Virus record (IMG/VR): IMGVR_UViG_3300046167_000825
Coordinates: 186,001 to 250,000 of that record
DNA from: a virus
Strand: one strand, 5' to 3'
Length of the DNA stretch: 64,000 bases
Part shown: piece by piece, positions 1 through 64,000 of the stretch
Position numbering within the stretch: the stretch's first letter is position 1
How the letters are laid out: every line of letters starts with the position of its first letter
The notes under the pieces: generated by a model
The model's database searches: none
What the model saw: only the letters and a program-made list of their open reading frames with translations
What the model was told of the DNA's origin: nothing
Position numbers and translations under genes: made by a program

Positions 1-281
1 TCGATATCCCCGTCAATCACGGCATCTGGAATGAAGATCCCTAGTTTGGATTCATCTGACATAACTGCGATGCCTTTGCGTTCAGAACCATGCACATCCA
101 AAGATACAGATTCTGTGAAAATGAAGTACTGATATGTGTCTTCTAGGGCTTTTTTCATGACCTTGTACGCACCACCTAATGCTGCATGGCTGTTTTGATA
201 CTGTTCTATGACTTGGTGGACTTCACCCGTTTCACGAGTAAACAACCAAGTGGTGGTGTTTAAATTAATTCGATTATCCAT
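1..281 (-). CDS. Hypothetical protein, 3' part cut by window edge
   Basis: An open frame runs from an ATG at 281 to the edge of the window without a stop, so only the first 93 or so residues are visible. The ATG overlaps the thyX stop codon (ATGGATAA), so the two genes are probably co-translated; AGGAA lies upstream. The visible protein is mixed alpha/beta in composition and resembles no family I recognise. It belongs to the minus-strand thyX operon. Function unknown. Confidence 0.7.
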   Translation of the reverse strand, partial: MDNRINLNTTTWLFTRETGEVHQVIEQYQNSHAALGGAYKVMKKALEDTYQYFIFTESVSLDVHGSERKGIAVMSDESKLGIFIPDAVIDGDI

Positions 282-936
282 TTGAGATTCCTAATTTGAG
301 AGAGGTAGGGAAAAGAGGGGCTACAAGTTGCCGAATGGCTACGGCATACTCTTGTATCTCCTTTTGAGCGTGAGAATCCTCACGCAAAACTAAAAAGTGC
401 ATCAAGGCTTGGAGCGAACATGTCCAATAACATTCAGTGTAAAGAGATAAGGGTAACACACAGCGTGCTTGCTCTCTGCACACCCCTTTACTCAACAAAG
501 CACGATAAGAAGAGATGGCATTTAAGCAAGCCTCCTCAAAGATAGACTGGGCTTCCAACTCTTGAGCGAGTCCCAGTTCTCCAAACGACCCTTGTTTATT
601 ATCCTTACTTTGTTTTCGGAAGAACTCTGGTTGATGATAATCCCCATCGAACTCAATATATCTTAAACTAGCCTCATTCCAAGAACACCCAATTTGATGT
701 TTCATCCATTGGCGAAGCACAAAGATCGGTGCTTTGATGTGTATCTGAACTGTAGCGTGTCGGAAAGGCGAACTGTGTTTATGTTCCCAAAGGTATTTGA
801 TGAGTTTTTCATCACGAGGTCTAAGTTCCTCTGTTCGTTTCCCGAAAGAAACCCTTGCCGAGTTCACAACAGATATGTCACTACCCATGTGGTCAACAAG
901 TGACACGAATCCTTTATCCAAAACAGTTATTTGCAT
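274..936 (-). CDS. thyX: Flavin-dependent thymidylate synthase ThyX
   Basis: Methylates dUMP to dTMP using methylene-tetrahydrofolate, NADPH and FAD, supplying thymidylate for phage DNA synthesis. The ThyX signature is at residues 75-93: RQW, then KHQ in place of the usual RHR, then SWNEASLRY. The KHQ variant occurs in other phage-type ThyX proteins as far as I recall. Length (220 aa) is normal for the family. I chose the second ATG (936) because GGAGAG sits just upstream of it; the ATG at 948 would lie before that site. Its stop overlaps the next minus-strand gene. Confidence 0.93.
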   Translation of the reverse strand: MQITVLDKGFVSLVDHMGSDISVVNSARVSFGKRTEELRPRDEKLIKYLWEHKHSSPFRHATVQIHIKAPIFVLRQWMKHQIGCSWNEASLRYIEFDGDYHQPEFFRKQSKDNKQGSFGELGLAQELEAQSIFEEACLNAISSYRALLSKGVCREQARCVLPLSLYTECYWTCSLQALMHFLVLREDSHAQKEIQEYAVAIRQLVAPLFPTSLKLGISNG

Positions 937-972
937 GATTCTCTCCATCTTACAGAAAGAATACCCAAAAAC

Positions 973-1254
973 TTATTTCTTTGGGAAAGTTTTCATCGGG
1001 TCAAGGCTAGGGAGTTCGGTTGCTCTGATTGTTGGGATAGTGATAAGCCCGATCTCAACTCCTTCCCACCTCTCTGGTGTGAAAACCAAGTCTTTCAAAT
1101 TATCGGGGGATAACTTCAAGATATGATGGTCACCACCCCAGTGAACATAAGACTCTTGAACTGTTGCACCACCACATGCACCACAAGAACACCAACGACA
1201 GACATCCTCTAACTTGAAGATATCAAAACATTTACGACAGAATATTAACAGCAT
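973..1254 (-). CDS. Small Cys-rich zinc-ribbon-like phage protein
   Basis: 93 residues. Starts at the ATG at 1254, preceded by GGAGG five bases upstream; an in-frame ATG 27 bases earlier has no such site. The N-terminal half has CRKC, then CRWCSCGACGG, which should bind zinc, followed by a WGGDHH segment. This resembles a widespread short phage family (CRKC, SCG, then DGGHDYLR-type motif) of unknown role. It heads the minus-strand operon containing thyX. Confidence 0.75.
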   Translation of the reverse strand: MLLIFCRKCFDIFKLEDVCRWCSCGACGGATVQESYVHWGGDHHILKLSPDNLKDLVFTPERWEGVEIGLITIPTIRATELPSLDPMKTFPKK

Positions 1255-1334
1255 TGCAGCCTCCAAAACAGTTGGTAGCATACAATCTCATAGGGATACA
1301 CTTATTGGATTCTGAAATAGAGTCCTTATTGCAA

Positions 1335-1352
1335 TACTCAATAAATAATCTC
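1335..1352 (+). promoter_or_regulatory. Possible promoter, ATAAATAAT type
   Basis: TTGCAATA followed by ATAAATAAT about 30 bases upstream of the ATG at 1378. The same pair of words recurs before the PAP2-type gene at 15830. The box resembles the T4 late promoter TATAAATA but the case rests on very few sites. Confidence 0.3.
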
Positions 1353-1377
1353 CTTCTATATGTAGGAGGAAAACCAA

Positions 1378-1734
1378 ATGTCTGATGAATTGCCCGATGG
1401 ATTAACGAACTTAATCTCACAGAATATGGAGAGGATGTTGGAATGGGAAATCCTCCTCAGTAAAACCCTCGACAACGGCAGTGTCTTGTCTATCCGAAAA
1501 GGGGACTTCATCGAAAAAGAATGGTGGGCTGTTTTTGTGGAAGCCCATGTCGACAATGAAGACCATCTCAAAGATATCCCCCCACAAGATGAATGGGGTG
1601 AGTTTGCACTGATGTCTTTCCAAATCGGTGATCGGGGAATGGTCTTATGGGTTTTTAGTTCAATCAATGAGTTGACCCTTGAACTGACGAGACTCTTTGG
1701 GATGTTCACAGCGAAAACAACCACCGAAATCTAA
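1378..1734 (+). CDS. Hypothetical protein
   Basis: 118 residues, no recognised domain. A strong GTAGGAGG Shine-Dalgarno lies ten bases before the ATG. The product is acidic with several Trp residues (EKEWW, DEWGEF) and looks like a small soluble globular protein. It is transcribed divergently from the zinc-ribbon gene at 973-1254; the 120-base gap contains an ATAAATAAT box about 30 bases before the start. Confidence 0.75.
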   Translation: MSDELPDGLTNLISQNMERMLEWEILLSKTLDNGSVLSIRKGDFIEKEWWAVFVEAHVDNEDHLKDIPPQDEWGEFALMSFQIGDRGMVLWVFSSINELTLELTRLFGMFTAKTTTEI

Positions 1735-1863
1735 AAAAGATTCAAAAAAGTTGGCGTGTCAAGATAAAAGAGTGTATCTTTATTTTTGAGTCATTTCGCA
1801 CGATTTTTTCAGAGACCAATCACTTTGTGGTGTGGTTTCTTATGCTGTTTTTTGGGGGTTTTT

Positions 1864-2652
1864 ATGGTCGCTGTTGCTGGTGAGGTTTTATATACAAAGC
1901 AAAAACATGGTTCTTTACCGATAAAGATATTGGATTCGGGGTTTCTCTTGGGTGAGAAAAAGTACGATACAGAGAAAAGATTATTTGAAGAACTGTACGG
2001 AAAACGAACCCGTATGACCTTCAAGAAGTATTTCCCCCAAAGAACAACAAAGCCCTCTGTTGATTTGTTCCAAGAACTGTATCAAGAGTGCAAGATCAAA
2101 AAAGGAATTGATCTCGTGAATCGCTCTCACGAAGTTCGCAAGTTATTCTATGCGGGATTCGGTGCGAGATGTATTGCTTCTGGCTACAGTCCCGAAGATG
2201 TTCTCCAAGAAATCTATAAAGGGTTGATTGCTAGGAACAAAGGCATTTGCCCATTCGACCCTCGTAAGAGTTCCTTTGGGCATTATGTTCACATGGTCTG
2301 TGGCTGCATAATGGCGAACTATCACAGAAAGATGAAAAAGAGGCGGGAACGAGAACAAGTGGGTATCTACAACTGGGACTCAGATGAATATGGACTCCAA
2401 GATGTTTCGGCATATGCTGTGGAAGTCGAGGAAACCACTCCCGAGCAAGAATACATCAACAATGAAGCACAAGATTCTTTATATGATTATATCAGAGGCT
2501 ACGACCCCAAACTGATTGTAATCCTTGAGGGATTGATTCGGAAAGACACTCGGAAAGTGATGGCAGAGGAAACTGGTTGGAGTTCCAATGCCGTCACGCA
2601 AGCCGTGAAGAAGGTTCGTGAACTAACTCTTGAGTGGTCTGAAAAATACTGA
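1864..2652 (+). CDS. Divergent sigma-70 family RNA polymerase sigma factor
   Basis: Proposed to direct host RNA polymerase to phage promoters. Residues 95-160 resemble sigma region 2: a YSPEDVLQEIYKGL helix, then FDPRKSSFGHYVH and a basic stretch ending HRKMKKRRERE. Residues 228-258 form a helix-turn-helix like region 4. About 90 residues before region 2 are unfamiliar. The frame is open upstream to a TTG at 1786, but an ATG at 1864 after a G-rich stretch gives a more sensible protein; the hydrophobic upstream stretch is probably not translated. A TTGGCG-N18-TATCTT host-type promoter lies at about 1751-1780. Assignment is by motif only. Confidence 0.62.
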   Translation: MVAVAGEVLYTKQKHGSLPIKILDSGFLLGEKKYDTEKRLFEELYGKRTRMTFKKYFPQRTTKPSVDLFQELYQECKIKKGIDLVNRSHEVRKLFYAGFGARCIASGYSPEDVLQEIYKGLIARNKGICPFDPRKSSFGHYVHMVCGCIMANYHRKMKKRREREQVGIYNWDSDEYGLQDVSAYAVEVEETTPEQEYINNEAQDSLYDYIRGYDPKLIVILEGLIRKDTRKVMAEETGWSSNAVTQAVKKVRELTLEWSEKY

Positions 2653-2669
2653 GAATAACATGAGTGAAT

Positions 2670-2828
2670 ATGAAGATCGATGATGTGATGAACTGGGCGA
2701 GAGGAGAGGAACACGGTCTTATGGGTTTCTTACAGCAGTTCACTGAGGCTGACCTTGAACTGTTTGTCGATGAAGACCCTAGTTGCGTTCGATGGGATAT
2801 GTGCAATATAGAAGCCCCGTTGAAATAG
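2670..2828 (+). CDS. Small hypothetical protein
   Basis: A 52-residue acidic frame filling the gap between the sigma-like gene and the Cys-rich peptide. It begins KIDDVMNWARGEEHG and is rich in Asp and Glu. There is no strong ribosome site, so expression would depend on the upstream gene. Codon choice looks like that of its neighbours. Function unknown. Confidence 0.45.
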   Translation: MKIDDVMNWARGEEHGLMGFLQQFTEADLELFVDEDPSCVRWDMCNIEAPLK

Positions 2829-2867
2829 TTTATTTATATCAGACCCCTTATAGATAGGAGGTGCTGT

Positions 2868-2948
2868 ATGTGTGAAAAATGTGAGTGTAAAGACAAATCT
2901 TGTTGTGATAGTTGTGATTGTTGTTCCAAACATTGTTGTTGTGAATAG
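2868..2948 (+). CDS. Metallothionein-like Cys-rich peptide (26 aa)
   Basis: A 26-residue frame with 11 cysteines (positions 2, 5, 7, 12, 13, 16, 18, 19, 23, 24, 25), separated mainly by Lys, Asp, Glu and Ser. It is preceded by an excellent AGGAGG site and ends 26 bases before the thioredoxin ATG. The Cys spacing (CxxCxC, CC, CxCC, CCC) resembles metallothioneins, so binding of zinc, copper or cadmium is likely but unproven. It is too short for normal gene callers. Alternatives are an unstructured Cys peptide acting on a host protein, or a leader peptide. Confidence 0.65.
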   Translation: MCEKCECKDKSCCDSCDCCSKHCCCE

Positions 2949-2974
2949 TCTTTCTATATAGAGCAGAGATAAGT

Positions 2975-3289
2975 ATGGAACGAATAACCGATGCAATATT
3001 TGACGAGAAAGTCCTTGATGTGGCACACACTGTGGTCGTGAAGTTCACAGCCTCTTGGTGTGCTCCTTGTAGGGCTTTCAACCCCATTTTACTTGAAGCC
3101 GAGAAAGACCATCCCCACATCTCTTTTTACGAGGTAGATGTAGAGGAGAACGAGGGGCTTACAGAGGATTTTGAGATCCGTAGTTTACCTACCACGCTCA
3201 TTTTCCATGAGGGTCAACAAGTGGGTGAGGCGAAGGGTCTCGTCAGTAAAAATGTTCTGTATGCAGTACTCTCAAAGTTTGGAGAATGA
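2975..3289 (+). CDS. Thioredoxin-like protein
   Basis: 104 residues, the usual thioredoxin length. The active site WCAPCR is at about residues 28-33 after a beta strand (VVVKFTASW), and the cis-proline strand LPTTLIF follows at about residues 72-78. Likely role: disulfide reduction for ribonucleotide reductase (the class II enzyme at 29.2-31.2 kb has a C-terminal Cys pair) or as a polymerase processivity factor as in T7. It lies between the Cys-rich peptide and a 57-residue unknown and is probably co-transcribed with them. Confidence 0.88.
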   Translation: MERITDAIFDEKVLDVAHTVVVKFTASWCAPCRAFNPILLEAEKDHPHISFYEVDVEENEGLTEDFEIRSLPTTLIFHEGQQVGEAKGLVSKNVLYAVLSKFGE

Positions 3290-3290
3290 C

Positions 3291-3464
3291 ATGGCTTTTA
3301 TGAAAACATCTGTCGGCTTAACCCAAGCCAAAGAAATCAATGAAGAAACCTTATTGTCTGGGATGACAAACGATCAGATCAAGAATCTTCTGAAACGATA
3401 TCTCGATGGTAAGAACATCGGATTCAAACCCTCAGCAGACCTCTTGAAGAAGTATGGTTTTTAA
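3291..3464 (+). CDS. Small hypothetical protein
   Basis: 57 residues starting at an ATG directly after the thioredoxin stop, with GGAG six bases upstream. The open frame extends further back but those residues overlap thioredoxin in another frame. The product is basic and mostly helical (MTNDQIKNLLKRYLDG). Its stop overlaps the end of a convergent minus-strand gene. Function unknown. Confidence 0.7.
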   Translation: MAFMKTSVGLTQAKEINEETLLSGMTNDQIKNLLKRYLDGKNIGFKPSADLLKKYGF

Positions 3465-3604
3465 TTGCAGATGTTATCTGTGACATTGTCGTCTGACAAT
3501 GTGAAATCAACTTCCTCACAACCCCTTTGTTCGGTAGTATCCTTTTTATTGGGTTCTTGTTTTGGGTACTCTAAGGCATCCAGATATAAATGCAGTTCTT
3601 CCAT
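3461..3604 (-). CDS. Small acidic hypothetical protein
   Basis: A 47-residue minus-strand frame with a near-perfect GGAGGTGATT immediately before the ATG, which is the main reason to believe it. The protein is strongly acidic, with two Cys residues. It is convergent with the gene ending at 3464 (their stops overlap) and divergent from the gene at 3693. Function unknown. Confidence 0.6.
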   Translation of the reverse strand: MEELHLYLDALEYPKQEPNKKDTTEQRGCEEVDFTLSDDNVTDNICN

Positions 3605-3692
3605 AATCACCTCCACAAAAAATTGTGTGGTCTTATTTGAGAACTATTGAGTAATCCATAAATAAGTTAGTCTAAATAGTGGGGGTGTAAAT

Positions 3693-3998
3693 ATGTGGGA
3701 CTTGAGTACTATGAAAAAAAAGAATGAAGAATGGTCTGAAAGAATGAGAAGACAATGGCGAGGGGCGGTTCTGATATCAAGTTTGGAAAATATCTCACAC
3801 CTATGTCCTTTCACCTACTATGACCCAGAGGTTGAACGCAAGGTTTTTTTTGCAACCAATGTAGGGGAACTTCTGCCAGTGCCAGAACACTCAGTGTCAG
3901 AACAACTGAAAAAAGTTTTTAATTATAATGGTGCTTTCACCCTCTCTTTACACTCTGCGAGCCGATATGAGGTTCGTTTGGTTTTGTGGATCGGCTAG
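3693..3998 (+). CDS. Hypothetical protein
   Basis: 101 residues with GGGGGTG before the ATG. The N-terminus is basic and helical, the rest looks like alternating beta strands ending YEVRLVLWIG. First of five closely spaced plus-strand genes leading to the sigma factor at 5237. A CCATAAATAA box lies about 30 bases upstream. No family recognised. Confidence 0.7.
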   Translation: MWDLSTMKKKNEEWSERMRRQWRGAVLISSLENISHLCPFTYYDPEVERKVFFATNVGELLPVPEHSVSEQLKKVFNYNGAFTLSLHSASRYEVRLVLWIG

Positions 3999-4035
3999 TT
4001 CTTTTATATGTGTCTCCAATTGAAAAGGAGCATAG

Positions 4036-4431
4036 ATGGGACAAAGTGTTCACATAGAGATAGAGGTTCTAGCCACCAAAGATTTAGCGAGTGTCTTCAA
4101 AAGGGTCACTCAACTAGGGTCTTGGTCTTGGGTGATGTCTTATTCCCCTACGCAAAGAGAAGCGTTGGGCTTCAATGCTATGATTGAACAAATCAGACCT
4201 CTCCCGAAAACACTATCTAAGTCCATTCAGAAGAAGATTGACAGTTGGTCACACCAACAGACCACTTGGTGGTGTGACCTAAAAGATTTTTTAGATTTAA
4301 TTGAACTACACGGTGTTCCAGTAGAGGTCAGTGAATGGTATCTCAATTGGGGTTCAGCCCATTTAGGGTTGATAGGGAAACCACACCAGTTACGCATCAT
4401 AATTTGGATAGCAGAGGGGTCTTATGATTAA
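4036..4431 (+). CDS. Hypothetical protein
   Basis: 131 residues with AAGGAG upstream. Rich in Trp, with HIEIEVLATKDLASVF at the start, suggesting an alpha/beta domain. It overlaps the next gene by eight bases, so translation is probably coupled. No recognised family. Confidence 0.72.
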   Translation: MGQSVHIEIEVLATKDLASVFKRVTQLGSWSWVMSYSPTQREALGFNAMIEQIRPLPKTLSKSIQKKIDSWSHQQTTWWCDLKDFLDLIELHGVPVEVSEWYLNWGSAHLGLIGKPHQLRIIIWIAEGSYD

Positions 4432-4987
4432 GAAGCACGCAGCAATTTTTGTGACAGAAAGAACCTCCTTGATAGCCCTTGAAGAAACAGAGTATTCTTG
4501 GGTGACTTTCTCGTGGTTCACAGATAGAGATTTTCTGGAGTTCATTTCAAAGGAATTAGAACGAAGACCCATGCCTAAGATTAAGATGGCTTGCGACAAT
4601 GCCCAAATCCCTAGCAAGTGGTTGAGGGGTACTCATTATTTCTTCACCTTCCACGAGTGGATTGCTCTTTGTCAAAGATTCTTGAGAAACTCCCGTAGCC
4701 CAGACGGGGAGGATTCCTTCTCGGAGTTCCGTAGAGGCTGTCTCCAACACTCAAAAGAAAGTGTCTTGGGGTGTATTGAAGACTTGAATGGTTTGTTTCG
4801 AGTCGTGGACTTTGATGTTTATGTGGTATTATCCACAGTGCTTCCCCATTGGGATACTAAAGGGGCTAGTGTGACGAGTCTTGAGAGTATGAAGCAAAAA
4901 TGGGAAGATATCTTCCTTGAAATAGAGAACACAATAAAAGATTTAACGAGAACAGACAATGCGATTGACACTGATACCTCCGAATAA
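4424..4987 (+). CDS. Hypothetical protein
   Basis: 187 residues. The ATG lies within the end of the preceding gene and AGAGGGG is upstream. The C-terminal third is helical and acidic. It overlaps the following gene by 29 bases. No motif allows a functional call; it lies in the operon that ends in a sigma factor. Confidence 0.72.
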   Translation: MIKKHAAIFVTERTSLIALEETEYSWVTFSWFTDRDFLEFISKELERRPMPKIKMACDNAQIPSKWLRGTHYFFTFHEWIALCQRFLRNSRSPDGEDSFSEFRRGCLQHSKESVLGCIEDLNGLFRVVDFDVYVVLSTVLPHWDTKGASVTSLESMKQKWEDIFLEIENTIKDLTRTDNAIDTDTSE

Positions 4988-5240
4988 ACTACAACATTTT
5001 GAGTGGATACCTTATCTCTATGGAGATGAGTTCGATATTAAAAGTGTGGAAGAGATACTACACCAGCAAATCACAGACAGAGGCTTGAACAAAACACAGT
5101 TTGTGGGTTTCCTTTTTCAGTTCTGTCTAACGATAGCCACGAAGTTCAACAAGAAACTCGGTTATGAAGAAGACACACTCCAAATAGGGGCTGTTGTTAT
5201 TCATGAAGCATTGCTATACAGAGCATTGGATAAGATGTGA
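4959..5240 (+). CDS. Hypothetical protein
   Basis: 93 residues, predicted mostly helical after a short N-terminal strand. The start overlaps the previous gene and its stop overlaps the GTG start of the sigma factor (GTGA), implying translational coupling. That arrangement would suit a regulator of the sigma factor, but this is inference from position only. Confidence 0.65.
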   Translation: MRLTLIPPNKLQHFEWIPYLYGDEFDIKSVEEILHQQITDRGLNKTQFVGFLFQFCLTIATKFNKKLGYEEDTLQIGAVVIHEALLYRALDKM

Positions 5241-5989
5241 TTTACAAACGAATAACCCCCGAAGAAGAAATCGAACTATCCCGAATAATTCAAGAAGGTG
5301 GTGAGGATGCACCTCTCGCAATTGAAAGATTCTTGCACGCCAATCTGAGATTAGTTCATTACCAAGTTTCGAAGATGCCTTCGGTAGACCCAGAACAGCA
5401 ACAAGATTTAATTCAAGAGGGGAACATCGGTTTAATCACTGCCATCAAAAAGTTCGACCCAAAATATGGCTGTCGGTTCTCGACTTACGCCATTTGGTGG
5501 GTTCGACAAAGTATCCAACGGTCACTAGAGAAAGATCGTACCATCAAAGTACCCTCTTACCGTCAGAGTATGAATCGAAAGATAGTCATTCTTTACGAGG
5601 AAATGGGTGAGAACCCTCAGAGTATCTCACACCTATGTGATTACTTCGGTTTAAGCAGAGAAGATATCATGTTGGCTCTTCAACCTTGCAGTTGCACCTC
5701 ATTAGAAGCCGAGATCGCTGAGGGCTTATCTATCCTAGAAACCATTGGTGTTGATGACAATCCCGAAGAACATTTTTTTGAGAAGGAGAGGGAACAAGTA
5801 TTGATGGATCTTCTAGCGAAACTCAATGAACCCGAAAAAATATTGCTTGAAATGCGATTCGGTTTGAAAGGTCAGAATCCGACATCTTATCGGGAGATTG
5901 CTGAAGTGCTCGGATTGAGCCGTCCTCAAGTATATCAGACTCTAACTAGACTTCTAGGTGAACTCCGAAAAAGTGTGTCAAAGCCCTAA
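5237..5989 (+). CDS. Sigma-70 family RNA polymerase sigma factor
   Basis: 250 residues with all core sigma modules. Region 2 is at about 30-100 (HANLRLV, DLIQEGNIGL, KFDPKYGCRFSTYAIWWVRQSI: the -10 recognition and melting helices). A region 3 helix-turn-helix follows at about 103-145. Region 4 at about 190-247 has LLEMRFGL and a helix-turn-helix (YREIAEVLGLSRPQVYQTL) for the -35 element. No N-terminal region 1.1, as in RpoH, SigF or RpoS-like alternative factors. It starts with GTG overlapping the preceding stop. The best candidate to read the N17 promoter family found in this window. Confidence 0.92.
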   Translation: MIYKRITPEEEIELSRIIQEGGEDAPLAIERFLHANLRLVHYQVSKMPSVDPEQQQDLIQEGNIGLITAIKKFDPKYGCRFSTYAIWWVRQSIQRSLEKDRTIKVPSYRQSMNRKIVILYEEMGENPQSISHLCDYFGLSREDIMLALQPCSCTSLEAEIAEGLSILETIGVDDNPEEHFFEKEREQVLMDLLAKLNEPEKILLEMRFGLKGQNPTSYREIAEVLGLSRPQVYQTLTRLLGELRKSVSKP

Positions 5990-6050
5990 TTTTCGCTACT
6001 CTGCCTATAAAAAACCTATATAGGTAGTCGTGTTATTGTGGAGGCATGTT

Positions 6051-6314
6051 ATGACGTGGGATAATGTAAAAGATGGTCTTACCATACTGGTAATTCCAAT
6101 GGTTTTATGGGGTGTTCGGTTGGAAACCACTCTTGCTGTACAAGAGGAAAAGATTGATACACTTGAAGCAAAAATTGCTATGACAGAGCAAAGTATCAAG
6201 CGGGTTGAAGATGCCGTCCAAAAGAACAGTCTGGAATTGGTGAAAGTGTCTGGGAAACTAGACTCAGCCAACGAGAAGATAGATGTCATCAAAGACATTC
6301 TCACAAGTCCCTAG
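6051..6314 (+). CDS. Membrane-anchored coiled-coil protein (XhlA-like)
   Basis: 87 residues: one N-terminal membrane segment (about residues 8-23) followed by a heptad-rich coiled coil to the end. This is the architecture of XhlA/hemolysin-type phage membrane proteins that act with holins, but the similarity is only architectural. GGAGG sits seven bases before the ATG. It overlaps the next membrane-protein gene by 32 bases. Confidence 0.65.
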   Translation: MTWDNVKDGLTILVIPMVLWGVRLETTLAVQEEKIDTLEAKIAMTEQSIKRVEDAVQKNSLELVKVSGKLDSANEKIDVIKDILTSP

Positions 6315-6540
6315 AGTTCTACTTGGCATATTATTCATTTTATTCGGTCTGATTCTATCCTTAAATGCCTCCCAAAAAGATATCGTCATAACCGAAGTTG
6401 AAGAGTATCGCCTAGAAACAAGGCTAAAAGAAGAAGCCCCTATTGTAGTAATGGAGAGTTATCCCTCCGAAGATAGGCTTTGTGATAATCTCGATGAAAT
6501 AATTGAGATTCTTGAAGAGAGTGGGATCGATAAAGAGTAG
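6283..6540 (+). CDS. Small single-pass membrane protein, acidic tail
   Basis: 85 residues. One strong membrane segment at about residues 11-28 (VLLGILFILFGLILSL), then an acidic soluble tail rich in Glu. The start lies inside the preceding coiled-coil membrane gene in another frame. The pair could be holin/antiholin or spanin-like lysis genes, but no endolysin is adjacent. Its 3' end contains the -35 box of the promoter for the next gene. Confidence 0.6.
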   Translation: MSSKTFSQVPRVLLGILFILFGLILSLNASQKDIVITEVEEYRLETRLKEEAPIVVMESYPSEDRLCDNLDEIIEILEESGIDKE

Positions 6541-6552
6541 TGTTTCCGTATA
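6524..6552 (+). promoter_or_regulatory. N17-class promoter
   Basis: GGATCG, 17 bases, CGTATA. The upstream box overlaps the end of the preceding coding sequence. Drives the ABC-ATPase/GNAT gene starting at 6579. Member of the fifteen-site family described in the findings. Confidence 0.7.
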
Positions 6553-6578
6553 TTTCCTACACAATTTAGGAGGTGTAT

Positions 6579-7682
6579 ATGTCAATATTTGACGAACTAC
6601 AAAACAAACCGAAGAAGAAAGTCTTTGTGTCTGTTGACCGTGACGAGTTCACGGAAACAATATCAAACGCTTTCGATTATGAGTTCACTGGTCGCTCCGA
6701 GTTCACAACTTGGACAATGCCCACAGTACCTAGCAATTTTGGTGTGGGTGTTATCGTGGGGGACAGTGGCACGGGTAAATCCTTACTTCTGAAAGAGTTT
6801 GGTGACCCCGAAACAGTGAAATGGCAGAAACGAAAAGCAGTGGCTTCTCATTTCAAAAACCCCGAACAAGCCCAGAAAAAACTGATGAGTGTGGGATTCA
6901 ATACCATCGAGTCTTGGCTGAAGCCCTACCATGTGCTTTCTATGGGTGAGAGATACAGAGCCGTAGTCGCTCGGACTGTGAGGTCGGGGGCAGTGTATGA
7001 TGAGTTCACGAGTGTCGTTGACAGAGACACCGCTAAAAGTTTGTCTGTGTCTTTACGGAGGCTCATAGACGATGAGGGATACACCAACATTGTGGTGGCT
7101 ACTTGTCACGATGATATTCTTCAATGGTTACAACCCGACTGGGTCTTCAATTCCAATACGGGTGAGTTGTCCGTTGGGAGGTCACTTCGGACACCGTGCG
7201 AACTTCAAATCTTCGGAACAGATTCATCTGCTTGGGGAATGTTTGCTCCGTATCACTATCTAAATCACTCTATCAATGCGGCTGCAAAATGTTTTGTTGC
7301 CACTTGGGAGGGGAAACTGGTTGGGTTCTCTGCCGTCTTGCCTTTCCCTTCTGCCATAAAACATGCTTGGCGTGGTCATCGGACAGTCATCTTCCCTAAG
7401 TTTCAAGGGATGGGTTTCGGGGTTCGACTCAGTGATGCCATTGGTGAGATTATGAAAGGAAGAGGGAAAAGGTATTTTTCGAGAACGGCTCATCCGAGAA
7501 TGGGTCAATATCGGGAAAACTCAACCCTTTGGAGAGCCACTTCAAAAAATCTTGTTTATCGCACAGACAATCGGGGAACTATTCGGGAATCCATGCGATA
7601 CAAAAAAGGTGAGGTAGTGCCGATGGATGAGAGAGATAGACGGAGAGTTTGCTATTCTCACGAATATCTAGGTCAAGTCTGA
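6579..7682 (+). CDS. ABC-type ATPase fused to GNAT acyltransferase
   Basis: 367 residues in two domains. The N-terminal ABC-like ATPase has Walker A GDSGTGKS (61-68), signature LSMGER (120-125), Walker B GAVYDE (137-142) and an H-loop His at 177. The C-terminal GNAT domain (about 205-360) has the acyl-CoA loop FQGMGFG at 275-281. As I recall, fusions of this kind in phages have been proposed to modify DNA bases, by analogy to Mu Mom, a GNAT-fold protein that modifies adenine. Substrate here is unknown; protein acylation is the alternative. No membrane segments, so it is not a transporter. AGGAGG before the ATG fixes the start. Confidence 0.8.
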   Translation: MSIFDELQNKPKKKVFVSVDRDEFTETISNAFDYEFTGRSEFTTWTMPTVPSNFGVGVIVGDSGTGKSLLLKEFGDPETVKWQKRKAVASHFKNPEQAQKKLMSVGFNTIESWLKPYHVLSMGERYRAVVARTVRSGAVYDEFTSVVDRDTAKSLSVSLRRLIDDEGYTNIVVATCHDDILQWLQPDWVFNSNTGELSVGRSLRTPCELQIFGTDSSAWGMFAPYHYLNHSINAAAKCFVATWEGKLVGFSAVLPFPSAIKHAWRGHRTVIFPKFQGMGFGVRLSDAIGEIMKGRGKRYFSRTAHPRMGQYRENSTLWRATSKNLVYRTDNRGTIRESMRYKKGEVVPMDERDRRRVCYSHEYLGQV

Positions 7683-7743
7683 TGATTTGAATAATCATTT
7701 TATTCGATGTTGCATAGTGAAACCAACACTAGGAGTATTCACT

Positions 7744-9252
7744 ATGCAATTCATCGACATCTGGCAAAAACTAACAGAAGTACAAAAAGATCGAACATTG
7801 ATACGAGCGAAATATCGTGAGTGGAAACGATTAAACAAGACGATAACAAAGGCTTTCGGTTTGGATTACGCCCAAACGAAAGCCTTTGGTTTATGGGCTA
7901 TGTCTCGTGAGTGGGATGCGACTGAGGACATCTCTGAAGAAATCTCTGAAGGTTTTTCAGAAGAAGACACACTTGATATTCCAGATGAGCCGTTGCTCGT
8001 AGATTCTTGGGCACACAACCAGACTTATTGGTACGACAAAGACCGAAAGTTGTATGTCGTGCATCTGCCTTCCCAAAAGAAACCTCTTGCCATTCCAGAA
8101 AGTAAATGGAAATCCATTCGAGAAGCCTATTCCAATTGGGATGGGACACCATCAAGTGTCAATGAGATTTGTCGGAAGCAAGGTTTATCTCGTAGAACAG
8201 TTGTAGAACTATTGCGAGTGATGGGTGTGACTCATGATAGTTCACCTTACACAGACGAGGAGTTCTCAGAAAGGGGGGAAGGGGAACTTATAGAAGACCT
8301 TCTCCGTAAGAAGGAAGAAAAAGTCTTGATGAAAGCCCAACAGAAAGAGTGGAGTCGAGTCAAAAAAGATGCTGACAAATATCGTTCGGCTTCAATGATT
8401 GCCAATGATACCTTCAATCGTTTGCTTGACAGCACGAAAAAATACAATGTCCCCAAAGCCAAATGGAAGAAACCCACAAAAGAATCCTATTCGATTGTCA
8501 TATCTCCCACTGATTTCCACTGGGGTAAATATGCACCCGTTTATGGTGGTGACCCCTACAATCGAGATATCGCCAAAGAGAGATTGTGGGAAGCAACTCT
8601 AGGTATCCTTTCTCAAGTCAAAGAAAGAGGAGCACCCGATTATATTTATCTCGCTCTCGGGGGCGATGGCTTACACATTGATAACCAAAACAAAACTACA
8701 ACTCGTGGAACACTCCAAGATTGTGATGGGACACCAGAAGAACTGGCTTGGACTTGGGTTGAGATGTGTCGTGAATATGTTGATTTAGTTCGACAGTTCG
8801 CACCCGTAAAACTCTTTGTGGTTGCTGGTAATCATGATTATTATACTGCAACACTTCTCCGTGCAGCGATGAAAGGTTGGTTTCATCGAACAGAGGAAGT
8901 TGAGATTTGTGAGAGCATGTTGAATCGTCAATACGATGTTTACGGAACGAACTTGATTGCTTTCCTACACGGTGATATTGGTTCAGTGAAAGATTGGCCC
9001 GCTATCATTGCTGGGGAAGAGCGAGAGAAATGGGGTATCACCAAGAACAAGTTCATATTCACGGGACACTTCCACACAGAAAGAGAACTGCCGACCTTCG
9101 GTAATGTGACTGTGTATCGTATGCCATCCCTCGCTGGAACTGATGCTTGGCACGCAAGTAAAGGATACAAATCCCGTAAAGCATTGGTTGGGTATGTTGT
9201 ATCAAAGACACGAGGCGTTGTCGGTCAGATAATAGAACCCGTTGAGGAGTAA
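7744..9252 (+). CDS. HTH-metallophosphoesterase
   Basis: 502 residues. A helix-turn-helix at about 137-160 (NEICRKQGLSRRTVVELLRV) precedes a calcineurin-type metallophosphoesterase with all metal motifs: DFHW (257-260), GGDGLH (306-311), GNHD (362-365), H409 and GHFH (441-444). The substrate could be DNA or RNA ends, or a nucleotide; the HTH suggests DNA targeting. AGGAG eight bases upstream of 7744 decides the start; the frame is open to a TTG at 7687 without a ribosome site. Followed two bases later by a co-transcribed unknown. Confidence 0.85.
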   Translation: MQFIDIWQKLTEVQKDRTLIRAKYREWKRLNKTITKAFGLDYAQTKAFGLWAMSREWDATEDISEEISEGFSEEDTLDIPDEPLLVDSWAHNQTYWYDKDRKLYVVHLPSQKKPLAIPESKWKSIREAYSNWDGTPSSVNEICRKQGLSRRTVVELLRVMGVTHDSSPYTDEEFSERGEGELIEDLLRKKEEKVLMKAQQKEWSRVKKDADKYRSASMIANDTFNRLLDSTKKYNVPKAKWKKPTKESYSIVISPTDFHWGKYAPVYGGDPYNRDIAKERLWEATLGILSQVKERGAPDYIYLALGGDGLHIDNQNKTTTRGTLQDCDGTPEELAWTWVEMCREYVDLVRQFAPVKLFVVAGNHDYYTATLLRAAMKGWFHRTEEVEICESMLNRQYDVYGTNLIAFLHGDIGSVKDWPAIIAGEEREKWGITKNKFIFTGHFHTERELPTFGNVTVYRMPSLAGTDAWHASKGYKSRKALVGYVVSKTRGVVGQIIEPVEE

Positions 9253-9254
9253 CA

Positions 9255-9689
9255 ATGAACATTCCAACTCAAGAAGAAATCTTTGCTCGCTTCCCTAAGT
9301 TGTTCTCTCAGAAAGACCTCTCCATACAAGAATCTTGTATGGCTTGGGGTCTCTCTCATGGAGAAGGTTGGAATCATATCATTGTTGAACTCTGTGAAGC
9401 CATCGAAGCCCATTATAAAGAACTAGCCGAAACTGGGAGGAAGATTATCCCCATCGGAGGAGATGTCCCAGAAGAACTAGAAGAAGACCAATACACTTAC
9501 GAAGTGGAGTTCGCACAAGTGAAATCAAAATGGTATCAGTTGAGGGTGTATTACATTGGTGGCGATAAAAAAGTTGCGGGTTTGGTGAGTGCCGCCGAAG
9601 AGAAATCTCTCGTGATTTGTGAGGGTTGTGGGAAGGATTTCCCCGATGAAAGGATGTCATGGTGTGACCCATGTCGAACTAAGAGATGA
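9255..9689 (+). CDS. Hypothetical protein with C-terminal zinc ribbon
   Basis: 144 residues. The first 110 form an acidic alpha/beta domain; the last 30 carry CEGCGKDF and CDPC, a four-Cys zinc ribbon. GAGGAG precedes the ATG, two bases after the metallophosphoesterase stop, so the pair is one operon. The ribbon suggests nucleic-acid or protein binding, possibly in partnership with the phosphoesterase. Confidence 0.75.
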   Translation: MNIPTQEEIFARFPKLFSQKDLSIQESCMAWGLSHGEGWNHIIVELCEAIEAHYKELAETGRKIIPIGGDVPEELEEDQYTYEVEFAQVKSKWYQLRVYYIGGDKKVAGLVSAAEEKSLVICEGCGKDFPDERMSWCDPCRTKR

Positions 9690-9844
9690 TTTTGAGATAG
9701 AAATCTGAGGGTTTTTCTATTGATCTGAACATCCTAGTTCTGCGACACAAAATGAATATCAAATAAAAGGTTTTACCACTAAAAAAGTCTATTCTTATTA
9801 CATCCCAATATAGAAGAATTACATAGTAATCTTTAAGAAAAGTG

Positions 9845-9873
9845 CGGTTGCGTTTTTTTAAGAGACCCGTATA
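9845..9873 (+). promoter_or_regulatory. N17-class promoter
   Basis: CGGTTG, 17 bases, CGTATA, in the 220-base gap before the SWIM gene at 9910. The preceding bases GTG are also shared with the sites at 48037 and 20067. The rest of the gap (9690-9840) is AT-rich and holds only a weak hairpin. Confidence 0.72.
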
Positions 9874-9909
9874 GATAGTGTCAATCAATCACTACTATCG
9901 GAGAATACT

Positions 9910-10458
9910 ATGACATTACTTGAAACTTTGAACACAATCGCCACTTCAACACTTGACAACGCTCGCATGAAAACCCACAAGCGAGTGTGGGAAGTTCTTC
10001 CTCACCTTGTCAATGTGCGTGCAGACCGTTCAGAGAACGCCCTCAAAGCAGAGTGTGTTGGTGCTGACGGCAGTACTTACGAAATCACTCTCACCCTTGA
10101 GGGCAAGGTTGCCAAGCACGAATGTACTTGTGAGGCTTCTAAGAAAGACACCAATGCCCCTTGCAAGCACGCTCTTGCCGTTGCTTGGCGATGGGAGAAC
10201 CGTCAGACTGAAGACAAGGGTCAAGACCTTGCACAATCACAAGGTCGTCCTAGCCACCACATTGTGCGTGGTACAGTTGAACGAGAAACAGCCAAAGCCG
10301 TTCTGATCAAGGACGAGAATGGTAAGAGCGAGTTCTTCCCAAAACGCTTTGTTGAGGGTAACGAGGTCGATGGCTTTGCTATCCCATATTTCCTTATGGA
10401 AGGCAAGGAAATCACTTCAGAGCCTACTTACATTGTGCCAGTACGAAAAGCCTCATAG
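9910..10458 (+). CDS. SWIM zinc-finger protein
   Basis: 182 residues with a SWIM motif: C72, C74, C85, H87 (CTC-x10-CKH), a zinc-binding fold used for DNA or protein contacts. The N-terminus is helical; the C-terminal 70 residues form a second domain containing a lysine-rich strand pattern. Expressed alone from the N17 promoter just upstream and ended by a strong terminator. A second SWIM protein is encoded at 63242-63625. Proposed role: DNA-binding accessory protein in recombination or regulation. Confidence 0.8.
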   Translation: MTLLETLNTIATSTLDNARMKTHKRVWEVLPHLVNVRADRSENALKAECVGADGSTYEITLTLEGKVAKHECTCEASKKDTNAPCKHALAVAWRWENRQTEDKGQDLAQSQGRPSHHIVRGTVERETAKAVLIKDENGKSEFFPKRFVEGNEVDGFAIPYFLMEGKEITSEPTYIVPVRKAS

Positions 10459-10481
10459 GGAGGCTTCTCGCTCACGAGAAA

Positions 10482-10522
10482 AGCCACCCCGATATTACAT
10501 CGTGGGTGGCTCTCGTTTTTTT
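10482..10522 (+). terminator. Rho-independent terminator
   Basis: AGCCACCC pairs with GGGTGGCT, with an inner CGAT/ATCG stem, followed by CTCG and seven T residues. It ends the SWIM transcript. A second smaller hairpin (TTCTCG/CGAGAA) lies just upstream at 10465-10480. Confidence 0.88.
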
Positions 10523-10553
10523 GTTTGTTGGTTTCAAGAATCTGATGAACGGT

Positions 10554-10910
10554 TCAAATCTCCTCAAAGACCTCGTACAGAAAGACCTCCGTCCCTTTGT
10601 ACCAGAAAGACATCACAGACTTATCAAAGGTTTTCAGATGGACATCGTCATTTTTAACCTCTGTTATTGAGTGGTAAATGAGTTTGTTGTCCTCTACCCT
10701 CAAAGAGGTGGTGATGGGTGGGGAGTGCCGTTCAAAAGACACAGAATCCTTACGTTTAAGTCCCAAGCCATCGACATAACTTTTGATGAACCCAGACAGA
10801 GATGTGAATGGTATCATCTCCTTCTTTTGTTCAAGGGGTTCTTCCCAGTTGTGTCCGTAATTGACAAAGGCGTTTCCTTTGCTCACTTCAATGAAGACTT
10901 CAATTTCCAT
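10554..10910 (-). CDS. Hypothetical protein
   Basis: 118 residues, GAGGAG before the ATG. Last gene of a four-gene minus operon (12697 down to 10554). The beta-rich sequence shows no recognised motif. The gene is convergent with the SWIM gene. Confidence 0.7.
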   Translation of the reverse strand: MEIEVFIEVSKGNAFVNYGHNWEEPLEQKKEMIPFTSLSGFIKSYVDGLGLKRKDSVSFERHSPPITTSLRVEDNKLIYHSITEVKNDDVHLKTFDKSVMSFWYKGTEVFLYEVFEEI

Positions 10911-10912
10911 GT

Positions 10913-11275
10913 TTATTCTCCTCGTAATGATGCTTTGAGATAGCAGACGGGATTACTCCCTCGCCAGAGGTGGGTGTGTTCAGTTCGCCCACAGAGTTCG
11001 GGGTTTTCTTCAAATGTGATTTCAACACGATTGCCTTCTATGAGAGTGAAGCCCGTTATCACCCCACCAATGTATGACGGTTCGGCTTTACTCTCAACGA
11101 GAATGAGGTTTTCCCCCACCAAGTCTAAAGTCTTATCGTGGTTCATCGCCCACAAGCCCGTTTTCCAAGTAGACGGTATAGACTGTTGTAGATTTCCATC
11201 GACTACTGTCCATTCAGTGGTTTCCATACGAGTGAGTTTGTGGGCATTTCTGCACAGTAAGGCTAGGGCTATCAT
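10913..11275 (-). CDS. Hypothetical protein
   Basis: 120 residues, AAGGAG upstream; the ATG overlaps the stop of the preceding gene by four bases. Residues about 65-118 (GGVITGFTLIEGNRVEITF, then LCGRTEHTHLWRGSNPVCYL) look like a small beta-barrel and include conserved-looking Cys and His residues. No family assignment. Confidence 0.7.
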   Translation of the reverse strand: MIALALLCRNAHKLTRMETTEWTVVDGNLQQSIPSTWKTGLWAMNHDKTLDLVGENLILVESKAEPSYIGGVITGFTLIEGNRVEITFEENPELCGRTEHTHLWRGSNPVCYLKASLRGE

Positions 11276-11718
11276 TGGGTTGCTCCTTGTAAGAGGTTGG
11301 TTAGTTGTTGATGTTCTTTAGGGACATTCACCCAACGGGTTTTTTTCCCGAAGGATAATTCATTCACAATGGCTCTGATGCCATATCCAATACCGAACTT
11401 AATGACGAGTTTGGATGAGGTTATAGAAGTTTCCATCATACTCATCTCGTAAAAGGATTCACCTTCACTAGTGTCCCCCCAAACTCTTGAAAGACTAGAA
11501 AGGGCTTCATCTAAAACATATCCAACCAGTCGGGGCTGGCAGACTTGAATGAGGGAATAATTATCGAAAGTCACATCTTCCAAACAATGGAGATAAAGAA
11601 ATGATGTGATTTTATCCTTCGTAAGCGTTCGCCCATGATTCTTCGTGAAGAAAGTTTCTGGGGCAGTAACGAGGTATTTGTTCAGTTCTTCAATTAGAAC
11701 TCTTGTTTCTTCAGTCAT
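11272..11718 (-). CDS. Hypothetical protein
   Basis: 148 residues with AAGGAG before the ATG. Predominantly helical. Second gene of the minus operon started at 12697, overlapping the following gene by four bases. No recognised family. Confidence 0.7.
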   Translation of the reverse strand: MTEETRVLIEELNKYLVTAPETFFTKNHGRTLTKDKITSFLYLHCLEDVTFDNYSLIQVCQPRLVGYVLDEALSSLSRVWGDTSEGESFYEMSMMETSITSSKLVIKFGIGYGIRAIVNELSFGKKTRWVNVPKEHQQLTNLLQGATQ

Positions 11719-11737
11719 AATAAACTCCTTGTTCTAG

Positions 11738-12697
11738 TTACACGGTTTTCTTGTGTTGAGTCGATCCCAATTTGGTCTGTAAATCCTCTGTTTTCACTTG
11801 TATGATTGTTCGTTTGTCTTGTGTCCAAGACACTTTCTCCAAACCCAATGCTTTTAATATCCGTTTCGTGTTCTCCCATAATTGATCTTCCACGCTGAAA
11901 GACACTGCCCCTTGTTGTTTCAAATGGGTGGCGACAAGATATGCTTTGTGTATCTCACATAAAATGGGGTAGTAGTTTATATGATTCAAACCAGAGGTTT
12001 GAATGACATCGTACCAAGCCTTGTTTGCGAGGTAAGGCACACAGTGTTCCATAAACCGTTTGAGGACACCCTCTCTACCAACGGGGGCATCAATATAATG
12101 CTGTTCTGTTCTCGTGGTGTAGATATACATTTCTTGGCATAATGAGGGGTATTTGATTGTTGCTTGAGGGTCACCAAAAGTTTGGAAGAAATGGTTATGA
12201 ACATAGTCTTCCAGAACAGTCTTAGAGAACCTTTGTAGAGGTCTCTCGCTCTCAATCTCCCACACTTTGTCGGCAAAGCCTTGTACTGATGGGTGGAACT
12301 CCCCAAAAGAGCCATTGTGGTGAACTCTATTATAGGGGTTGGCTAGAAAAAGTCTTACGGGATATCGTTGAAGTTCAATTCGGTTGTTCTTTATGAGGGG
12401 ATGAACAACACCAACTTTAGGGACGTTTTTAACTGGAAAGGTCAGTTCTGTTTTAGGTTGGAACGATGTTGGGAATCGCTCTGGGTTTTCCGAGTAATCC
12501 CTTTGATCAAAGTGGTGGTGAACCCATTTCGTTGAGAAGGATTCAATGTCACCATACTTAACACGAACGCCTAGATGATTACTTTCTTGTACGATGGCGG
12601 GGAAGTTGTATTCCCCCGATTTGTAAAAAAAGCAAACCCAAAGAAGGTCGCCTTTCGCTATTTCATTGTATGACAATCGCATTGCTTGTTTTGGCAT
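11738..12697 (-). CDS. Hypothetical protein
   Basis: 319 residues with AAGGAA upstream. Residues about 10-60 look like a small SH3- or Tudor-like beta barrel (GDLLWVCFFYKSGEYNFPAIV, then VRVKYGDIE); the remainder is helical and aromatic-rich. It is the first gene of a minus operon and has an N17-class promoter 41-69 bases upstream. Function unknown. Confidence 0.7.
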   Translation of the reverse strand: MPKQAMRLSYNEIAKGDLLWVCFFYKSGEYNFPAIVQESNHLGVRVKYGDIESFSTKWVHHHFDQRDYSENPERFPTSFQPKTELTFPVKNVPKVGVVHPLIKNNRIELQRYPVRLFLANPYNRVHHNGSFGEFHPSVQGFADKVWEIESERPLQRFSKTVLEDYVHNHFFQTFGDPQATIKYPSLCQEMYIYTTRTEQHYIDAPVGREGVLKRFMEHCVPYLANKAWYDVIQTSGLNHINYYPILCEIHKAYLVATHLKQQGAVSFSVEDQLWENTKRILKALGLEKVSWTQDKRTIIQVKTEDLQTKLGSTQHKKTV

Positions 12698-12713
12698 GGG
12701 GTATTCCTTTTTT

Positions 12714-12742
12714 TTGTGAGAAGTGCTAGACTTTTCTTATAC
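12714..12742 (+). promoter_or_regulatory. Possible host-type promoter
   Basis: TTGTGA, 17 bases, TTATAC, ending about 26 bases before the ATG at 12769. Its -10 box shares bases with the minus-strand N17 promoter at 12738-12766, so the two would be mutually exclusive. Weak match to sigma-70. Confidence 0.3.
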
Positions 12743-12766
12743 GGAAACCCAGAGGAGAAACAACTG
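12738..12766 (-). promoter_or_regulatory. N17-class promoter (minus)
   Basis: Read on the minus strand: CAGTTG, 17 bases, CGTATA. Drives the operon from 12697 down to 10554. The upstream box ends two bases before the ATG of the divergent gene at 12769. Confidence 0.7.
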
Positions 12767-12768
12767 CT

Positions 12769-13017
12769 ATGTCTTTAATCACACTGAAGGAACAAACAGA
12801 AGACACCTTTTACGGGTGTCTTGGGTCGCTAGAGATACTTGTCCAGTATAGGAAAGACCGATGGTCATACACTATGCTTGAAAAAGAAATCGGTGGGGGA
12901 TGGGGGCGACACGCCTCAGCATCCAATTTAAAAGAGGTGTTGCACAAACTCGCACAACACCTCCCGAACATGAGGATCTTCTTATTATTAGAAAATAGAG
13001 AACTTGATGAAGTCTGA
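12769..13017 (+). CDS. Small hypothetical protein
   Basis: 82 residues, GAGGAG upstream. Single plus-strand gene between two minus operons; its 3' end overlaps the 3' end of the convergent coiled-coil gene by 30 bases. A Gly-rich GGGWGRHA patch is the only notable feature. Function unknown. Confidence 0.62.
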   Translation: MSLITLKEQTEDTFYGCLGSLEILVQYRKDRWSYTMLEKEIGGGWGRHASASNLKEVLHKLAQHLPNMRIFLLLENRELDEV

Positions 13018-14136
13018 AAGATGCTTGAAAGTTCCTTCCTTGTAGCCCTTTGAACTTGATTTCAAAGAACAAGAGATATTGACTGTGATGGTTTCCTCTT
13101 TTGGCAAACCATCCAACAAAGGACGATATCGCTCACCCAACATATAAATTAATTTATGGATTTGATCTTCAGAGGGAGTACCACCTTGCCAATCAAGAGA
13201 TTGCCACATCTTGAGACGATCTTTGTCATTAGCACTATAAAGTTGTTCAAATTGAACTCTTGCTTGGGACAAAAGCCCTTTTACTTTGTCTGCTGACTCT
13301 TTTTGCTTACGATAATCCTTGAAGACTTTCTTGGCTTCCTCAGAAGATTCTTTCCAAGATTTCTCCATTTGAACCCAAGCCTCGTTGTCTTCACCATTCA
13401 TCTTAGGAGAGATGTTTTCAAGTTCTTGTTCTATTCTCGTAGCCTTGGCTCTCAGCACTTGATGTTCTTCCTCTTTTTGTTGAACATTCAACTGAGCCTC
13501 TTGGAGTTCCGATTCTAGTTCGTTTATCTTATCTTGCAAGATATCCAAGCGTTCCAGTTCGACTTCTTCGTTCTTCATTGCACTTGCCAAAGATTGAGCA
13601 TCTCCCAACATCTCAGCCAGAAGCCTCTTTTGGTCTTTATCTGTTTTCTGACTGATTAACTCAAGAGAGTTCTTACCAGCCTTAATCTCGAAGGGGGCTT
13701 GCAAACCAACTTTCTGTAAATAGGCTATGAGGGAAGGCATGTCATTGTAGAAGCCTTGTGGTTTATTACTTTGCTTTGTTTCAGAGGTTTCATCCCAATG
13801 AATGACTGTGTGTTCCAAAGAGATCACGGCAAAAGGAACAGTCGCTGGGAAGAACTTTTGGAAGTCACGAATGAAGTTCGGGTGCGATTGTATCACAACA
13901 CCTTTTGGGGCTTTACCACTAGAGGCTTTTTCAACTGCCTTCAGAAACATTGCTGCACCACCACGATTGGTGTTCATGGCATATAGATTCTCTAAATGTC
14001 CATCATCAATTCCCACCAACACCTCGGCTGTTCGGTTCATGAGAGTGGCTTTCTTCAAGACGGCACGAATCTCTGGGTTCGTTTTTGCTTGTTTGATAAG
14101 TTCCGTGATAAACGCAAGGCTTTTTTGTGAATCCAT
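12988..14136 (-). CDS. Coiled-coil protein
   Basis: 382 residues. The middle (about 170-300) is a long coiled coil rich in Glu, Lys and Leu; the N-terminal 150 residues form a globular domain. I took the ATG at 14136, which has GGAGA six bases upstream, over the ATG at 14160. No family recognised. Structural, scaffolding or DNA-associated roles are all possible. Confidence 0.7.
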   Translation of the reverse strand: MDSQKSLAFITELIKQAKTNPEIRAVLKKATLMNRTAEVLVGIDDGHLENLYAMNTNRGGAAMFLKAVEKASSGKAPKGVVIQSHPNFIRDFQKFFPATVPFAVISLEHTVIHWDETSETKQSNKPQGFYNDMPSLIAYLQKVGLQAPFEIKAGKNSLELISQKTDKDQKRLLAEMLGDAQSLASAMKNEEVELERLDILQDKINELESELQEAQLNVQQKEEEHQVLRAKATRIEQELENISPKMNGEDNEAWVQMEKSWKESSEEAKKVFKDYRKQKESADKVKGLLSQARVQFEQLYSANDKDRLKMWQSLDWQGGTPSEDQIHKLIYMLGERYRPLLDGLPKEETITVNISCSLKSSSKGYKEGTFKHLSDFIKFSIF

Positions 14137-14228
14137 TGTAGTTCTCCGTAAGTTTTTCATTATTAAAAATATATAGGAAGATTATTCTGCTGGTGTGACT
14201 CTAACCGTAGTTCAAGAATCTTTGAGGG

Positions 14229-14567
14229 CTAGATGAGATAAGGCTTGGCGAAACCTTTCTCAATGAGCCATTGATTGATATTGGTATCTCCCACAAATAT
14301 CTCACAGAGCCATCGACCATATTTACCCTTCCCGTAAGACTTCAGAGTGACCTCTTGATTGAGGACTTGTTTTTTGAGTTCGTCACGGGAGTTCTGGGCA
14401 GCCAGTTTCAGTTCGGGATTCTTATCCCGTAGTTCGGGAGTGTCTATCCCGTACAGACGGATCTTGACCTTTTTCTGAATCATATAAAAACCCAAATCAA
14501 CATCGGCTGTTACGGTATCCCCGTCATAGACAGCCGTTATCAAGGCTTTATAATTATAGAGTTCCAT
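14229..14567 (-). CDS. Thermonuclease-like (SNase) endonuclease
   Basis: 112 residues of the staphylococcal nuclease fold: YDGDTV (14-19) for metal, RLYGIDTPE with Arg37, Asp42 and Glu45, and GRW with Arg85, matching the family's catalytic Arg, Glu, Arg. It has no signal peptide, so it acts in the cytoplasm, likely degrading host DNA or RNA. The start overlaps the stop of the upstream gene, suggesting coupled translation. Confidence 0.88.
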   Translation of the reverse strand: MELYNYKALITAVYDGDTVTADVDLGFYMIQKKVKIRLYGIDTPELRDKNPELKLAAQNSRDELKKQVLNQEVTLKSYGKGKYGRWLCEIFVGDTNINQWLIEKGFAKPYLI

Positions 14568-15559
14568 TACTTTAACTCAACAGCACAGACCCATTCACCA
14601 TCGCCATACCATTGAACAGAGATGCCCTCGATGTATTTTTTGTAGGGCTTTAAGGCACGTTCAAACCGTGCTTCAATGGGCCAACCAGCACCGTCACCAT
14701 CGTATTCCTCATAGTGACCAGAATCTCCCGTGTAGCATCGAATCGTCTTCCCACTCACAAACACATCATTGGGATTGCCGTCATAGTATCGAATAACCGA
14801 CTTGAAAACATCCACAATTTCTTGTCTTTTGTTGACGAACTCTTGATTGGGGTTGTTCTTTATAGTTACGCCACTCATCTCACCATTCTCCAAGAGCCAC
14901 TCTCTTGCTGGTTTGAGTGTCGTAAACCGCTGTATCCATCCGTCATGCACAATGATGTGTTTATATTCGCCCGATGTCTCTAACACAATGCCGAAAGACA
15001 AGTTGTCTGTCAGAGCCAGCATCATTCTCCATTGTCCATTCGTGCGGTGTCTTTTTGAAGCATCTCGGAGAGGGGGTATATTCGAGATGTACTTTTTCAT
15101 CTCTTTGTAGAAAGGCTTGAAATTATCTACAACTGTTTTCGGAAATGCTTTTGCTTCTACCCTTATGAGGGTTTTTCGCAACTTCTCTCTATTTTTCGAT
15201 GCTTTCTCGGCTTGCTTCTCGGCTGACACCAATGCAGATTGGATTTTTTTCGCTAACGATGTATTCCCAGTCTGTTGAACTAACTCCAAAGTAGCCTTCA
15301 AGTTTTCGATCACTTTATCAGCATTATCTCTGACTTTTTTTGATTCATTGAACTTTGCTAGTATCTCTTTGAAAGTAGTCATCGCTTCAGCGGCAAGACG
15401 AAAACCAAAGAAATCCTCTACCACCTCTGTGTAGTCCTCTAATTGGTTGTTCTTGACTTCAATTTGCTTCATCTGTCTGAGTATGTTCTTGAACTCACGG
15501 TCAAGGTTTGATTGTTTCAAATAACGATGGGCTATTCTTTCTGTACTTGATTTTGACAT
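14567..15559 (-). CDS. Coiled-coil hypothetical protein
   Basis: 330 residues. About 20-150 is coiled coil rich in Lys, Glu and Ala; the C-terminal 160 residues form a globular alpha/beta domain with WRMMLALTDNLSFGIVLE and a GDGAGW turn. I chose the ATG at 15559 because GGAG lies at a proper distance; the ATG at 15571 precedes that site. It shares an operon with the nuclease. Confidence 0.7.
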   Translation of the reverse strand: MSKSSTERIAHRYLKQSNLDREFKNILRQMKQIEVKNNQLEDYTEVVEDFFGFRLAAEAMTTFKEILAKFNESKKVRDNADKVIENLKATLELVQQTGNTSLAKKIQSALVSAEKQAEKASKNREKLRKTLIRVEAKAFPKTVVDNFKPFYKEMKKYISNIPPLRDASKRHRTNGQWRMMLALTDNLSFGIVLETSGEYKHIIVHDGWIQRFTTLKPAREWLLENGEMSGVTIKNNPNQEFVNKRQEIVDVFKSVIRYYDGNPNDVFVSGKTIRCYTGDSGHYEEYDGDGAGWPIEARFERALKPYKKYIEGISVQWYGDGEWVCAVELK

Positions 15560-15579
15560 AGTGTTCTCCATAAGGATAA

Positions 15580-15756
15580 TCAGTTCATCTCACGAACTAT
15601 GAGATAAGAGAGAGGTAGGTAGAACCCAAAGAAAATTGCAAAGACAACCCATGCACTTTCAAAGAGGTACAAAAACAAGCCCACTGCTAGTGCCAACAAG
15701 AAAGAAAGCACCGTGAGAAAGAAAGAAACTAGGAATGTTTTCAATAGACGGTTCAT
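15580..15756 (-). CDS. Small two-pass membrane protein
   Basis: 58 residues with two hydrophobic segments (about 8-30 and 35-54), a basic N-terminus and almost no soluble part. It stops 21 bases before the coiled-coil gene. There is no strong ribosome site. Candidates include a holin-like or superinfection-exclusion membrane protein; no specific evidence. Confidence 0.55.
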   Translation of the reverse strand: MNRLLKTFLVSFFLTVLSFLLALAVGLFLYLFESAWVVFAIFFGFYLPLSYLIVREMN

Positions 15757-15781
15757 ACCGAACTAGAAATATAAAAGGGCT

Positions 15782-15807
15782 ATTGCAATAATGCTCTGAT
15801 AAATAAT
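15782..15807 (+). promoter_or_regulatory. Possible promoter, ATAAATAAT type
   Basis: ATTGCAATA followed by ATAAATAAT, ending about 24 bases before the PAP2 start at 15830. Same words as at 1335-1352. Confidence 0.3.
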
Positions 15808-15829
15808 GGTAAGAAAATACGAGGCGACT

Positions 15830-16453
15830 ATGGACATCAACGACATCACCTACGGGCATCCCATTAAGAAGGCATTGAAAGACCTAGATAAAATTAGAGA
15901 ACTAGGTGTGACGGAACAACTATTTTTATTGCTCGTGGAAGCCATCAAACCACCTCGCAATGACAGTGCAGAAACCCTAGAGGAGTTGGAGTATCTTTAT
16001 GAACTCCAAGAGGAAGAAAGACCTTACATGGAACGAATCATTAAACGAGCCGATGACTCTGTGTCGGGCGTGTTTTTTGATATGTGTGGTGAATGGCAGA
16101 TTGACACATATGAAGAAGAAGCAATCGAACTCATGAAAAAATGGGGGTCATTGGCTGGAGTGATGAAGTTGTATTTCAATAGGGCTAGACCATATCAGTT
16201 AGCCCCACATCATGGTATTCCTCTATTTCCTATGCCCTCTATTTCAGCGTGGTCTGGAGCATTTCCCAGTGGACACACCATCCAAGCAGAAGCCCTCTCA
16301 AGATTCTATGGGGAAAAATACCCAGAGATTGCAGAGGCGTTTGAAGATTTAGCGAAAGCCATCTCTCACACGAGATTGGTGGGTGGTTTTCATTTCCCCT
16401 CAGATATTTTGGCATCTGAAATGTTGATGGATATCTTATGGGGGCGTTTATAA
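15830..16453 (+). CDS. PAP2-family acid phosphatase-like protein
   Basis: 207 residues with the three PAP2/vanadium-haloperoxidase motifs: FNRARP (117-121), PSGHT (146-150) and SHTRLVGGFHFPSD (179-192) with Arg182, His188 and Asp192. Unlike membrane lipid phosphatases there are no clear membrane segments or signal peptide, so a soluble phosphatase acting on nucleotides or small phosphates is more likely. The start at 15830 follows GAGG; an ATG eight codons earlier lacks a site. Confidence 0.83.
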   Translation: MDINDITYGHPIKKALKDLDKIRELGVTEQLFLLLVEAIKPPRNDSAETLEELEYLYELQEEERPYMERIIKRADDSVSGVFFDMCGEWQIDTYEEEAIELMKKWGSLAGVMKLYFNRARPYQLAPHHGIPLFPMPSISAWSGAFPSGHTIQAEALSRFYGEKYPEIAEAFEDLAKAISHTRLVGGFHFPSDILASEMLMDILWGRL

Positions 16454-16825
16454 GAAGGACTGCTGTATGTGAGGGATTTCATCCTCAAAGACAAGCCAGA
16501 ACTTGAACCCCGAGTTAGCCACTGCCCCTATCTTGCGAATGAACTCGGGATCTGTCACATCTGAGCCGTAAGGCAAAGACACTGTAAACTCATTGTGGAG
16601 AAAATGAAAGAACATGATAGTTTGGTTCAACTCTTGTATCTCTAGGGTGTTTTCCCCGTCATTGATTAAGGTATATTCTGAATATATTTCTGACAGAAAA
16701 CATTCCAAATGCCACTGGAACTCCTCTAGCATTTTGTCATCAATATTAAGTGTCACCCCTTCAGTCAAGAACTTTAAGAGTTTCTGCTTATGTCGGTACA
16801 ACACAAGATCGATAACCTCAGCCAT
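16448..16825 (-). CDS. Hypothetical protein
   Basis: 125 residues. I start it at 16825 where GGGGTGG precedes the ATG; the frame is open to 16918 but would then overlap the divergent gene at 16885. An acidic helical protein, convergent with the PAP2 gene (six-base overlap). Function unknown. Confidence 0.65.
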   Translation of the reverse strand: MAEVIDLVLYRHKQKLLKFLTEGVTLNIDDKMLEEFQWHLECFLSEIYSEYTLINDGENTLEIQELNQTIMFFHFLHNEFTVSLPYGSDVTDPEFIRKIGAVANSGFKFWLVFEDEIPHIQQSFL

Positions 16826-16884
16826 AAACCACCCCCAGCAATCTCTTAATTGGGGCTTGGTATTAAATAAAAAACGGAGAGAAC

Positions 16885-17073
16885 GTGAAAAATAAGGTTT
16901 TCGTAGTGACAAGGACACTTGCTTCTTTCCTCGAAGAGGGCACGATAGTTCGGGTGGTAGAGATTCTTGAAGACAGTGTTGTCATCGAAAAAGCCGATAC
17001 TGAAGGGCTGCTAACAACCATTCAAATATCGGCTTTAATGACGAGGCATCTTTACGAGGTCTACGAAGAATAA
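16885..17073 (+). CDS. Small hypothetical protein
   Basis: 62 residues starting with GTG after GGAGAG. The sequence alternates hydrophobic and charged residues as in a small SH3- or KOW-like barrel (EEGTIVRVVEILEDSVVIEKAD). It overlaps the 3' end of the SIR2 gene by 13 bases. Function unknown. Confidence 0.65.
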   Translation: MKNKVFVVTRTLASFLEEGTIVRVVEILEDSVVIEKADTEGLLTTIQISALMTRHLYEVYEE

Positions 17074-17933
17074 ACCTCATTGATTTTTTCTAGGGCTTCC
17101 AAACCACCAAGAGGGATACAGTAATCACCCCCGTGCGACTCTCGTGGGTTGATACGAACTAAAGTCGCACCTTGTCTTTGAAACTGTTCTGAGGTTCTTC
17201 TCACAGATGGGATGGATGTCCCCGCCCCAACTTCAATGACAACAGTCTTTCGGAGGTTGACATTTCTGAGCCACTTATCCATTTTTTTGTATTGCTTGTC
17301 AGTTCGAGAACTATCCCAACCCCAGTCACCAAACATAAGGATATTGGGTCGGAGAAGATTGCCTTCACTGTCACGAGGGAGAGGGTTTTGGGCTTGGAGA
17401 TTTTCATTGACGATGACCTCGTAAGGGTCAGCCGAAACTATTGATCCCTTTCTAGTCCCATAACGGGAGTCTATTGGCTGTAAGTGGTGGATTGACCCGT
17501 GACATTCATTGATCTTGTCAGAATTGAAGCCAGCCTTCTGAAAAGCACCATCCACATTGGAGGTGTAGATGAAGTAGTCCCCTTGTTTTTCTTTTGCCCA
17601 TTGGCGAAGGATGTTGAAACCCTTGTGGGGTGTGGTATCACGGTAGAGATTCAAACGGTGTCCATAGAAACCCCAACCGACTTTAGGGTTGGTTTGGAAG
17701 TGTGTGGGGTTCGCCATGTGAGCGAATCCTCCTTGTGATTTCAACATTGGGTAGGCTTTCCAGAAGCCATTGTTCCCACGAAAGTCGGGGAGTCCAGAGT
17801 CGACACCCATACCAGCCCCAGCCGTGAAAATAAGGTGGTTTGCCTCGTAAATTGCTTGTGCTATTTCTGCGAAGTCTGATGTTGTTGTGTGTGTCTTTAA
17901 TGTGTTGTGTGTATATCGCATTTTCAGTTCCAT
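17061..17933 (-). CDS. SIR2-family NAD-dependent protein
   Basis: 290 residues with the sirtuin NAD-binding motifs GAGMGVDSGLPDFRG (39-53), TSNVDG (124-129) and catalytic HG (His145). The two CxxC zinc pairs of classical deacetylases are absent. It could be a deacylase or ADP-ribosyltransferase acting on host proteins, or an NAD-consuming enzyme. SIR2 domains are common in NAD-depleting anti-phage systems, so a phage copy is of interest. It stops just inside the convergent gene at 16885 and follows the paralogue pair upstream at three bases. Confidence 0.87.
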   Translation of the reverse strand: MELKMRYTHNTLKTHTTTSDFAEIAQAIYEANHLIFTAGAGMGVDSGLPDFRGNNGFWKAYPMLKSQGGFAHMANPTHFQTNPKVGWGFYGHRLNLYRDTTPHKGFNILRQWAKEKQGDYFIYTSNVDGAFQKAGFNSDKINECHGSIHHLQPIDSRYGTRKGSIVSADPYEVIVNENLQAQNPLPRDSEGNLLRPNILMFGDWGWDSSRTDKQYKKMDKWLRNVNLRKTVVIEVGAGTSIPSVRRTSEQFQRQGATLVRINPRESHGGDYCIPLGGLEALEKINEVYSS

Positions 17934-17936
17934 TTG

Positions 17937-18623
17937 TTATTTGAGATGACGAGCAAGTACGGGATGAAAGTTTATCGGGGTGGGATGTGTGTTCATATAA
18001 GACTTAGTTCCTAGAAGGATTTCAGAACATATCCCTTGTAAGAGAGTCAGAGTGGCATTCTCTGCCTTTTTGAGTTGAGGATGGCATTGTTGCCGAAGAG
18101 TATATTGATTTAAGAGGAAGAGTAACACTCCTTGAAAGGAAGATTTAGATGCTTTTATGTGGTCATAGTAAAGTTTTTTGAAAGAGTCCTCTACTTGTAC
18201 TTGAGCCGCATAGGGGGGTCTAGGCTGTAAAAGAGAAGAAGTATTGATGTCTTTCTGAGGGATATCCCAATGGGATAACTTGCTCATGAGCAATTCATAC
18301 TGATATCGATCTAGATGGGCCTTGATCTCTCTAACGTACGAGGGGTTCATTTGAAACACAAGTGTGTGTGTCTTACCGACAATTTCATCCAACTGTACGG
18401 CATACCACAGACAATCGGTAAATGAGGCAATCACAATTTTCTTGACACCCCTCTGGAGGGCTGCCTTTGTAAGGGTCATTTTCAGTGTGAACTGAGTGGG
18501 TAGATCCCCCAATAAGGTTTCAGACCTTCGTTGTGGGTGAAGATGGCAACAACGATTTGCGTTGATGTTATAGGTTGCATCGCAGAGCATTTGGATGAAA
18601 TTGGGTTGTGGAGGTAGTGTCAT
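17937..18623 (-). CDS. Hypothetical protein, paralogue of 18634-19236
   Basis: 228 residues. The central part (a strand, then RYQYELLMSKLSHWDIPQ, then helical repeats) aligns by eye with the neighbouring gene product (YYNYQLFIKKV), suggesting an old tandem duplication. Contains several Cys residues near the N-terminus (CDATYNINANRCCHLH). No known family. Confidence 0.68.
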   Translation of the reverse strand: MTLPPQPNFIQMLCDATYNINANRCCHLHPQRRSETLLGDLPTQFTLKMTLTKAALQRGVKKIVIASFTDCLWYAVQLDEIVGKTHTLVFQMNPSYVREIKAHLDRYQYELLMSKLSHWDIPQKDINTSSLLQPRPPYAAQVQVEDSFKKLYYDHIKASKSSFQGVLLFLLNQYTLRQQCHPQLKKAENATLTLLQGICSEILLGTKSYMNTHPTPINFHPVLARHLK

Positions 18624-18633
18624 GAGGTTTGTC

Positions 18634-19236
18634 CTATGTGTGTGTTTTGATAAAATTAGTGAAAAAGTTGAACTGTCCAGTAGGAGGGCTGTCGTTGATG
18701 TAATCCATTAAGTGAAGATATGTTCCGTAATTGACTTGGGCTTCAATCTCTCTCAAGAACTTTGGGGTGTCGGATCTCAGTGCAGTGTTACTTTGTTGAA
18801 GAAGCCATTGAAGTGCTTCCGAAGTTGAAGAACACTTGCGTAGTTGAATGGCATAACAGTTCTTGCAGTAGTTCCGATAATAGTCGTTGGAAGTCTTATC
18901 CATTTTCTTTTCTGTGAAATAACGGTCGATACTCCGAAGGGATTGTTTATTGAAAGACATCTTGGCTACGACTTTTTTGATGAAAAGTTGATAGTTATAA
19001 TAAGCCTTGTTTGCCTCGACACAGTTGATGAGTTCGGGGCTTGCCACAAAAGAACAAACAGTATTCTCACCCACTTCAGTCTGTTGGAATAGCCCGTAGT
19101 CCTCGAAAGTAGGGGTTGAAAATGATTGTGTGGGAACTACGACCTCAAACTGTCGGGGGATGCCCCCCACAAGTTCAAAAGAACATGTGAAAGTTGCAGA
19201 CTGGCATTTGTTTGGTGATTTCTGTTTGGAGTTCAT
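18634..19236 (-). CDS. Hypothetical protein, paralogue of 17937-18623
   Basis: 200 residues, N-terminal beta-rich and C-terminal helical. Shares residue pattern and order with the adjacent downstream protein. Contains YCKNCYAI, a possible metal or disulfide pair. The upstream sequence on the minus strand is AT-rich (AAATAAATATAT). Function unknown. Confidence 0.68.
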   Translation of the reverse strand: MNSKQKSPNKCQSATFTCSFELVGGIPRQFEVVVPTQSFSTPTFEDYGLFQQTEVGENTVCSFVASPELINCVEANKAYYNYQLFIKKVVAKMSFNKQSLRSIDRYFTEKKMDKTSNDYYRNYCKNCYAIQLRKCSSTSEALQWLLQQSNTALRSDTPKFLREIEAQVNYGTYLHLMDYINDSPPTGQFNFFTNFIKTHT

Positions 19237-19276
19237 GGGTTATATATTTATTTGGGGGCATTTTCGTTCCTATTTG

Positions 19277-19750
19277 TCAAAGTTGATAGTTTGTGGGTTC
19301 GGTTTGGTCAATGAAGAAAGCAATTGCAAGTTTACGGATGAGTTCCTCGTTCGGGAAAACTTTCGCATAAGTGTCGGGTAAGACATGTGGTAGCCATTCG
19401 TAGGCAGCATCGCATATCTCTGGGGTGTTATAGTCCTCGTCAATATTGAACTCGTCAATGAGAGTGGTTTCCCAAAGAGCATCCATTTCGTCTAGCACCC
19501 AATCGACCCAATCTTCACGATGTATATATGCCACCATTTCAAGGAAAATCGGTGAGGTGATATCGTGATAGATAGGGAGTCCTTTTGCACCGATTTCAAA
19601 CAGACCTTGCCCATCTGAAAATAGAAGCCAATCCTCCCTCCCATCTATTTCCCAACAGAAAATCCCTTCGACTGTATAAGCATTCTGAAAGCGATTTGAA
19701 AAGGTTTTGACACCACCAAATTGCCACCAAGCACATTGCATTAAATCCAT
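19277..19750 (-). CDS. Hypothetical acidic protein
   Basis: 157 residues, very acidic and rich in Trp, Asp and Glu. Of two close ATGs I chose 19750, which is seven bases from AAGGAG; the ATG at 19756 is too close to it. Expressed from the N17 promoter about 25 bases upstream. Strong negative charge would suit a DNA mimic, but this is only a possibility. Confidence 0.7.
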   Translation of the reverse strand: MDLMQCAWWQFGGVKTFSNRFQNAYTVEGIFCWEIDGREDWLLFSDGQGLFEIGAKGLPIYHDITSPIFLEMVAYIHREDWVDWVLDEMDALWETTLIDEFNIDEDYNTPEICDAAYEWLPHVLPDTYAKVFPNEELIRKLAIAFFIDQTEPTNYQL

Positions 19751-19772
19751 TTTCATTCTCCTTGTTGGTTCT

Positions 19773-19801
19773 TATACGGAAAGAGGGCTTAGAAGCGATC
19801 C
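19773..19801 (-). promoter_or_regulatory. N17-class promoter (minus)
   Basis: Minus strand: GGATCG, 17 bases, CGTATA, about 22 bases upstream of the start at 19750. Confidence 0.72.
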
Positions 19802-19824
19802 TACTCCCAAGCCCTCTATAAAGG

Positions 19825-20010
19825 TCAGCCCCATTTGCCCCGACAAGCACCTTTGTCTTTCTTCTTTTTCTTGTCTGGGATGACGGTGTGTGTTCCTCTC
19901 CAAGAAGCCATGTCACCACCATTTTCAAAGTGGCTTCTTCGCATTTCACCACGAACTCCAGAGAGTTGCTTGAGTTGTTGTTTGAGAGATTTTTTTTCTT
20001 TCCTAGTCAT
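19825..20010 (-). CDS. Small basic hypothetical protein
   Basis: 61 residues, highly basic at both ends (KEKKSLKQQLKQL and a run of five Lys near residue 50). AGGAGG before the ATG and an N17 promoter directly upstream support expression. The charge suggests nucleic-acid binding. Confidence 0.65.
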   Translation of the reverse strand: MTRKEKKSLKQQLKQLSGVRGEMRRSHFENGGDMASWRGTHTVIPDKKKKKDKGACRGKWG

Positions 20011-20043
20011 AACGACCTCCTATCTTTTGATTGCTTCCTCATA

Positions 20044-20072
20044 TATACGGAAAACTTAAAAAGATGCAACCG
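20044..20072 (-). promoter_or_regulatory. N17-class promoter (minus)
   Basis: Minus strand: CGGTTG, 17 bases, CGTATA, ending 34 bases before the start at 20010. The GTGCGGTTG context matches the sites at 9845 and 48037. Confidence 0.72.
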
Positions 20073-20122
20073 CACGATTCTATCAATAATCGAGTTAGGG
20101 TAAAGCATAGGGAGGCAAGCCA

Positions 20123-20593
20123 ATGATTTTAGAACCAGATGATTATTTATATCTTCAAGATGGAACATACTTACACACAAAGGAAAGAAGTTCTTCGGCT
20201 TGGCTTTCTGTTTACAATGAATTGCAGAAGGCACTCAAAGCAAGAATCTTCGACAAAGTCGTTCTCGTTACGGGATTACCAGCATCGGGCAAAACGACAT
20301 GGGTCAAGATGCACAACAAAGAGTGGGTCATTTACATTGTGGATGCTGACCTTGTTGGGAAGGAATTGCGAAAAGAAGTTATCCACCAAATCCGAGAACA
20401 CGACAGTAACATCCCTATTGGGATTGTCTTCTTGGATACAAATAGAGATGTGTGTCTGGAAAGAAATGCTAAAAGATCGGCTGACAGACTTATCCCTTTG
20501 TCGGCTTACGCTGACATGACATCTGTGTTTTGCTACCCCTCGACACTTGAAGGTTTTGACCACATACATTTTAAGTGGAACTTTTCTGTATAA
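20123..20593 (+). CDS. P-loop kinase-like protein
   Basis: 156 residues. Walker A GLPASGKT at 51-58 after a hydrophobic strand, an Asp-containing strand (YIVDADLVGKELRK) and a second strand with a CLERNAKRSADR lid-like helix. This is the pattern of small polynucleotide, nucleoside or zeta-toxin-type kinases. The substrate is not evident. GGAGG upstream of the ATG. Confidence 0.75.
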   Translation: MILEPDDYLYLQDGTYLHTKERSSSAWLSVYNELQKALKARIFDKVVLVTGLPASGKTTWVKMHNKEWVIYIVDADLVGKELRKEVIHQIREHDSNIPIGIVFLDTNRDVCLERNAKRSADRLIPLSAYADMTSVFCYPSTLEGFDHIHFKWNFSV

Positions 20594-20634
20594 TTTTTCT
20601 ATTCTCTCTCCCTATATTAGAAAGAGGGGGAATC

Positions 20635-20784
20635 GTGTGGGAAATGTTCATCAAACTTCAAACTGAAATCCGAAAAGCAGAACGAAGGGTAAAAGAACTA
20701 GAGAACGAACTAGAGAAGACAACCAGAGAACTAGATAGGGTTAGAGAAGAAAACAAAGCCCTCCGAAAAGACAACGGAGATTAA
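20635..20784 (+). CDS. Small coiled-coil protein
   Basis: 49 residues, GTG start after AGAGGGGG; nearly all is a single coiled coil with regular Leu, Glu and Arg heptads. The frame is open further upstream into hydrophobic sequence but without a ribosome site. Ends two bases before the amidohydrolase ATG, so it is in the same operon. Confidence 0.6.
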   Translation: MWEMFIKLQTEIRKAERRVKELENELEKTTRELDRVREENKALRKDNGD

Positions 20785-20785
20785 A

Positions 20786-21760
20786 ATGTATAATCCTTTA
20801 GGAAATCTCAGAAGAAGGATCTCGGAAAGTGGTGGGTTCTTCAATGCTCACGCACACCTAGATAGAGCCTTCACGGTGACTGAGATGGATATGATTCTCA
20901 CCAAGCAACCCCTCATGAAAAAATGGGAACTGGTTGATGAGGTGAAGAAGAACAGCAGTGAAGAAGATTACTATCAAAGGATTTGCTACGCCCTCCGAAC
21001 ACAACAAGAAAAAGGGGTTAGTTCGGTGACGACCTTTGTGGATATCGACCCCATCGTGGAGTTGCGAGCCATCCGAGGAGCAGTCCGAGCAAAGAAGTTC
21101 GCAAAAGAAATCGGAGTGGAACTCTCTATCGCTTCCCAAACATTGAAAGGGATTGTCCCAAACTACCCTAGAAGATTATTGGAAAAATGCCTCACAGAAG
21201 GTTGGTTGGATGTCATTGGGTCACTCCCAAAAGCAGATAAAGATACAGATAGACACCTTGACACCGTCTGTTCAATGGCTCGTGCCGCTCATTTACCTCT
21301 CCATGTTCATGTCGACCAAAACAATAGTCCGACCGAAAAGGAAACCGAGCAGTTGGCTCGGAAGACAATCCAGTTCGGTATGGAAGGTTGGGTCACGGCT
21401 GTCCACTGTATTTCCCTCGCAACACACCCAAAAGCATACCGACAAAGGGTTTATAACCTAGCGAAGGATTCGGGCTTGATGTTCGTGGCTTGTCCTACGG
21501 CTTGGCTTGATCACCCTCGCAATGAAACCCTAATGCCGTTCCATAATGCTCTCACCCCAGTCGATGAACTCATTGCCAATGGTTTGGTGGTAGGGATAGG
21601 TTCAGATAACATACACGACATCTACAAGCCTTTCTGTGATGGGGATATGCTCACAGAGTTGAGGGTGTTGTTGGAGGGTTGTAAAATCTATGATTCAGAG
21701 GAGTTGTTTTATATCGCCACTGTGAATGGTAGGAAAACCATAAAAAAAGCCCTTCGGTAA
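20786..21760 (+). CDS. Cytosine-deaminase-like amidohydrolase
   Basis: 324 residues of the metal-dependent amidohydrolase superfamily: HAHLD (22-26), HVHVDQ (173-178), a His at about 207, and GSDN (Asp at about 274), the ligands of a TIM-barrel metal site. Closest in pattern to cytosine deaminase CodA, which converts cytosine to uracil, but the CodA Glu in the third motif (HxxE) reads Gln178 here, so the substrate may differ. Unusual in a phage. Fits pyrimidine metabolism with ThyX and NrdJ. The stop codon lies inside a terminator hairpin. Confidence 0.75.
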   Translation: MYNPLGNLRRRISESGGFFNAHAHLDRAFTVTEMDMILTKQPLMKKWELVDEVKKNSSEEDYYQRICYALRTQQEKGVSSVTTFVDIDPIVELRAIRGAVRAKKFAKEIGVELSIASQTLKGIVPNYPRRLLEKCLTEGWLDVIGSLPKADKDTDRHLDTVCSMARAAHLPLHVHVDQNNSPTEKETEQLARKTIQFGMEGWVTAVHCISLATHPKAYRQRVYNLAKDSGLMFVACPTAWLDHPRNETLMPFHNALTPVDELIANGLVVGIGSDNIHDIYKPFCDGDMLTELRVLLEGCKIYDSEELFYIATVNGRKTIKKALR

Positions 21761-21771
21761 AGAAGGGCTTT
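21742..21771 (-). terminator. Rho-independent terminator (minus strand)
   Basis: A perfect ten-base stem (AAAGCCCTTC/GAAGGGCTTT) with a six-base loop. On the minus strand it is followed by a T run, so it ends the lipoprotein-like transcript. On the plus strand it covers the amidohydrolase stop codon without a following T run. Confidence 0.85.
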
Positions 21772-21791
21772 CGCTGTGTGAAAGTTACAGA

Positions 21792-21935
21792 TTACTCTGC
21801 TGTGTCAGAACCAGTGTCTTCACCTTCTGCACCCGAATCAGATTCTTCGGCAGTGTCGGTGGTTTCAGTTTCTTCAGCAGCAGTGTCTTCTAATTCTTTC
21901 TCGCCACAAGCAAGAGTGAGTAAAAATAGCAACAT
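21792..21935 (-). CDS. Lipoprotein-like small acidic protein
   Basis: 47 residues on the strand opposite its neighbours. An ideal GGAGGTGACTT precedes the ATG and a strong terminator follows the stop. The protein is a short hydrophobic stretch ending LTLAC-G, a lipoprotein-type cleavage site (slightly off consensus and without a positive N-terminus), then a Glu/Asp/Thr/Ser-rich acidic tail. Likely an envelope protein; phage lipoproteins such as T5 Llp block receptors during infection. The EDT-rich tail resembles bacterial surface lipoproteins. A self-contained moron-like cassette. Confidence 0.65.
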   Translation of the reverse strand: MLLFLLTLACGEKELEDTAAEETETTDTAEESDSGAEGEDTGSDTAE

Positions 21936-22098
21936 AAGTCACCTCCATGAAAGTTATTACTTTGGCAAGTATAACACATTTATCCCTTTGTGGTTTTTTT
22001 CATTGAGAGACTGTCTAGGAGGTGATCTGAGAAAAAGTCAAATGGTTGTTTGCCTATACAGACCCTTAATTGTTGTAACCCCCAAAACGGAGAATCTT

Positions 22099-23421
22099 TT
22101 GAAAAAATTGTATGTTATTGACACATCGGTGTTAATCCACGACCCCGATTGTATTTACAAGTTCATCGGAAACGATATCGCCATACCTATCTTTGTCATT
22201 GTCGAACTAGATGATTTGAAAGAGAAGAAGAACAAGCCCAATGTGGCTTATGCTTCGAGATGTGCCTCACGAACTATCCAGAATATTCATGCACTAGGAA
22301 ACATTCGTGAAGGAGTTCATCTGGAAACTCAAGACATCAATGTCAAGGTGATTGGAACTACTGGTGGGGAAGGTGGAATAAAAGCCCTCCAAGAATCTAA
22401 CAATCCCCGAAAAATGGATCTGTGGATACTTCAAAGTGCCTTGAATGAACAAGTGAACTACGAGGAAGTTATTCTCGTATCGAAAGACTTGAACTTACGC
22501 TTGCTTGCAGAGGGAGAAGGTTTAATCGCAGAAGATTACGAAACCAATAAAGTCTTGGTCAGTGAAGTCTATAAAGGCTTCCGTGATTTGGGTGAGATAG
22601 AATACTCTGCCGAACTGTACATCCCAGAACTGGAAGTTGAAGCAGATGAGTGGGTTGATGACCCCTTAGAAAATGAGTTTTACATTTCACATGCTGAGGG
22701 CAAGACATTTTTATCAAGAAACCTTGAGGGAGTTCTCGTGCCAGTGGCTAAAGAGTTCAGTACAACAATCCAGCCTAGAAACATCGAACAGAGAATGGCT
22801 CTTGATATTCTGCTTGACCCCGACATCAAACTTATTTGCCTTGTAGGGAAAGCGGGGACGGGGAAAACCATCTTGGCTCTCGCTGGGGCTTTAGCCCAAC
22901 TGCATAACCCCTACGATAAAATCATGTTGTCGAAACCCATCATAGATATGGGGAACTCCATCGGCTTCCTCCCTGGCGAACTAGACGATAAACTAGCCCC
23001 GTGGATGGAATCCTATTTTGACAACTTGTCTCAGTTAATCCCTAGCAAGACAAAACTGCAAGGGAAGTATGCCTCTAAAGAAGTACCTCACTGGAGATAT
23101 CTCCTAGATACGGGAAGCATCGTCATGCAACCCATAAACTCTATCAGAGGGCGTAGTATCTCAGATGCTTATATGATTATAGATGAGGCTCAGAACTTGA
23201 CTCCTCACGAAGTCAAAACACTCATCACTCGTGCTGCTGAAGGAACGAAAGTCATTCTGATGGGTGACCCATTCCAAGTGGATAGTCCTTTCCTTGATCA
23301 GAACTCAAATGGTTTGACTTATGTGTGTGATAAAATGAAAGGCTCAAAAATCTTTGGGGCTGTTTTCTTCTCACAAGGTGTTCGATCTCAATTGGCAGAG
23401 GAAGCCGCTACGAGATTGTAG
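22099..23421 (+). CDS. phoH: PIN-domain PhoH-like ATPase (PhoH2 type)
   Basis: 440 residues. The N-terminal PIN nuclease domain begins VIDTSVLIHD (acidic residues at 8 and 15; VIVELDD at 34-40) and the C-terminal PhoH ATPase has Walker A GKAGTGKT (250-257) and Walker B MIIDEAQN. PhoH2 proteins elsewhere couple RNA unwinding and cleavage. I start it at TTG 22099, six bases after GGAG; the open frame runs back to 21778 but that stretch is antisense to the lipoprotein-like gene. PhoH genes are frequent in large phages. Confidence 0.88.
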   Translation: MKKLYVIDTSVLIHDPDCIYKFIGNDIAIPIFVIVELDDLKEKKNKPNVAYASRCASRTIQNIHALGNIREGVHLETQDINVKVIGTTGGEGGIKALQESNNPRKMDLWILQSALNEQVNYEEVILVSKDLNLRLLAEGEGLIAEDYETNKVLVSEVYKGFRDLGEIEYSAELYIPELEVEADEWVDDPLENEFYISHAEGKTFLSRNLEGVLVPVAKEFSTTIQPRNIEQRMALDILLDPDIKLICLVGKAGTGKTILALAGALAQLHNPYDKIMLSKPIIDMGNSIGFLPGELDDKLAPWMESYFDNLSQLIPSKTKLQGKYASKEVPHWRYLLDTGSIVMQPINSIRGRSISDAYMIIDEAQNLTPHEVKTLITRAAEGTKVILMGDPFQVDSPFLDQNSNGLTYVCDKMKGSKIFGAVFFSQGVRSQLAEEAATRL

Positions 23422-23531
23422 GGCGAACTAGAGATACTCACGTTGCGAAAAAACGTGATTACCCCTAAGAGTGAAGTCGGATTTTTTTTACGAAAAAGAT
23501 ATTTTTTAATGGGATATTCAAGGTTGAACCT

Positions 23532-23891
23532 ATGATTGCGTGGTATATATTTTTGTTGATGTTGTTGGAAATAACGATATTTGTTCGAGGGAACGCCAAG
23601 TTTGTTTGGGGTTTGGAACTCCATCCTTTAGAGTGGTGGTTATATGTAGGCTGGTTTAGTTCGCTCGTAGGTTTAACCTCTTGGTGGGGTTTGGTTAACA
23701 TGTTGGGAGTCTGGAAAGCGACTGTCCTTGTGATGGCGTTATCTATGTCGATGAGTTTCTGTTTGAAATGGTACTTTTTTTATCCACCTTCCATCAGAAA
23801 CTTTCTCGCACTAGGTTTGTGTTGGGTGGCGGTATTCGTTGCTGAGGGTGAAGTGACCCCTCCAACGGAACAAACCATTGAGGAGAAGTGA
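23532..23891 (+). CDS. Integral membrane protein
   Basis: 119 residues with four predicted membrane segments (about 2-17, 36-54, 60-82 and 90-106) and a short acidic C-terminal tail rich in Glu. No family recognised. Its stop overlaps the start of the next gene. The C-terminus should be cytoplasmic or periplasmic depending on topology, which the sequence does not settle. Confidence 0.7.
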   Translation: MIAWYIFLLMLLEITIFVRGNAKFVWGLELHPLEWWLYVGWFSSLVGLTSWWGLVNMLGVWKATVLVMALSMSMSFCLKWYFFYPPSIRNFLALGLCWVAVFVAEGEVTPPTEQTIEEK

Positions 23892-24205
23892 TGCTGTGGG
23901 CAGTAATAAAGACATTTGGTTGGAAGTTCGGACTTGAGAACTGGGGGCTAGGTCTTTTTTGGAGATGGCATCACCGAAACCAAAAAGATATTTATCGGAG
24001 CAACTGTCGTCAAGATATCCGAGATATGGTTCAGAGGTGGTATCTCTTTGAAAAAGAAGAACCTCGTGATCACGAAATGATTGTGGTTGGTGTCTTATCC
24101 TCGTGGATTGTTTTGAGGGCATACGAGGAAGACCAAATGGCACTGGTGTCTTTAATGAAAGATGAACTATCAAAAAGAGTGATGTGGCTTGAAGGTGGCT
24201 TGTAG
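23891..24205 (+). CDS. Hypothetical protein
   Basis: 104 residues; GAGGAG precedes the ATG, which overlaps the preceding TGA. An amphipathic, Trp-rich N-terminus is followed by a helical region. It may be peripheral to the membrane, given its coupling to the membrane-protein gene. Function unknown. Confidence 0.65.
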   Translation: MLWAVIKTFGWKFGLENWGLGLFWRWHHRNQKDIYRSNCRQDIRDMVQRWYLFEKEEPRDHEMIVVGVLSSWIVLRAYEEDQMALVSLMKDELSKRVMWLEGGL

Positions 24206-24232
24206 GGTATAGTGAGCCTCAAGGGAGGGCTT

Positions 24233-24490
24233 ATGATAGCAAGAGAAGATTACGGCACGGTGTTAATCACGCAAGGGGAACACGCTGGCACAATTGGCTA
24301 TTATGATGATGACATAGATGAGTTGGAGGCAGTGGTCTATATTGGGAAGGCTCTCTTCCAAGAGGGATTAACGATTCTGAGGGAACACCTAGAACCGACA
24401 GATGAAAAGATCATCTTGTTATCCCTCCATAGGCTCTTGAATAAGCATCCAGAGGTGAAGGATTACTTTGGTCTTGTCCTAAGAGGATAA
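24233..24490 (+). CDS. Hypothetical protein, KOW-like N-terminus
   Basis: 85 residues starting at 24233 after GGGAGGG. The first 40 residues (GTVLITQGEHAGTIGYYDDD, then AVVYIGKA) resemble a KOW or SH3-like barrel; the rest is helical. Ends three bases before the convergent gene. Function unknown. Confidence 0.65.
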   Translation: MIAREDYGTVLITQGEHAGTIGYYDDDIDELEAVVYIGKALFQEGLTILREHLEPTDEKIILLSLHRLLNKHPEVKDYFGLVLRG

Positions 24491-24492
24491 AA

Positions 24493-25320
24493 CTACTTGA
24501 TCAAGCCTTTCCCAACAAGTTGAAAGAAGATACCGAATCGTAGTTTCTTGCTCAAACGGATTTTGTTGTCGTTGGAATCCATTACGGGGTGCTTGACCAT
24601 TCTCATTCGCCCAAAGGCTTTCAAAGAATCTTTATTGGCTTTGAGTCGTGCTGCTTGTGCTTCTTTGAGAGCCGACAACAGAACTGCCTCTTGCTCTTGT
24701 CGGGATAAGCCCATTTCAGCGAACTGTCCTCGCATGATATTGACACCGTAATCTGACATCTCGGTGAGAAGTCTTTTCTTTTCAGAACCAGAAGCGAACT
24801 CCAACTGGTCAAATAGAGAAGGAGATGCCTTCTTTTCGGAAGCAGATTTCATCCCACCGAGATGGTCGAACTTGCCTTTATTGATACGACTGTCGAGCCA
24901 ACTCTGGAAGCCCCTCCAAGAGGGATGAGTGCCAAAAGACTCAACGACCTCCCGTCTGTCGATATCTATCAAATACATGTCATAAGTATCTCGCCAAGAT
25001 TCTTCCCACTGCTCATTTCGGAGAGCAAGGAAACCATACCCGTCAGCGACCTCTTTGAGGAATATCGACTGGGTTCTATCACCCTTGTCACCCATAATGA
25101 TGACTTTGGCTGGAACTCGGTCACCCTTTTTCATTTGAGGGAAAGAGGGCTTACTAGAAGCAGTTCTACGGCTATTTTGCCATTCGTTATTGATTGCTTT
25201 CAGAACCTTGTGCCGTTTGATAAGATCGACAGAATCCTCCAAACCTTCTCGGTTGAGGACTTTCATTAGTTGACTCATCAGTTCGATAGGGTTCTCTTTG
25301 TTAAATGCTTCTTTTTTCAT
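24493..25320 (-). CDS. Hypothetical protein
   Basis: 275 residues, starting at 25320 with AAGGAGA. The central part has alternating strands (VPAKVIIMGDKGDRTQSIFLKEV, YDMYLIDIDRREVVESFG); the C-terminus is basic and Ala-rich. Last gene of the minus block that begins with the HU-like gene. No family recognised. Confidence 0.68.
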   Translation of the reverse strand: MKKEAFNKENPIELMSQLMKVLNREGLEDSVDLIKRHKVLKAINNEWQNSRRTASSKPSFPQMKKGDRVPAKVIIMGDKGDRTQSIFLKEVADGYGFLALRNEQWEESWRDTYDMYLIDIDRREVVESFGTHPSWRGFQSWLDSRINKGKFDHLGGMKSASEKKASPSLFDQLEFASGSEKKRLLTEMSDYGVNIMRGQFAEMGLSRQEQEAVLLSALKEAQAARLKANKDSLKAFGRMRMVKHPVMDSNDNKIRLSKKLRFGIFFQLVGKGLIK

Positions 25321-25362
25321 AGGGGTCTCCTTCAAAGTCACTATCTCTTGAGTATAGAGAGA

Positions 25363-25686
25363 TTATTTCTTCATGATATCTTTGGTGTCTGAACCCTCTG
25401 GGAGTTTTTCAACAGCCAAATCAATCAGAGAGGTATTAGCGAGAACAGACTTCAGTTCGTGGAAAGACCTTTTCCAATCTTGTTCGAGGAGTACCTCTGT
25501 TTTCCCTTCGTGACCATGAATGGTACGAACATCCCCAATGCTATCATAAACACCCGTAGAAGGAGTGTCACTCAACCAAGTGAGGGCTACCTTCCCGTTA
25601 TCGAATATGACTCCTTGTGCTATTCTCCCAGTGCCACTGACCCCACTGTCATCTTCGACACGGTGTAAATAAAATAACTTTGCCAT
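25363..25686 (-). CDS. Conserved small phage/bacterial domain protein
   Basis: 107 residues from the ATG at 25686, which follows AAGGAGA; the longer frame to 25767 overlaps the preceding gene. The core pattern SGVSGTGRIAQGVIFDNGKVALTWL, broken here as SGVSGTGRIAQG, VIFDNGKVALTWL, then STGVYDSIGDVRTIHGHEGKT, matches a small domain I recall as common in actinobacterial and phage proteins of unknown function. Confidence 0.72.
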   Translation of the reverse strand: MAKLFYLHRVEDDSGVSGTGRIAQGVIFDNGKVALTWLSDTPSTGVYDSIGDVRTIHGHEGKTEVLLEQDWKRSFHELKSVLANTSLIDLAVEKLPEGSDTKDIMKK

Positions 25687-25697
25687 AAAAAATCTCC

Positions 25698-26060
25698 TTA
25701 GCCATTCAACCAGTCTTGGAAAGCGGCTTCCCATTCGGGTTTCATTTGAAAATGATGATATCCACATTGAGGTTCGTATTGAACAATTAGTTGTCGTACT
25801 CTTTGGAAATCGGGGGGATTGGTTGTTGTCCTTTCAAGAAGCCCATAAGGTCTCCCCGTCAGAAAAGCATAAGCAAGATGATGATATCTTGCATTTTCGC
25901 TAACAAACATATGTTCCTTCTGGAAGAAGGCTTTGTTGCTTGCTATCTTTTTTGCTTTTCTATTCAAGCGAGCCGAATAAGAAAGAACCTTGACACTCAA
26001 CCTCAACCTTTCAAGAGCAAATCGACTAACAGAATCCTTGCTCAACTTATTGACCGTCAT
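25698..26060 (-). CDS. Hypothetical protein
   Basis: 120 residues from the ATG at 26060, preceded by AGAGGA. Basic N-terminal half, and a C-terminal half with HHLAYAFLTGRPY and a Trp-rich end. Overlaps the end of the HU-like gene by 14 bases, so it is co-transcribed with it. Confidence 0.7.
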   Translation of the reverse strand: MTVNKLSKDSVSRFALERLRLSVKVLSYSARLNRKAKKIASNKAFFQKEHMFVSENARYHHLAYAFLTGRPYGLLERTTTNPPDFQRVRQLIVQYEPQCGYHHFQMKPEWEAAFQDWLNG

Positions 26061-26328
26061 TGAGATCCTCTTTGAAAGCCCTAGAACATCTAAAAGAAGC
26101 AATCTTTCTATTTGGGATCTCTAAGGGTTCTCTTGTTCTAGGGTCAACCCCTTTGAATCCTTTTCTTTCAGAGGGTGTGAATGAACCAAATCCCGACAAG
26201 GTCACTCTATCCCCATCCTTAATAGATTCTTTGATAGCCCCAATGAACCCATCAATCAGAATAAGGACTTCCTTCTTTGATTTTCCGTGTTCTTTCGCCA
26301 ACCTTCTAATTATTTCTGTTTTGTTCAT
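26047..26328 (-). CDS. HU/IHF-family DNA-bending protein
   Basis: 93 residues, the standard HU length, starting at 26328 with AGGAG. The helical dimerisation half (MNKTEIIRRLAKEHG, EVLILIDGFIGAIKE) is followed by the beta arm: VTLSGFGSF, then RTREPLEIPNRKIASFR, where RxP-like DNA-intercalating Pro residues lie. Bends or compacts DNA. It is the first gene of the minus block beside the non-coding strand-switch region, which is consistent with a role at an origin. Confidence 0.9.
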   Translation of the reverse strand: MNKTEIIRRLAKEHGKSKKEVLILIDGFIGAIKESIKDGDRVTLSGFGSFTPSERKGFKGVDPRTREPLEIPNRKIASFRCSRAFKEDLNDGQ

Positions 26329-27105
26329 ATATACTCCTATTCTCACAAGAGTCATCTCATTGAAAGATTAACGAACCTTTCAGATATAATCTTTGATTTT
26401 AGGTAATAGAATCCCCATACCCATTTAAGGGTTGGTGTTATTTTCGGTTATTCCTTCCCAAAGGAATTGAGTCATGGGCAAGTAGTTTTTTATTTCCGTA
26501 GAAGTCTTTGTGTTTGTCTATGTAGAACTTGTATTCTTATTCGTATTCTCATTGTTATTTGGTTTCTTATTTTTCTTGGGTTTCTTGGGCTTGGTTGTAA
26601 TTTGATACAAACCAATTCTATATACTAATTCTAATTCTAATTACTATATACAATTAAGAACTTATAGAAGATCCCTCTATTATCTTCTTTCCGTTCTCTT
26701 TCTGACTGGTGAGGCTTCTATTCTTTCTTTTCATCTCTCAAAGAAATAGAACTCGGATTTCTTGGTCATCAGAAAGGTCACTCTTGAGATTGGGACGGAT
26801 TTGTTTTCCATACCGAACCCTTATCAAGAAGTGGCTTCCCTTTCGGGAAGGTATCGTGGTTATTTTTAATGTTGGAAAAGAACATATCTAAATCGGGTGG
26901 AACTTTTAACCACCTCACCCTATTAAGGGATTATAGTTCTATCAGAAACAAAAGAGACACCATAGAGATATGGGATCAATCAATCTATCTGGGAAGAAAC
27001 TATCAGAAGACTCAGACGGTTTTGAGAATACTCTATTTTGTTAGGGATTGCAAAACTTTTCTATCTCGGTATCTTTGATAGGAAGAAAAACAACGGAGGA
27101 AAGGG
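26329..27105. other. Non-coding strand-switch region, candidate origin
   Basis: About 780 bases between divergent gene blocks. It contains no convincing gene. I see a T-rich tract (26440-26600), three tandem CTAATT units at 26625-26642 flanked by TATATAC-like words, an ATTCCTT/AAGGAAT hairpin near 26450, and three closely spaced hairpins at 26835-26850 (CTTCCC/GGGAAG), 26896-26914 (GGTGG/CCACC) and 26918-26929 (CCC/GGG). These suit an AT-rich unwinding region plus a structured RNA. A weak open frame at 26869-27078 is not convincing. Confidence 0.4.
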
Positions 27106-27426
27106 ATGCAGAACCAATTATTTTTTTCAAGAGAGAACGCACATCTGTTAGCAGAAGAAGTCTTTAAGATTATATCTGGGAAATCGAACCCAGTGTTCCC
27201 TCATTCATCGAAGGGGATGCCCTCCCTTTATGTTTTGATGGGAAATACCAAAATAGACACCGATCAATATCATCGGTGTGTCCTACCCGTAATAGAGAAG
27301 GAGGATTTGCAAATCCTCCGAACCCCTAGATCAAGGGAGTTCCTAAAGGATCGAACACGAACTCAGATATTCATTGATCGGATAGGAGGCTATCTGACAG
27401 ATTCTTTTATTGCAGAAGGCTTCTAG
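27106..27426 (+). CDS. Hypothetical protein
   Basis: 106 residues with a good ACGGAGGA site before the ATG. Mixed composition and no recognised motif. First gene of the long plus block. Codon choice (more AGA, ATA) differs a little from its neighbours, and it borders the non-coding region, so it is less secure than most. Confidence 0.5.
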   Translation: MQNQLFFSRENAHLLAEEVFKIISGKSNPVFPHSSKGMPSLYVLMGNTKIDTDQYHRCVLPVIEKEDLQILRTPRSREFLKDRTRTQIFIDRIGGYLTDSFIAEGF

Positions 27427-27454
27427 GGTTGATTGGGCTGTGGGTTTCCGTATA
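27426..27454 (+). promoter_or_regulatory. N17-class promoter
   Basis: GGGTTG, 17 bases, CGTATA; the upstream box overlaps the stop of the preceding gene. Drives the zinc-ribbon, delta-prime and delta genes. Confidence 0.7.
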
Positions 27455-27484
27455 TGTGCTACATAATCAAAAAAGGAGATACAA

Positions 27485-27646
27485 ATGAGTAAGAAAGGCG
27501 ATACGGCTTGGGTCTCATGTCGGGCAAGAGAAAAATGTGAGGGTAATCAATCAGTAATTGTTTCTCACAAGAAACGAGAAGGTGGTGGGCATAAGACCGT
27601 TTATCGTTGTAAATCATGCAATCATCTTTTTGTTTTGTGGGTGTGA
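27485..27646 (+). CDS. Small zinc-ribbon protein
   Basis: 53 residues with CRAREKC near the N-terminus and CKSC near the C-terminus, a four-Cys zinc ribbon. AAAGGAGA precedes the ATG. It is the first gene after the N17 promoter and its stop is one base before the ATG of the delta-prime-like gene. It might bind DNA or the clamp loader; function unknown. Confidence 0.72.
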   Translation: MSKKGDTAWVSCRAREKCEGNQSVIVSHKKREGGGHKTVYRCKSCNHLFVLWV

Positions 27647-27647
27647 T

Positions 27648-28235
27648 ATGACAGCGATGTTGGTACATGGGGAAGGGGCATTGGAATATGCCCTTAAAGA
27701 AGCCCTCAAGTTTTCCACCCATTACGAGTTTGGTGGTGATGCCCTCACAACAGAGGAAGCCAAGAGTGCCATAGAGAAGATGTCTTTCCCTTTGGTGGGA
27801 GTGGATTCCTTTGCTGTGGTTGTTGGTGCAGTGGATAGTGCTAGGGGTCGAGCCACAGATGCTCTCTTGAAAGGTATTGAGGAGCATGAACCCTTTGTGA
27901 CTCCCATCCTTTGGGCGACCTCTCTGAATGAAGTACCGAAAACCATTCGTTCCCGTTGTAGGGTTGTTTGGTCGTATGCTTCCTCACCAGAACCCAAAGA
28001 GGAGTATCTACGCCTTGCTAGAAATTGTGTGGGGGGTAATCACGCCAATGTAATTATTCAACTTAACGAACTGAAAGCAAAGCCCCTTGAGGTTTTATTT
28101 GAACTGGGGAATGCCTTGTCCCAGTTGGACTTCACGAAAGAGAGGGTGGTCACCCTTTGGGTCGAAATCCGTTTGGCTCTCCGACAAGTCCACCCAATAT
28201 CCAAGAATGAACTGTTGGGGGTGCTATGCTTCTAG
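27648..28235 (+). CDS. DNA polymerase III delta-prime-like clamp-loader subunit
   Basis: 195 residues. The segment RATDALLKGIEEHEP, then TPILWATSLNEVPKTIRSRC, is the sensor-1 and SRC arginine-finger region of clamp loaders. The Walker A site is absent, as in delta-prime, and the protein is shorter than bacterial HolB (about 330), lacking part of the C-terminal collar. The next gene, overlapping by ten bases, is a delta-like subunit, which supports the call. Starts at ATG 27648; the open frame extends back through the zinc-ribbon gene. Confidence 0.75.
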   Translation: MTAMLVHGEGALEYALKEALKFSTHYEFGGDALTTEEAKSAIEKMSFPLVGVDSFAVVVGAVDSARGRATDALLKGIEEHEPFVTPILWATSLNEVPKTIRSRCRVVWSYASSPEPKEEYLRLARNCVGGNHANVIIQLNELKAKPLEVLFELGNALSQLDFTKERVVTLWVEIRLALRQVHPISKNELLGVLCF

Positions 28236-29149
28236 TTCATGGCTCAGACGATTTCCTATGTCGTAAACAAATTAAGACCGTTATTTCAAAATGGTTGTCC
28301 GAGGAATACAGTGTTTATACCGTAGTGGGAACACCCGAAAGCATAGAACCCCATATATCACCTCTGTTGGGTTTCTTTGGTGGGAGTGGTGGTAAGCCAG
28401 CCTTTTACATTGAGGATGCCTTGTCGTGCGATATCGCTTATCTCAGTGACCTTCCTTACCCCATTCTGTTGTACATTGATGGGTCACTCCCCCGAAGCAA
28501 GAAACACCCCATCCACAAGATAGCCAAGAGGAACATTAAAAAGTTCAATAAGGTTTCGGTTTTTCAAGCAGAGGAGAAAGCGATAGAGTTTGCCATCTCT
28601 TCGTGTGACGAGTTGGGTTTACATCTCAGTGTTGGTTTGGCGAAGAACTTCGTTAAGATTGTCGGTGTAGATTATGGTGTCATCACCCACGAGTTGTTTA
28701 AGGTTCAGATGTTGCTTGGGTCTGAGAAGGAAATCAAACCCACCCACTTCCGTGCCATTGCTCAAGTGACCGAAATGTCTGCACAAGATATCATCACTTC
28801 TGTTCAAGATAGAAACATCAGAGGTCTTTTGAAATCTTTAGTGACGGTCAAATCCACACACAACAACGATCCGACTCTTATGGTTTGTGGTTGGCTCGGA
28901 TCAGAGGCGAGAAAATGGTTATTGTGTTCGTCTCTGTCGAAACAAGGTCGCCCAATAGATCAAAAGACAACGGGCATCCATCCGTATGTTCTGAAAAAAA
29001 AGTTGATCCCAAATATAAAAAAATGGGATGTTTCACGATGTTTGAGATTGGTACATTTGATCTCACAAACTGAACGGTATGTTAAGACTGGTGGGAAGAA
29101 CGCTTGGACAAGATTTGAGAGTGACCTTGTGATCTTGATTCAAATGTGA
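28226..29149 (+). CDS. DNA polymerase III delta-like clamp-loader subunit
   Basis: 307 residues with the HolA pattern: N-terminal MLLVHGSDDFLCRK, a central three-layer domain without Walker A, a helix pair GLAKNFVKIVGVDYGVITHEL followed by KIT-like MSAQDIITSV, and a helical collar. Delta opens the sliding clamp. Start overlaps the delta-prime-like gene. Its partners DnaX (48.9 kb) and clamp (44.4 kb) are encoded in the same block. Confidence 0.75.
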   Translation: MLLVHGSDDFLCRKQIKTVISKWLSEEYSVYTVVGTPESIEPHISPLLGFFGGSGGKPAFYIEDALSCDIAYLSDLPYPILLYIDGSLPRSKKHPIHKIAKRNIKKFNKVSVFQAEEKAIEFAISSCDELGLHLSVGLAKNFVKIVGVDYGVITHELFKVQMLLGSEKEIKPTHFRAIAQVTEMSAQDIITSVQDRNIRGLLKSLVTVKSTHNNDPTLMVCGWLGSEARKWLLCSSLSKQGRPIDQKTTGIHPYVLKKKLIPNIKKWDVSRCLRLVHLISQTERYVKTGGKNAWTRFESDLVILIQM

Positions 29150-29162
29150 ATCCCTTTGGAAG

Positions 29163-29191
29163 TTCAATAGATTTTTGATAAAGACTGTAAT
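29163..29191 (+). promoter_or_regulatory. Possible host-type promoter before nrdJ
   Basis: TTCAAT, 17 bases, TGTAAT, about 55 bases before the nrdJ ATG. Followed by a small CCTC/GAGG hairpin in the leader (about 29197-29215). No cobalamin riboswitch of normal size can fit in this 96-base gap. Confidence 0.3.
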
Positions 29192-29245
29192 AGTACCTCC
29201 TACCTTGAGAGGGTCTTTACACACTAATAAGAATAAGGAAAACGT

Positions 29246-31201
29246 ATGAGTACAATAGCAAAAACGGTTGAAGAACCTAAACTTATGCAAACATTCCCGA
29301 ATATGCTTTCGGAGTTTGTTTATAAAAGAACCTATGCCAAATGGAATGGCGAAAGACGAGAGAACTGGACTGAAACAGTCGACCGTTACATAGAGTTCTT
29401 GAAAGAGGAATGTCCTCAAACTCCTAATGAGATTTTCTCTCAGATTCGAGAGCAGATGATTGGCATGCAGATTATGGGATCAATGAGAGCCTTGTGGTCG
29501 GCTGGATATCCAGCAAGACGGGATAACACATGTATCTACAACTGTTCCTTCATCCCTCTTGATAATCTCAGAGCCTTCTCTGAAGGTTTATATATCCTTA
29601 TGCAAGGGACGGGCGTGGGTTTCTCTGTTGAATCCCAGTTCGTGAATAACTTGCCAAATGTAGCAAGTTTTGGGGATGTTATCATCAATCATGAAATTGT
29701 CGACTCGGCTGAGGGTTGGGCAGATGCTTTATATCTGGCTTTGGTTGAAGGCTACAAAGGACACAAGGTTCAGTTCGATTATTCTCTAGTTCGTGCTGCT
29801 GGTGCAGTTCTGAAAACTAAGGGTGGTCGTGCAAGTGGGCCAGAACCTCTCAAGAATCTTCTTGATTACGTTCAAGAATTGATGCTTGGGGCACAAGGTC
29901 GCAAACTGAAATCTCTTGAGTGCCATGACATCATGTGTAAAGTGGGTGAGATTGTCGTGAGTGGTGGTGTTCGTAGATCAGCCCTCATCTCTTTTTCTGA
30001 TCCAGAAGATGAAGAAATGCGGCACGCAAAGAACTGGAAGCGAGGCGAGTTCCCACAGCATCGCTATATGGCTAACAACTCGGCATACTATCAAGAGAAA
30101 CCCTCCCCAGAAGTTTTTTGGGCAGATTGGGATGCTTTGGTTGAGAGTATGAGTGGGGAGCGTGGTTTTTCGATTGGTAACTGGCACGAACGAGCAGACA
30201 GACCAACTAAAGATGTCCGTTCAAACCCTTGTCACGAGATTGGTCTGAGATTCTTGAGAGCGACTGACCCCATTACTGGTGAAAATGGTGGTGGTCAATT
30301 CTGTAATCTCAGTGCAGCCGTCATGCGTTCTGAGGATACCATAGAAACCTTTGCTGAAAAGGTACGCTTGGCGACTTGGATTGGTGCTATGCAAGCCACA
30401 TTCACACACTTCCCTTATCTCAGAAAGGGTTGGGTTCAGACTTGTGATGAAGACCGTCTGTTGGGTGTCGATATCACGGGTCAGTGTGATAATCCCGAAT
30501 TGTCTCAAAATGACGATGCAATGAATTACTTCAATCAAGTGGCTGTCGAAACAGCAAGGCTTGCTTCTCAGACTTTGGGTATCAATATGCCAGCGGCTGT
30601 CACTTGTGGGAAGCCTAGTGGTAATACCTCTCAGTTCGTTGATTGTGCTAGTGGTTTTCACCCTCGATACAGTAAGTTCTATTTCCGTCATGTCAGAATT
30701 GCCTCCCATGACCCTCTCTGTAAAATGGTTCGTGATTCGGGTTTGCCTATGTTCAAGGAAACGGGTGAAGAAGACAAAGCAGATGCAGATGTCACAACTT
30801 GGGTTGCACGATTCCCCGTGAAGTCCCCAGAGGGTGCAATGCTCCGTGAGGATGAAACGGCACTTGAACAGTGTGAACGATATCTTCAAGTTATGAACAC
30901 TTGGTGTTCCGAGAAGGGTCATAACCAATCTTGCACGATTTATCCCAAAGATCATGAGTGGCAAGAAGTGGGTGAGTGGGTCTATGAGAACTTCAATAAG
31001 ATCACGGGCGTTTCTTTTTTACCGTACGATGGTGGGAAATACCGTCTTGCCCCTTACGAAGAAATTGATGAAGCAACATACTTGGAAGCCGAGTCAAAAA
31101 TGCCTCAGATTGATTTCGGTATGCTTTCTGTGTATGAAAAAGAAGATCGAGGGGAAGGTGCGAGAGAACTGGCTTGTGTTGGTGGTTCTTGCGAACTCTA
31201 A
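29246..31201 (+). CDS. nrdJ: Adenosylcobalamin-dependent ribonucleotide reductase (class II)
   Basis: 651 residues. Reduces ribonucleotides to deoxyribonucleotides using vitamin B12. Signs: N-terminal FVYKRTYAKW, the substrate loop NTCIYNCSFIPL with the first redox Cys, SGGVRRSALI, NPCHEIGLRF, a finger-loop region with CNLSAAV, and a C-terminal CVGGSCEL pair (644-649) that receives electrons from thioredoxin. No NrdB or activase is needed and none is nearby. Class II enzymes work with or without oxygen. AAGGAAA precedes the ATG. A terminator follows. Confidence 0.93.
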   Translation: MSTIAKTVEEPKLMQTFPNMLSEFVYKRTYAKWNGERRENWTETVDRYIEFLKEECPQTPNEIFSQIREQMIGMQIMGSMRALWSAGYPARRDNTCIYNCSFIPLDNLRAFSEGLYILMQGTGVGFSVESQFVNNLPNVASFGDVIINHEIVDSAEGWADALYLALVEGYKGHKVQFDYSLVRAAGAVLKTKGGRASGPEPLKNLLDYVQELMLGAQGRKLKSLECHDIMCKVGEIVVSGGVRRSALISFSDPEDEEMRHAKNWKRGEFPQHRYMANNSAYYQEKPSPEVFWADWDALVESMSGERGFSIGNWHERADRPTKDVRSNPCHEIGLRFLRATDPITGENGGGQFCNLSAAVMRSEDTIETFAEKVRLATWIGAMQATFTHFPYLRKGWVQTCDEDRLLGVDITGQCDNPELSQNDDAMNYFNQVAVETARLASQTLGINMPAAVTCGKPSGNTSQFVDCASGFHPRYSKFYFRHVRIASHDPLCKMVRDSGLPMFKETGEEDKADADVTTWVARFPVKSPEGAMLREDETALEQCERYLQVMNTWCSEKGHNQSCTIYPKDHEWQEVGEWVYENFNKITGVSFLPYDGGKYRLAPYEEIDEATYLEAESKMPQIDFGMLSVYEKEDRGEGARELACVGGSCEL

Positions 31202-31225
31202 AATCTTTCGCTAGTTCGATTATAG

Positions 31226-31254
31226 TCCCTCGTAATATTACGGGGGATTTTTTT
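31226..31254 (+). terminator. Rho-independent terminator ending at next start codon
   Basis: CCCTCGTA pairs with TACGGGGG around an ATAT loop, followed by A and seven T residues. The very next base begins the ATG of the downstream gene, so its G-rich ribosome site is buried in the stem. Confidence 0.85.
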
Positions 31255-31566
31255 ATGCAATACATCGACTGGGAACTGATGCAGTTCATTGAACGACCCG
31301 ATATCTCTAAGATTCTTGACCATTGGGTTTCTATCTGGGAGTCAACTCTCGATTCTAAGTTTATGTTGGGGGCATATGGCTCGAAAATAAAGCATCAGAT
31401 AAGGATATTGGGTTCACAGATTGTGGTCTTGACGACAAGTTCGACCGTGAAAGACCCTATTGAGATGCGACTCTGTTTGATAGAACGCAATTTTGACAAC
31501 CCTCAGTTCAAACCTATTCCACCAGAAGATTGGTATCATCCTAGAGAGGATGATGAATTAAACTAG
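31255..31566 (+). CDS. Hypothetical protein
   Basis: 103 residues starting directly after the T run of the nrdJ terminator. Its only Shine-Dalgarno (GGGGGA) is the 3' arm of that hairpin. Alpha/beta composition with a C-terminal acidic tail. No family recognised. Ends before the N17 promoter of the RecD2 gene. Confidence 0.68.
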   Translation: MQYIDWELMQFIERPDISKILDHWVSIWESTLDSKFMLGAYGSKIKHQIRILGSQIVVLTTSSTVKDPIEMRLCLIERNFDNPQFKPIPPEDWYHPREDDELN

Positions 31567-31573
31567 CCTTTTA

Positions 31574-31602
31574 GGATCGGTTCAGACCTCTTATTTCGTA
31601 TA
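31574..31602 (+). promoter_or_regulatory. N17-class promoter
   Basis: GGATCG, 17 bases, CGTATA, ending 20 bases before the helicase ATG at 31623. Confidence 0.75.
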
Positions 31603-31622
31603 GAAATGACAAGGAGGTCTGT

Positions 31623-33983
31623 ATGGCTGTTTATAGTGGAAATGTGGAAACTATCATCTTCTCTAACGCAGAAGATAATTATTATATTTTAAGGATGAAA
31701 CTGGATAAGTCACCGATAGGTATTCCAAACTCCCTCGTGGTTCGTGGGAAGGTATCGGGTTTGTCTATCAAAAAAGGGTCTTGGTTTTCGTTTGATGGTG
31801 TTTTGGATAGTCACCCAAAACATGGCAAGCAAATGAAGATACGGAAAGCACCCGTACAGAAGAAGAACTTATCGGGTTCTGAAACAAGAGCCATCTTACG
31901 GTCACATGGTGTTTCTGAATTGATTGCTGATCAGTTGTTTCTCAAGTTCGGGGATTTGACCTATTCAAAATTGAACTCACCCGATGCTCTCAAGCATTTG
32001 AGTTCCTTGAAGAATGTCACTCAGATCACAGCAGAGTTCATTCTTCAAAGGTGGCGGTCTTACATCGCTTTCTTTGAAGCCGTAGAGTTCTTTGAGGAAG
32101 TGGGGATACATCAAAAGAAGTATGACTTGGTATGGAAAACCTTTGGGGATAGAGCCAAAGAAATCCTTTCGACCAATCCTTGGCGATTGACGAGAATTGA
32201 GGGGATTACCTTTGAACATGCCGATGCCGTTGCTAAGAAACTCCATCTCCCTTTGAGGGGCGTTGAGAGGGTACAAGGGGCTATTTTATCGGCTTTGAAC
32301 TCTTGGAGAGGTGGTATGGGTCATCTGTACCACACCGTCAAGGAAATCCAAGATAGCATAGAGAAGATGATGGGTGTTTCGATTCGTAGGGATACCGTCA
32401 TTGACTGTTTGAAAAAACTAGACGAGGATGGTGATTTGGTTTTTGAATCTTATCTCACTTGTGGGGGTGAACTACACGAATGTGTTTACACGAAGTGGAA
32501 TCATCGAATGGAGCATAAAGGGTCTGAGATGCTTTATCAAAGACACAAGTCAGCCCAAGTGAGCAAAAGCCTTTCGGAATTGGAGCGGTACAAGTACTCT
32601 CTTATCCGTTGCGAACACCCCGATATTGAGGCTCATAATCTCAAGGTCAGTTCGTTGGAAGATTGTGTTCGTGTGGCTTTGGACTTTGAGTGTGAGGTCA
32701 ATTCTATCTCGTTATCGAAAGCCCAGTACCAAGCCGCAATTAATGCTCTTATCTACCCCGTGTCGATTATTACGGGGTTGCCAGGGACGGGTAAGACGAC
32801 CACTTTGCGTATCGTTGTGAAGGTTTTTCAACGGGCTGGTGTGACTTTCAAGTTGGTTTCGCCAACGGGTATCGCTTCCAAACGCCTTCATCAAGTCACT
32901 GGTGTCGAAGCCTCAACCATTCATAGAGCCTTTGGTTCAAAGGGTGGTAAAGGGGATGATGAAGAAAGAGAACAGACTTATTATGGTGTGGTCGGTGAGT
33001 CTGTTGCTAGTGTGAAGGCTGGTGAGAATGAGAAATGGACTAATGTTCTCCCCGATCAAGTTCTCATTTGTGATGAGGCATCTATGGTCGATCAACACTT
33101 GCTTTATCGTATGCTAACGGGAACGAATGGGGACTGTCGTCTAGTGCTTGTAGGTGACTCGGCACAGTTGCCGAGTGTGGGTGCTGGGAATGTCCTCCGA
33201 GAAATGATTCAAGCGAACTTATTTCCAACCAGTTCTCTCACAGAGATTTTCCGTCAGAGTGATACAAGTGACATTGTTTATGCTGCTCACGATATCTATA
33301 AAGGGAATGTCCCCGAACTGAAAGCATCCACTGATCTAGACTTCGTGTTCCTCCCTATCTCTAGTGAAAGCCAAATACTTGATGCGATCAAAAAACTTTC
33401 TCTCCGTATCTTCAAGGCGAGGGAGAGGTTTCAAGTGATGTCTCCACGACACAGTGGCACATTGGGTGTAACCAACCTCAACACACACCTCCGAGAAATC
33501 TTGAACCCAGAGAAGCACAATCAGAATTACATCCGTGTGGGTGACCAAATACTCCGTGAAGATGACCGTGTCATGATAATCCGTAACGATTACGGGAAAG
33601 GGGTCTTCAATGGCGATACGGGCAAGGTGTATCGTATCCAACCCGATAAGAAGGTCATTGTGAAGATACACGGAGAGAACCCCTTCTATGTAGATTTCAC
33701 GCCCAAAGAGGTCTATCAGTATCTCCGTTTGGCTTATGCCACCACTGTCCATAAAATGCAAGGACAAGAAACAGATATGATAATCCTTCCAATGGTACAA
33801 GGGTTTCGCTCCCAACTCCAACGCAACCTATTCTATACGGCTATCACACGAGCCAAGAAGCGTGTCATTCTGTTGGGTCATGCTTCAGCCATTGAGAGGG
33901 CTGTGATGAACTCTCGTGAAGATGTTCGCAACACTCTTTTGAAAGAACGCTTATTTTCCCAAGCCGAAAGGGATCGAGATTGA
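31623..33983 (+). CDS. RecD2-like DNA helicase
   Basis: 786 residues of the RecD2 type: N-terminal OB-like domain, helix-hairpin-helix repeats (about 90-230), then a superfamily 1B helicase core with Walker A GLPGTGKTTT (about 380-390), motif II CDEAS, motif III VGDSAQLPSVGAGNVL, and C-terminal LAYATTVHKMQGQE and YTAITRAKK motifs V and VI. A 5'-to-3' helicase for recombination or replication restart. AAGGAGG upstream, single-gene transcript from its own N17 promoter. No RecB or RecC partners nearby. Confidence 0.92.
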   Translation: MAVYSGNVETIIFSNAEDNYYILRMKLDKSPIGIPNSLVVRGKVSGLSIKKGSWFSFDGVLDSHPKHGKQMKIRKAPVQKKNLSGSETRAILRSHGVSELIADQLFLKFGDLTYSKLNSPDALKHLSSLKNVTQITAEFILQRWRSYIAFFEAVEFFEEVGIHQKKYDLVWKTFGDRAKEILSTNPWRLTRIEGITFEHADAVAKKLHLPLRGVERVQGAILSALNSWRGGMGHLYHTVKEIQDSIEKMMGVSIRRDTVIDCLKKLDEDGDLVFESYLTCGGELHECVYTKWNHRMEHKGSEMLYQRHKSAQVSKSLSELERYKYSLIRCEHPDIEAHNLKVSSLEDCVRVALDFECEVNSISLSKAQYQAAINALIYPVSIITGLPGTGKTTTLRIVVKVFQRAGVTFKLVSPTGIASKRLHQVTGVEASTIHRAFGSKGGKGDDEEREQTYYGVVGESVASVKAGENEKWTNVLPDQVLICDEASMVDQHLLYRMLTGTNGDCRLVLVGDSAQLPSVGAGNVLREMIQANLFPTSSLTEIFRQSDTSDIVYAAHDIYKGNVPELKASTDLDFVFLPISSESQILDAIKKLSLRIFKARERFQVMSPRHSGTLGVTNLNTHLREILNPEKHNQNYIRVGDQILREDDRVMIIRNDYGKGVFNGDTGKVYRIQPDKKVIVKIHGENPFYVDFTPKEVYQYLRLAYATTVHKMQGQETDMIILPMVQGFRSQLQRNLFYTAITRAKKRVILLGHASAIERAVMNSREDVRNTLLKERLFSQAERDRD

Positions 33984-33999
33984 ACTCCAACTCCGTATA
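33971..33999 (+). promoter_or_regulatory. N17-class promoter
   Basis: GGATCG, 17 bases, CGTATA; the upstream box overlaps the last codons of the helicase gene. Drives the two genes at 34017 and 34354. Confidence 0.73.
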
Positions 34000-34016
34000 A
34001 AACACAAGGAGGTTTT

Positions 34017-34367
34017 ATGAAAAGTATTTCACAGATTCGCTCGGCTATGCGTATTACAAAAATCGTGGCGACTCGATCAATCAAAACTAAAACGGGGGAC
34101 ACCTACACGGGCTTCACAGCCAGTTGGGATAGTGTCCAAGACGATGACCCTAGTGGGGAAGCCCCTTCTATGCCTTTGACCTTGAATGAGGGTCGTATTG
34201 CTCACCTACTGCTCGCTATGGAAACAGATGTCGCTTCCTATACCTCAGCCATCGCAAATGGCTCTGTGGGCTTAGAGGAGGGTCAGAGAATCATAAAAGG
34301 TATTCAACAACGATACCAACATATCATACAACAAAACTACAAGGAGAACTCCAATGACAACACCTAA
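34017..34367 (+). CDS. Hypothetical protein
   Basis: 116 residues with AAGGAGG before the ATG. A beta-rich N-terminal half (TGDTYTGFTASWDS) and a helical C-terminal half. It overlaps the next gene by 14 bases, and both lie between the RecD2 and SSB-like genes, suggesting a DNA-metabolism role. No family known to me. Confidence 0.7.
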   Translation: MKSISQIRSAMRITKIVATRSIKTKTGDTYTGFTASWDSVQDDDPSGEAPSMPLTLNEGRIAHLLLAMETDVASYTSAIANGSVGLEEGQRIIKGIQQRYQHIIQQNYKENSNDNT

Positions 34368-35052
34368 ACAAAAACCCGACTTGAAAATCCAAGAACCCGT
34401 ATTGCCAGAACTTCCCTCCATTGACCAAGAGTATATCGACAAGGTCTTTGAAGAAATATCTGCAATGCAGATTGGGTTGGATTCAGACCCTCTTCGTTTT
34501 GGCCCCTCAAGGCTTAATCAGAAGGTTGCTGTGACTCGGAATCTATTGACTCGTTGTGAGCAGTTGTTCAATGCCATTACACACTCGTTACAGATGTATT
34601 CTTCTCGCAACCGATTGTTGGATCTAGAGTTTGAACTTTTGGAGAAGGATCTACTTGCCAATGACCCAGAGGTTCGTGCTGGTCGGAACTTGAAATCACA
34701 AGAAGCCGTAGCCCATTTGAAACTACGGAAACACTTGCTCGAACTGAACTCTTTGAAAACCACCATAGCGAACTTGGAAACTTTGGTTTCTGTGGTGAAA
34801 ACCAAGAGAAGCGACCTCCGTGATATTCAGAACCGTTTGAAAGACCAAATGAAACTGTGCCAAGAGGATTTATCTATTGGTAGACGATGGGGTAATGAGG
34901 CAGCAAAGGCAGTACAAAGAAGTGCTCCAGCCAAGTCACTCGTCAGTCCTTTCGACACGGATGCACTGGATCAACATAAAGTTTCTGAAAAAGATTTAGA
35001 TGATGATCTTCCCGATCTAGACGCAATCTTACGGGATCTTGACAATGATTGA
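34354..35052 (+). CDS. Coiled-coil protein with acidic tail
   Basis: 232 residues. About 50-180 is a long coiled coil; the C-terminus is DDDLPDLDAILRDLDND, an acidic tail of the kind SSB-type proteins use to bind partners. AAGGAGA upstream of the ATG. Located immediately upstream of the SSB-like gene. It may act as an accessory or loader protein, but there is no direct motif support. Confidence 0.7.
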   Translation: MTTPKQKPDLKIQEPVLPELPSIDQEYIDKVFEEISAMQIGLDSDPLRFGPSRLNQKVAVTRNLLTRCEQLFNAITHSLQMYSSRNRLLDLEFELLEKDLLANDPEVRAGRNLKSQEAVAHLKLRKHLLELNSLKTTIANLETLVSVVKTKRSDLRDIQNRLKDQMKLCQEDLSIGRRWGNEAAKAVQRSAPAKSLVSPFDTDALDQHKVSEKDLDDDLPDLDAILRDLDND

Positions 35053-35082
35053 AAACTTATTTCAACTTTTCTTTCCGAATAG

Positions 35083-35111
35083 GGATCGCTTTGCAATCTT
35101 CTATTCGTATA
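35083..35111 (+). promoter_or_regulatory. N17-class promoter
   Basis: GGATCG, 17 bases, CGTATA, 67 bases before the SSB-like ATG at 35178. Longest leader among the family's members. Confidence 0.75.
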
Positions 35112-35177
35112 GTAGGTGGCACTCAAACAAATCAATAACTTGTGCCTATACAATAACCCCAACCCTAGAGGTGAACC

Positions 35178-35912
35178 ATGAGTGGATTTAGTGAATTTAC
35201 TCTTAACGACACTAGCAGTGTCATTCGTGAAAAATCAAACCGTTTCAAAGTGGAGGATGGTAAGTCTTATCGTCTGTCACTTGTCTGGTGGGATGACTCA
35301 GCAAACTTTGCAGAGGATGCCCCCAGATTTATAAAAGCGGCTCGATACTACAAGGAAGGCGTTGGATATGTAATCCATGACAACGACAAAGACCAAGAGT
35401 ATCGTGACTTGATGAAAGACCGTCCTCGTGATGTATTTGCTACTATCGTATGTGTGTGGGAAACAGATGATGGTATTCTTGACAATAAGGCTTTTGTCAA
35501 AGGAAAAGGCTACAAGGTAATGCCTTGGATCATGTCGCAAGATAAACTATCTACCTTGCTCCGTGCTCACAAGTCTTTCGGGCTTGGTGATGTTGATATC
35601 TCTATCACTTGCCCTAAAGGTGGTGGTCAGTATCAGAAGATGGAAATCATGCCTATTGCAAAGAGTTTCAAAGGTGTTGGACACGGTAACTTGTTCCGTT
35701 ATGCCCTTGAACAAAGCAAAGACGAAACTGTTTCTGAAATGGCAAAGAAGATTCAGAAAGTTGTTTCGGGTGAAGAAGCAAACATTCGTGACTCACTTGG
35801 TCGTCAGTTCACAATCGCTGAACTGAAAGAAAAGTTGGGCATTGTAATGGCTTCTGACACCACTGGTAATGTCGCTGACGAAGGGGACTTGGATAGTATC
35901 ATCCCTTACTAA
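35178..35912 (+). CDS. Single-stranded-DNA-binding-like protein
   Basis: 244 residues. The central region reads as an OB-like barrel with aromatic residues (YRLSLVWWDD, VFATIVCVWETDDG, YKVMPWIMS), and the acidic C-terminus ends DLDSIIPY, close to the DDDIPF tip by which SSB proteins contact partners. It sits between the RecD2 and RecA genes and has its own N17 promoter and terminator, consistent with high expression. Sequence motifs alone do not prove the fold. Confidence 0.65.
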   Translation: MSGFSEFTLNDTSSVIREKSNRFKVEDGKSYRLSLVWWDDSANFAEDAPRFIKAARYYKEGVGYVIHDNDKDQEYRDLMKDRPRDVFATIVCVWETDDGILDNKAFVKGKGYKVMPWIMSQDKLSTLLRAHKSFGLGDVDISITCPKGGGQYQKMEIMPIAKSFKGVGHGNLFRYALEQSKDETVSEMAKKIQKVVSGEEANIRDSLGRQFTIAELKEKLGIVMASDTTGNVADEGDLDSIIPY

Positions 35913-35935
35913 TCCTTAATCCTTTTCCTTTCCCA

Positions 35936-35973
35936 TAGCCCCTCTGACCTCTTTGTTGGGGGGGCTATTTTTT
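35936..35973 (+). terminator. Rho-independent terminator
   Basis: TAGCCCC pairs with GGGGCTA across an 18-base loop, followed by six T residues. Ends the SSB-like transcript 13 bases before the resolvase start at 35986. Confidence 0.72.
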
Positions 35974-35985
35974 ATGAGGCTAACT

Positions 35986-36657
35986 ATGACAACACTTGGG
36001 CTAGACCCCTCTCTCACGAACTTTGGCTGGTGCTTAATCGCTGACGATGGTTTTACTGTTATCGAGCGAGGTCGCTTTCAGACAAATGCAAAACAGATTT
36101 TCATTGAGAGGTATGTTTATCTTCGTGAGGAGTTGAGAAACCTCGTTAAAACACATAAGCCAGATTACATTGGTATCGAAAGCCCTATCTTCAATGACTT
36201 GTACTCAGAGGGGATGTATGGGCTTTTCTTATTTTGTAATGATGTGTTTCTTGTGGAAAAGCAAGATGCCGTTTTCTTCACGCCCCCACAAGTCAAGAGT
36301 CACGCTTTCGACTGTTTGGGTCGACCGAAAGGTTGGAAGATGAAGAAAGCCGATATGGTGGAAGCAAGCAAGAAGAAATCAAACACAAATGTCCGTTGGA
36401 ATCACAATGAAGCCGATGCCTACTGGGTGGGTGTTATAGCCCATCGCTTCTGGCAGTTCTACAAAAAAGAAATCACTCTCGATGACCTTTCAGTCAAAGA
36501 GAAACATCAGTTCGCAAGAAAGCATACTTACACACGAGGAAAGAAGGCTGGTAAAACCGAAGCCACTGGACTCATTTATCGTCAAAATGACCGATTTTTC
36601 ACATGGTCACAACAAGGAGCAAACACCCATGCCAAGAAAAGCAACAAAAAAACCTAA
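35986..36657 (+). CDS. RuvC-like Holliday-junction resolvase
   Basis: 223 residues with the RNase H-fold pattern of RuvC: TLGLDPSLTNFGW with the first catalytic Asp, IGIESP with Glu, and HNEADAYWVG with the C-terminal acidic residues. Cleaves branched DNA during recombination or before packaging. I chose the ATG at 35986, since GAGG precedes it. The end overlaps the start of recA by 29 bases, so the two are translationally coupled. Confidence 0.82.
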   Translation: MTTLGLDPSLTNFGWCLIADDGFTVIERGRFQTNAKQIFIERYVYLREELRNLVKTHKPDYIGIESPIFNDLYSEGMYGLFLFCNDVFLVEKQDAVFFTPPQVKSHAFDCLGRPKGWKMKKADMVEASKKKSNTNVRWNHNEADAYWVGVIAHRFWQFYKKEITLDDLSVKEKHQFARKHTYTRGKKAGKTEATGLIYRQNDRFFTWSQQGANTHAKKSNKKT

Positions 36658-37849
36658 CGCAAAGAAAATCACACCAGCAAGTGCCTTGTCCAAAGCAATG
36701 GGCAATATCACAAAGCACGGTCTTGATAGCAATGTTCAAGTCAAACTAGATTCCAAACGATTGAAAACCTCATTGGAACACATCCCAACGGGTGCTTTGG
36801 CAATCGACTATCTCATTGGAGGTCGTCCAAATCAATTCGGTGTTTCCCCATGCCCTGGCATCCCCAAAGGGCGTATCATGAACCTTTATGGACACGAGGG
36901 TAGTGGTAAGACAACCCTTGCTCTGACAACCGTAGCCCAAGTCTGTGCCACTGGTGGGACAGTTTGCTATATCGACTTTGAGAACGCCATCGTTCCCGAT
37001 TATGCTCAAGCATTGGGTGTTCCCATTGAGGATGAAAGCAAGTTCGTCCTTGTAGCCCCCGAAACCCTAGAAGATGGTCTGAAGATTATGTTCTTGATGA
37101 TCACAGAAGGTGTTGATCTCATTGTTATCGACTCTGTTGGTGCTGGAGTTCCGAAGATTGAGTTCAATAAGACGGGTAAAGACATTGAGAAACACGCAAA
37201 GGTCGGTGAGATCGCTCGTTTGTGGTCGGGTCACTTACCCAAGATTAAGCAGTTGGCTGCAAAGAATGACGTGACCATCATTGGGATATCCCAAATCCGA
37301 GATAAGATTGGTGGTATGGGCTACGGTGCAGATGCGACTACCACTGTTCAAGGTGGGAAGGCTTGGCGTTTCTATTCGGCACTGCGTATGCGTTTGAAAC
37401 GAGTTCAGACAGTGAAGGGAAAGGTTTACAATGCCATTGCGGGTAAGTACGAAGATCAAGCCATTGGTAGCAAGACCCGAGCGAAATTGGATAAATGCAA
37501 GGTTTCTAGTTCGCAAGGACAAGAGATTGACTTTCATCTTCGTCAAGGTGAGGGCATCGACAATGAATCTACAATGATTGACATTGCTATTGCCAATGGC
37601 ATTATCAAGAAATCGGGTTCTTGGATCACTTGGGTTCGTGCCGATGACTCAATCATTAAGGTACAAGGAGTTGAACGTATCCGAGAGCAGTTGAAGAACG
37701 ATGATGCTCTTTGTAACGAACTTTGGGAAATCTGTATCCCTATCCTCAGTGGCTCTATGGTTGATAGCACCGAAACTGAAGAAGAGGATAGCATTGACAA
37801 CTCTAACGAAGTCGATGTAGCCAAAGCCCTTGCAGATTTAGATAAGTAA
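36629..37849 (+). CDS. recA: RecA-family recombinase
   Basis: 406 residues, a little longer than bacterial RecA. Walker A GHEGSGKT (88-95), Walker B LIVIDSVGA (about 160-168), and the L2-region strand and C-terminal regulatory domain with VDSTETEEEDSIDN acidic end. Forms filaments on single-stranded DNA for strand exchange. AAGGAG before the ATG at 36629; the longer frame overlaps the resolvase. It is bacterial RecA-like rather than T4 UvsX-like by overall look, though I cannot test this. Confidence 0.9.
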   Translation: MPRKATKKPNAKKITPASALSKAMGNITKHGLDSNVQVKLDSKRLKTSLEHIPTGALAIDYLIGGRPNQFGVSPCPGIPKGRIMNLYGHEGSGKTTLALTTVAQVCATGGTVCYIDFENAIVPDYAQALGVPIEDESKFVLVAPETLEDGLKIMFLMITEGVDLIVIDSVGAGVPKIEFNKTGKDIEKHAKVGEIARLWSGHLPKIKQLAAKNDVTIIGISQIRDKIGGMGYGADATTTVQGGKAWRFYSALRMRLKRVQTVKGKVYNAIAGKYEDQAIGSKTRAKLDKCKVSSSQGQEIDFHLRQGEGIDNESTMIDIAIANGIIKKSGSWITWVRADDSIIKVQGVERIREQLKNDDALCNELWEICIPILSGSMVDSTETEEEDSIDNSNEVDVAKALADLDK

Positions 37850-37852
37850 CTG

Positions 37853-37881
37853 GGATCGTTTTGAGGGGCTTTTTCGGTATA
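37853..37881 (+). promoter_or_regulatory. N17-class promoter, GGTATA variant
   Basis: GGATCG, 17 bases, GGTATA (the only member without CGTATA), 17 bases before the SbcC N-half ATG at 37899. Confidence 0.62.
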
Positions 37882-37898
37882 ATGTCTAGGAGAATATT

Positions 37899-39098
37899 AT
37901 GACAACCAAAGTAAAAATAAAAGACTTCCAAAGTATCGAAAAAGCCGATCTCGAAATCAGTGGTTTCACTGTTATCACTGGAAAGAACAATAGTGGCAAA
38001 AGTGCCGTCCAACGGGCGATACGGGGCGTGTTCCAAAATACAAGGGGACACGCCTTTGTTCGTCACGGAAAACCTCACAGTGAGGTTTCTGTTTCATTTG
38101 AGGATGGGAATGAGGTCACTTGGTTGAAAGGAAAGAAAGAAAACAAATATATCATCAATGGCAAAGAGTTCGATAAAGTGGGTTCTGGCACACCCGAAGA
38201 ACTAGATGACTTTATGGTGCAGCCCATAACGGCTGGTGGTCGGGAGATATGGTCGCAGTTCGCACCACAGTTCACGGGTCAAGTGTTCCTATTGAGTGAA
38301 ACTGGCTCAGTCCTAGCCGAAGCCATCTCCGATGTTGAGCGAGTTCAGACCCTCAATAATGCTATGAAGCAAAGCGAACGAGATAAACGATCAGCCAACA
38401 GTACTCTGAAGGTGCGTAAAAAAGACGAGAAAGCCCTCCAACAAGACCTAGAGCATTATGTCGGGCTAGAGGCTTTAGGATTGCTCCTAGATACCATAGA
38501 GAGGCTAGAGGAGAAAGTAGCAACCCTCACTAATCAAATTGCTACTCTTATTTCTTATCAGAATAAACGAGGTTCTTTGTTATCGGAGATATCTCTTTTG
38601 GATGGTGTCACCTCAATAACAATCCCTAACACGGATAAAGTGTCCTCTTTATCAGAGGGTCTTTCCTCGCTACTTGAACTAAGGGGCGAATATGCTGAGG
38701 CTTCTCAGACAGTGTCTTTTTTACAAGGCATCTCATCCGTGTATGTTCCAGATGAAGGTGATTTGCTCACACTGACAGCAACTTTGAAAACATTGTCGGA
38801 TTTACAGACAGATAGATTACGGGCTATGACTGGCACTAGAGTTATGTCTCAGATGTGTACCACCCTATCCAATGACCTTGTACCTCTCCATAAAGTGGAG
38901 TTCCTTTCAAAGACAGAGAACACACTAGAAACCCTAACCTCTTTGCATACCGAGAGGTCTATCAGTATCGAACTGCTAGAGGACTTGGAGAAGGATATCC
39001 AACAGAATAAACGGGATCAAGTGGCATTACAAAGACATTTGAAAGACCACATTCATGCTCAAGGCTCATGTCCTTTATGTGGTAGCACTGTATGTTAG
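37899..39098 (+). CDS. SbcC/Rad50 N-terminal half with zinc hook
   Basis: 399 residues: N-terminal ABC ATPase lobe (FQSIEKADLEI, Walker A GKNNSGKS at 28-35), a Q-loop region at about 120-135, then a coiled coil from about 150 to 385, and a CPLC zinc hook (391-394) at the very end. The second coil and the Walker B lobe are missing. They are encoded separately at 45583-46212. With SbcD (42182) it would form a nuclease complex that processes DNA ends, like T4 gp46/gp47. Confidence 0.83.
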   Translation: MTTKVKIKDFQSIEKADLEISGFTVITGKNNSGKSAVQRAIRGVFQNTRGHAFVRHGKPHSEVSVSFEDGNEVTWLKGKKENKYIINGKEFDKVGSGTPEELDDFMVQPITAGGREIWSQFAPQFTGQVFLLSETGSVLAEAISDVERVQTLNNAMKQSERDKRSANSTLKVRKKDEKALQQDLEHYVGLEALGLLLDTIERLEEKVATLTNQIATLISYQNKRGSLLSEISLLDGVTSITIPNTDKVSSLSEGLSSLLELRGEYAEASQTVSFLQGISSVYVPDEGDLLTLTATLKTLSDLQTDRLRAMTGTRVMSQMCTTLSNDLVPLHKVEFLSKTENTLETLTSLHTERSISIELLEDLEKDIQQNKRDQVALQRHLKDHIHAQGSCPLCGSTVC

Positions 39099-39235
39099 TC
39101 CTCAAGTTTTTTGCTCTAGTTTTTCTGCTGTTTTTTTCGGGTTCTTTGCTTGGGTATCTCTATGCCGATTATCGTTGGAAATCGGGGACTTGCTCCTTAT
39201 GCAAAGAGAAAGGGAATGATTGTCAATGTTTGTGA
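39092..39235 (+). CDS. Small membrane protein with Cys motif
   Basis: 47 residues starting inside the last codons of the SbcC half. One membrane segment at about 5-23, then a short tail with CSLC and CQC (four Cys), which could bind metal. It overlaps the start of the methyltransferase gene by ten bases. No separate ribosome site. Function unknown. Confidence 0.5.
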   Translation: MLVLKFFALVFLLFFSGSLLGYLYADYRWKSGTCSLCKEKGNDCQCL

Positions 39236-40137
39236 TAACAAATGCAAGGGTGTATAAACCCGTCAATCTCCGAAATGTCTTATCGCTATTCGATGGGATT
39301 TCTTGTGGTCAATTGGCTCTCAATCGCTTGGGGCTTTCTTACGGAACTTATTACGCTTCTGAAATAGATAAGACAGCCATATCCATCACTCAGTCGAACT
39401 TCCCAGAAACAGTTCAGTTGGGAGATGTTCAGAAAGTGGATTCCAAGAATCTTACAGACATCGATCTGATATTTGCTGGGTCACCATGTCAAGGCTTTTC
39501 AAAAGCGGGATACCGTCAGAACTTTGGTGACGAGAGATCAAAGTTGTTTTGGGAGTTCATTCGTTTGAAAGAAGAACTTAACCCCCGTTTTTTCTTGCTT
39601 GAAAATGTTGAGATGGATTCCTTTAGTGAGGGGGTCATCACAAAGACATTGGGAGTCACCCCCATCCGTATTGATTCCGTAGCCTTTTCAGCCCAACAAC
39701 GAAAACGGATCTATTGGACGAACCTCCCCGTTCGATTGTTGCCCGTAATTCCTTGCTCTGACACTTTGGGAGATGTCCTTGATATGAGTGCCTCACGAAA
39801 GTGGGTGAAGGTGTCCTCCATCAAAGGTTGGAGGTATGGTCGGAATTATCTTCAATATGATTTGACGGGAAAGGGTCATAACTCACAAGATCAGAGAGCC
39901 ACCTATCTCATTAAGAAATCCCCTACTGTTCTTCATAGCAATGGACACAGCAAAATTAAGTTCCTCAGAGAAGATGGTGAGATAGGGTTATTGACAGTGG
40001 AGGAGTTCGAGAAACTTCAAACACTTCCCCTACAGTATACAAATATACAAGGGGCTTCTGATGCCAAGAGGATTTCAGCCATTGGTAACGGTTGGACAGT
40101 GTCTGTGATTGCTCATTTGCTCTCGGGGATAAAATGA
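39226..40137 (+). CDS. DNA (cytosine-5) methyltransferase
   Basis: 303 residues with C5-MTase motifs in order: I FDGISCGQ, II ASEIDK, IV GSPCQGFS with the catalytic Cys, VI LLENVEM, VIII QQRKRIYW, IX/X LTVEEFEKLQTLP and AIGNGWTV. Methylates cytosine at a specific site, probably to resist host restriction. No restriction partner is nearby. A close relative follows at 41185. The target-recognition region (about 185-255) differs between the two. Confidence 0.92.
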   Translation: MFVITNARVYKPVNLRNVLSLFDGISCGQLALNRLGLSYGTYYASEIDKTAISITQSNFPETVQLGDVQKVDSKNLTDIDLIFAGSPCQGFSKAGYRQNFGDERSKLFWEFIRLKEELNPRFFLLENVEMDSFSEGVITKTLGVTPIRIDSVAFSAQQRKRIYWTNLPVRLLPVIPCSDTLGDVLDMSASRKWVKVSSIKGWRYGRNYLQYDLTGKGHNSQDQRATYLIKKSPTVLHSNGHSKIKFLREDGEIGLLTVEEFEKLQTLPLQYTNIQGASDAKRISAIGNGWTVSVIAHLLSGIK

Positions 40138-41081
40138 ATATCCCCTATGCGATTATCAACACCGACCTAGATGGTTTTCTCTCTGGGTTGCTTCTCCACC
40201 ATTTTCTCGGGACAGAGATTGTGGGTTTCACTGACAGTGGTAAGACCGTTTGGAAAAGGGAGGGAGTCGCTTGGGAAGATTGTACTTTCATAGATATGTA
40301 TGTCGTACCCCCCAAGATAAAAACACTTTGCAACCACATGGTTGCTGTGGATGAAGACCACGCCAAAGAGTTGTTTTGGAACACCAACAAGAGAAATCCC
40401 AACCTAGAAATTGCCACGAGGTCATTCCTAGATTCTTATACCACCAAGTTCTCCCTTGCGACTGTCCATTACATCATTGCACTTCTTGAGCAGCATGATT
40501 ACCCAGTTCTAAAAGACCTCAATCTCCGAAATACCTCTATGGGTTATCGGTGTATTGATATCATTCTCCGTGCAGATGATGTGATGAATAACTCCGTTCA
40601 TGCCTATCGTGAGAACTGTCTTTTTTGGTGGGATAAAATGTACGAGATAGCCTCCGTGAATCTGCAAGGTTTGGTCACCAAATCTTTCATGAATTACACA
40701 GATGCTATTCATCGTGGAGATATTCGATTGGATGTTGAGAGATTCAAGAGGCTTTTTGCGAACTTCGTGAAGAATCGTTTTGGTTGTGATTCCCCAGATG
40801 GGGGATACAAGAATCTTGGCTTTGGTGACACAGCCATCGGGGATAATGCGGTGCGGTTTATCAGTTGGTTGTCAGAACTAACGGGCTTGAAAGGCTTTCC
40901 TCTCCACGAGAGTCTAGTTCGCTATGAGGGGGAAGCCCACCGAACTAATGTTTCCATTGAGGAACTTCAAGAAATCAAGGGTGGGACATACCGAGGACAG
41001 AAGTTATTCTCGTATGCGTTTGTGTGTCGTCCATCAAGCGAAAATCATTTCAGTTACACCATCAATTTGGAGAGAAAATGA
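40134..41081 (+). CDS. Putative DHH-family phosphoesterase-like protein
   Basis: 315 residues. The N-terminus (INTDLDGFLSGLLLHHFLG, then FIDMYVVPP and VAVDEDH) resembles DHH phosphoesterases such as RecJ and NrnA, which use Asp and His clusters, but the DHH triplet itself is not exact (VDEDH). It begins within the stop of the methyltransferase (ATGA) and ends within the start of the next small frame. Alternatively an unknown protein; confidence is limited. Confidence 0.45.
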   Translation: MNIPYAIINTDLDGFLSGLLLHHFLGTEIVGFTDSGKTVWKREGVAWEDCTFIDMYVVPPKIKTLCNHMVAVDEDHAKELFWNTNKRNPNLEIATRSFLDSYTTKFSLATVHYIIALLEQHDYPVLKDLNLRNTSMGYRCIDIILRADDVMNNSVHAYRENCLFWWDKMYEIASVNLQGLVTKSFMNYTDAIHRGDIRLDVERFKRLFANFVKNRFGCDSPDGGYKNLGFGDTAIGDNAVRFISWLSELTGLKGFPLHESLVRYEGEAHRTNVSIEELQEIKGGTYRGQKLFSYAFVCRPSSENHFSYTINLERK

Positions 41082-41203
41082 TTATTACACGAGGCAAGGT
41101 TCGGAAGCCAATGCGTATTCTCATCGCTTGTGAATACGCTAGAAGTGAAACCTTTGACGGCATCGCCCAAGCGATGGCAGACCAATGGGGTTGGATTCCG
41201 TGA
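41078..41203 (+). CDS. 41-residue frame, possible remnant
   Basis: Starts in ATGA overlap with the previous gene and ends at a TGA overlapping a GTG of the next. Residues 12-20 (MRILIACEY) match the opening of a common phage methyltransferase-associated family that I recall (M-RVLVACEYSG), but the frame ends after 41 residues. It may be a remnant or a real short gene used for coupling. Confidence 0.4.
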   Translation: MIITRGKVRKPMRILIACEYARSETFDGIAQAMADQWGWIP

Positions 41204-42148
41204 TTACTGTTTCCGTCAATAGAAAGGTTGAGCCGATACGGAATGTTCTCTCTTTGTTTGATGGGATTTCATGTGGGCAACTCGCACTCCAAAGAGCCAA
41301 AGTTCCCTATGAGAACTACTACGCTTCTGAGATAGAAGATGCCTCCATCAAGGTCACCCAAGAGAACTTCCCTAAGACAAGACAACTCGGTGATGTGACC
41401 AAGATAACGGATTTCCCAAAGGTGGATTTACTCATCGCTGGGTCACCGTGTCAAGGCTTTTCAAAATCTGGGAGCAAACTGAACTTCGATGACTCTCGAT
41501 CAGTTCTGTTTTTTGAGTTCTTACGGGTTCTGAAACTCACGAAACCGAAGTATTTCTTGCTTGAAAATGTCATTATGGATCAATGGGCTACCAATGTGAT
41601 TTCATATTTTTTGCGAACCAGCCCCTACGAACTGAACTCCTCTTTGGTTTCAGCCCAGAACCGTCCTCGATACTACTGGACAAATCTCCCACGCCCCTCC
41701 ATAACCGAAAAGAGTTTGTGCCTAGATGACATCGCTGGTCAAAGTTCCAAGAATCTCCTCTCGGATTCTTCTCTGGACTTCATTCCGTGTCCGTCTTCCA
41801 ACACAGATACGGGGTTGATTTTTGTAGGGGGGTTCAAGACACGGAATCAGACCATGTGGATAGAGAATGGCAAACTGTTATCACGGAACTTTCGACAAGG
41901 CTATCGTGTGTATTCGAGTAAAGGTAAGTCTAGCACTCTCACAGCCAGTGGTGGGGGTCTAGGGGGGTGCAGTGGCTTTGTACCAGTTCGGAGATGCGAT
42001 ACGCCCTTTGACACGATTGGAATGTGAAAGATTGCAGACCGTTCCCGACAACTACACCAAATCTATTTCTGAGGGTCAAGCCAAGAAAGCATTGGGGAAT
42101 GGCTTCACGGTAGATATGATTGCTGAGATTTTTAAGGGGTTGGTTTGA
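41185..42148 (+). pseudogene. Second DNA (cytosine-5) methyltransferase, frameshifted
   Basis: Motifs I (FDGISCGQLAL), II (YYASEIED), IV (GSPCQGFS), VI (LLENVIM) and VIII (QNRPRYYW) are intact, but the frame stops at 42027. Motifs IX and X (RLECERLQTVPDNY, GNGFTVDMIAEI) continue in the +1 frame to 42148. The frames join cleanly at a run of six G at 41962-41967; with five G the reading is continuous (GGAVALYQFGDAIRPLT). So this is a one-base insertion, a sequencing error or a slippage switch. Start could be ATG 41185 or GTG 41200. Paralogue of the gene at 39226. Confidence 0.85.
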
Positions 42149-42165
42149 CCCCCACTTTCCGTATA
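42137..42165 (+). promoter_or_regulatory. N17-class promoter
   Basis: GGGTTG, 17 bases, CGTATA; the upstream box overlaps the end of the methyltransferase. Drives sbcD at 42182. Confidence 0.72.
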
Positions 42166-42181
42166 CGCATTGGAGGAAGAT

Positions 42182-43138
42182 ATGATTAAACTACTATGGC
42201 GAACTGATATACACATGAGTGACAAGACCCCCGTATCTCGAACAGATGATTGGAGGGCGACACTCACAAAAAAATTGAAGAAGGTGGGGGAACTAGCAAA
42301 GGACTTCGATGCCGTTCTCGATGGAGGTGATTTCTTTGATATCAAGTCCCCTACAAGGAACTCCCACTCTTTGGTGAGGGAGATGATTGATATTCATAAT
42401 GACTATCCCGTTCCCGTGTATGCCAATGTGGGCAACCACGATTGTGTCTATGGGGATTACACCTTTCTACACCAACAACCTCTTGGGGTTCTTTTTTCAA
42501 GTGGGTGCTTCAAGAGATTGTATGATGAACACGAGGTCATCTTCGAGAAGGATGGCTTGAAGGTTCGTGTGGTTGGTATCCCTTATCATGGTGTTCATTA
42601 TGATATGGAACGGTTCAAGAGTATCACCAAAGGGGATGAGGACTATCTTGTGTGTGTCGCCCATGTGCTTGCTTCTGAAAAGGGTGGCTCAATGTTTGAG
42701 GGGGAGGATATCGTCAAGTATTCTGACTTGGAGAACCTCGCCCCCGATGTGTGGTGCTTTGGACACTGGCACAAGGATCAAGGCATCACAGAGATTGCCC
42801 CAAACAAATGGGTTGTGAATATTGGTTCTATGACGAGAGGTTCGCTCACACAAGACAACATCGAACGGATACCTTATCTTGGTTCATTGTGTTTTGACGA
42901 GAATGGCATCCACTTGAAGAAAATCCCACTTGAAGTTCAGCCCTCAGAGGAAGTCTTTGACCTTGCGAAGAGAGAGAAAGAAGAAATCCGAGAGGACACA
43001 ATGACGACTTTCGTGGGTTCATTAAAGGAAAGCCTAGCCACTTGTAGCGAAACGGATTTGCGTGAGTCTGTGATGGCTTTGGAAATACCAAACTCCATCA
43101 AAGAGAGAGCCTTGTTGTATTTGGAGCAAGTGCAATAA
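42182..43138 (+). CDS. sbcD: SbcD/Mre11-like nuclease
   Basis: 318 residues. Metallophosphoesterase motifs in order: DIH (9-11), DGGDFFD, GNHD, an HV pair (VAHVLA) and GHWHKD, as in Mre11, SbcD and T4 gp47. Partner of the split SbcC encoded on both sides. GGAGG precedes the ATG at 42182. A C-terminal helical extension of about 60 residues should be the partner-binding region. Confidence 0.9.
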   Translation: MIKLLWRTDIHMSDKTPVSRTDDWRATLTKKLKKVGELAKDFDAVLDGGDFFDIKSPTRNSHSLVREMIDIHNDYPVPVYANVGNHDCVYGDYTFLHQQPLGVLFSSGCFKRLYDEHEVIFEKDGLKVRVVGIPYHGVHYDMERFKSITKGDEDYLVCVAHVLASEKGGSMFEGEDIVKYSDLENLAPDVWCFGHWHKDQGITEIAPNKWVVNIGSMTRGSLTQDNIERIPYLGSLCFDENGIHLKKIPLEVQPSEEVFDLAKREKEEIREDTMTTFVGSLKESLATCSETDLRESVMALEIPNSIKERALLYLEQVQ

Positions 43139-43208
43139 ACCCCACTCCCTAGATAAAACCTTAACTTTTTCTTTCATGGGTATTGTGTTGTAAAAACGGA
43201 GCAACACG

Positions 43209-44138
43209 ATGGGAAGAAAAGTTAAGGTTCTCTATTGGTCAACAATGGAGAGATATGAGAAATGCCCCCAGATGTTTTTGTGGGGTCGTGGTTGGGAAGG
43301 CATCGACTTGGGTTACGGTGTGGGTGAGCCTATCCCCCCACCTAAGCCGTCTTCTATGCACCATGCCGTGATGGGCATTGTGATTGCGAAGGCAATGGAG
43401 GATCTCTATAACGATGAGTTGTGGCGAGACCCCACCAATCTCAAAGAAAATCTTGAGAAGAGCATTAGGAAAGAGTTCAAGTTTCTGACACACACGAAAT
43501 ACATTGATTGGGAAAAAGCCCCTAGCGAAGAAGAAATGCTCACGGTTTGCTTGGAAGGTATTCGTGGGTTTCTTCCCACGATGAAACACCACAAACTGTT
43601 GGGGCAGTATTCACGGAGTGAAGTGAATATGATAGCCGAACTAGACGGTGGAGTGAAGGTGGGTGGTAGAGCAGACCTCGTGATTATCCGAAATCAAGAA
43701 GTAGGCATCTACGATGGGAAGAACTCTTTGAGCAAAGGTAAATACACCTCTCCAGACCAGTTGAGATGGTATGCTATGTTATATCGGGCAACCACTGGTG
43801 ACACTCCTCACAAACTGGGCTTCATCTATTATAGATATCCTTACGGTATGGACAATGAGGGTGAGATGGAACAAGGGGTTGATTTCGTGGAGTTCACCCC
43901 CCACCATTTAGATTCTTTAGAGGAGCGAGCCAAAGAAACAATGATGGGTATGCACTCAAAATCTTTTGACCCCACTCCAAAAGCAAAACATTGTCAGTTC
44001 TGTGATTATGAATCCATCTGTGATGCTCGTAAAGAGCAGAAGGCAGTAAACTCGGAGAAAAGAAAGAAGAACTTCGATAAGAAATTGGGCATTGAAGGGT
44101 CGACCGAAAAGTTTGTTCAATTTAAATTGCCGAAGTAG
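43209..44138 (+). CDS. PD-(D/E)XK nuclease with Fe-S cluster (Cas4/AddB type)
   Basis: 309 residues. Nuclease core GRADLV (Asp156) and YDGKNS (D169-x-K171), followed by a QLRWYAMLY helix (QxxxY motif). Four cysteines, C19 near the N-terminus and C262, C265, C271 near the C-terminus, match the iron-sulfur cluster layout of Cas4, AddB and RecB-family exonucleases. Likely a DNA exonuclease for recombination or host DNA breakdown. CGGAG upstream; no cas genes or CRISPR array nearby. Confidence 0.9.
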   Translation: MGRKVKVLYWSTMERYEKCPQMFLWGRGWEGIDLGYGVGEPIPPPKPSSMHHAVMGIVIAKAMEDLYNDELWRDPTNLKENLEKSIRKEFKFLTHTKYIDWEKAPSEEEMLTVCLEGIRGFLPTMKHHKLLGQYSRSEVNMIAELDGGVKVGGRADLVIIRNQEVGIYDGKNSLSKGKYTSPDQLRWYAMLYRATTGDTPHKLGFIYYRYPYGMDNEGEMEQGVDFVEFTPHHLDSLEERAKETMMGMHSKSFDPTPKAKHCQFCDYESICDARKEQKAVNSEKRKKNFDKKLGIEGSTEKFVQFKLPK

Positions 44139-44166
44139 GATCGTTCTTGGGAAGTCTTTTCGTATA
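44138..44166 (+). promoter_or_regulatory. N17-class promoter
   Basis: GGATCG, 17 bases, CGTATA; the upstream box overlaps the nuclease stop codon. Drives the coiled-coil, clamp and SbcC C-half genes. Confidence 0.75.
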
Positions 44167-44183
44167 GTAAAAAGGAGGTGTAT

Positions 44184-44435
44184 ATGACACTTGATGAAGC
44201 ATTGAAAAGAAAACAAAAACTTGAGAAAACACTCCAGCGATTGCAAGGTCGTTTGGATGTCGCTAAATCAGATAAGCAAAAACTTGATACGGAGATCCGA
44301 GATAAGGGTTATGACCCAGAAGACCTTGAAAATGTTATTGAGAGGTTATCTTCTCAGAAAACAAAATTACTAGAACAACTCGAAATCCATCTGCACGAAG
44401 CAGAAACTAACTTACTCACCTATATGGAGAAATAA
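44184..44435 (+). CDS. Small coiled-coil protein
   Basis: 83 residues, almost all two coiled-coil helices with a DKGYDPEDL turn between them. AAAGGAGG precedes the ATG. Next to the clamp and the SbcC C-half gene. It could associate with the split SbcC coil, but this is inference. Confidence 0.68.
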   Translation: MTLDEALKRKQKLEKTLQRLQGRLDVAKSDKQKLDTEIRDKGYDPEDLENVIERLSSQKTKLLEQLEIHLHEAETNLLTYMEK

Positions 44436-44437
44436 CT

Positions 44438-45583
44438 ATGAAAATGACTATTGCAAAAACAGACCTTGAAAAAGCCATCGGTATCACGGCTTATTCACTA
44501 GGCTCAGACGGCACAGCCGATTGGACGAAAAATTACTTCCTTCGTCAAACAGAGACTGGCATGGATGTTCACACCACCAACCATCGTTACTGCTCAAGTA
44601 CAAGTATAAACACTTGCACAGTCAATGGTGATATTGTGAATAGTTTCAATCTTCCAGCCTCCCGTTTCAAAGATATGTTCAACTACATGGAAAACAATGT
44701 GGTCACCTTGACTGTCAAAGACAGTATTGTGACTGTCCACAACAGTCGTGGGAATGTTCGTTTCCCGTGTAACAAGCAAGACTTCCCTTACTGGGATAAA
44801 TCGGTTTCGTCTGCAAAATCTATGTTGACCATCAAGGCAGAGGCATTGTACGAACTAATCAATCATCACAAAAAGTTTGTGGCAAAGCCAGATGCTAAAT
44901 CGGTTGTCTATCGCTATATCTCTTTTCAGAATGGTGGTGTCCTCAGTGGTGACGGTCTTAATATGTGTTTGACTGTTTCGGATGATTTGAATGATGCCGA
45001 CTTTTACTTGACCAAACTAGATGTCAATCCTTTGCTTGGCTTTTTGAAATCTTGTGACGGGGATATTGCTATCACCCATTGTGATAAAATGGTTTATTTC
45101 AAGTCGAACTCCGATGCCGTGTTCGGTATGGTGAAGCCCCCTAAACGAGTGTGTGCTGGTTTAACGGGTATTGATGTTGGGATGATGAAAAACAGCCTTA
45201 CAGATGTGTTAGCCGAGTGGTCTACCTCTAAAGCGAACTTGATTAACTCCTTTGGTATGCTTGGTTTCACTATGTCAGAGGACGACAAAGTGGTCAAGTT
45301 TGAGTTCAAGGACGGGTCACTGTTCTTTAATGGTCGTTCTATGGCTGGTGGTGTTGATACTCTTGAGGTAGGTTTGACAACCTTCAAAGATGACACAAAG
45401 GTGCTTGAAAATGCTTCCTACTTCAATCGAGAGGTCTTCACAAAGGTTCTGAAACTCATTGATGGGGATGATATCACTATCAAAACACTGAAGTCCTTGA
45501 ATAACTCACCCGTAGTAGATCACACTGTTTCGGGGTATTCCACCTATTCTTTGGTCGTTCCTATCCAATCTGCGAACTTTTAA
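44438..45583 (+). CDS. dnaN: DNA polymerase sliding clamp (beta-like)
   Basis: 381 residues, close to bacterial DnaN (366). Three repeated clamp-type domains can be followed: strands such as DSIVTVHNSRGNVRFPC (about 90-115), MVYFKSNSDAVFGMV (about 210) and a C-terminal YSTYSLVVPIQSANF resembling the DnaN end. The presence of delta, delta-prime and DnaX genes in the same phage supports the assignment. Motifs are weak by eye, so a distant homologue. The stop overlaps the start of the next gene (TAATG). Confidence 0.72.
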   Translation: MKMTIAKTDLEKAIGITAYSLGSDGTADWTKNYFLRQTETGMDVHTTNHRYCSSTSINTCTVNGDIVNSFNLPASRFKDMFNYMENNVVTLTVKDSIVTVHNSRGNVRFPCNKQDFPYWDKSVSSAKSMLTIKAEALYELINHHKKFVAKPDAKSVVYRYISFQNGGVLSGDGLNMCLTVSDDLNDADFYLTKLDVNPLLGFLKSCDGDIAITHCDKMVYFKSNSDAVFGMVKPPKRVCAGLTGIDVGMMKNSLTDVLAEWSTSKANLINSFGMLGFTMSEDDKVVKFEFKDGSLFFNGRSMAGGVDTLEVGLTTFKDDTKVLENASYFNREVFTKVLKLIDGDDITIKTLKSLNNSPVVDHTVSGYSTYSLVVPIQSANF

Positions 45584-46212
45584 TGTCTCAAGACCTCCGA
45601 AATAAATACCAAAAACTGGTAGGGAAACGAGATAGTCTACAAGATAGGCTATCTCAAATCCTTTCTCAAATCTCAAGTTTAGAGAACGAGATAGACACCC
45701 TAGATTATGTTTCTAGTGTGTTTCGCCAGTTATTGGATAGAGAGGTGGTCAGCAGTGTTCAAAGTGTTGAGAGGTTGCTCACAGAAGCCTTACAAGCCGT
45801 ATTCACAGACCAAGACTTAAAGGTTGAATCAGAGGTGGGTGAAAGTCGAGGGAAGGTTTCGGTTAATCTCACCACCGTGCAAGATCATGGTGGTGGGGTT
45901 ATTGTGGGGGGTGATACCACAGAAGGGTTTGGTGGTGCAGTTTGTACTGTTCAAAGTGCTATTCTCCGTATCTTTGTGACTCTCAACAGAGGTCTTCGTC
46001 CATTGTTATTGATGGATGAAAGTCTGCCCGCTTTCGATAACAACTATGTTCAGAATATGGGCAAGTTTTTATCTTTGTTATGTGAACGACTTGACCTAGA
46101 TATTTTATTGGTCACTCACAACCAATCTCTGGTGGACTCGGCAGACAGAGCCTATCGCATAGACAAGAAGAACGGTAAAGCCATTTTCACGGAGATAACT
46201 CATGCCAATTAG
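45583..46212 (+). CDS. SbcC/Rad50 C-terminal half
   Basis: 209 residues. Starts directly with the returning coiled coil (about 1-75) and continues into the ATPase C-lobe: signature-like GFGGAVCTVQSAILR, Walker B LLLMDES and the H-loop LLVTHNQS. No Walker A or zinc hook, which are in the separate N-half at 37899. The LSGGE signature is degenerate, as in the GGG-type phage and Bacillus relatives. Translationally coupled to the clamp gene. Confidence 0.8.
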   Translation: MSQDLRNKYQKLVGKRDSLQDRLSQILSQISSLENEIDTLDYVSSVFRQLLDREVVSSVQSVERLLTEALQAVFTDQDLKVESEVGESRGKVSVNLTTVQDHGGGVIVGGDTTEGFGGAVCTVQSAILRIFVTLNRGLRPLLLMDESLPAFDNNYVQNMGKFLSLLCERLDLDILLVTHNQSLVDSADRAYRIDKKNGKAIFTEITHAN

Positions 46213-46432
46213 ACGAAAACCCAAGAAGCAAGCCATGAGAAAAGTTGAGGTTGAAGTTGGGGGTAAGACCTACACTCTCAAGTTCTCCTCAGATATCGAT
46301 CAGATTCTCAGTGGTCTTGGTATAGCCTTGTTAAGTTTGAATGATCCAAAAGTGAACCTCATATTAAAGCAGTTCGGCTTACAGTTTTATGATGTTGAGG
46401 GTAACAAGATAGAGGCGAGCGATGAAAACTAA
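46202..46432 (+). CDS. Small hypothetical protein
   Basis: 76 residues, basic N-terminus then a small beta-alpha unit (VEVEVGGKTYTLKF). Overlaps both neighbours by about ten bases, so it is translated within a coupled chain. Function unknown. Confidence 0.65.
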   Translation: MPIRRKPKKQAMRKVEVEVGGKTYTLKFSSDIDQILSGLGIALLSLNDPKVNLILKQFGLQFYDVEGNKIEASDEN

Positions 46433-46814
46433 GGGACAATTAATTCAGAAGATAAAACAAGTTCGATTTCGTTATTTGAAAAAGTTCATAGATAAATGTC
46501 TAGCGAAATCTTCTAGCAACTGCGTTTACAATCGCCCCTCTTCTTTTGAAATGTCGGGTGTTCCTAGCGTGGGTCTGTGTGGACACAATATGGAAACACG
46601 GGACTGGGTTGCTATGCCGTGTGATAAACGAATCAACCCCTTGAAGGCAGATGATTGCCCCCATTTCGTGCCTTTGAATACGAAGGAAGAACTGAAAGAG
46701 GAGTTCAACTCTTCTATTGATGCTCTTCCCATTTCTACCATTGCTTCAAAGTTCCCCGATATGGCAGCCTTGCTTTGGGTTTTATCCGAAGATTTGGAGG
46801 ATGATAATGGCTGA
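46422..46814 (+). CDS. Hypothetical protein with Cys motifs
   Basis: 130 residues with four or five Cys in the middle (KCLAK, NCVYNR, LCGHN, PCDKRI, DCPHF), suggesting a bound zinc or iron-sulfur cluster. The C-terminus is acidic. It lies in the operon with the clamp, SbcC half and primase. No family known to me. Confidence 0.66.
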   Translation: MKTKGQLIQKIKQVRFRYLKKFIDKCLAKSSSNCVYNRPSSFEMSGVPSVGLCGHNMETRDWVAMPCDKRINPLKADDCPHFVPLNTKEELKEEFNSSIDALPISTIASKFPDMAALLWVLSEDLEDDNG

Positions 46815-47058
46815 TTTATTGAAGGTTTTGAAGTTTCAGAGTCTTAAAAAAAACCCTTTGCTTTTTGAGTTCAAGGTGAATGGAGAACTAGCCCCCTTTC
46901 TTGTCACGAACTCTAAGTCTATCTTGTGGGTCGATGCCCAAAATGATGTAGTTCGTGCTGGCGTTCGATTAAATACTCATGTGAAAGATTTCTTTATGGA
47001 GATTCTTGATGAGGTGGACAACTGTTGGTTCAGAAGCGGGTTGGGGGAATGTCCATGA
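46807..47058 (+). CDS. Small hypothetical protein
   Basis: 83 residues from the ATG at 46807, after TTGGAGGAT. Alternating strands and helices (LFEFKVNGELAPFLV). Overlaps the previous gene by eight bases. Function unknown. Confidence 0.62.
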   Translation: MADLLKVLKFQSLKKNPLLFEFKVNGELAPFLVTNSKSILWVDAQNDVVRAGVRLNTHVKDFFMEILDEVDNCWFRSGLGECP

Positions 47059-47077
47059 GTTTTCAAAAGAGGGTGTC

Positions 47078-47323
47078 ATGTCAGCCATCTCTTATGTTGA
47101 GGGTTACGATGTCGGTGATTTAGAGATTCTCGTTCACCCAAAATCTGCTGACAAACTAGATGTCAAATTGAAAGTTGTCAATACACATTGGCTTCCAGAG
47201 AACTGTGCTGTGGTTGTTCCTCAGAACAGAGATTTTATAGGTTTCATTGGGATGATAGGGAAGAACTTCGTGGGTGTCATTCACAATCCCTCAAGGGGTC
47301 TTTCGATTGCGAGGTCAATGTGA
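47078..47323 (+). CDS. Small hypothetical protein
   Basis: 81 residues, starting at 47078 after AGAGGGTG; a longer frame exists but overlaps the previous gene. Beta-rich. Its last codons ATGTGA contain the GTG start of the primase, indicating coupling. Function unknown. Confidence 0.6.
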   Translation: MSAISYVEGYDVGDLEILVHPKSADKLDVKLKVVNTHWLPENCAVVVPQNRDFIGFIGMIGKNFVGVIHNPSRGLSIARSM

Positions 47324-48033
47324 ATTGGCTTGAGGAATCCATCTCTTTCAATCTCCCTCCTCAAGGGGAAGATTATCTTTTATCTAGGGGTGTTTCTCGA
47401 ACCTTGATAAATGAACTTCGTTTTGGTTGGTGGGATCAAATTACAGAGCCGACAGACAAGTTGGTTCTAGGACGATACCAATCAATGCTGCGTAAGTTTG
47501 ATGGTCGTATAATCGTGCCTATCTTTTCCCCACAAGGTCGTATCGTTGGGGTGGAATCCCGTTGCCTAGAAGGGAAACACCCAAAATCTTTAAGGTTGCT
47601 CACGACCCAAGCCCAGTGGAATCCCTTGTTTGTGGGGCTATCCCCTTACGCTATGGAGCGAATCTGGAATGGGGCAAATGTTTGGATAGTGGAGGGCATC
47701 TTTGATGTCACAACACTCCAAAGGCTCTTGGGTAATGGCTCTGTGGTTCTAGGGACAATGCGAGCCTCCGTCACTAGAAAGCACCTAGACTTTTTGAAGA
47801 GAACCGTGAAGGGTTCGGTCTTTGTGGCATACGACAATGATAAGACGGGTCAAGACTCCATGAAGGGGTTCATTGATGATCAAGGTCGGAGTCGTAAAGG
47901 TGTTGTCGATAAGATATCGGGCTTGGGCTTGTCGTGTTCCCCCGTTTATTATCGTGGTGGGAAAGACCCCAATGAGATTTGGGAGAAGGGTGGCGACCAA
48001 GCCTTGAAAAAAGCCTTCTCTCTTTATGTGTGA
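47320..48033 (+). CDS. DnaG-type primase catalytic core, no zinc domain
   Basis: 237 residues. The N-terminal part (DYLLSRGVSRTLINELRFGWW) matches the DnaG RNA-polymerase basin, then GRIIVPIFSPQGRIVGVESR and Toprim motifs VEGIFDV (Glu125) and YDNDKTG (Asp172, Asp174). The N-terminal zinc-binding domain and the C-terminal helicase-binding domain of DnaG are absent. Makes RNA primers, or acts as a Toprim enzyme. The start is GTG 47320 overlapping the previous stop. Confidence 0.85.
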   Translation: MNWLEESISFNLPPQGEDYLLSRGVSRTLINELRFGWWDQITEPTDKLVLGRYQSMLRKFDGRIIVPIFSPQGRIVGVESRCLEGKHPKSLRLLTTQAQWNPLFVGLSPYAMERIWNGANVWIVEGIFDVTTLQRLLGNGSVVLGTMRASVTRKHLDFLKRTVKGSVFVAYDNDKTGQDSMKGFIDDQGRSRKGVVDKISGLGLSCSPVYYRGGKDPNEIWEKGGDQALKKAFSLYV

Positions 48034-48036
48034 GTG

Positions 48037-48065
48037 CGGTTGTGTCTTTCGATTAGATCCGTATA
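48037..48065 (+). promoter_or_regulatory. N17-class promoter
   Basis: CGGTTG, 17 bases, CGTATA, with the same GTG prefix as the sites at 9845 and 20067. About 34 bases before the ATG at 48099. Confidence 0.74.
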
Positions 48066-48098
48066 CCTAGCAACAATCACACCCTTCGGAGAATAACA

Positions 48099-48290
48099 AT
48101 GAACTACAAAGTAATCACACAAAATGTTTCGACAGACCGACCCTATGACAAGGGAGAGTTTGAGAAGAAAGTCCTAGAACACTTACGAGAGGGGTACACT
48201 CTTGTTGGTGGTGTCACTGTCACAGTTGTGGCATTTAGCACAAATCAACCCAAAACATTACAATACACACAAGCCGTTATCAAACAATAG
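48099..48290 (+). CDS. DUF1737-like small protein
   Basis: 63 residues. The pattern EGYTLVGGVTVTVV then YTQAVIK resembles the short DUF1737-type family (GW-x-PLGG, then QAM). These are small alpha/beta proteins of unknown function. GGAGAA precedes the ATG. Confidence 0.68.
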   Translation: MNYKVITQNVSTDRPYDKGEFEKKVLEHLREGYTLVGGVTVTVVAFSTNQPKTLQYTQAVIKQ

Positions 48291-48299
48291 GAGGATACA

Positions 48300-48788
48300 A
48301 TGGCAGATATCTACAAAGCAAACGAGGACATCGTACTGCGAGTGAAAAACATCATCAAGGACAACCACCCAGAGTTGTTCTTGATCCAAGATGAAATAGC
48401 AATTCTCATCCGAGAAAAGGCTGGTAAGCGTGGTGGTCGTATCACTTACGCAAAGACAATGAAAGCCCCCAAGATTCTTGAAATCTTAGGGGACACAGAC
48501 TACAAGTTTATCCTTGAGATCGCTGGTGATGAATGGCAAAACTTGTCATCCCCACAACAGACAGCATTATTGGATCATCATCTGTGTGCTATGCGAGCCG
48601 AAGAAGAAGAAGAAACGGGCGAAGTGAAATACTTTGTTGCTCCACCAGATATTGGGTACTACTATGACGAACTAGACCGTCATGGGAACTGGCGACCCGA
48701 ACTGGATGGGGAAGACCCAGATGAACTAGAGGGGATACCTTCTATTGATATGGCATCTATCGTCACGGGTGCTACCACAGAAGCCTAA
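48300..48788 (+). CDS. Phage metallopeptidase-like protein, altered active site
   Basis: 162 residues. Resembles the putative phage metallopeptidase family: ILREK-type helix, YKFILEIAGDEWQNLSSPQQTALLDH, then normally HELCH. Here the motif reads DHHLCAM, replacing Glu and the second His, so it is probably not catalytic by the usual zinc mechanism. The following segment (VKYFVAPPDIGYY, DRHGNWRPEL) matches the family. AGGAGG before the ATG; a terminator follows. Confidence 0.68.
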   Translation: MADIYKANEDIVLRVKNIIKDNHPELFLIQDEIAILIREKAGKRGGRITYAKTMKAPKILEILGDTDYKFILEIAGDEWQNLSSPQQTALLDHHLCAMRAEEEEETGEVKYFVAPPDIGYYYDELDRHGNWRPELDGEDPDELEGIPSIDMASIVTGATTEA

Positions 48789-48810
48789 TTTTCATATAGG
48801 GTTTCTTGGC

Positions 48811-48847
48811 AAGGCTTCGTCAGATTTTTGTCGAAGCCTTTTTTTTT
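48811..48847 (+). terminator. Rho-independent terminator
   Basis: A perfect nine-base stem (AAGGCTTCG/CGAAGCCTT), 12-base loop and nine T residues. Ends the metallopeptidase-like transcript. Confidence 0.92.
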
Positions 48848-48852
48848 GTTTG

Positions 48853-48881
48853 CAGTTGAAATCCTTTTCATTTTTCGTATA
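48853..48881 (+). promoter_or_regulatory. N17-class promoter
   Basis: CAGTTG, 17 bases, CGTATA, directly after the terminator and 17 bases before the dnaX ATG. Confidence 0.7.
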
Positions 48882-48898
48882 AGGGTTAGGAGGATATT

Positions 48899-50182
48899 AT
48901 GTCACTAGATACAAAATACAGACCAATGGTATATGCCGATGTGATCGGTCAGCAAAGTAATGTTGAGGTTCTCACCAACATTGTGAAGAAGGAAGCGGGG
49001 TTTCATCAATCCTATGTCTTCTGTGGCCCACACGGTACGGGGAAAACAACACTGGGGCGAATACTCGCTAGGGCTTTATTGTGTGATTCCCCCGTGAATG
49101 GCGAACCATGTGATGAATGTTCCTCGTGCAAGACTATCCTTGAACACGGTAATAGCGAATGTTTCATTGAGATCGATGCTGCCACGAACAGTGGGAAAAG
49201 TGACATCAAGGATATCGTGGACTCCCTTGAGTATGTGGCTGTGAGTGGTCGTAAGAAGATTTACCTTTTTGATGAGGCACATGAACTTTCTCGTCAAGCC
49301 CTTGATGGTCTCTTAAAACCAATGGAAGACACCGTCTATGGAACACAAGAGAAGAAACTCATTTGTATCTTCTGTACCACAGAGCCAGAGAAAATGAGGA
49401 AAACGATCTTCTCACGATGTGCTCCAGCATTTGTTGTGCGTTCTCCGACACCTCAAGTGATCGCAGATCGCCTTCAGTATATCTGTGAGCAAGAGAAGAT
49501 TGAGTTTGATTATCCAGCCCTCACAGCCATAGCAGAATATGGTGAGTGTCATGTCCGTGATGCCATCAAAGCAGTGGAAGGGGTTTCAATGGTTGGGAGG
49601 GTGTCCTCTGAATCCGTGAACCACTATTTAAGGCTAGATACAACCTTCAAAGCCCTAGACATCCTTGAGAACCTACACGGAGATTTCAGCAAGGTTTTGG
49701 AAACCCTAGACACTTTATCCACGATGGCTTCAGCCAGTGCAATGTACGAGATGTTGGCAAAACTTTCAATGACGGCTTTTCGTTATTCAATGGGTTTCCA
49801 AAAGTTACCCTCTTATTTGAACGAAGAAAGAGTGTCGAAAATTGCAGAGAAGAAAGGGGTTTTACTGCAATTAGTGAAAAGTTTATTGTCACCTCCCTTC
49901 AATCCGACATATAATATGTTGATTTGCGACTTGGCAAACTATTATCATAACCAACACACTATCAGCACTCCACAAAAAAACGAAGCATTCCCGAACCAAG
50001 TCCAGTCTTCAACGGTATCATACACCGAAGATACGACAAAGGTACTAAATGGGGTCTATCGAGAGCCAAAGGCTGTCAATAATGCCCCAAAAAAAGACAT
50101 TCCTTCAATGGGGTTGTCTTTGGATCAATTCCGTTCCTTTGTCCTCACAAGATTAAAGGAACTGGAAACCAATGGCAGATGA
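48899..50182 (+). CDS. dnaX: DNA polymerase III clamp-loader ATPase (DnaX, tau/gamma)
   Basis: 427 residues. Walker A GPHGTGKT (43-50), zinc module C62, C71, C74, C77, DEAH (125-128), sensor 1 and SRC (172-174), as in bacterial DnaX. The C-terminal 65 residues are variable. An in-frame slippery heptamer A AAA AAC at 49975-49981 lies where E. coli dnaX frameshifts to make gamma. Its end overlaps the NusG-like gene by 11 bases. Confidence 0.93.
   Translation: MSLDTKYRPMVYADVIGQQSNVEVLTNIVKKEAGFHQSYVFCGPHGTGKTTLGRILARALLCDSPVNGEPCDECSSCKTILEHGNSECFIEIDAATNSGKSDIKDIVDSLEYVAVSGRKKIYLFDEAHELSRQALDGLLKPMEDTVYGTQEKKLICIFCTTEPEKMRKTIFSRCAPAFVVRSPTPQVIADRLQYICEQEKIEFDYPALTAIAEYGECHVRDAIKAVEGVSMVGRVSSESVNHYLRLDTTFKALDILENLHGDFSKVLETLDTLSTMASASAMYEMLAKLSMTAFRYSMGFQKLPSYLNEERVSKIAEKKGVLLQLVKSLLSPPFNPTYNMLICDLANYYHNQHTISTPQKNEAFPNQVQSSTVSYTEDTTKVLNGVYREPKAVNNAPKKDIPSMGLSLDQFRSFVLTRLKELETNGR
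49975..49981 (+). other. Candidate -1 frameshift heptamer in dnaX
   Basis: A AAA AAC in the zero frame (within a run of seven A). A -1 shift would add 34 residues before a TAA and replace the last 66 or so. I saw no obvious upstream Shine-Dalgarno-like stimulator or stable downstream hairpin. Confidence 0.35.
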
Positions 50183-50705
50183 TAGAGACCAAAAAACTTG
50201 GGTTGTCCTAGAACTCACTTCAAAAGGTGAATACCTTGTTCGTGAGGGAACACTAGAGAAATATCTCAGAAGACATCTAGGTATAGATGAAGATCACTCC
50301 ATCTATATTCCTCTCCATACTTATAAAAAGGGTGGGAGAGAAATCCAACTAGAAGGGATACAAGGATACGCCTTTATAGCCAGTGGTTTGATGGATTATG
50401 ATTATTTCGCTCTTGAACAACATGACTACACTCGCAGTGTTCTTTCGATAGATAGAGGTAAATACAGAACAATCACAACACTACCAGATAGTTCCATTCA
50501 ACATATCCGAGATAAGATTCGAGAAGAAATCTCGACAGACCTTGATGAGGGTATGTTTATTCGTGTCATTCTAGGGAACTACATCTCCTTAGAAGGTGAA
50601 ATTATTGGGTTCGATGGTGATAAAGCATTGGTGGAAGTCGGTCTGAGATCGATTCACGCTATTGTTCCAATCCCAAGAATCTGTTGTGACCCTATTAAGG
50701 AGTGA
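50172..50705 (+). CDS. NusG-like transcription factor
   Basis: 177 residues. The N-terminal half follows the NGN domain layout (WVVLELTSKGEYLV, helix EKYLRRHLG, IYIPLHTYKKGG, GYAFIASGLMDYDYFALE), and the C-terminal part is a KOW barrel (GMFIRVILGNYISLEGEIIGF, split here as GMFIRVILGNYISL and EGEIIGFDGDKALVEVGL, 127-158). NusG binds RNA polymerase and controls pausing and termination. A phage version could act as a processive antiterminator for late genes. It precedes a sigma-like gene and the structural block. Confidence 0.72.
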   Translation: MADDRDQKTWVVLELTSKGEYLVREGTLEKYLRRHLGIDEDHSIYIPLHTYKKGGREIQLEGIQGYAFIASGLMDYDYFALEQHDYTRSVLSIDRGKYRTITTLPDSSIQHIRDKIREEISTDLDEGMFIRVILGNYISLEGEIIGFDGDKALVEVGLRSIHAIVPIPRICCDPIKE

Positions 50706-50707
50706 AT

Positions 50708-51310
50708 ATGTGGTGGAGTGGACATAAAATACTAGAGCCTCACGAGTTGGAGAATCGCTTTTCTACTGAGGATTGTATCTTCAATAATGGGATTACCTTC
50801 ACAGAGGTGATGTCTGAGGAGATGAAAGCACAAGTTGATAAGATTAAATCGTTTTTGGATATGATTCCTAGACGGGAAGCCGATTTTGTTGAGTTGTACT
50901 ACTTCCAACACATGAAGCAAACGGATATCGCAAACTTGTTTTGTGTGACCCAACCGACTGTCTGTTATCGTCTTCAAAGGGCTTCTGCTCGGATTAAGTT
51001 CCTTGTAGAACTCCCCGATTTAACCATAGCACAGATTCAGAATGACCTTGAAGAAGTCTTGGTTGACCCTCTCGATGTGAAGATCATGGTGCAAATGTAT
51101 CAAACGACATGTCAATCAGAAGTGGCGAAGAATCTCAATGTTTCTCAAGGGCTAGTTCGACATAGATTTATTAGGTCTATCAAACGATTGGGTTGTGACG
51201 GCTACGATGAACTGGTTGCCGTTTATAAAAAAATCTCCGAAAACTTGAACATCCTCAGAGAAGTGCAACGACCCTCTCTTTCCGAAACTTCTTTCATTGT
51301 CTTACACTAA
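50708..51310 (+). CDS. Tandem sigma-region-4-like DNA-binding protein
   Basis: 200 residues with two helix-turn-helix domains of sigma region 4 type: about 52-95 (PRREADFVELYYFQHMKQTD, then IANLFCVTQPTVCYRLQRA) and about 118-160 (DPLDVKIMVQMYQTT, SEVAKNLNVSQGLVRHRFI). No region 2. It may be a -35-binding co-activator, as T4 gp55 and gp33 split sigma functions. The ATG at 50708 is five bases from AAGGAG; a GTG at 50702 overlaps the preceding stop. Confidence 0.75.
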   Translation: MWWSGHKILEPHELENRFSTEDCIFNNGITFTEVMSEEMKAQVDKIKSFLDMIPRREADFVELYYFQHMKQTDIANLFCVTQPTVCYRLQRASARIKFLVELPDLTIAQIQNDLEEVLVDPLDVKIMVQMYQTTCQSEVAKNLNVSQGLVRHRFIRSIKRLGCDGYDELVAVYKKISENLNILREVQRPSLSETSFIVLH

Positions 51311-51347
51311 TCCGTTTATAGACGGACACATTTATTGAGGGACACAA

Positions 51348-51659
51348 ATGTCAGACAAGAAAGAACATCGTATTTTAATGACCAAGCGACTGGCTAGGCG
51401 GTGGGTGTTATCCCATATTCGTCCAGAGAGCCGTATTACGGTTTATTATGGTGCAACGGATGTTAGCCGTATCCCTTCTCTTTTGCGTAGTTTCCGAGAT
51501 GGGAAAGTGAAATTGACGGGTGTTGATATCAAGATTCCCGATTTGGGTGTTCAAGAACGCTTTGATGCCTTTGAGGTTTGGTCTTCCGATAAAGAGTCTA
51601 TGATTGTTCTTAATAAATGGCTTGAAGATCGTGGATTTCAGACATCGGGAGTTTGGTAA
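51348..51659 (+). CDS. Hypothetical protein, start of structural block
   Basis: 103 residues; GAGGG upstream. Basic N-terminus, alpha/beta pattern. First gene after the regulatory pair and overlapping the next gene (TAATG), so it is probably part of the late transcript. A CCGTTTATAGACGG word just upstream is palindromic (CCGT/ACGG) and could be a regulatory site. Function unknown. Confidence 0.68.
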   Translation: MSDKKEHRILMTKRLARRWVLSHIRPESRITVYYGATDVSRIPSLLRSFRDGKVKLTGVDIKIPDLGVQERFDAFEVWSSDKESMIVLNKWLEDRGFQTSGVW

Positions 51660-52090
51660 TGTCATCACAAAGAATTGAGAGTGCCTTCAAATATAAGTAT
51701 GTGACGGTAACGGCAGACACTTATTATTACGAAATTGTGGCAGACACCCAACTTAATATCTCAGTTCGAGATATCGTAGCCCCCAACGGTCAGTTGATAG
51801 ACTCCATGACACTTCTCCCAGCAGAAGTTGTTTCTGATATAGCCGCAAGTATTCTTGTGGTGAAAGATTTATTAGGTCTTGCTACTCGTCTTACGGGTGA
51901 GGCAGATTTCGTTTCGGCTACCTCCGTTACGGTGGAGTTCGCAGAAGCCCAGAACTCCACAGATTATTCTGTTCTTCTTGACCCTTCTGTTTTCTTAGAT
52001 TTTCGTGTCACAGCGAAAACTACGGTGAGTTTCACTATTGAATCCTCGACAACATATACGGGTTCAGTTCGCTGGTCTTTATTTGTGTAG
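51659..52090 (+). CDS. Hypothetical structural protein
   Basis: 143 residues, rich in Thr, Ser and Val with alternating beta strands (VTVTADTYYYEIV, VRDIVAPNGQLID), a composition typical of phage tail or capsid decoration proteins. Starts in the stop of the previous gene. No specific family. Confidence 0.62.
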   Translation: MSSQRIESAFKYKYVTVTADTYYYEIVADTQLNISVRDIVAPNGQLIDSMTLLPAEVVSDIAASILVVKDLLGLATRLTGEADFVSATSVTVEFAEAQNSTDYSVLLDPSVFLDFRVTAKTTVSFTIESSTTYTGSVRWSLFV

Positions 52091-52099
52091 GGAGTTGAT

Positions 52100-53296
52100 A
52101 TGGGTCAAAGTAAGTTTTCAAAATTAGATGGGGTGTCGTTCGACCCAGAGAACTACGCCAATACTCAGATAACCATCAATCATGTTGATGGGACATTGGT
52201 GTTTCAAGACGAAGAAATAACCGCTTTGAAACTATCTCAATTGGTGGGCTTCGAGAATATTGATAATGTTTTTCTCGTGGGCAAAACGGGTAGTGGTGCT
52301 AGATATAAGACCATCCAAGATGCTGTTGATGCAGTTTCCGTGACGAGTTCTTATTTAGAACCGTCTGTTATAATCGTTACGGCTGGTGTTTATCAAGAAT
52401 CTTTGACTATCCAGAAGGATGGGCTTCACATTATTGGAATGGGGCGAGTCGCTCTCAAAGGTGACGATGGTTCTCCCTCTGTTTTGATTGATGACTTGGG
52501 TGTTGTTATCCCTCAAGTTCTCCACATAGAAAATCTTATCATTGAGAAAGACCAAGACGGTGAATCTTGTGTCGAAGTATCTGGTTCGTTGGATTCAACT
52601 CTCCTTCAAAAAGGGTTGACTCTTAAAAATTGTTCTTTAGAGGCTACTGGGATTGGGTCATACCCAATCAAAGCCGATAAAGTCAATTCTATCACTGTGC
52701 TTGACGGTACTTGGGGGGCTAGTCGCCTAGACTCCATTTGCTTTATTTCACAAGTGGCATATTTCCATTGTGTTGGTTTGCAACAAGGTACGGCTTTTCA
52801 GATGTCTTATGATGACTCTGCTGATGCTCCCCTCACAAAAACCTCCGAGTATATTATTTCTAGTATGCTTGGGAGTGGTAACTTCTTGATTTCTTTGTTG
52901 GGGACGGGTTCTTTGACTGTCAACCGTAGCACCATTGGTGATTTATCCATTACGGGAGATAGACTACTGTCAGTGTCGGACAGTAAGACAATGAACCTTA
53001 CGGTACAAGGGACGACAGCGTGTTCTGTGGATGCGACAAAGCATGGGACAATCGGTGGAGATATCACTGCCACTCTTTCCCTCAGTGAACTTAGGGATTC
53101 TGTGGATTTAATAGGAGTGGTCAGCGTTAGCGTGCCGTTGCCTTTGCCTTACCCCAACTCTTTTTATATGGTCAATCTCGATGGCTATGATGGGTCAGCC
53201 CCTTATGTCACCAATAAGACTACCACGACTTTTGATGTGGTCTTTCCCGATGGGTTGGTTCACACCACAACAGTGCAGTATCAAGTTATTCTTTGA
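52100..53296 (+). CDS. Right-handed beta-helix virion protein
   Basis: 398 residues. About 65-330 reads as a parallel beta-helix of the pectate-lyase type: GSGARYKTIQDAVDAV, VIIVTAGVYQESLTI, LHIIGMGRVAL, then repeating short strands. A C-terminal 60-residue beta domain follows. Typical of tail spikes or fibres that bind or cleave surface polysaccharide; active-site residues cannot be assigned. GGGAG upstream. Next to other structural genes. Confidence 0.78.
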   Translation: MGQSKFSKLDGVSFDPENYANTQITINHVDGTLVFQDEEITALKLSQLVGFENIDNVFLVGKTGSGARYKTIQDAVDAVSVTSSYLEPSVIIVTAGVYQESLTIQKDGLHIIGMGRVALKGDDGSPSVLIDDLGVVIPQVLHIENLIIEKDQDGESCVEVSGSLDSTLLQKGLTLKNCSLEATGIGSYPIKADKVNSITVLDGTWGASRLDSICFISQVAYFHCVGLQQGTAFQMSYDDSADAPLTKTSEYIISSMLGSGNFLISLLGTGSLTVNRSTIGDLSITGDRLLSVSDSKTMNLTVQGTTACSVDATKHGTIGGDITATLSLSELRDSVDLIGVVSVSVPLPLPYPNSFYMVNLDGYDGSAPYVTNKTTTTFDVVFPDGLVHTTTVQYQVIL

Positions 53297-53343
53297 TCGT
53301 GGTAATATGCCTATATTTTCAACAAAGATAATAGAGGTGTCTT

Positions 53344-53928
53344 ATGAGTACGGATAAATATGACTTTTGGAACGGCTTGATGTCGGGTGCATACATGAAT
53401 GTGAAAGGTGCATCTGACGGGGTCGATATGTTTTTAGAGGAAAGCCTTGATAAAGAAGCAACCGATAGAACCTTATCAGATTTGACTGATAAAGGTAGAG
53501 CCAACAATGCTTTGAGTTTGCCCGTTTCCGATGGAACACGGGTGGCTTTCGTAGCGAACTTGGGTTCGATTCTGTCTTTAGATGACGCTCCCGAAAACAA
53601 TGCCAAAGGGACAGTTGTTACTGTTAAGTCTGCTGGAGGGGCTATCACTTCCCACGATGGTCGTGTTTTTGTGAAATGGGATGATGGTCAGTTTCGTGCA
53701 GTCCACCAAAATCATCTTCGTTTGGCGAGTGGACACTCCAAGACACAAAAAGCCGCTGGTAACACAATGCGAGTTGCTTCTCTTGGTGACTTGACAGACT
53801 TCTTGAGAATTAGTTCGGATACTCTTATCCATAAAGCCACAGAAGATATCTGGTCATTCAAAAAAGATGCTGACGGTTTCGTCATAGAGCGTTTGCTCGG
53901 TGAAGACGGTAAGCCTTTGAAATTATAG
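53344..53928 (+). CDS. Hypothetical protein
   Basis: 194 residues. The central part (about 60-125) looks like a small beta barrel (GTVVTVKSAGGAIT, DGRVFVKWDDGQFRAVH). The N-terminus is acidic, the C-terminus basic then acidic. GAGGTG precedes the ATG. Located between the beta-helix gene and a large virion-type protein; probably late. Confidence 0.66.
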   Translation: MSTDKYDFWNGLMSGAYMNVKGASDGVDMFLEESLDKEATDRTLSDLTDKGRANNALSLPVSDGTRVAFVANLGSILSLDDAPENNAKGTVVTVKSAGGAITSHDGRVFVKWDDGQFRAVHQNHLRLASGHSKTQKAAGNTMRVASLGDLTDFLRISSDTLIHKATEDIWSFKKDADGFVIERLLGEDGKPLKL

Positions 53929-53937
53929 GATTGTATA

Positions 53938-54576
53938 ATGAAGAAAATATCATTTAAGAAGAAGCAACGGTCTTTTCTGGAAGAAAAGTGGGGGGCATCC
54001 TTAGAACCGAAAAGTCAAATGACTAGAACGGCTGGTGAAGTTCGTTTCGTTAAGGATAACTCGAATGATGCTAGTTCGTGGGCTTGGAAACAAGGCCCCT
54101 CCGAACGCTCAATGCAACCCGATTACAACTTTAAGCCAAAGCGAAAGAAAGCATTAGCCAAAGTTCTCAGAAGCACAACTGCTTCTATGGGACACGCTAT
54201 GAGTGCCTACAACTCTTTCACGAAAATCAAGAGTGCTGATGTATCCCCCGATGGGGCATTGGGTGGGAAAGGGTACATACAAAAGATTATGGATATGCGA
54301 AAGCAGTACATGAATGTCGTTGAGGCGTTATCTGCTTTGAGTGACACCATTTATGACGAGATTCAAGCCCCACATTGGGCTGCGATTTCCCGTCAAGAAA
54401 CGCCCGAAGACAAAGCAGAGGTCACCCAAATCATACAAGATGCCGAGAGCATTAAAGAAGACCCAGAGAGTTGGGCAGAAGAACAAGAGGAAACAATGGA
54501 TGAAGATCACACCCCAATGGGCAAGACTGCTTCTTCAAAATCTATTCCTAAAAAGTATTTAAGAGGTGACAAATGA
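53938..54576 (+). CDS. Hypothetical protein
   Basis: 212 residues, strongly basic N-terminal third and acidic C-terminal third with many Glu. The polar, helical makeup would suit a scaffold or head protein, but there is no motif. It overlaps the next gene by four bases (ATGA). Confidence 0.64.
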   Translation: MKKISFKKKQRSFLEEKWGASLEPKSQMTRTAGEVRFVKDNSNDASSWAWKQGPSERSMQPDYNFKPKRKKALAKVLRSTTASMGHAMSAYNSFTKIKSADVSPDGALGGKGYIQKIMDMRKQYMNVVEALSALSDTIYDEIQAPHWAAISRQETPEDKAEVTQIIQDAESIKEDPESWAEEQEETMDEDHTPMGKTASSKSIPKKYLRGDK

Positions 54577-56645
54577 GTTCAAAAATACCATCAGACCATC
54601 TAGTTCCTAGAGGTCTAAACGGCTTGATCGATACCTACCCCGATATGAACTACGGCTTGGGGACATTGGAGAAGACTTTCATGACAGATGGCACAGCCGA
54701 CTTCACTTCGGGACTCCCCGATGGGATAGTTCGTGGTGAGGATGAAGGTCTTGGTGATCTTGGTGATTTTATGAAAGAAGGGAACATTGCTGATATGTCT
54801 TTCATTGATATTGAAGGCGATGCTCACATCCAAAGTCTGCCCGAATATGGTGAAGCAGACAGTTCGCTCGAATCTGCTTGGGGAGAACTACAAACTCCAG
54901 CCATATATGCTGAACACCAAAAAGATTTGACAGCCATTCCCCGTGCCATAACTCAGACTGAAGTAGAAGAAGATGTCCTAGAAGAAGTCGCCATGAAATG
55001 TGCGAGGTTGTTGCATAATGGTGCGAGCATGAAGAATCTCCAGCGAATCGCTTTCGACCGATTGGGTTCTGATGTTACGGAACTTCGTGAGGATTTTGAA
55101 TACCTCACGGAAGAAAGAGGCTTGATGGGAAATGTTTATGTCCTTGCGAGTGCTTACCCACAAATCGAAACGGGGCATTGGAATAAAGCCATTAAGAAGG
55201 CTTCCCCACACGCTCAGTACTTGTTGATTGATGACGGTCACGCTCTATCAAGCCAAGAGACATTCAATGGAATGAAAGTGGTTTTGGATGTTCCTTACAA
55301 GCAAGCCTTTGAGGTCTATAAGCCTTTACTTGAAGCCTCTGGTCGTAAACTAGCCTCTGGTGATTCAAGGGCTGTCCTCAAACAAGCCTTCCTAACTACG
55401 CCTCAGAAGAAAATCCAAGAGGTATTCCATGAGAAGGCATACAGAGTCGTTGACACTGTTTCCATGAAGGAAGCCCAACAACAGTTCGGGGAATACACCC
55501 CAGAAGAACAAAGAGTTTATCAAGATAGTGAACGCCAAGATAGAATCGCACTCAAAAAAGCCCACAAGAAACTAGCCAGTGCTTACCGTGCTGGGATGAT
55601 GAGCCGAGATGAATTGAAGAAATTGGCGGGTCTGCGTAGTCACACTCAAATCGAACTAGAACTACATAGGCTGAAACTCAAGAGTCACGCTGCCTCTGAA
55701 TCTTATTCTGGTGCAAAAAACTCTATCGCCAATCAAGAATCTTTGAAGCATGAACAAGGAGATATCACTGGGCGAGTTAAGAAAGCGAAAGAAGAAAAAC
55801 GAGTTGCTTCCGTGAGGGCAAAAGTTGCTGTTATTAAACAAGCAATCGACAGAGGTGTTCGTGGGAATGAACTAGCCCGTATCATTAAGCAGAAACTCAA
55901 CAAAGCAGACCTCCGTATTGCTTCTCCGATATTAAATCCCATCTTGAAAGAAACCAATGCACTCGCTCTCCCTTCTGCTCAGACGGAAGAATATAGTGGT
56001 GCTTCTTTCACAGCCCACCAAGAACATCGAAGAACCGCCCATGTCGAGAAGTTATCTCAAACTGAGATAGCCATCGGTAAAATGGCTCGTTGGACTAGAC
56101 AACAGATGACAGAAGGGACAATCGGAAAAACTCTCACGGCTATGCTAAAGACCAAGTTCGCTTCCCCCTTCTTGAAGAAAGCCTCAACCACAATCCAAGA
56201 AATCCGAACATCCCATGAAGGCTTGTCTGGGCATCTTTATGTGGATGCTGAGGCGTATGCCTCTCCCGTTGGGACAAAAGGTTGTGATGAAGGTGGCTTG
56301 AAGCACCGAGCCAATCAGTTGCCTTTCGTTATGGGGATGGACAGATGTGGTTCTTGTTCTTTTGCCAGTCGTAAAGCCGATGGTACTTCTGTTTGTCAGA
56401 AATACAACAAGCCGATTATCACCGAACTCCCTTCTGAGTCTAAAGACTACCAAGCAGAGAATATCCGAATGGCAGATGCCAGTGATGCTGAAATAACGGC
56501 TTCTATTTTTGCTTCTCGATACGAACCCTCAGAGTTCAATCTAGCGAACTCCGAACTAGATAACTTTTCCTTTGAAGAAATGGCGACAGCAGAAACTCTC
56601 TCAAATGTCTTTTTCGGTGGGATGGAGATACACGATGACGAATAA
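54573..56645 (+). CDS. Large hypothetical virion-associated protein
   Basis: 690 residues. An acidic N-terminal 120, a middle alpha/beta part (about 180-270), a long Lys/Ala-rich helical part (about 300-530) and a C-terminal Cys cluster (GCDEGG, then CGSC and VCQKY) that should bind zinc or an iron-sulfur centre. Position next to terminase and portal suggests a head or packaging role. It overlaps the following Dps-like gene by 11 bases. Confidence 0.66.
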   Translation: MSSKIPSDHLVPRGLNGLIDTYPDMNYGLGTLEKTFMTDGTADFTSGLPDGIVRGEDEGLGDLGDFMKEGNIADMSFIDIEGDAHIQSLPEYGEADSSLESAWGELQTPAIYAEHQKDLTAIPRAITQTEVEEDVLEEVAMKCARLLHNGASMKNLQRIAFDRLGSDVTELREDFEYLTEERGLMGNVYVLASAYPQIETGHWNKAIKKASPHAQYLLIDDGHALSSQETFNGMKVVLDVPYKQAFEVYKPLLEASGRKLASGDSRAVLKQAFLTTPQKKIQEVFHEKAYRVVDTVSMKEAQQQFGEYTPEEQRVYQDSERQDRIALKKAHKKLASAYRAGMMSRDELKKLAGLRSHTQIELELHRLKLKSHAASESYSGAKNSIANQESLKHEQGDITGRVKKAKEEKRVASVRAKVAVIKQAIDRGVRGNELARIIKQKLNKADLRIASPILNPILKETNALALPSAQTEEYSGASFTAHQEHRRTAHVEKLSQTEIAIGKMARWTRQQMTEGTIGKTLTAMLKTKFASPFLKKASTTIQEIRTSHEGLSGHLYVDAEAYASPVGTKGCDEGGLKHRANQLPFVMGMDRCGSCSFASRKADGTSVCQKYNKPIITELPSESKDYQAENIRMADASDAEITASIFASRYEPSEFNLANSELDNFSFEEMATAETLSNVFFGGMEIHDDE

Positions 56646-57411
56646 AGAAGCGGGTATGCCTCAGAACCCAGAAATACTAGGTCAAGTTTTGCATGATGTC
56701 CTTTGTACTTTGCGAACTATGTATGTTCATTATCAGAACTTACATTGGGAGAGTAAAGGCGATTCCTTTTACAGCGACCATCTTTTGTTCCAACGCTTGT
56801 ATGAAGGCGTGGCAGAAGAAACAGATGCACTCGCTGAGAAGATTCTTGGCTTGACGGGACAGACCAAATGGGTTTCTGACCTCCATACTTTCCAACACGG
56901 TCATGATACTTTACAGATATGGTACGAGTTCACTAAAGGTGACGATTCAACTAGCCGTGCTTTCTTCTCTGAGATGTACTTCCAAGAACAACTCGATTAT
57001 GCTCGTGCTGTCCTAGAAGAAAGCAACAATATGACTTACGGTTTGGATGACTTTCTAGGAGGTCTGGCTTCAAAACACGAGGAACATGTTTATCTTCTCC
57101 GTCAAAGATGGGGCAAAGTAGAACATGAATCACGAGTGGCAAGTGGTGCTGGACATCATTTCCATGACAACCCCGAAAAGAGAGAGGTTCGTCAACTTCA
57201 GCAGAGCAAAGCGAAAGGCAATGCCATCACAGACAAACCCTCCGATGCACCACCGACTCCCTCTGATATCTTGGAAGATAAGGGTAAAGAGTTCTCTACT
57301 CTATCTCGTTATGTTATTAACACGGCTCAACCGACCAAGAAGCCGATGCCCTCATCTCGTGCCGAACTCCCAAAACAAGCCAAGCGAGTTCGCCTAACAA
57401 GGAGTAAGTAA
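56635..57411 (+). CDS. Dps/ferritin-like protein with C-terminal extension
   Basis: 258 residues. The first 160 form a four-helix ferritin-like domain with the Dps pattern: HYQNLHWESKGDSFYSDHLLF, then LYEGVAEETDALAEK. Compared with the Dps ferroxidase set, two His, an Asp and a Glu are kept and one Asp reads Gln. The C-terminal 90 residues are Lys/Pro-rich and likely extended. It starts within the preceding virion-type gene and lies in the structural block, so it may protect or bind DNA in the head. Confidence 0.82.
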   Translation: MTNKEAGMPQNPEILGQVLHDVLCTLRTMYVHYQNLHWESKGDSFYSDHLLFQRLYEGVAEETDALAEKILGLTGQTKWVSDLHTFQHGHDTLQIWYEFTKGDDSTSRAFFSEMYFQEQLDYARAVLEESNNMTYGLDDFLGGLASKHEEHVYLLRQRWGKVEHESRVASGAGHHFHDNPEKREVRQLQQSKAKGNAITDKPSDAPPTPSDILEDKGKEFSTLSRYVINTAQPTKKPMPSSRAELPKQAKRVRLTRSK

Positions 57412-58013
57412 TGAAAATCATTAAACCACCCTTCACACAAGTAGTTGCTGGTGTTGTTAAATCGGGTGACCCTTCTGTTGGTGTGAATCCAACTGTTCAA
57501 GGTCAACTGCGAACTACCCAATGGATTATGGATGGGGCGAATAAGAACCCTAAGTCTTTCCCTCCAAATGCCAGTCATTTTACGGGTTTCAATACCAATG
57601 GGCATGTCGTAGGAGGATTCAATCCTTCTGTTGCTACATTGACATTTGACCTTGTGACTTACAATAAACTGTTTGAACTACACATCGGAAGTCATGTTTT
57701 GAAAGCGGGCAACTCCCTCACTTACACATCTTCTGCTGTCATCGTGGGTGACTTCTTGAACAATGTGGGGATACTCATAGCAGATATGTTAGATAATCTT
57801 GTGGATGCCATCAATCGTATCCCAGAGTTCTCAGCCACCAATGACGGTGCTGCTATCATCACTATTGAACATAAAGCCCAAGTGGGAATCAATTCAGATT
57901 CTCTTGCCATCTCGTATCGAAATATCGACCCGACTGTCACAACCTCACCTTTCGTAGAAATAATAGGGTTTGATGGTGGCTCTCCTACTGTTGGTTCGGT
58001 ACTAATTAACTAG
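57411..58013 (+). CDS. Hypothetical structural protein
   Basis: 200 residues, beta-rich, with many Gly, Asn, Thr and Val, like tail or head completion proteins. Starts in TAATG overlap with the Dps-like gene. No specific family. Confidence 0.65.
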   Translation: MKIIKPPFTQVVAGVVKSGDPSVGVNPTVQGQLRTTQWIMDGANKNPKSFPPNASHFTGFNTNGHVVGGFNPSVATLTFDLVTYNKLFELHIGSHVLKAGNSLTYTSSAVIVGDFLNNVGILIADMLDNLVDAINRIPEFSATNDGAAIITIEHKAQVGINSDSLAISYRNIDPTVTTSPFVEIIGFDGGSPTVGSVLIN

Positions 58014-58023
58014 GGGGTGATAA

Positions 58024-58764
58024 ATGAGTTCTGGAATACCTAAACCAAATGTCAACAAACAAGAGATTCTTGAAGCCTTACCTTTGGAGATCAGCCGAAT
58101 TGCGGTGACGACCAAAGAAGGGGAAGTCAAGTATCGGAAAGTCGAAGAAGTCGAACTAGAAGACATCTTGATGTTCAACAAGAGCAATCAACCCGTTGTG
58201 ATGAGAGGCAAGGCTGGGAGACCCTCCGATCTCCCCACATTGGATTTGCCCTCTCTCCAAGACACAAGCAACTTTGTCCCTCTGCCAAATCGTCTGCAAA
58301 AACGAAAAGACTTGGCTGTTGCACAAACACCTCAGCCAACGGCTCTGAACTATCAAAATGATAGGGTTCTCGCACAAGTGAGTCAAGACCCCGAATCCTT
58401 AGATGTCCTCCATTCCGTGATGATGGGCTTGGCAGAAGAAGCAGCCGCTATGGCTCAAGCGAGAGTTTCACTTGAAGCACAAGGGAAGAACACCTCCAAT
58501 GTGTCATCAAAGCGTGTATCGGCATTGCGAGCCATTGGTGATACATGGATGAAGCGAAAGGAACAGTTGGGGGGTAAGGGAATCGACTTGGAGGGTTTGG
58601 CTTTCAAGAGAGTTTTCGGATTCACAATGGAAACTTTTCGTAAAGCACTCACTCAATCCAACATTCGTCCAGAACAGATTGAGGTTATCTTCGCAAAACT
58701 AGCGAACTTGATGGGTGATGATTGGGTAACTGAAGCGAAGAAAAGAGCAGATGGGGATGACTAA
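58024..58764 (+). CDS. Hypothetical protein upstream of terminase
   Basis: 246 residues; GGGGTG before the ATG. N-terminal 60 alpha/beta, then a proline-rich linker, then a helical C-terminal half (AEEAAAMAQARVSLEAQ, VSALRAIGDTWMKRKEQ). Position directly before terL, with TAATG overlap, makes it a candidate small terminase subunit, but no DNA-binding motif is evident at the N-terminus. Confidence 0.62.
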   Translation: MSSGIPKPNVNKQEILEALPLEISRIAVTTKEGEVKYRKVEEVELEDILMFNKSNQPVVMRGKAGRPSDLPTLDLPSLQDTSNFVPLPNRLQKRKDLAVAQTPQPTALNYQNDRVLAQVSQDPESLDVLHSVMMGLAEEAAAMAQARVSLEAQGKNTSNVSSKRVSALRAIGDTWMKRKEQLGGKGIDLEGLAFKRVFGFTMETFRKALTQSNIRPEQIEVIFAKLANLMGDDWVTEAKKRADGDD

Positions 58765-60602
58765 TGTCTGGATTTCTTTCCGACATCGTGATGGGTGCTG
58801 GTCGTGTAAAAGGGACTGAAAGTCGCTCCGTTGTTGACATCATCACTTTCATCGAAAGTGCATGGGGTTTGCAAATGCGATTATTCCCCGTTCAGAAAAT
58901 CATACTGAAAGCACATTACGGTATCCCCCTAGATGACACAGAAAAGACAGTCCCTTATTCCGATTGGAGAAGGGAGAATGTCCAGATGCTGACAGAAGCC
59001 GAATACCTCCGATTATTGCATAAAGAGGGTCGGTGTAATATCTCTGAGGTGACGGAAGGACACGAAAGACGAGAGATGATTTTATCTGTGGGGAGACGGA
59101 GTGGGAAGACAACAATATCTGCTTGTATCGCTGCCTATGAAACATACAAGTTGATTTCCAAAGGTGACCCACAAGGGTTCTATGGTTTGCCTAGTTCCAA
59201 CGTTATTCAGTTAATAAGTGTTGCGACAGACAAAGACCAAGCGGGATTACTCTACAACGAGGTGAGTGGTCACTTTCGCAATTGCTCTTTCTTCACTCCC
59301 TACTCTGCTAACAACACCATGTCCTATGCGAGATTTCAAACCCCTATGGACATTGAAAGATATGGCTCTTATTCAGAGGACAACAGTGCCAACGCCAATA
59401 TCAAAGTGACCTTCCGTTCTTGTGTTGCGAAGGGGCTTCGTGGGGCTGGTAATATCTGTGTTATCCTTGATGAGGTCGCTCACTTTACAGACAAGGGACA
59501 AAGTGGTGCAGAAGCCGTATATAACGCTGTGACACCTTCTACCTCAGCCTATTCACAGAAAGACCCCAACAATAAATCAAAGCCCATAGGTGAGGTTGAG
59601 GGGCGTATTATATCCATCTCCTCTCCATTGGGGAAACAAGGGTTGTTCTACAAATTGTTTAATACAGCATTTCGTGGTGGAGCAGCCAGTGCTAATATGT
59701 TGGCTGTTCAAGCACCCACTTGGGAAGTGAATCCCACTGTTCCAGCCACCGAGTTCGCTAAACATTATGTTAAAGACCCTCGTGTGTTTTTCACGGAATA
59801 TGGGGCTGTGTTCTCTGACCGAACAAGAGGTTGGATAGAGGATTCCAAAGACCTCTTGGCGTGCGTGGATGACTCCCGAAAAGAAGTTAAAAAAGGCAAA
59901 ACACGAGTTCCCTATTTCATGGGAATCGACTTGGCTCTTGTTGGTGATGGCACGGCTGTGGCTATTGGGCATCTCGAAGAGATTGATGGGGAGAATAAGA
60001 TAATCCTCGATCTCATAGCCCATATTAAGGCTGGAGAAGGGGATTATGCTGATAGGGAACGCTTGGAGTTCGATGATGTGGCTGATTGGATACTCGGTTG
60101 GACAAAGAAGTTCTATGTGAAAGAAGGTATCTTCGATCAATGGGCTGGGATTCCTTTTGAGCAAGCCCTCGCCAAAAGAGGTTTGAAGAATATCAAGTCT
60201 ACACACTTCACCAAGAATCTCACATCACAGATATTTCAGAACTTCAAAGATTTGATGTTCGACAAGAAAATGATTCTCTATAATGACCCAGTACCCAAAG
60301 ACGGTGAACTGTGTCCCTACTTAGAGGAAATTATGGAACTCCAAGCCGAGATCCATAGCAAGCACATCATCACGGTGGCTGCCCCTCAAGTCGAAGGAAA
60401 GCATGACGATATGTCGGATGCTTTAGTTCGGATGGTTTGGTCGGCTTCCCAGAATATCACAAAGCAACTGCGTGTTTCTATGGCGAATGGTCGTAATGCC
60501 TTCGGTCATCAAACCACCACAAGTGACCTAGTTCGTAGGCGAACTAGAGCCTTACAAAAGGGGTCACACCCATCCCGTCAATCACGCAAATGGCGAAAAT
60601 AG
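58764..60602 (+). CDS. terL: Terminase large subunit
   Basis: 612 residues. ATPase domain with Walker A GRRSGKTT (110-117), Walker B VILDEVAH (about 235) and coupling motif ISISSPLG; nuclease domain with GIDLALVGDGTA (about 390) and KHDDMSDALVR (about 555), the RNase H-fold acidic residues. Packages DNA into the prohead through the portal. Start overlaps the preceding stop. Confidence 0.95.
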   Translation: MSGFLSDIVMGAGRVKGTESRSVVDIITFIESAWGLQMRLFPVQKIILKAHYGIPLDDTEKTVPYSDWRRENVQMLTEAEYLRLLHKEGRCNISEVTEGHERREMILSVGRRSGKTTISACIAAYETYKLISKGDPQGFYGLPSSNVIQLISVATDKDQAGLLYNEVSGHFRNCSFFTPYSANNTMSYARFQTPMDIERYGSYSEDNSANANIKVTFRSCVAKGLRGAGNICVILDEVAHFTDKGQSGAEAVYNAVTPSTSAYSQKDPNNKSKPIGEVEGRIISISSPLGKQGLFYKLFNTAFRGGAASANMLAVQAPTWEVNPTVPATEFAKHYVKDPRVFFTEYGAVFSDRTRGWIEDSKDLLACVDDSRKEVKKGKTRVPYFMGIDLALVGDGTAVAIGHLEEIDGENKIILDLIAHIKAGEGDYADRERLEFDDVADWILGWTKKFYVKEGIFDQWAGIPFEQALAKRGLKNIKSTHFTKNLTSQIFQNFKDLMFDKKMILYNDPVPKDGELCPYLEEIMELQAEIHSKHIITVAAPQVEGKHDDMSDALVRMVWSASQNITKQLRVSMANGRNAFGHQTTTSDLVRRRTRALQKGSHPSRQSRKWRK

Positions 60603-60611
60603 GAGTTTTTT

Positions 60612-60875
60612 ATGTCATCCCCACACAGAGCAGACTATCGTTTAATTCATCGTTTTATGTTGCAATACTCAAAGAGTAAAGCCTCAAAAAATAACCTCGT
60701 GTCACCCACTGATGCTGACATTGAGAAAGTTCTCCGTGCTTTCCATCATTTTGGGGGTTCTTGGGAGAGATTGTTCAAGGGAAGCATTAAAGATATGGTT
60801 GTCTTGAAGAAGATTGTCAAAGTTGGGGTCAAAAAGAAACTCTTCAACCTTGCTCCATCTTGGGATAGGGTATAG
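60612..60875 (+). CDS. Small basic hypothetical protein
   Basis: 87 residues, basic, mostly helical; AGGAG before the ATG. Between terL and portal genes. Could be a head or packaging accessory protein. No motif. Confidence 0.68.
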   Translation: MSSPHRADYRLIHRFMLQYSKSKASKNNLVSPTDADIEKVLRAFHHFGGSWERLFKGSIKDMVVLKKIVKVGVKKKLFNLAPSWDRV

Positions 60876-60884
60876 TGATTCACT

Positions 60885-61184
60885 ATGGGAAGATACAGAG
60901 CAAGAAACACAGACCCCGTTGAAAGGGATGTTCATAAGAACATAGCCGAAGCCGAGCGTTATCTGAAAAGAGCGTTGTCGGTTCTTTCTTCTGTTCGTGG
61001 GAATCCCTCTATACGGAAAGCACGGTATAATCAACTAGAGCAAATGCTCCAAGAATCCGTGAAGGTTTTATCTTCTCCTCCTCGATTGACACATGCTCAT
61101 GATAAAAACGACCCCGACTTGAATCCAAAGGTCGCAGAGGAACAACGGAAAAAACGAATGGAACGGAAAAGAGGTGATAAATGA
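60885..61184 (+). CDS. Small basic hypothetical protein
   Basis: 99 residues, helical, Arg/Lys-rich at both ends (MGRYRARN, KKRMERKRGDK). Its stop overlaps the portal start by four bases, so translation is coupled. Probably a minor head or packaging protein. Confidence 0.67.
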   Translation: MGRYRARNTDPVERDVHKNIAEAERYLKRALSVLSSVRGNPSIRKARYNQLEQMLQESVKVLSSPPRLTHAHDKNDPDLNPKVAEEQRKKRMERKRGDK

Positions 61185-62863
61185 CAAAAAAATCTGGTGT
61201 GGCAGTCGGTAAAGTTCCTTCTCGTGCGAAAGTACACACGGGAAAACCTCGTAAAGTTGTGGCTAGTTCAATGAAAGTTGGTGGGTTACAGACCTATTCT
61301 GGTGGCGAAGGGTCTGGTGGGAACTTCTATTCTCCCGAACTGAGTACCGATTTCCTTGAACTCCCACAGAGTATGCACGAGAGATGGAATTACTTCCGTT
61401 TCTTCTATCGTTCAGAACCTTTCGTGGGTCAAGCGATTGATCTTCACACCGAACTTCCCCTTTCAAAAATCCGTCTGGGTTTCCCGAACTACATCAAAGA
61501 CAGAGAGATGGCGAAGGAGGCATTGGACTTCTGTCAGAAGTGGTCTAGGAAAATCGGATTACTTCACCGTTTGATTGAGATCGTCCATGAATACAATCTC
61601 ATTGGTGAAGTGTTTATCTTCATGGAAGATGTGACTTCAGACCCACCCGATGATCTTAAATATGAAGTCAGACGAGAACTGCTTGATGATGGGACAGTCC
61701 AAGAGGAACTTGTAGAACGAGAGGATGCCAAAGAACTGCAAGTGAAATGGTTGAAAAAGAACTACAAGGGTTGGACAGCCCTCCGAGTTCTCCCCCCAGA
61801 GCAAACCCATGTTCAATCGTTTCCATTCACGGATGAGAAGATTATTGAACTTATCCCCGATTCTAAAACAAAGGACATTATCTCACAAGCAGATAGTGGT
61901 GACCCAACAGCAAAGCGTATTGTGGACTCCATGCCTAGAGGTGTGGTGGAAGCCGTCCTTGAAGGGAAGAATATCCCCTTGAACACCGATCCAGATGCGG
62001 GTTCTTTCGTCTGCTATCTCGCTCGTAAGAAATCACAGTATGAGGACAGAGGGCATTCCATCCTTGAGAGATGTATCCGAACTCTCGTGTTCCGAGATAA
62101 ACTTCGTCAAGCCAACACTTCTATCGCTTCAAGGCACATGACCCCCATCCGTTTGGTCTATGGTGAAGATATGGATCAAGCCGATGTGGAAGCATTGAGA
62201 GAGCAAGTGGATTTGGCTCTTGCTGATCCCGACTTCTCTATCATAGCGAACTTTGAAATCCGATGGGAGGAAATGGGTTCTGACCAACGCCTCCTTGATC
62301 TTGGTTCTGAATATGACCTCACTGATCGTCAGTTGTATGCTGGTCTTGGTGTGACAGAAGGCTTACTCTCTGGTGAGAGTTCTTATAGTGGTGACCGTAT
62401 CAACTTGGAAGTCATCAACACGAGGTACATGCTTCTCCGAGAAATCCTACAAGACTTGGTTGAGGAGAAAATGCTCAAACCAATGTGTGCTAGGATGGGT
62501 TTCATTGAGGAAGATGAATACGGAAATGAACATGTGGTTTATCCCACACTTTCTTTCACAAGACTTGCACTCAGAGATAACAATGACACTTTCGATGCCT
62601 TGTTCAATCTCTATCAGAAGGGTTCATTGGATGTGGATATCATCTTGGAACTCTTGAACATTGACCCAGTAGCAACCAAAGAGAAACTAGAACGAGATAT
62701 GTTCACACTCAACGATAGTCAGTTCAATGAGGTTCTACGAGGTATCTATGGTGAGGCTGGTCGTGCATTAGCCGAGAACTCAGATGCCCTTGAAAAGATA
62801 GCCGAGAATCTAGGTCTGACCTACGAGAAGCCCGAAGAAGAAGGTGGCGGTGGTAGATTCTGA
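61181..62863 (+). CDS. Portal protein
   Basis: 560 residues, normal for portals. N-terminal disordered Lys/Gly region, RWNYFRFFYRSEPFVGQAID and LIEIVHEYNLIGEVFIFMED typical of portal wing regions, then FRDKLRQANTSIASRHMTPIR (written here as FRDKLRQANTSIA and SRHMTPIR) in the stem region and a C-terminal clip-crown with Gly-rich tail. Forms the dodecameric DNA channel. Placement after terL supports the call. Confidence 0.88.
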   Translation: MTKKSGVAVGKVPSRAKVHTGKPRKVVASSMKVGGLQTYSGGEGSGGNFYSPELSTDFLELPQSMHERWNYFRFFYRSEPFVGQAIDLHTELPLSKIRLGFPNYIKDREMAKEALDFCQKWSRKIGLLHRLIEIVHEYNLIGEVFIFMEDVTSDPPDDLKYEVRRELLDDGTVQEELVEREDAKELQVKWLKKNYKGWTALRVLPPEQTHVQSFPFTDEKIIELIPDSKTKDIISQADSGDPTAKRIVDSMPRGVVEAVLEGKNIPLNTDPDAGSFVCYLARKKSQYEDRGHSILERCIRTLVFRDKLRQANTSIASRHMTPIRLVYGEDMDQADVEALREQVDLALADPDFSIIANFEIRWEEMGSDQRLLDLGSEYDLTDRQLYAGLGVTEGLLSGESSYSGDRINLEVINTRYMLLREILQDLVEEKMLKPMCARMGFIEEDEYGNEHVVYPTLSFTRLALRDNNDTFDALFNLYQKGSLDVDIILELLNIDPVATKEKLERDMFTLNDSQFNEVLRGIYGEAGRALAENSDALEKIAENLGLTYEKPEEEGGGGRF

Positions 62864-62921
62864 TAATCTATCTATATCGTCTTATAGATGAATAAGAGAG
62901 AAGTCGTCAAAAACTTCAACT

Positions 62922-62954
62922 AAAAAAGAAAGGGGAGTCCCTCAACTCCCCTTT
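62922..62954 (-). terminator. Rho-independent terminator (minus strand)
   Basis: Ten-base stem (AAAGGGGAGT/ACTCCCCTTT), six-base loop; on the minus strand followed by CTTTTTT. Ends the minus operon whose last gene stops at 62979. It may also slow plus-strand transcripts leaving the portal gene. Confidence 0.88.
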
Positions 62955-62978
62955 CAACCACAAACTTGGCTTAATGTA

Positions 62979-63233
62979 CTACTTGGGTTTCCCTCCCCGA
63001 CAAGGAGTACACCAACTTTGTGGAATCGTTTTACCCTTGATAACTCGCAAACCAAAAGACTCTACAACTTTCCCTATCTTTTTACATTTGGGGCATGCCT
63101 TGTATTCTAGTTCATATTGGTCAATGGCTTCAATGAGCGTGTTTTTCGATATTTTCCCGTTGCCAATTCGGTGATCAAGTACAAGCACCATACCATTGGG
63201 TGTGTTTATCCTTTTACATATTTCGTCACTCAT
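62979..63233 (-). CDS. Zinc-ribbon protein
   Basis: 84 residues with CPKC and CTPC, a zinc ribbon in the C-terminal half, after a DHRIGNGKISK basic segment. AGGAGA before the ATG. Last gene of the minus operon from the N17 promoter at 63646. Probable nucleic-acid binding; role unknown. Confidence 0.75.
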   Translation of the reverse strand: MSDEICKRINTPNGMVLVLDHRIGNGKISKNTLIEAIDQYELEYKACPKCKKIGKVVESFGLRVIKGKTIPQSWCTPCRGGKPK

Positions 63234-63241
63234 GTCTTCTC

Positions 63242-63625
63242 CTATGCAGATTTGCGTTGTTGTGAAATGATTTGATGAGTACCAACTAGGGAGTTGTTGA
63301 GGGCATGCTCTATGGCTCTTTGGTCTATATCAAGACGGTCATCAAGCCATCGACCTAAAGCGATGGTGTGCTTACATAAGCGACCGAAACCACCAGCCTC
63401 ACAAGTGCAACGAACACTCTTTGTTTTGAGATTCACTCTCGTGGTATAAACTTCCGAGCCAGATATGGGTGTGTGGGTCATCCCCGTAATCAATCCCGCA
63501 TCGACATCGAATGACGGTGACATCACAGCCACCTTTGATGCTTTTATTCGGGTGTCCTTTGACACTTTGCTCTCAAGCCGTTGGATGGTTTCTCGTAATA
63601 TCGTAGTTTGGTTCAGTATATTCAT
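63242..63625 (-). CDS. Second SWIM zinc-finger protein
   Basis: 127 residues with C73, C75, C84, H86 (CTC-x8-CKH) after a TTRVNLKTKSVR strand. Shares the SWIM core with the protein at 9910-10458 but is otherwise different. AAGGAGA before the ATG and an N17 promoter upstream. Proposed DNA or protein binding. Confidence 0.8.
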   Translation of the reverse strand: MNILNQTTILRETIQRLESKVSKDTRIKASKVAVMSPSFDVDAGLITGMTHTPISGSEVYTTRVNLKTKSVRCTCEAGGFGRLCKHTIALGRWLDDRLDIDQRAIEHALNNSLVGTHQIISQQRKSA

Positions 63626-63645
63626 AGCAATCTCCTTGTGCTTTA

Positions 63646-63674
63646 TATACGGAGAAACCTTTTCGATGCGATCC
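63646..63674 (-). promoter_or_regulatory. N17-class promoter (minus)
   Basis: Minus strand: GGATCG, 17 bases, CGTATA, 20 bases before the SWIM start at 63625. Confidence 0.75.
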
Positions 63675-63696
63675 CTTTACGGCATTATTTTATAAA

Positions 63697-64000
63697 TTAG
63701 TTCTCTCGGTTTTCTAGTTCCATCTCAAAGAGTTCAACGGCTTCTGTCAAGCCATGCTTTTTCAATAGTTCGATGGCGTACTCATCACACATATCTTCAT
63801 TGAGAGAACGGAAGTGTATATGCCCTAGTTCGTGTGCTAAGATAATAAAGAGGTGGTCAGCCGAGAACCAGTCACTGCTAAATAATCTCCTATCAAGTAA
63901 TATCAGAGGCTGAGGTACATCTTCCCAAGCAGCAAAAGCGTGAGAGGTTTCAAACATCGACATTTCAAAGTGCCACTTGGAATCTTCGGGGAGGACGAAG
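63697..64000 (-). CDS. Zinc metallopeptidase-like protein, 5' end cut off
   Basis: The frame is open through the window edge, so the N-terminus is missing; an internal ATG is at 63963. Visible part holds FIILAHELGHIHF with the HExxH zinc motif and, 17 residues on, DEYAIELLKKHG, whose Glu or Asp is the likely third ligand. This is the layout of ImmA/IrrE-type and related peptidases. Such enzymes often cleave repressors or host regulators. Its 3' end is about 20 bases from the N17 promoter of the next gene. Confidence 0.75.
   Translation of the reverse strand, partial: FVLPEDSKWHFEMSMFETSHAFAAWEDVPQPLILLDRRLFSSDWFSADHLFIILAHELGHIHFRSLNEDMCDEYAIELLKKHGLTEAVELFEMELENREN

Follow-up and report, generated by a model that had tools for sequence, protein, structure and literature searches.

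A cysteine-rich 26-residue ORF directly upstream of a phage thioredoxin gene, a candidate minimal metallothionein-like peptide

Polycysteine leader ORFs of mycobacteria, reportedly described by Canestrari and colleagues in 2020, as cited in PMC13236596 and PMC9094748, offer an analogue for a short Cys-rich ORF that acts as a translated leader. The metal clusters of bacterial metallothioneins (MTs) use about 10 ligands, as in Zn3Cys9His and Cd4Cys9His (PMC7387436), and HypB of E. coli has a high-affinity Ni(II) site, CXXCGC (PMC7055735). Here we analyze a Cys-rich ORF of a phage against these systems. It lies in a window of 64,000 nucleotides, the whole stretch of DNA under analysis, corresponding to bases 186001-250000 of a virus record of 289,014 bases, the genome of a giant phage.

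The ORF (2868-2948, + strand) encodes a peptide of 26 aa, MCEKCECKDKSCCDSCDCCSKHCCCE, in which 11 residues (42%) are Cys with the spacing C-x2-C-x-C-x4-CC-x2-C-x-CC-x3-CCC. The N-terminus reads MCEKCEC, and CxxCxC, CxC, CC and CxxC motifs are all present. A Shine-Dalgarno (SD) sequence, AGGAGG (2856-2861, + strand), is separated by a 6-nt spacer from the ATG at 2868. The ORF is positioned in a tightly packed gene array, where it fills most of the otherwise empty 146 nt that separate a 54-aa ORF from the thioredoxin (Trx) gene. The Trx gene (2975-3289, + strand; PF00085, E 9e-23) starts 26 nt past the stop of the Cys-rich ORF. It encodes a CxxC active site (WCAPC) and is the sole PF00085 protein in the record. 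Three elements of the preliminary description are thereby borne out: an ORF of 26 residues with 11 Cys, confirmed by sequence and by shuffles, a near perfect ribosome site, and a location directly upstream of thioredoxin.

To the left of the Cys-rich ORF are ThyX (274-948, - strand), a sigma-factor-like protein that forms the left conserved flank of the module (1864-2652, + strand; phrog_1740) and, directly upstream, the ORF of 52-54 aa (2670-2828, + strand; ATG at 2670 or GTG at 2664). The right conserved flank is a 57-aa protein (3291-3464, + strand), whose homologue adjoins the sigma-like gene in a related contig, L002. The sigma-like protein at 1864-2652 carries a strongly conserved core (HEVRKL, PEDVLQEIY, FGHYVHMVCGC) common to dozens of viral contigs, and a second sigma factor (5237-5989) is encoded less than 4 kb away. 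Further along, positions 6573-7682 encode a 369-aa protein with a phrog_11143 match, which combines an ABC-type ATPase-like part with a GNAT acetyltransferase domain.

The composition of the peptide is metallothionein-like and unlike low-complexity noise. At the genomic Cys frequency of 0.95%, the binomial probability of at least 11 Cys in 26 residues is 4e-16, a post hoc figure. Beyond Met1, the 14 residues other than Cys are drawn exclusively from E, K, D, S and H, for which the phage's own composition gives 0.296^14 = 4e-8, likewise post hoc and indicative only. When the window was randomized 100 times by an order-2 Markov model, the most Cys-rich ORF of 20-60 aa averaged 17% Cys and never exceeded 27%, and the runner-up among real ORFs of this size in the window has 15%. 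Across the whole 289-kb record, the other small ORFs (10-100 aa, at least 13% Cys) contain no more than 5 Cys each. The simplest reading is selection on the peptide itself, beyond its TGT codons.

We searched for relatives of the peptide at the level of families, structures and Cys patterns. It is absent from every protein library searched, and ORFs this short are routinely missed by gene callers. Searches of Pfam (E up to 10), NCBIfam (E up to 10) and PHROGs (E up to 1) gave no family match, profiles being possibly insensitive for 26 residues, and no PDB structure matched. A tblastn search of the 26-mer against the phages collection, in which the low-complexity filter may mask the query, gave no match. 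Scans of the phages collection, IMG/VR and the GTDB genomes, at the sensitivity used, revealed no homologue that shares the Cys pattern of the peptide. A looser pattern with the same order of Cys residues returned 15 stretches from IMG/VR, most of them out of frame or poly-Cys repeats and none a credible homologue. None of the 23 matches of a GTDB pattern scan is a stand-alone gene of this type; one (L370) falls at the end of a larger J-domain-like ORF, another (L366) is a HypB-like N-terminus that begins MCTTCGC, and most of the others lie antisense to long ORFs or in a different frame from them. The term metallothionein-like in the preliminary description holds for composition, motifs and polar or charged fillers (high Cys in CxC, CC and CxxC, almost no hydrophobic residues), but does not extend to MT profiles of Pfam and NCBIfam, to known structures or to a phage family.

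Some other phage peptides came to light in this work. Contig L014, which was reached via the loose Cys-pattern matches, encodes three peptides in tandem (oriented start 138) that begin MCKSCGC or MCATCGC; such peptides, with basic or glycine-rich tails, also occur in L067 and L069, and their start resembles the HypB Ni-binding motif. A 35-aa SD-led (AGGAGG) peptide with 9 Cys, MPKCETCNHECHCIVDGSCTINRCDCGNCVCKKED (L131:2109, - strand), is a metallothionein-like candidate.

Loci related to the window were sought through the sigma-like protein (8, then 38 loci) and through ThyX (80 loci). In the 38 sigma-like and 80 ThyX loci, no SD-led Cys-rich small ORF was found near the match. Only one of these loci is syntenic, IMGVR 3300046171_000314 (L002/L273), which keeps the order ThyX, 118-aa protein, sigma-like protein and 57/79-aa protein. 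The 79-aa homologue of the 57-aa protein directly follows the sigma-like gene in this relative, and no thioredoxin was found in its 148-kb record, which may be a fragment; this single relative (n = 1) thus lacks the whole block made up of the 54-aa ORF, the peptide and Trx. Conservation of the Cys pattern in related phages, on which the preliminary description had made its reading depend, was looked for and not seen, the sole syntenic relative having neither the peptide nor Trx. None of 8 other sampled thioredoxin-encoding phage loci has a Cys-rich peptide beside Trx.

To survey viral Cys micropeptides, we searched IMG/VR for an SD followed by MCxxCxC...CC and for an SD followed by MCxCCxCC. 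SD-led peptides of 13-16 aa of the form MCxCCxCC..., all unannotated, occur in at least 22 viral contigs; their first seven codons are partly set by the search pattern and the later CxC part is free. The peptide MCKCCKCCTCTCPECN is found in 14 contigs in three nucleotide versions whose differences are synonymous only. Further micropeptides are MCSCCKCCNC(N/D)CC, MCNCCDCCDCGCGCKS, MCKCCECCDCGCDCK, MCKCCDCCDCDCGCNC, MCKCCDCCDCGCDC, MCDCCDCCNCCCK and MCKCCKCCNCTCCE, and across the variants the Cys residues are kept while the polar fillers vary. In most of them the stop codon overlaps the SD or start of the gene that follows, or lies just ahead of it. In L029 (3577-4358), MCKCCKCCNCTCCE stands directly before phage IscU-like (NifU_N, E 1.3e-37) and IscA-like (Fe-S_biosyn, E 1.3e-13) genes, and its TAG stop overlaps the IscU SD. 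The other micropeptides adjoin varied genes, many of them unknown or structural-looking and mostly not redox genes. Besides L029, the contigs with such peptides are L241, L242, L244-L246, L248-L252, L255-L257 and L259 and L028, L043, L054, L055, L070, L243, L247, L253, L254 and L258. Two micropeptide groups show distant DNA kinship to Kyanoviridae (Synechococcus, Pelagibacter and Methylophilales phages), and the micropeptide is missing at the matched place in related isolate phages. The window peptide (MCEKCEC) lacks the MC-x-CC-x-CC start of this class, and no homology between the two is detectable. In phages, marine ones among them, SD-led Cys micropeptides with polar fillers recur in parallel to the window peptide, and by analogy this separate class indirectly supports the metallothionein idea.

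The window ORF is a real and unusual small ORF that probably encodes, judging from its sequence, a miniature metal-binding peptide. On balance we favor a reading in which Trx is co-expressed with a minimal, metallothionein-like metal-thiolate peptide, because of the Cys spacing, polar fillers, strong SD, gap fit, uniqueness and ligand number. Such a peptide would be a single-domain metallothionein-like molecule whose roughly 11 Cys thiolates and one His enclose soft metal ions in a small cluster, the obvious candidates for the metal being Cu(I) and Zn(II). The adjacent thioredoxin, if made together with it, could keep the peptide cysteines reduced and ready for binding, and the pair may buffer the metal and thiol redox state of the infected cell. 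Against the metal-thiolate reading are the lack of a homologue and of an MT profile or structure match, the syntenic relative without the peptide and the 8 other Trx phage loci without a Cys-rich neighbor. In addition, a role at the RNA level would account for part of the same data.

The main rival explanation, which does not exclude the first, is that the ORF is a cis-acting translated leader controlling Trx, with a possibly dispensable peptide; on present modelling we consider this possible but unlikely. A long mRNA hairpin is predicted (2897-3008, + strand) in which Cys codons are base-paired to the SD, the start and the opening codons of the thioredoxin gene. The hairpin would hide the trx SD and start, and ribosomes on the Cys-rich ORF would open it, such that Trx output would track the passage of ribosomes through the 11 Cys codons and, with it, the level of charged tRNA-Cys and the cysteine supply. 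Between the Cys ORF and the 5′ region of trx, 40.8 pairs are expected compared to 10.0 +/- 8.5 for 78 other adjacent gene pairs of this phage (maximum 38.7), and the region has an MFE z-score of -2.4. The value of 40.8 pairs is attained in 2/150 codon-order shuffles (25.1 +/- 7.0) and 0/150 recodings of the non-Cys codons (24.5 +/- 8.2), and in the model, ribosomes on the upstream mRNA raise the accessibility of the trx start from 0.30 to 0.53-0.76. However, UGU-rich composition accounts for about half of the pairing excess, since shuffled or recoded versions still give about 25 pairs, and recoding the Cys codons between TGT and TGC attains 40.8 pairs in 42/150 cases. Recoding the trx codons leaves start accessibility unchanged, the region has no Rfam match, and the hairpin is predicted from a single sequence. 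None of 8 other phage Cys micropeptides shows unusual pairing to the next gene, and a codon sensor would not need all-polar fillers. The sign is also odd for a relief circuit, as a ribosome stalled at early Cys codons would keep the hairpin closed and less Trx is then predicted at low cysteine. A cis-acting leader ORF, with some RNA-folding evidence, was absent from the preliminary description. From the folding models it is plausible that translation of Trx is coupled to that of the peptide, and such coupling would be compatible with a functional peptide; as a leader, the ORF would constitute a phage cysteine-sensing switch acting on thioredoxin.

Two other explanations concern the peptide and the ORF themselves. 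The peptide may be a thiol or persulfide carrier, a substrate or partner of Trx in redox buffering or sulfur relay with no defined metal cluster. It adjoins Trx, and a different Cys micropeptide adjoins IscU and IscA in L029, but each adjacency is seen in one genome, other micropeptides lie beside unrelated genes, and no ribonucleotide reductase large subunit was found in this record to explain Trx; we regard this explanation as improbable. That the ORF is a chance or decaying one, an open TGT-rich low-complexity stretch, would fit the use of TGT for 11/11 Cys codons (75% genome-wide), the lack of a homologue and the syntenic relative without the ORF. We nonetheless hold it to be very improbable in view of the strong SD at optimal spacing, the shuffles that never exceed 27% Cys, the filler composition (0.296^14) and the exact gap fit.

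A broader and speculative proposal, which we put forward as doubtful, joins these observations: Cys micropeptides of 13-26 residues would form an overlooked class in phages, marine ones above all, of minimal metal or sulfur carriers that often overlap the start of the next gene. Some would feed neighboring redox or Fe-S proteins (Trx here, IscU and IscA in L029), and the window peptide would be the longest member, with a hairpin that ties Trx to cysteine supply. If the window peptide and the smaller Cys micropeptides bind metal, phages may steer the metal or thiol chemistry of the host cell with metallothionein-like peptides that are among the smallest of their kind, and marine phages would be an untapped source of such peptides. 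Alone, the window peptide is of modest interest; more lies in the unannotated class of phage Cys micropeptides found through it.

Compared to known systems, the window peptide likewise starts with the MCxxCxC of the HypB N-terminal Ni site, but it has no GTPase domain and Glu replaces the Gly of the motif, such that the resemblance is one of motif only. With the mycobacterial polycysteine leaders it shares a short ORF rich in Cys codons upstream of a possibly regulated gene and a possible mRNA structure over the start. The window ORF differs from these leaders in having a strong SD and thus not being leaderless, in its lack of comparative support and in Cys residues spread along the whole length with charged spacers. 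The MCxCCxCC viral micropeptides are also SD-led and phage-encoded with polar or small fillers, and at least half of their residues are Cys, whereas they are 13-16 aa long with other Cys spacing, other neighbors and no unusual mRNA pairing. Bacterial metallothioneins (SmtA/BmtA type; MymT) are about twice as long as the window peptide. Unlike them, it has no profile match, contains more CC pairs, is phage-encoded and lies beside Trx instead of a metal-responsive repressor such as smtB. It shares with them a short, Cys-rich sequence with polar fillers and CxC and CxxC motifs, as well as enough ligands for one M3-4 cluster, and by analogy its ligand count could suit a cluster like those of bacterial MTs, with about 10 ligands.

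Follow-up and report, generated by a model that had tools for sequence, protein, structure and literature searches.

A promoter family with an invariant 17-bp spacer in a jumbo phage and a candidate phage sigma factor as its reader

Introduction

The middle and late promoters of Bacillus phage SPO1 are read by phage-encoded sigma factors, gp28 and gp33/gp34, respectively; the phage sigma displaces the host sigma on the host core and serves the middle genes. Bacterial ECF sigma factors recognize promoters of the form GGAAC-N16/17-CGTC/CGTA. Phages phiEco32 and 7-11 also encode a sigma factor, associated with the -10-type motif TAATGTATA (PMC4331800), and the promoters of bacterial sigma-28 (FliA) have the form TAAAGTTT-n11-GCCGATAA (PMC2859248).

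Here we describe in an uncultured jumbo phage a family of sites, SRRTYG-N17-CGTATA, predicted to be phage-sigma promoters of the SPO1/phiEco32 kind, which is a known kind. Like those of SPO1, they have a non-host -35/-10 pair with a fixed, sigma-like spacing and serve middle genes; the gp28 boxes (AGGAGA and TTTNTTT), however, are unrelated to SGRTYG/CGTATA, the SPO1 lineage is unrelated to the jumbo phage, and the latter is set apart by its two subclasses of spacer and by a -10 that begins with CG. The motif TAATGTATA also ends in GTATA, and was likewise found through repeated intergenic motifs (PMC4331800), but phiEco32 and 7-11 have a single extended -10 motif and a divergent sigma, whereas the jumbo phage has an essential -35 box at an invariant 17 bp. 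With the T4 middle promoters (MotA/AsiA) the family shares a temporal class for replication genes and an upstream box near -30/-35, although T4 keeps the host sigma-70 and TATAAT while the jumbo phage has CGTATA and encodes sigmas. The core -10 of FliA promoters, CGATAA, and CGTATA both have C-12, G-11 and A-7, but the FliA -35 box (TAAA) and spacing are unlike SGRTYG-N17. Finally, a G-rich -35 box and a CGTA-type -10 recall ECF promoters, from which the family differs in lacking the GGAAC core and in being one base longer.

Results

About 52 sites share two boxes at a fixed distance

We surveyed the whole record of the phage (289,014 bp); coordinates are those of the window, the 64-kb stretch analysed within it, unless given as record positions. 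The genome-wide scan proposed in the preliminary description gave 49 exact copies of SRRTYG-N17-CGTATA in the 289,014-bp record and none in a backwards control of the whole record. Three further members are not exact, a 50th with GGTATA and two with TGGTTG (record 159465 and 157932, both on the minus strand), bringing the family to about 52. The fifteen members originally listed are present in the window with the boxes, strands and tallies reported (GGATCG in eight, CGGTTG in three, GGGTTG in two, CAGTTG in two; one GGTATA), but they are part of a larger family with two subclasses. Against the 15 observed in the window, 0.10 were expected (sd 0.33; maximum 2; 100 dinucleotide shuffles).

Spacer and context controls were run on 246 kb of the record, taken as separate stretches. 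A 17-base spacer gave 50 matches, against 0–3 for any other length in the range 8–30 bases, so that the spacer is invariant, as had been proposed; permuted hexamers gave at most 3. CGTATA itself occurs 81 times in the 246 kb, with the upstream box 17 bases away in 49 cases and TGGTTG in 2 more. A start codon with a Shine-Dalgarno sequence lies downstream of every one of the 50 sites, at 16–66 nt, in agreement with the short range previously noted, and the leader exceeds 44 nt at the 35083 site only. Several sites, including 6524 and 33971, overlap with the preceding gene at its 3' end, and not all are strictly intergenic. The copies are thus repeated, oriented, of fixed geometry, above chance and upstream of phage genes, as in the phage-sigma class.

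Two subclasses precede early-region and replication genes

The subclasses differ in spacer conservation. Class I has a CGGTTG box and a conserved spacer, and precedes early-region genes; in the window it is found on the plus strand at 9845..9873, before a SWIM zinc finger gene (9910-10458), and at 48037..48065, before gene 48099-48290. At 20044..20072 (minus strand; gene 19825-20010) a CGGTTG box is combined with a class II-type spacer. Class II, with GGATCG or GGGTTG boxes, precedes mainly replication genes. Its plus-strand sites include GGATCG-N17-CGTATA at 6524..6552, before an ATPase/GNAT gene (6579-7682), and GGGTTG-N17-CGTATA both at 27426..27454, before a small gene at 27485, and at 42137..42165, before an SbcD-like gene (42182-43138). 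The site at 31574..31602 precedes a Dda/exonuclease V-like helicase gene (31623-33983), and the next, at 33971..33999, overlaps the 3' end of that gene and precedes gene 34017-34367. The longest leader, 66 nt to the start codon, separates the site at 35083..35111 from gene 35178-35912, and the sole GGTATA belongs to the site at 37853..37881, ahead of an SbcC/exonuclease-like gene (37899-39098). Further along the same strand, 44138..44166 precedes gene 44184-44435, beyond which lies the sliding clamp gene (44438-45583), and CAGTTG-N17-CGTATA at 48853..48881 precedes the clamp loader gene (48899-50182). On the minus strand, class II sites are found at 12738..12766 (CAGTTG-N17-CGTATA; gene 11738-12697), 19773..19801 (GGATCG-N17-CGTATA; gene 19277-19750) and 63646..63674 (gene 63242-63625).

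The start-site signal places CGTATA at -12 to -7

A pyrimidine-purine (YR) step is found at +6/+7 after CGTATA in 39 of the 50 sites, as compared to about 10 for each other position. This step, 7 nt past CGTATA, assigns CGTATA to -12/-7 and makes the upstream box a -35 element. Because the 17-bp spacing is fixed, Y-1R+1 falls at the canonical distance, and a start codon with a Shine-Dalgarno sequence follows every copy, we conclude that the sites are a promoter family.

Present as CGTATA in 49 of the 50 sites, the -10 is the most invariant part of the promoter, and it is not TATAAT; that the boxes do not match TTGACA/TATAAT had been noted before, and the family does not conform to TTGACA-N16-18-TATAAT. 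Class I boxes can, however, be read as TTGCAN-N16-TATARN, which raises the question of whether both classes are misaligned host sigma-70 promoters (TTGCAN or TCGNNN, 16 bp, TATANN). In that register T at -7 is depleted (1/20 in class I), class II would read TCG, no account is given of the invariant GG and CG bases, and the start signal lies only about 5 nt from the -10; the position of the start site led us to reject the TATANN register. Moreover, sigma-70 scores are low at most sites. We regard this explanation as extremely improbable. Genome-wide, sigma-70-consensus sites show no excess (64, versus 62 in a reversed control).

A second possibility is that a phage regulator acting with the host sigma, as MotA does in T4, uses the sites as operators, and that they are not full promoters. 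T4 middle promoters do consist of an activator box near -30 plus a -10 element (PMC11598898). Their -10, however, stays host-like (TATAAT), whereas here the -10 differs from TATAAT and is the most invariant part, and the family does not fit the scheme of an activator box near -30 and a TATAAT -10; this reading seems to us very improbable. Nor are these ECF promoters with a GGAAC-type -35 at 16–17 bp from CGTC/CGTA, the boxes being GGATCG, CGGTTG or GGGTTG and the span one base longer. The sigma-28 form TAAA-N15-GCCGATAA does not fit the sites either, and CTAAA-N15-GCCGATAG has no match in the record of the phage.

A sigma encoded outside the window is the likeliest reader

No match to RNA polymerase beta (PF00562) was found in the record. 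We therefore infer that the host core RNA polymerase is used; phiKZ-type nvRNAP/vRNAP promoters, which involve a phage-encoded multisubunit RNA polymerase, do not account for the family. As in the phage-sigma class, sigma factors are encoded with no RNA polymerase core by PF00562: sigA (5237..5989, plus strand), an RpoD/RpoS-like sigma with regions 1.2, 2 and 4; sigC (1864..2652, plus strand; open frame from 1786), a divergent, ECF-like sigma; and sigB (record 155283-155906, 31 kb upstream of the window), a sigma of 207 aa. In addition, a plus-strand gene at 50702..51310, conserved in relatives, has two region-4-like HTH stretches, and no region 2 was detected in it.

The preliminary description took a phage sigma, sigA or sigC, as the likely reader. 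A phage sigma is indeed the likeliest reader, but neither of these two is favored, and the one that fits best lies outside the window. Relatives without the motif still have a conserved sigC, and a second, late-like motif is found in the sigC operon. As for sigA, it retains all five of the RpoS residues N383, S428, W433, R436 and Q437, which read T-7, A-11 and T-12, bases absent from CGTATA.

By its profile matches (NCBIfam TIGR02937, 64.8 bits, cut-off 42.9; PF04542, E 2e-11; phrog_351), sigB is a genuine sigma-70 superfamily protein, nearer to RpoH/RpoS/RpoD than to ECF sigmas. In an alignment to RpoS, the same five positions of sigB are occupied by K, D, Q, F and A. An alignment read by hand shows that sigB and FliA have in common a Q at the W433 position, an M at 439 and, at 437, a small residue; the score of sigB against the FliA/WhiG family is far under the cut-off. 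The gene lies in the early-gene cluster, and its operon has a promoter of the SRRTYG-N17-CGTATA family. Among the 50 sites, this promoter gives the best sigma-70 overlay (TTGACT-N16-TATAAC; 9.6 bits, the next being 9.3). On these features, sigB appears the likeliest reader of the family.

sigA is a possible, second-choice reader. It is a complete sigma and is absent from the relatives without the motif; its -35-reading helix lacks E585 and R588, in agreement with a non-TTGACA box, and its gene is closely followed by a class II site. However, with N383, S428, T429, Y430, W433, W434, R436 and Q437 all kept, sigA would be expected to read a TATAAT-like -10 and not CGTATA, and the gene array of sigA is preceded by late-like motifs and not by SRRTYG-N17-CGTATA, which would make sigA too late for early genes. 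That sigA is the reader is thus unlikely. Comparison of sigA with bacterial genomes indicated no host; its nearest match (36.8%), from Microcystis phage MaAM05, was dropped because that DNA looks bacterial and not phage.

Relatives lack both the motif and the two additional sigmas

Relatives with a terminase 54–71% identical have no copy of SRRTYG-N17-CGTATA; they retain sigC and are without a sigma of sigA or sigB grade. Both sigA and sigB are lineage-specific, and co-occurrence cannot separate them. Scans of the viral collection with class I and class II yielded near-identical siblings (UViG 3300021085_000024 and 3300047357_000950) and scattered, chance-like single matches, and no divergent relative. 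A peptide-pattern scan of viral contigs found no relatives of sigB or sigC; those of sigC were found via the terminase relatives.

In one relative, LR745208.1 (terminase 64% identical), we found 29 copies of CTAAA-N15-GCCGATAG, the sigma-28/FliA consensus, and no match to sigma region 2 or to a full-length FliA-type protein. Host alternative sigmas appear to be used within this phage group, and by the same token the family described here could belong to a host alternative sigma exploited by the phage, with no need for a phage sigma. Against this, we know of no bacterial sigma that reads SGRTYG-N17-CGTATA; two extra sigmas are encoded by this phage and not by its relatives; and two subclasses with a near-invariant -10, distributed over about 50 genes, suggest that the sites co-evolved with a single dedicated factor. 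We consider a host alternative sigma slightly less probable even than sigA.

Virion genes and a second motif

As first noted, the family serves replication and accessory genes; among the virion genes identified (terminase, portal, head protease and baseplate wedge), none has either subclass. The virion genes seem to use the second motif, RATAATCNNTYTATAT. Copies are found on the plus strand at 62862..62877 (GATAATCTATCTATAT), directly downstream of the portal gene, and at 2944..2959 (AATAGTCTTTCTATAT), within the sigC-sigA gene array, where weaker copies occur at 1344, 2824 and 3994. On the minus strand, AATAATCTTCCTATAT (14171..14186) lies ahead of gene 12988-14160, and AATAATCTCTCTATAC (25352..25367) ahead of a start codon at about 25320.

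Discussion

We propose, with a probability of about 0.6, that the family consists of early/middle-gene promoters read by the host core RNA polymerase with a phage sigma, likeliest sigB. Region 4 of the sigma would bind the upstream box SGRTYG as the -35 element, and region 2 would melt CGTATA (-12 to -7) as the -10 element; the 17 bases in between would correspond to a sigma-70-type span, and the first transcribed base would be the purine 7 nt past CGTATA. Since the sigB promoter doubles best as a sigma-70 promoter (TTGACT-N16-TATAAC), host sigma-70 could start sigB. The sigB-polymerase would then activate class I in the takeover region, class II for replication, and its own operon, if, as we assume, one sigma serves both spacer subclasses. 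The second motif would be left to serve the virion genes, read probably by sigC.

Tentatively, and with a chance somewhat below even, one group of jumbo phages may swap early/middle promoter specificity between lineages by changing sigma. Taken jointly, this would mean that the phage described here acquired a FliA-like divergent sigma and that LR745208 uses the host flagellar sigma-28, while the core sigC is kept and the late-like motif is common to the phage and at least one relative.

The family represents a complete, directly testable regulon in an uncultured jumbo phage, with about 52 promoters whose start sites are predicted at single-base resolution; a candidate sigma is named for it, and a second motif is offered for the late class. 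An orthogonal expression pair could be built from the sigma and its promoters. The comparison of the phage with its relatives suggests that closely related jumbo phages may change promoter specificity wholesale, which, if true, bears on host switching in jumbo phages.

A promoter family with a fixed spacer

The preliminary description had listed 15 sites in the window that match SRRTYG-N17-CGTATA, with a spacer held to be invariant. On re-reading the sequence all 15 were exact, and a pattern scan of the window returned the same 15 and no others, compared with a mean of 0.10 matches in 100 dinucleotide-preserving shuffles. The whole record of 289,014 bp, in which the window spans bases 186,001–250,000, contains 49 exact copies, and none of the pattern read backwards. 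Spacer and hexamer controls covered 246 kb of the record, as separate stretches: N17 gave 50 matches (one with GGTATA) and every other length from 8 to 30 gave 0 to 3, in keeping with an invariant 17-base spacer, while permuted CGTATA hexamers in the same location gave at most three. Among hexamers upstream of genes, CGTATA is also the one in greatest excess (50 versus 4.7 expected). Two additional sites carry a TGGTTG upstream box, bringing the family to about 52 members.

As proposed earlier, a start codon lies close to each site: all 50 with an S-type first base have one (ATG in 49), with a Shine-Dalgarno sequence, at a distance of 16 to 66 nt (16 to 44 nt in 49 of the 50). The sole other conserved feature downstream of CGTATA is a pyrimidine-purine step at bases 6 and 7, found in 39 of the 50 sites versus about 10 at other positions. 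With the purine of this step counted as +1, CGTATA spans exactly −12 to −7 and the upstream box covers −35 to −30, giving the predicted register of a sigma-70-family promoter. Reading TATA as −12 to −9 was rejected; the start would be too close, and T would be depleted at −7. By the standards of sequence analysis, we regard it as certain that SRRTYG-N17-CGTATA is a promoter family (probability about 0.97).

Two subclasses and the genes they serve

Class I (17 sites plus two TGGTTG variants, mostly at about 9.5–12.2 kb and 143–165 kb) has a conserved spacer, with the consensus TG-CGGTTG-CA-T-rich-A-AG-W-Y-C-CGTATA. Its predicted transcripts are also conserved from +1 to about +15 (TGTCAATCAATCA-like), perhaps as a shared leader. 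Class II (about 30 sites) has the box GGATCG or GGGTTG and a spacer that is free except for a T-rich run directly before the −10. Three sites combine a CGGTTG box with a class II spacer; thus, box and spacer elements are separable.

That the family serves DNA-metabolism genes was borne out: class II first genes include DNA polymerase A, a DNA helicase and a DNA methyltransferase, as well as a Dda/exonuclease V-like helicase, SbcC/SbcD-like nuclease subunits and the clamp loader, and the sliding clamp gene is second in its class II operon. Class I genes are mostly without known function, some having CobS/CobT-like matches, and the region they occupy looks like a takeover region. The identified virion genes do lack the motif, with terminase, portal, head maturation protease and baseplate wedge behind no site; the whole-record search found no sites in 12.8–68 kb, 109–143 kb and 250–273 kb. 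The first gene behind the 6524 promoter (6579–7682) codes for a product with an ATPase/ABC-like N-terminal half and a GNAT acetyltransferase half.

Sigma factors that may read the motif

No match to RNA polymerase beta was found in the record, and a host core is therefore assumed. Sigma-70-consensus promoters show no excess (64 in the record versus 62 in the reversed sequence). Three sigma-like proteins are encoded: SigA (5237–5989), RpoD/RpoS-like; SigB (record 155283–155906, outside the window), a 207-residue sigma that exceeds the NCBIfam superfamily cut-off; and SigC (1864–2652), which is divergent, with only a phrog_1740 match and a sub-threshold ECF-superfamily match. A fourth, small protein (50702–51310), conserved in relatives at 29–50% identity, contains two HTH stretches that look like region 4; no region 2 was detected in it. 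A similar minimal sigma has been described in group 2 jumbo phages, which encode sigma factors (PMC7824862).

The preliminary description had proposed a phage sigma as the reader, naming SigA or SigC. A phage sigma is indeed quite probable; the two named choices fared less well. SigC and the region-4 protein are kept in relatives with 54–71% identical terminase, which have 0 motif copies and no sigma-region-2 match above the cut-off; this favours SigA or SigB over SigC. In the alignments, SigA retains N383, S428, W433, R436 and Q437 (E. coli numbering), the readers of T−12, A−11 and T−7, all absent from CGTATA. In SigB these positions hold K, D, Q, F and A. A reading of the sequences by hand (in the MAFFT alignment a gap follows immediately) shows that SigB, like E. 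coli FliA, has Q where W433 would be, M at 439 and, at 437, a small residue. The FliA core −10 is CGATAA (PMC2859248), which like CGTATA has C−12, G−11 and A−7. We lean towards SigB as the reader. The sigB gene lies in the operon behind the site at 154218, where a TTGACT-N16-TATAAC overlay gives the top sigma-70 score among 50 sites. This suggests that host sigma-70 may start sigB from this site and that SigB would subsequently take over.

A second motif and promoter turnover

Upstream regions without CGTATA yielded a separate contiguous motif, RATAATCNNTYTATAT. With at most one mismatch it has 16 matches in the record versus 1 in the control; for UViG 3300046779_001841, an AT-rich relative, the figures are 12 versus 2. 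A weight matrix (at least 13 bits) found 40 sites versus 7 in the reversed sequence, an optimistic count since it was trained on the same genome. Copies lie downstream of portal (62862–62877), before the head-protease region and within the sigC-sigA array. RATAATCNNTYTATAT is likely a late promoter and, because its conservation and that of SigC are shared, we infer that SigC may be its reader.

Two 9-mers are also repeated in 246 kb of the record: AGATTCTTG (96 copies versus about 2.6 expected; 47 plus, 49 minus) and CGAACTAGA (46 versus about 2, both strands). Mostly unlinked to gene starts and nearly absent in the relatives checked, they are possible Chi-like, primase, packaging or host-mimicry words.

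This kind of system is already known from SPO1 and phiEco32; the motif sequence, its two subclasses and a lineage-by-lineage turnover were not found in the literature searched and are apparently new. In the relative LR745208.1 (485 kb), CTAAA-N15-GCCGATAG, the FliA/sigma-28 promoter consensus, occurs in 29 exact copies across the whole record (control, 0). Since a search of its 485 kb revealed no sigma region 2, and the only FliA-family match is its region-4 protein, LR745208.1 would have to use the host flagellar sigma. UViG 3300046779_001841 carries repeated promoter-like families of its own, TTGCAAAGATNGCTNANNCACAAGTGTTATATATATGTC and (T)AATATAAG. These different families indicate that promoter repertoires turn over within this phage group.
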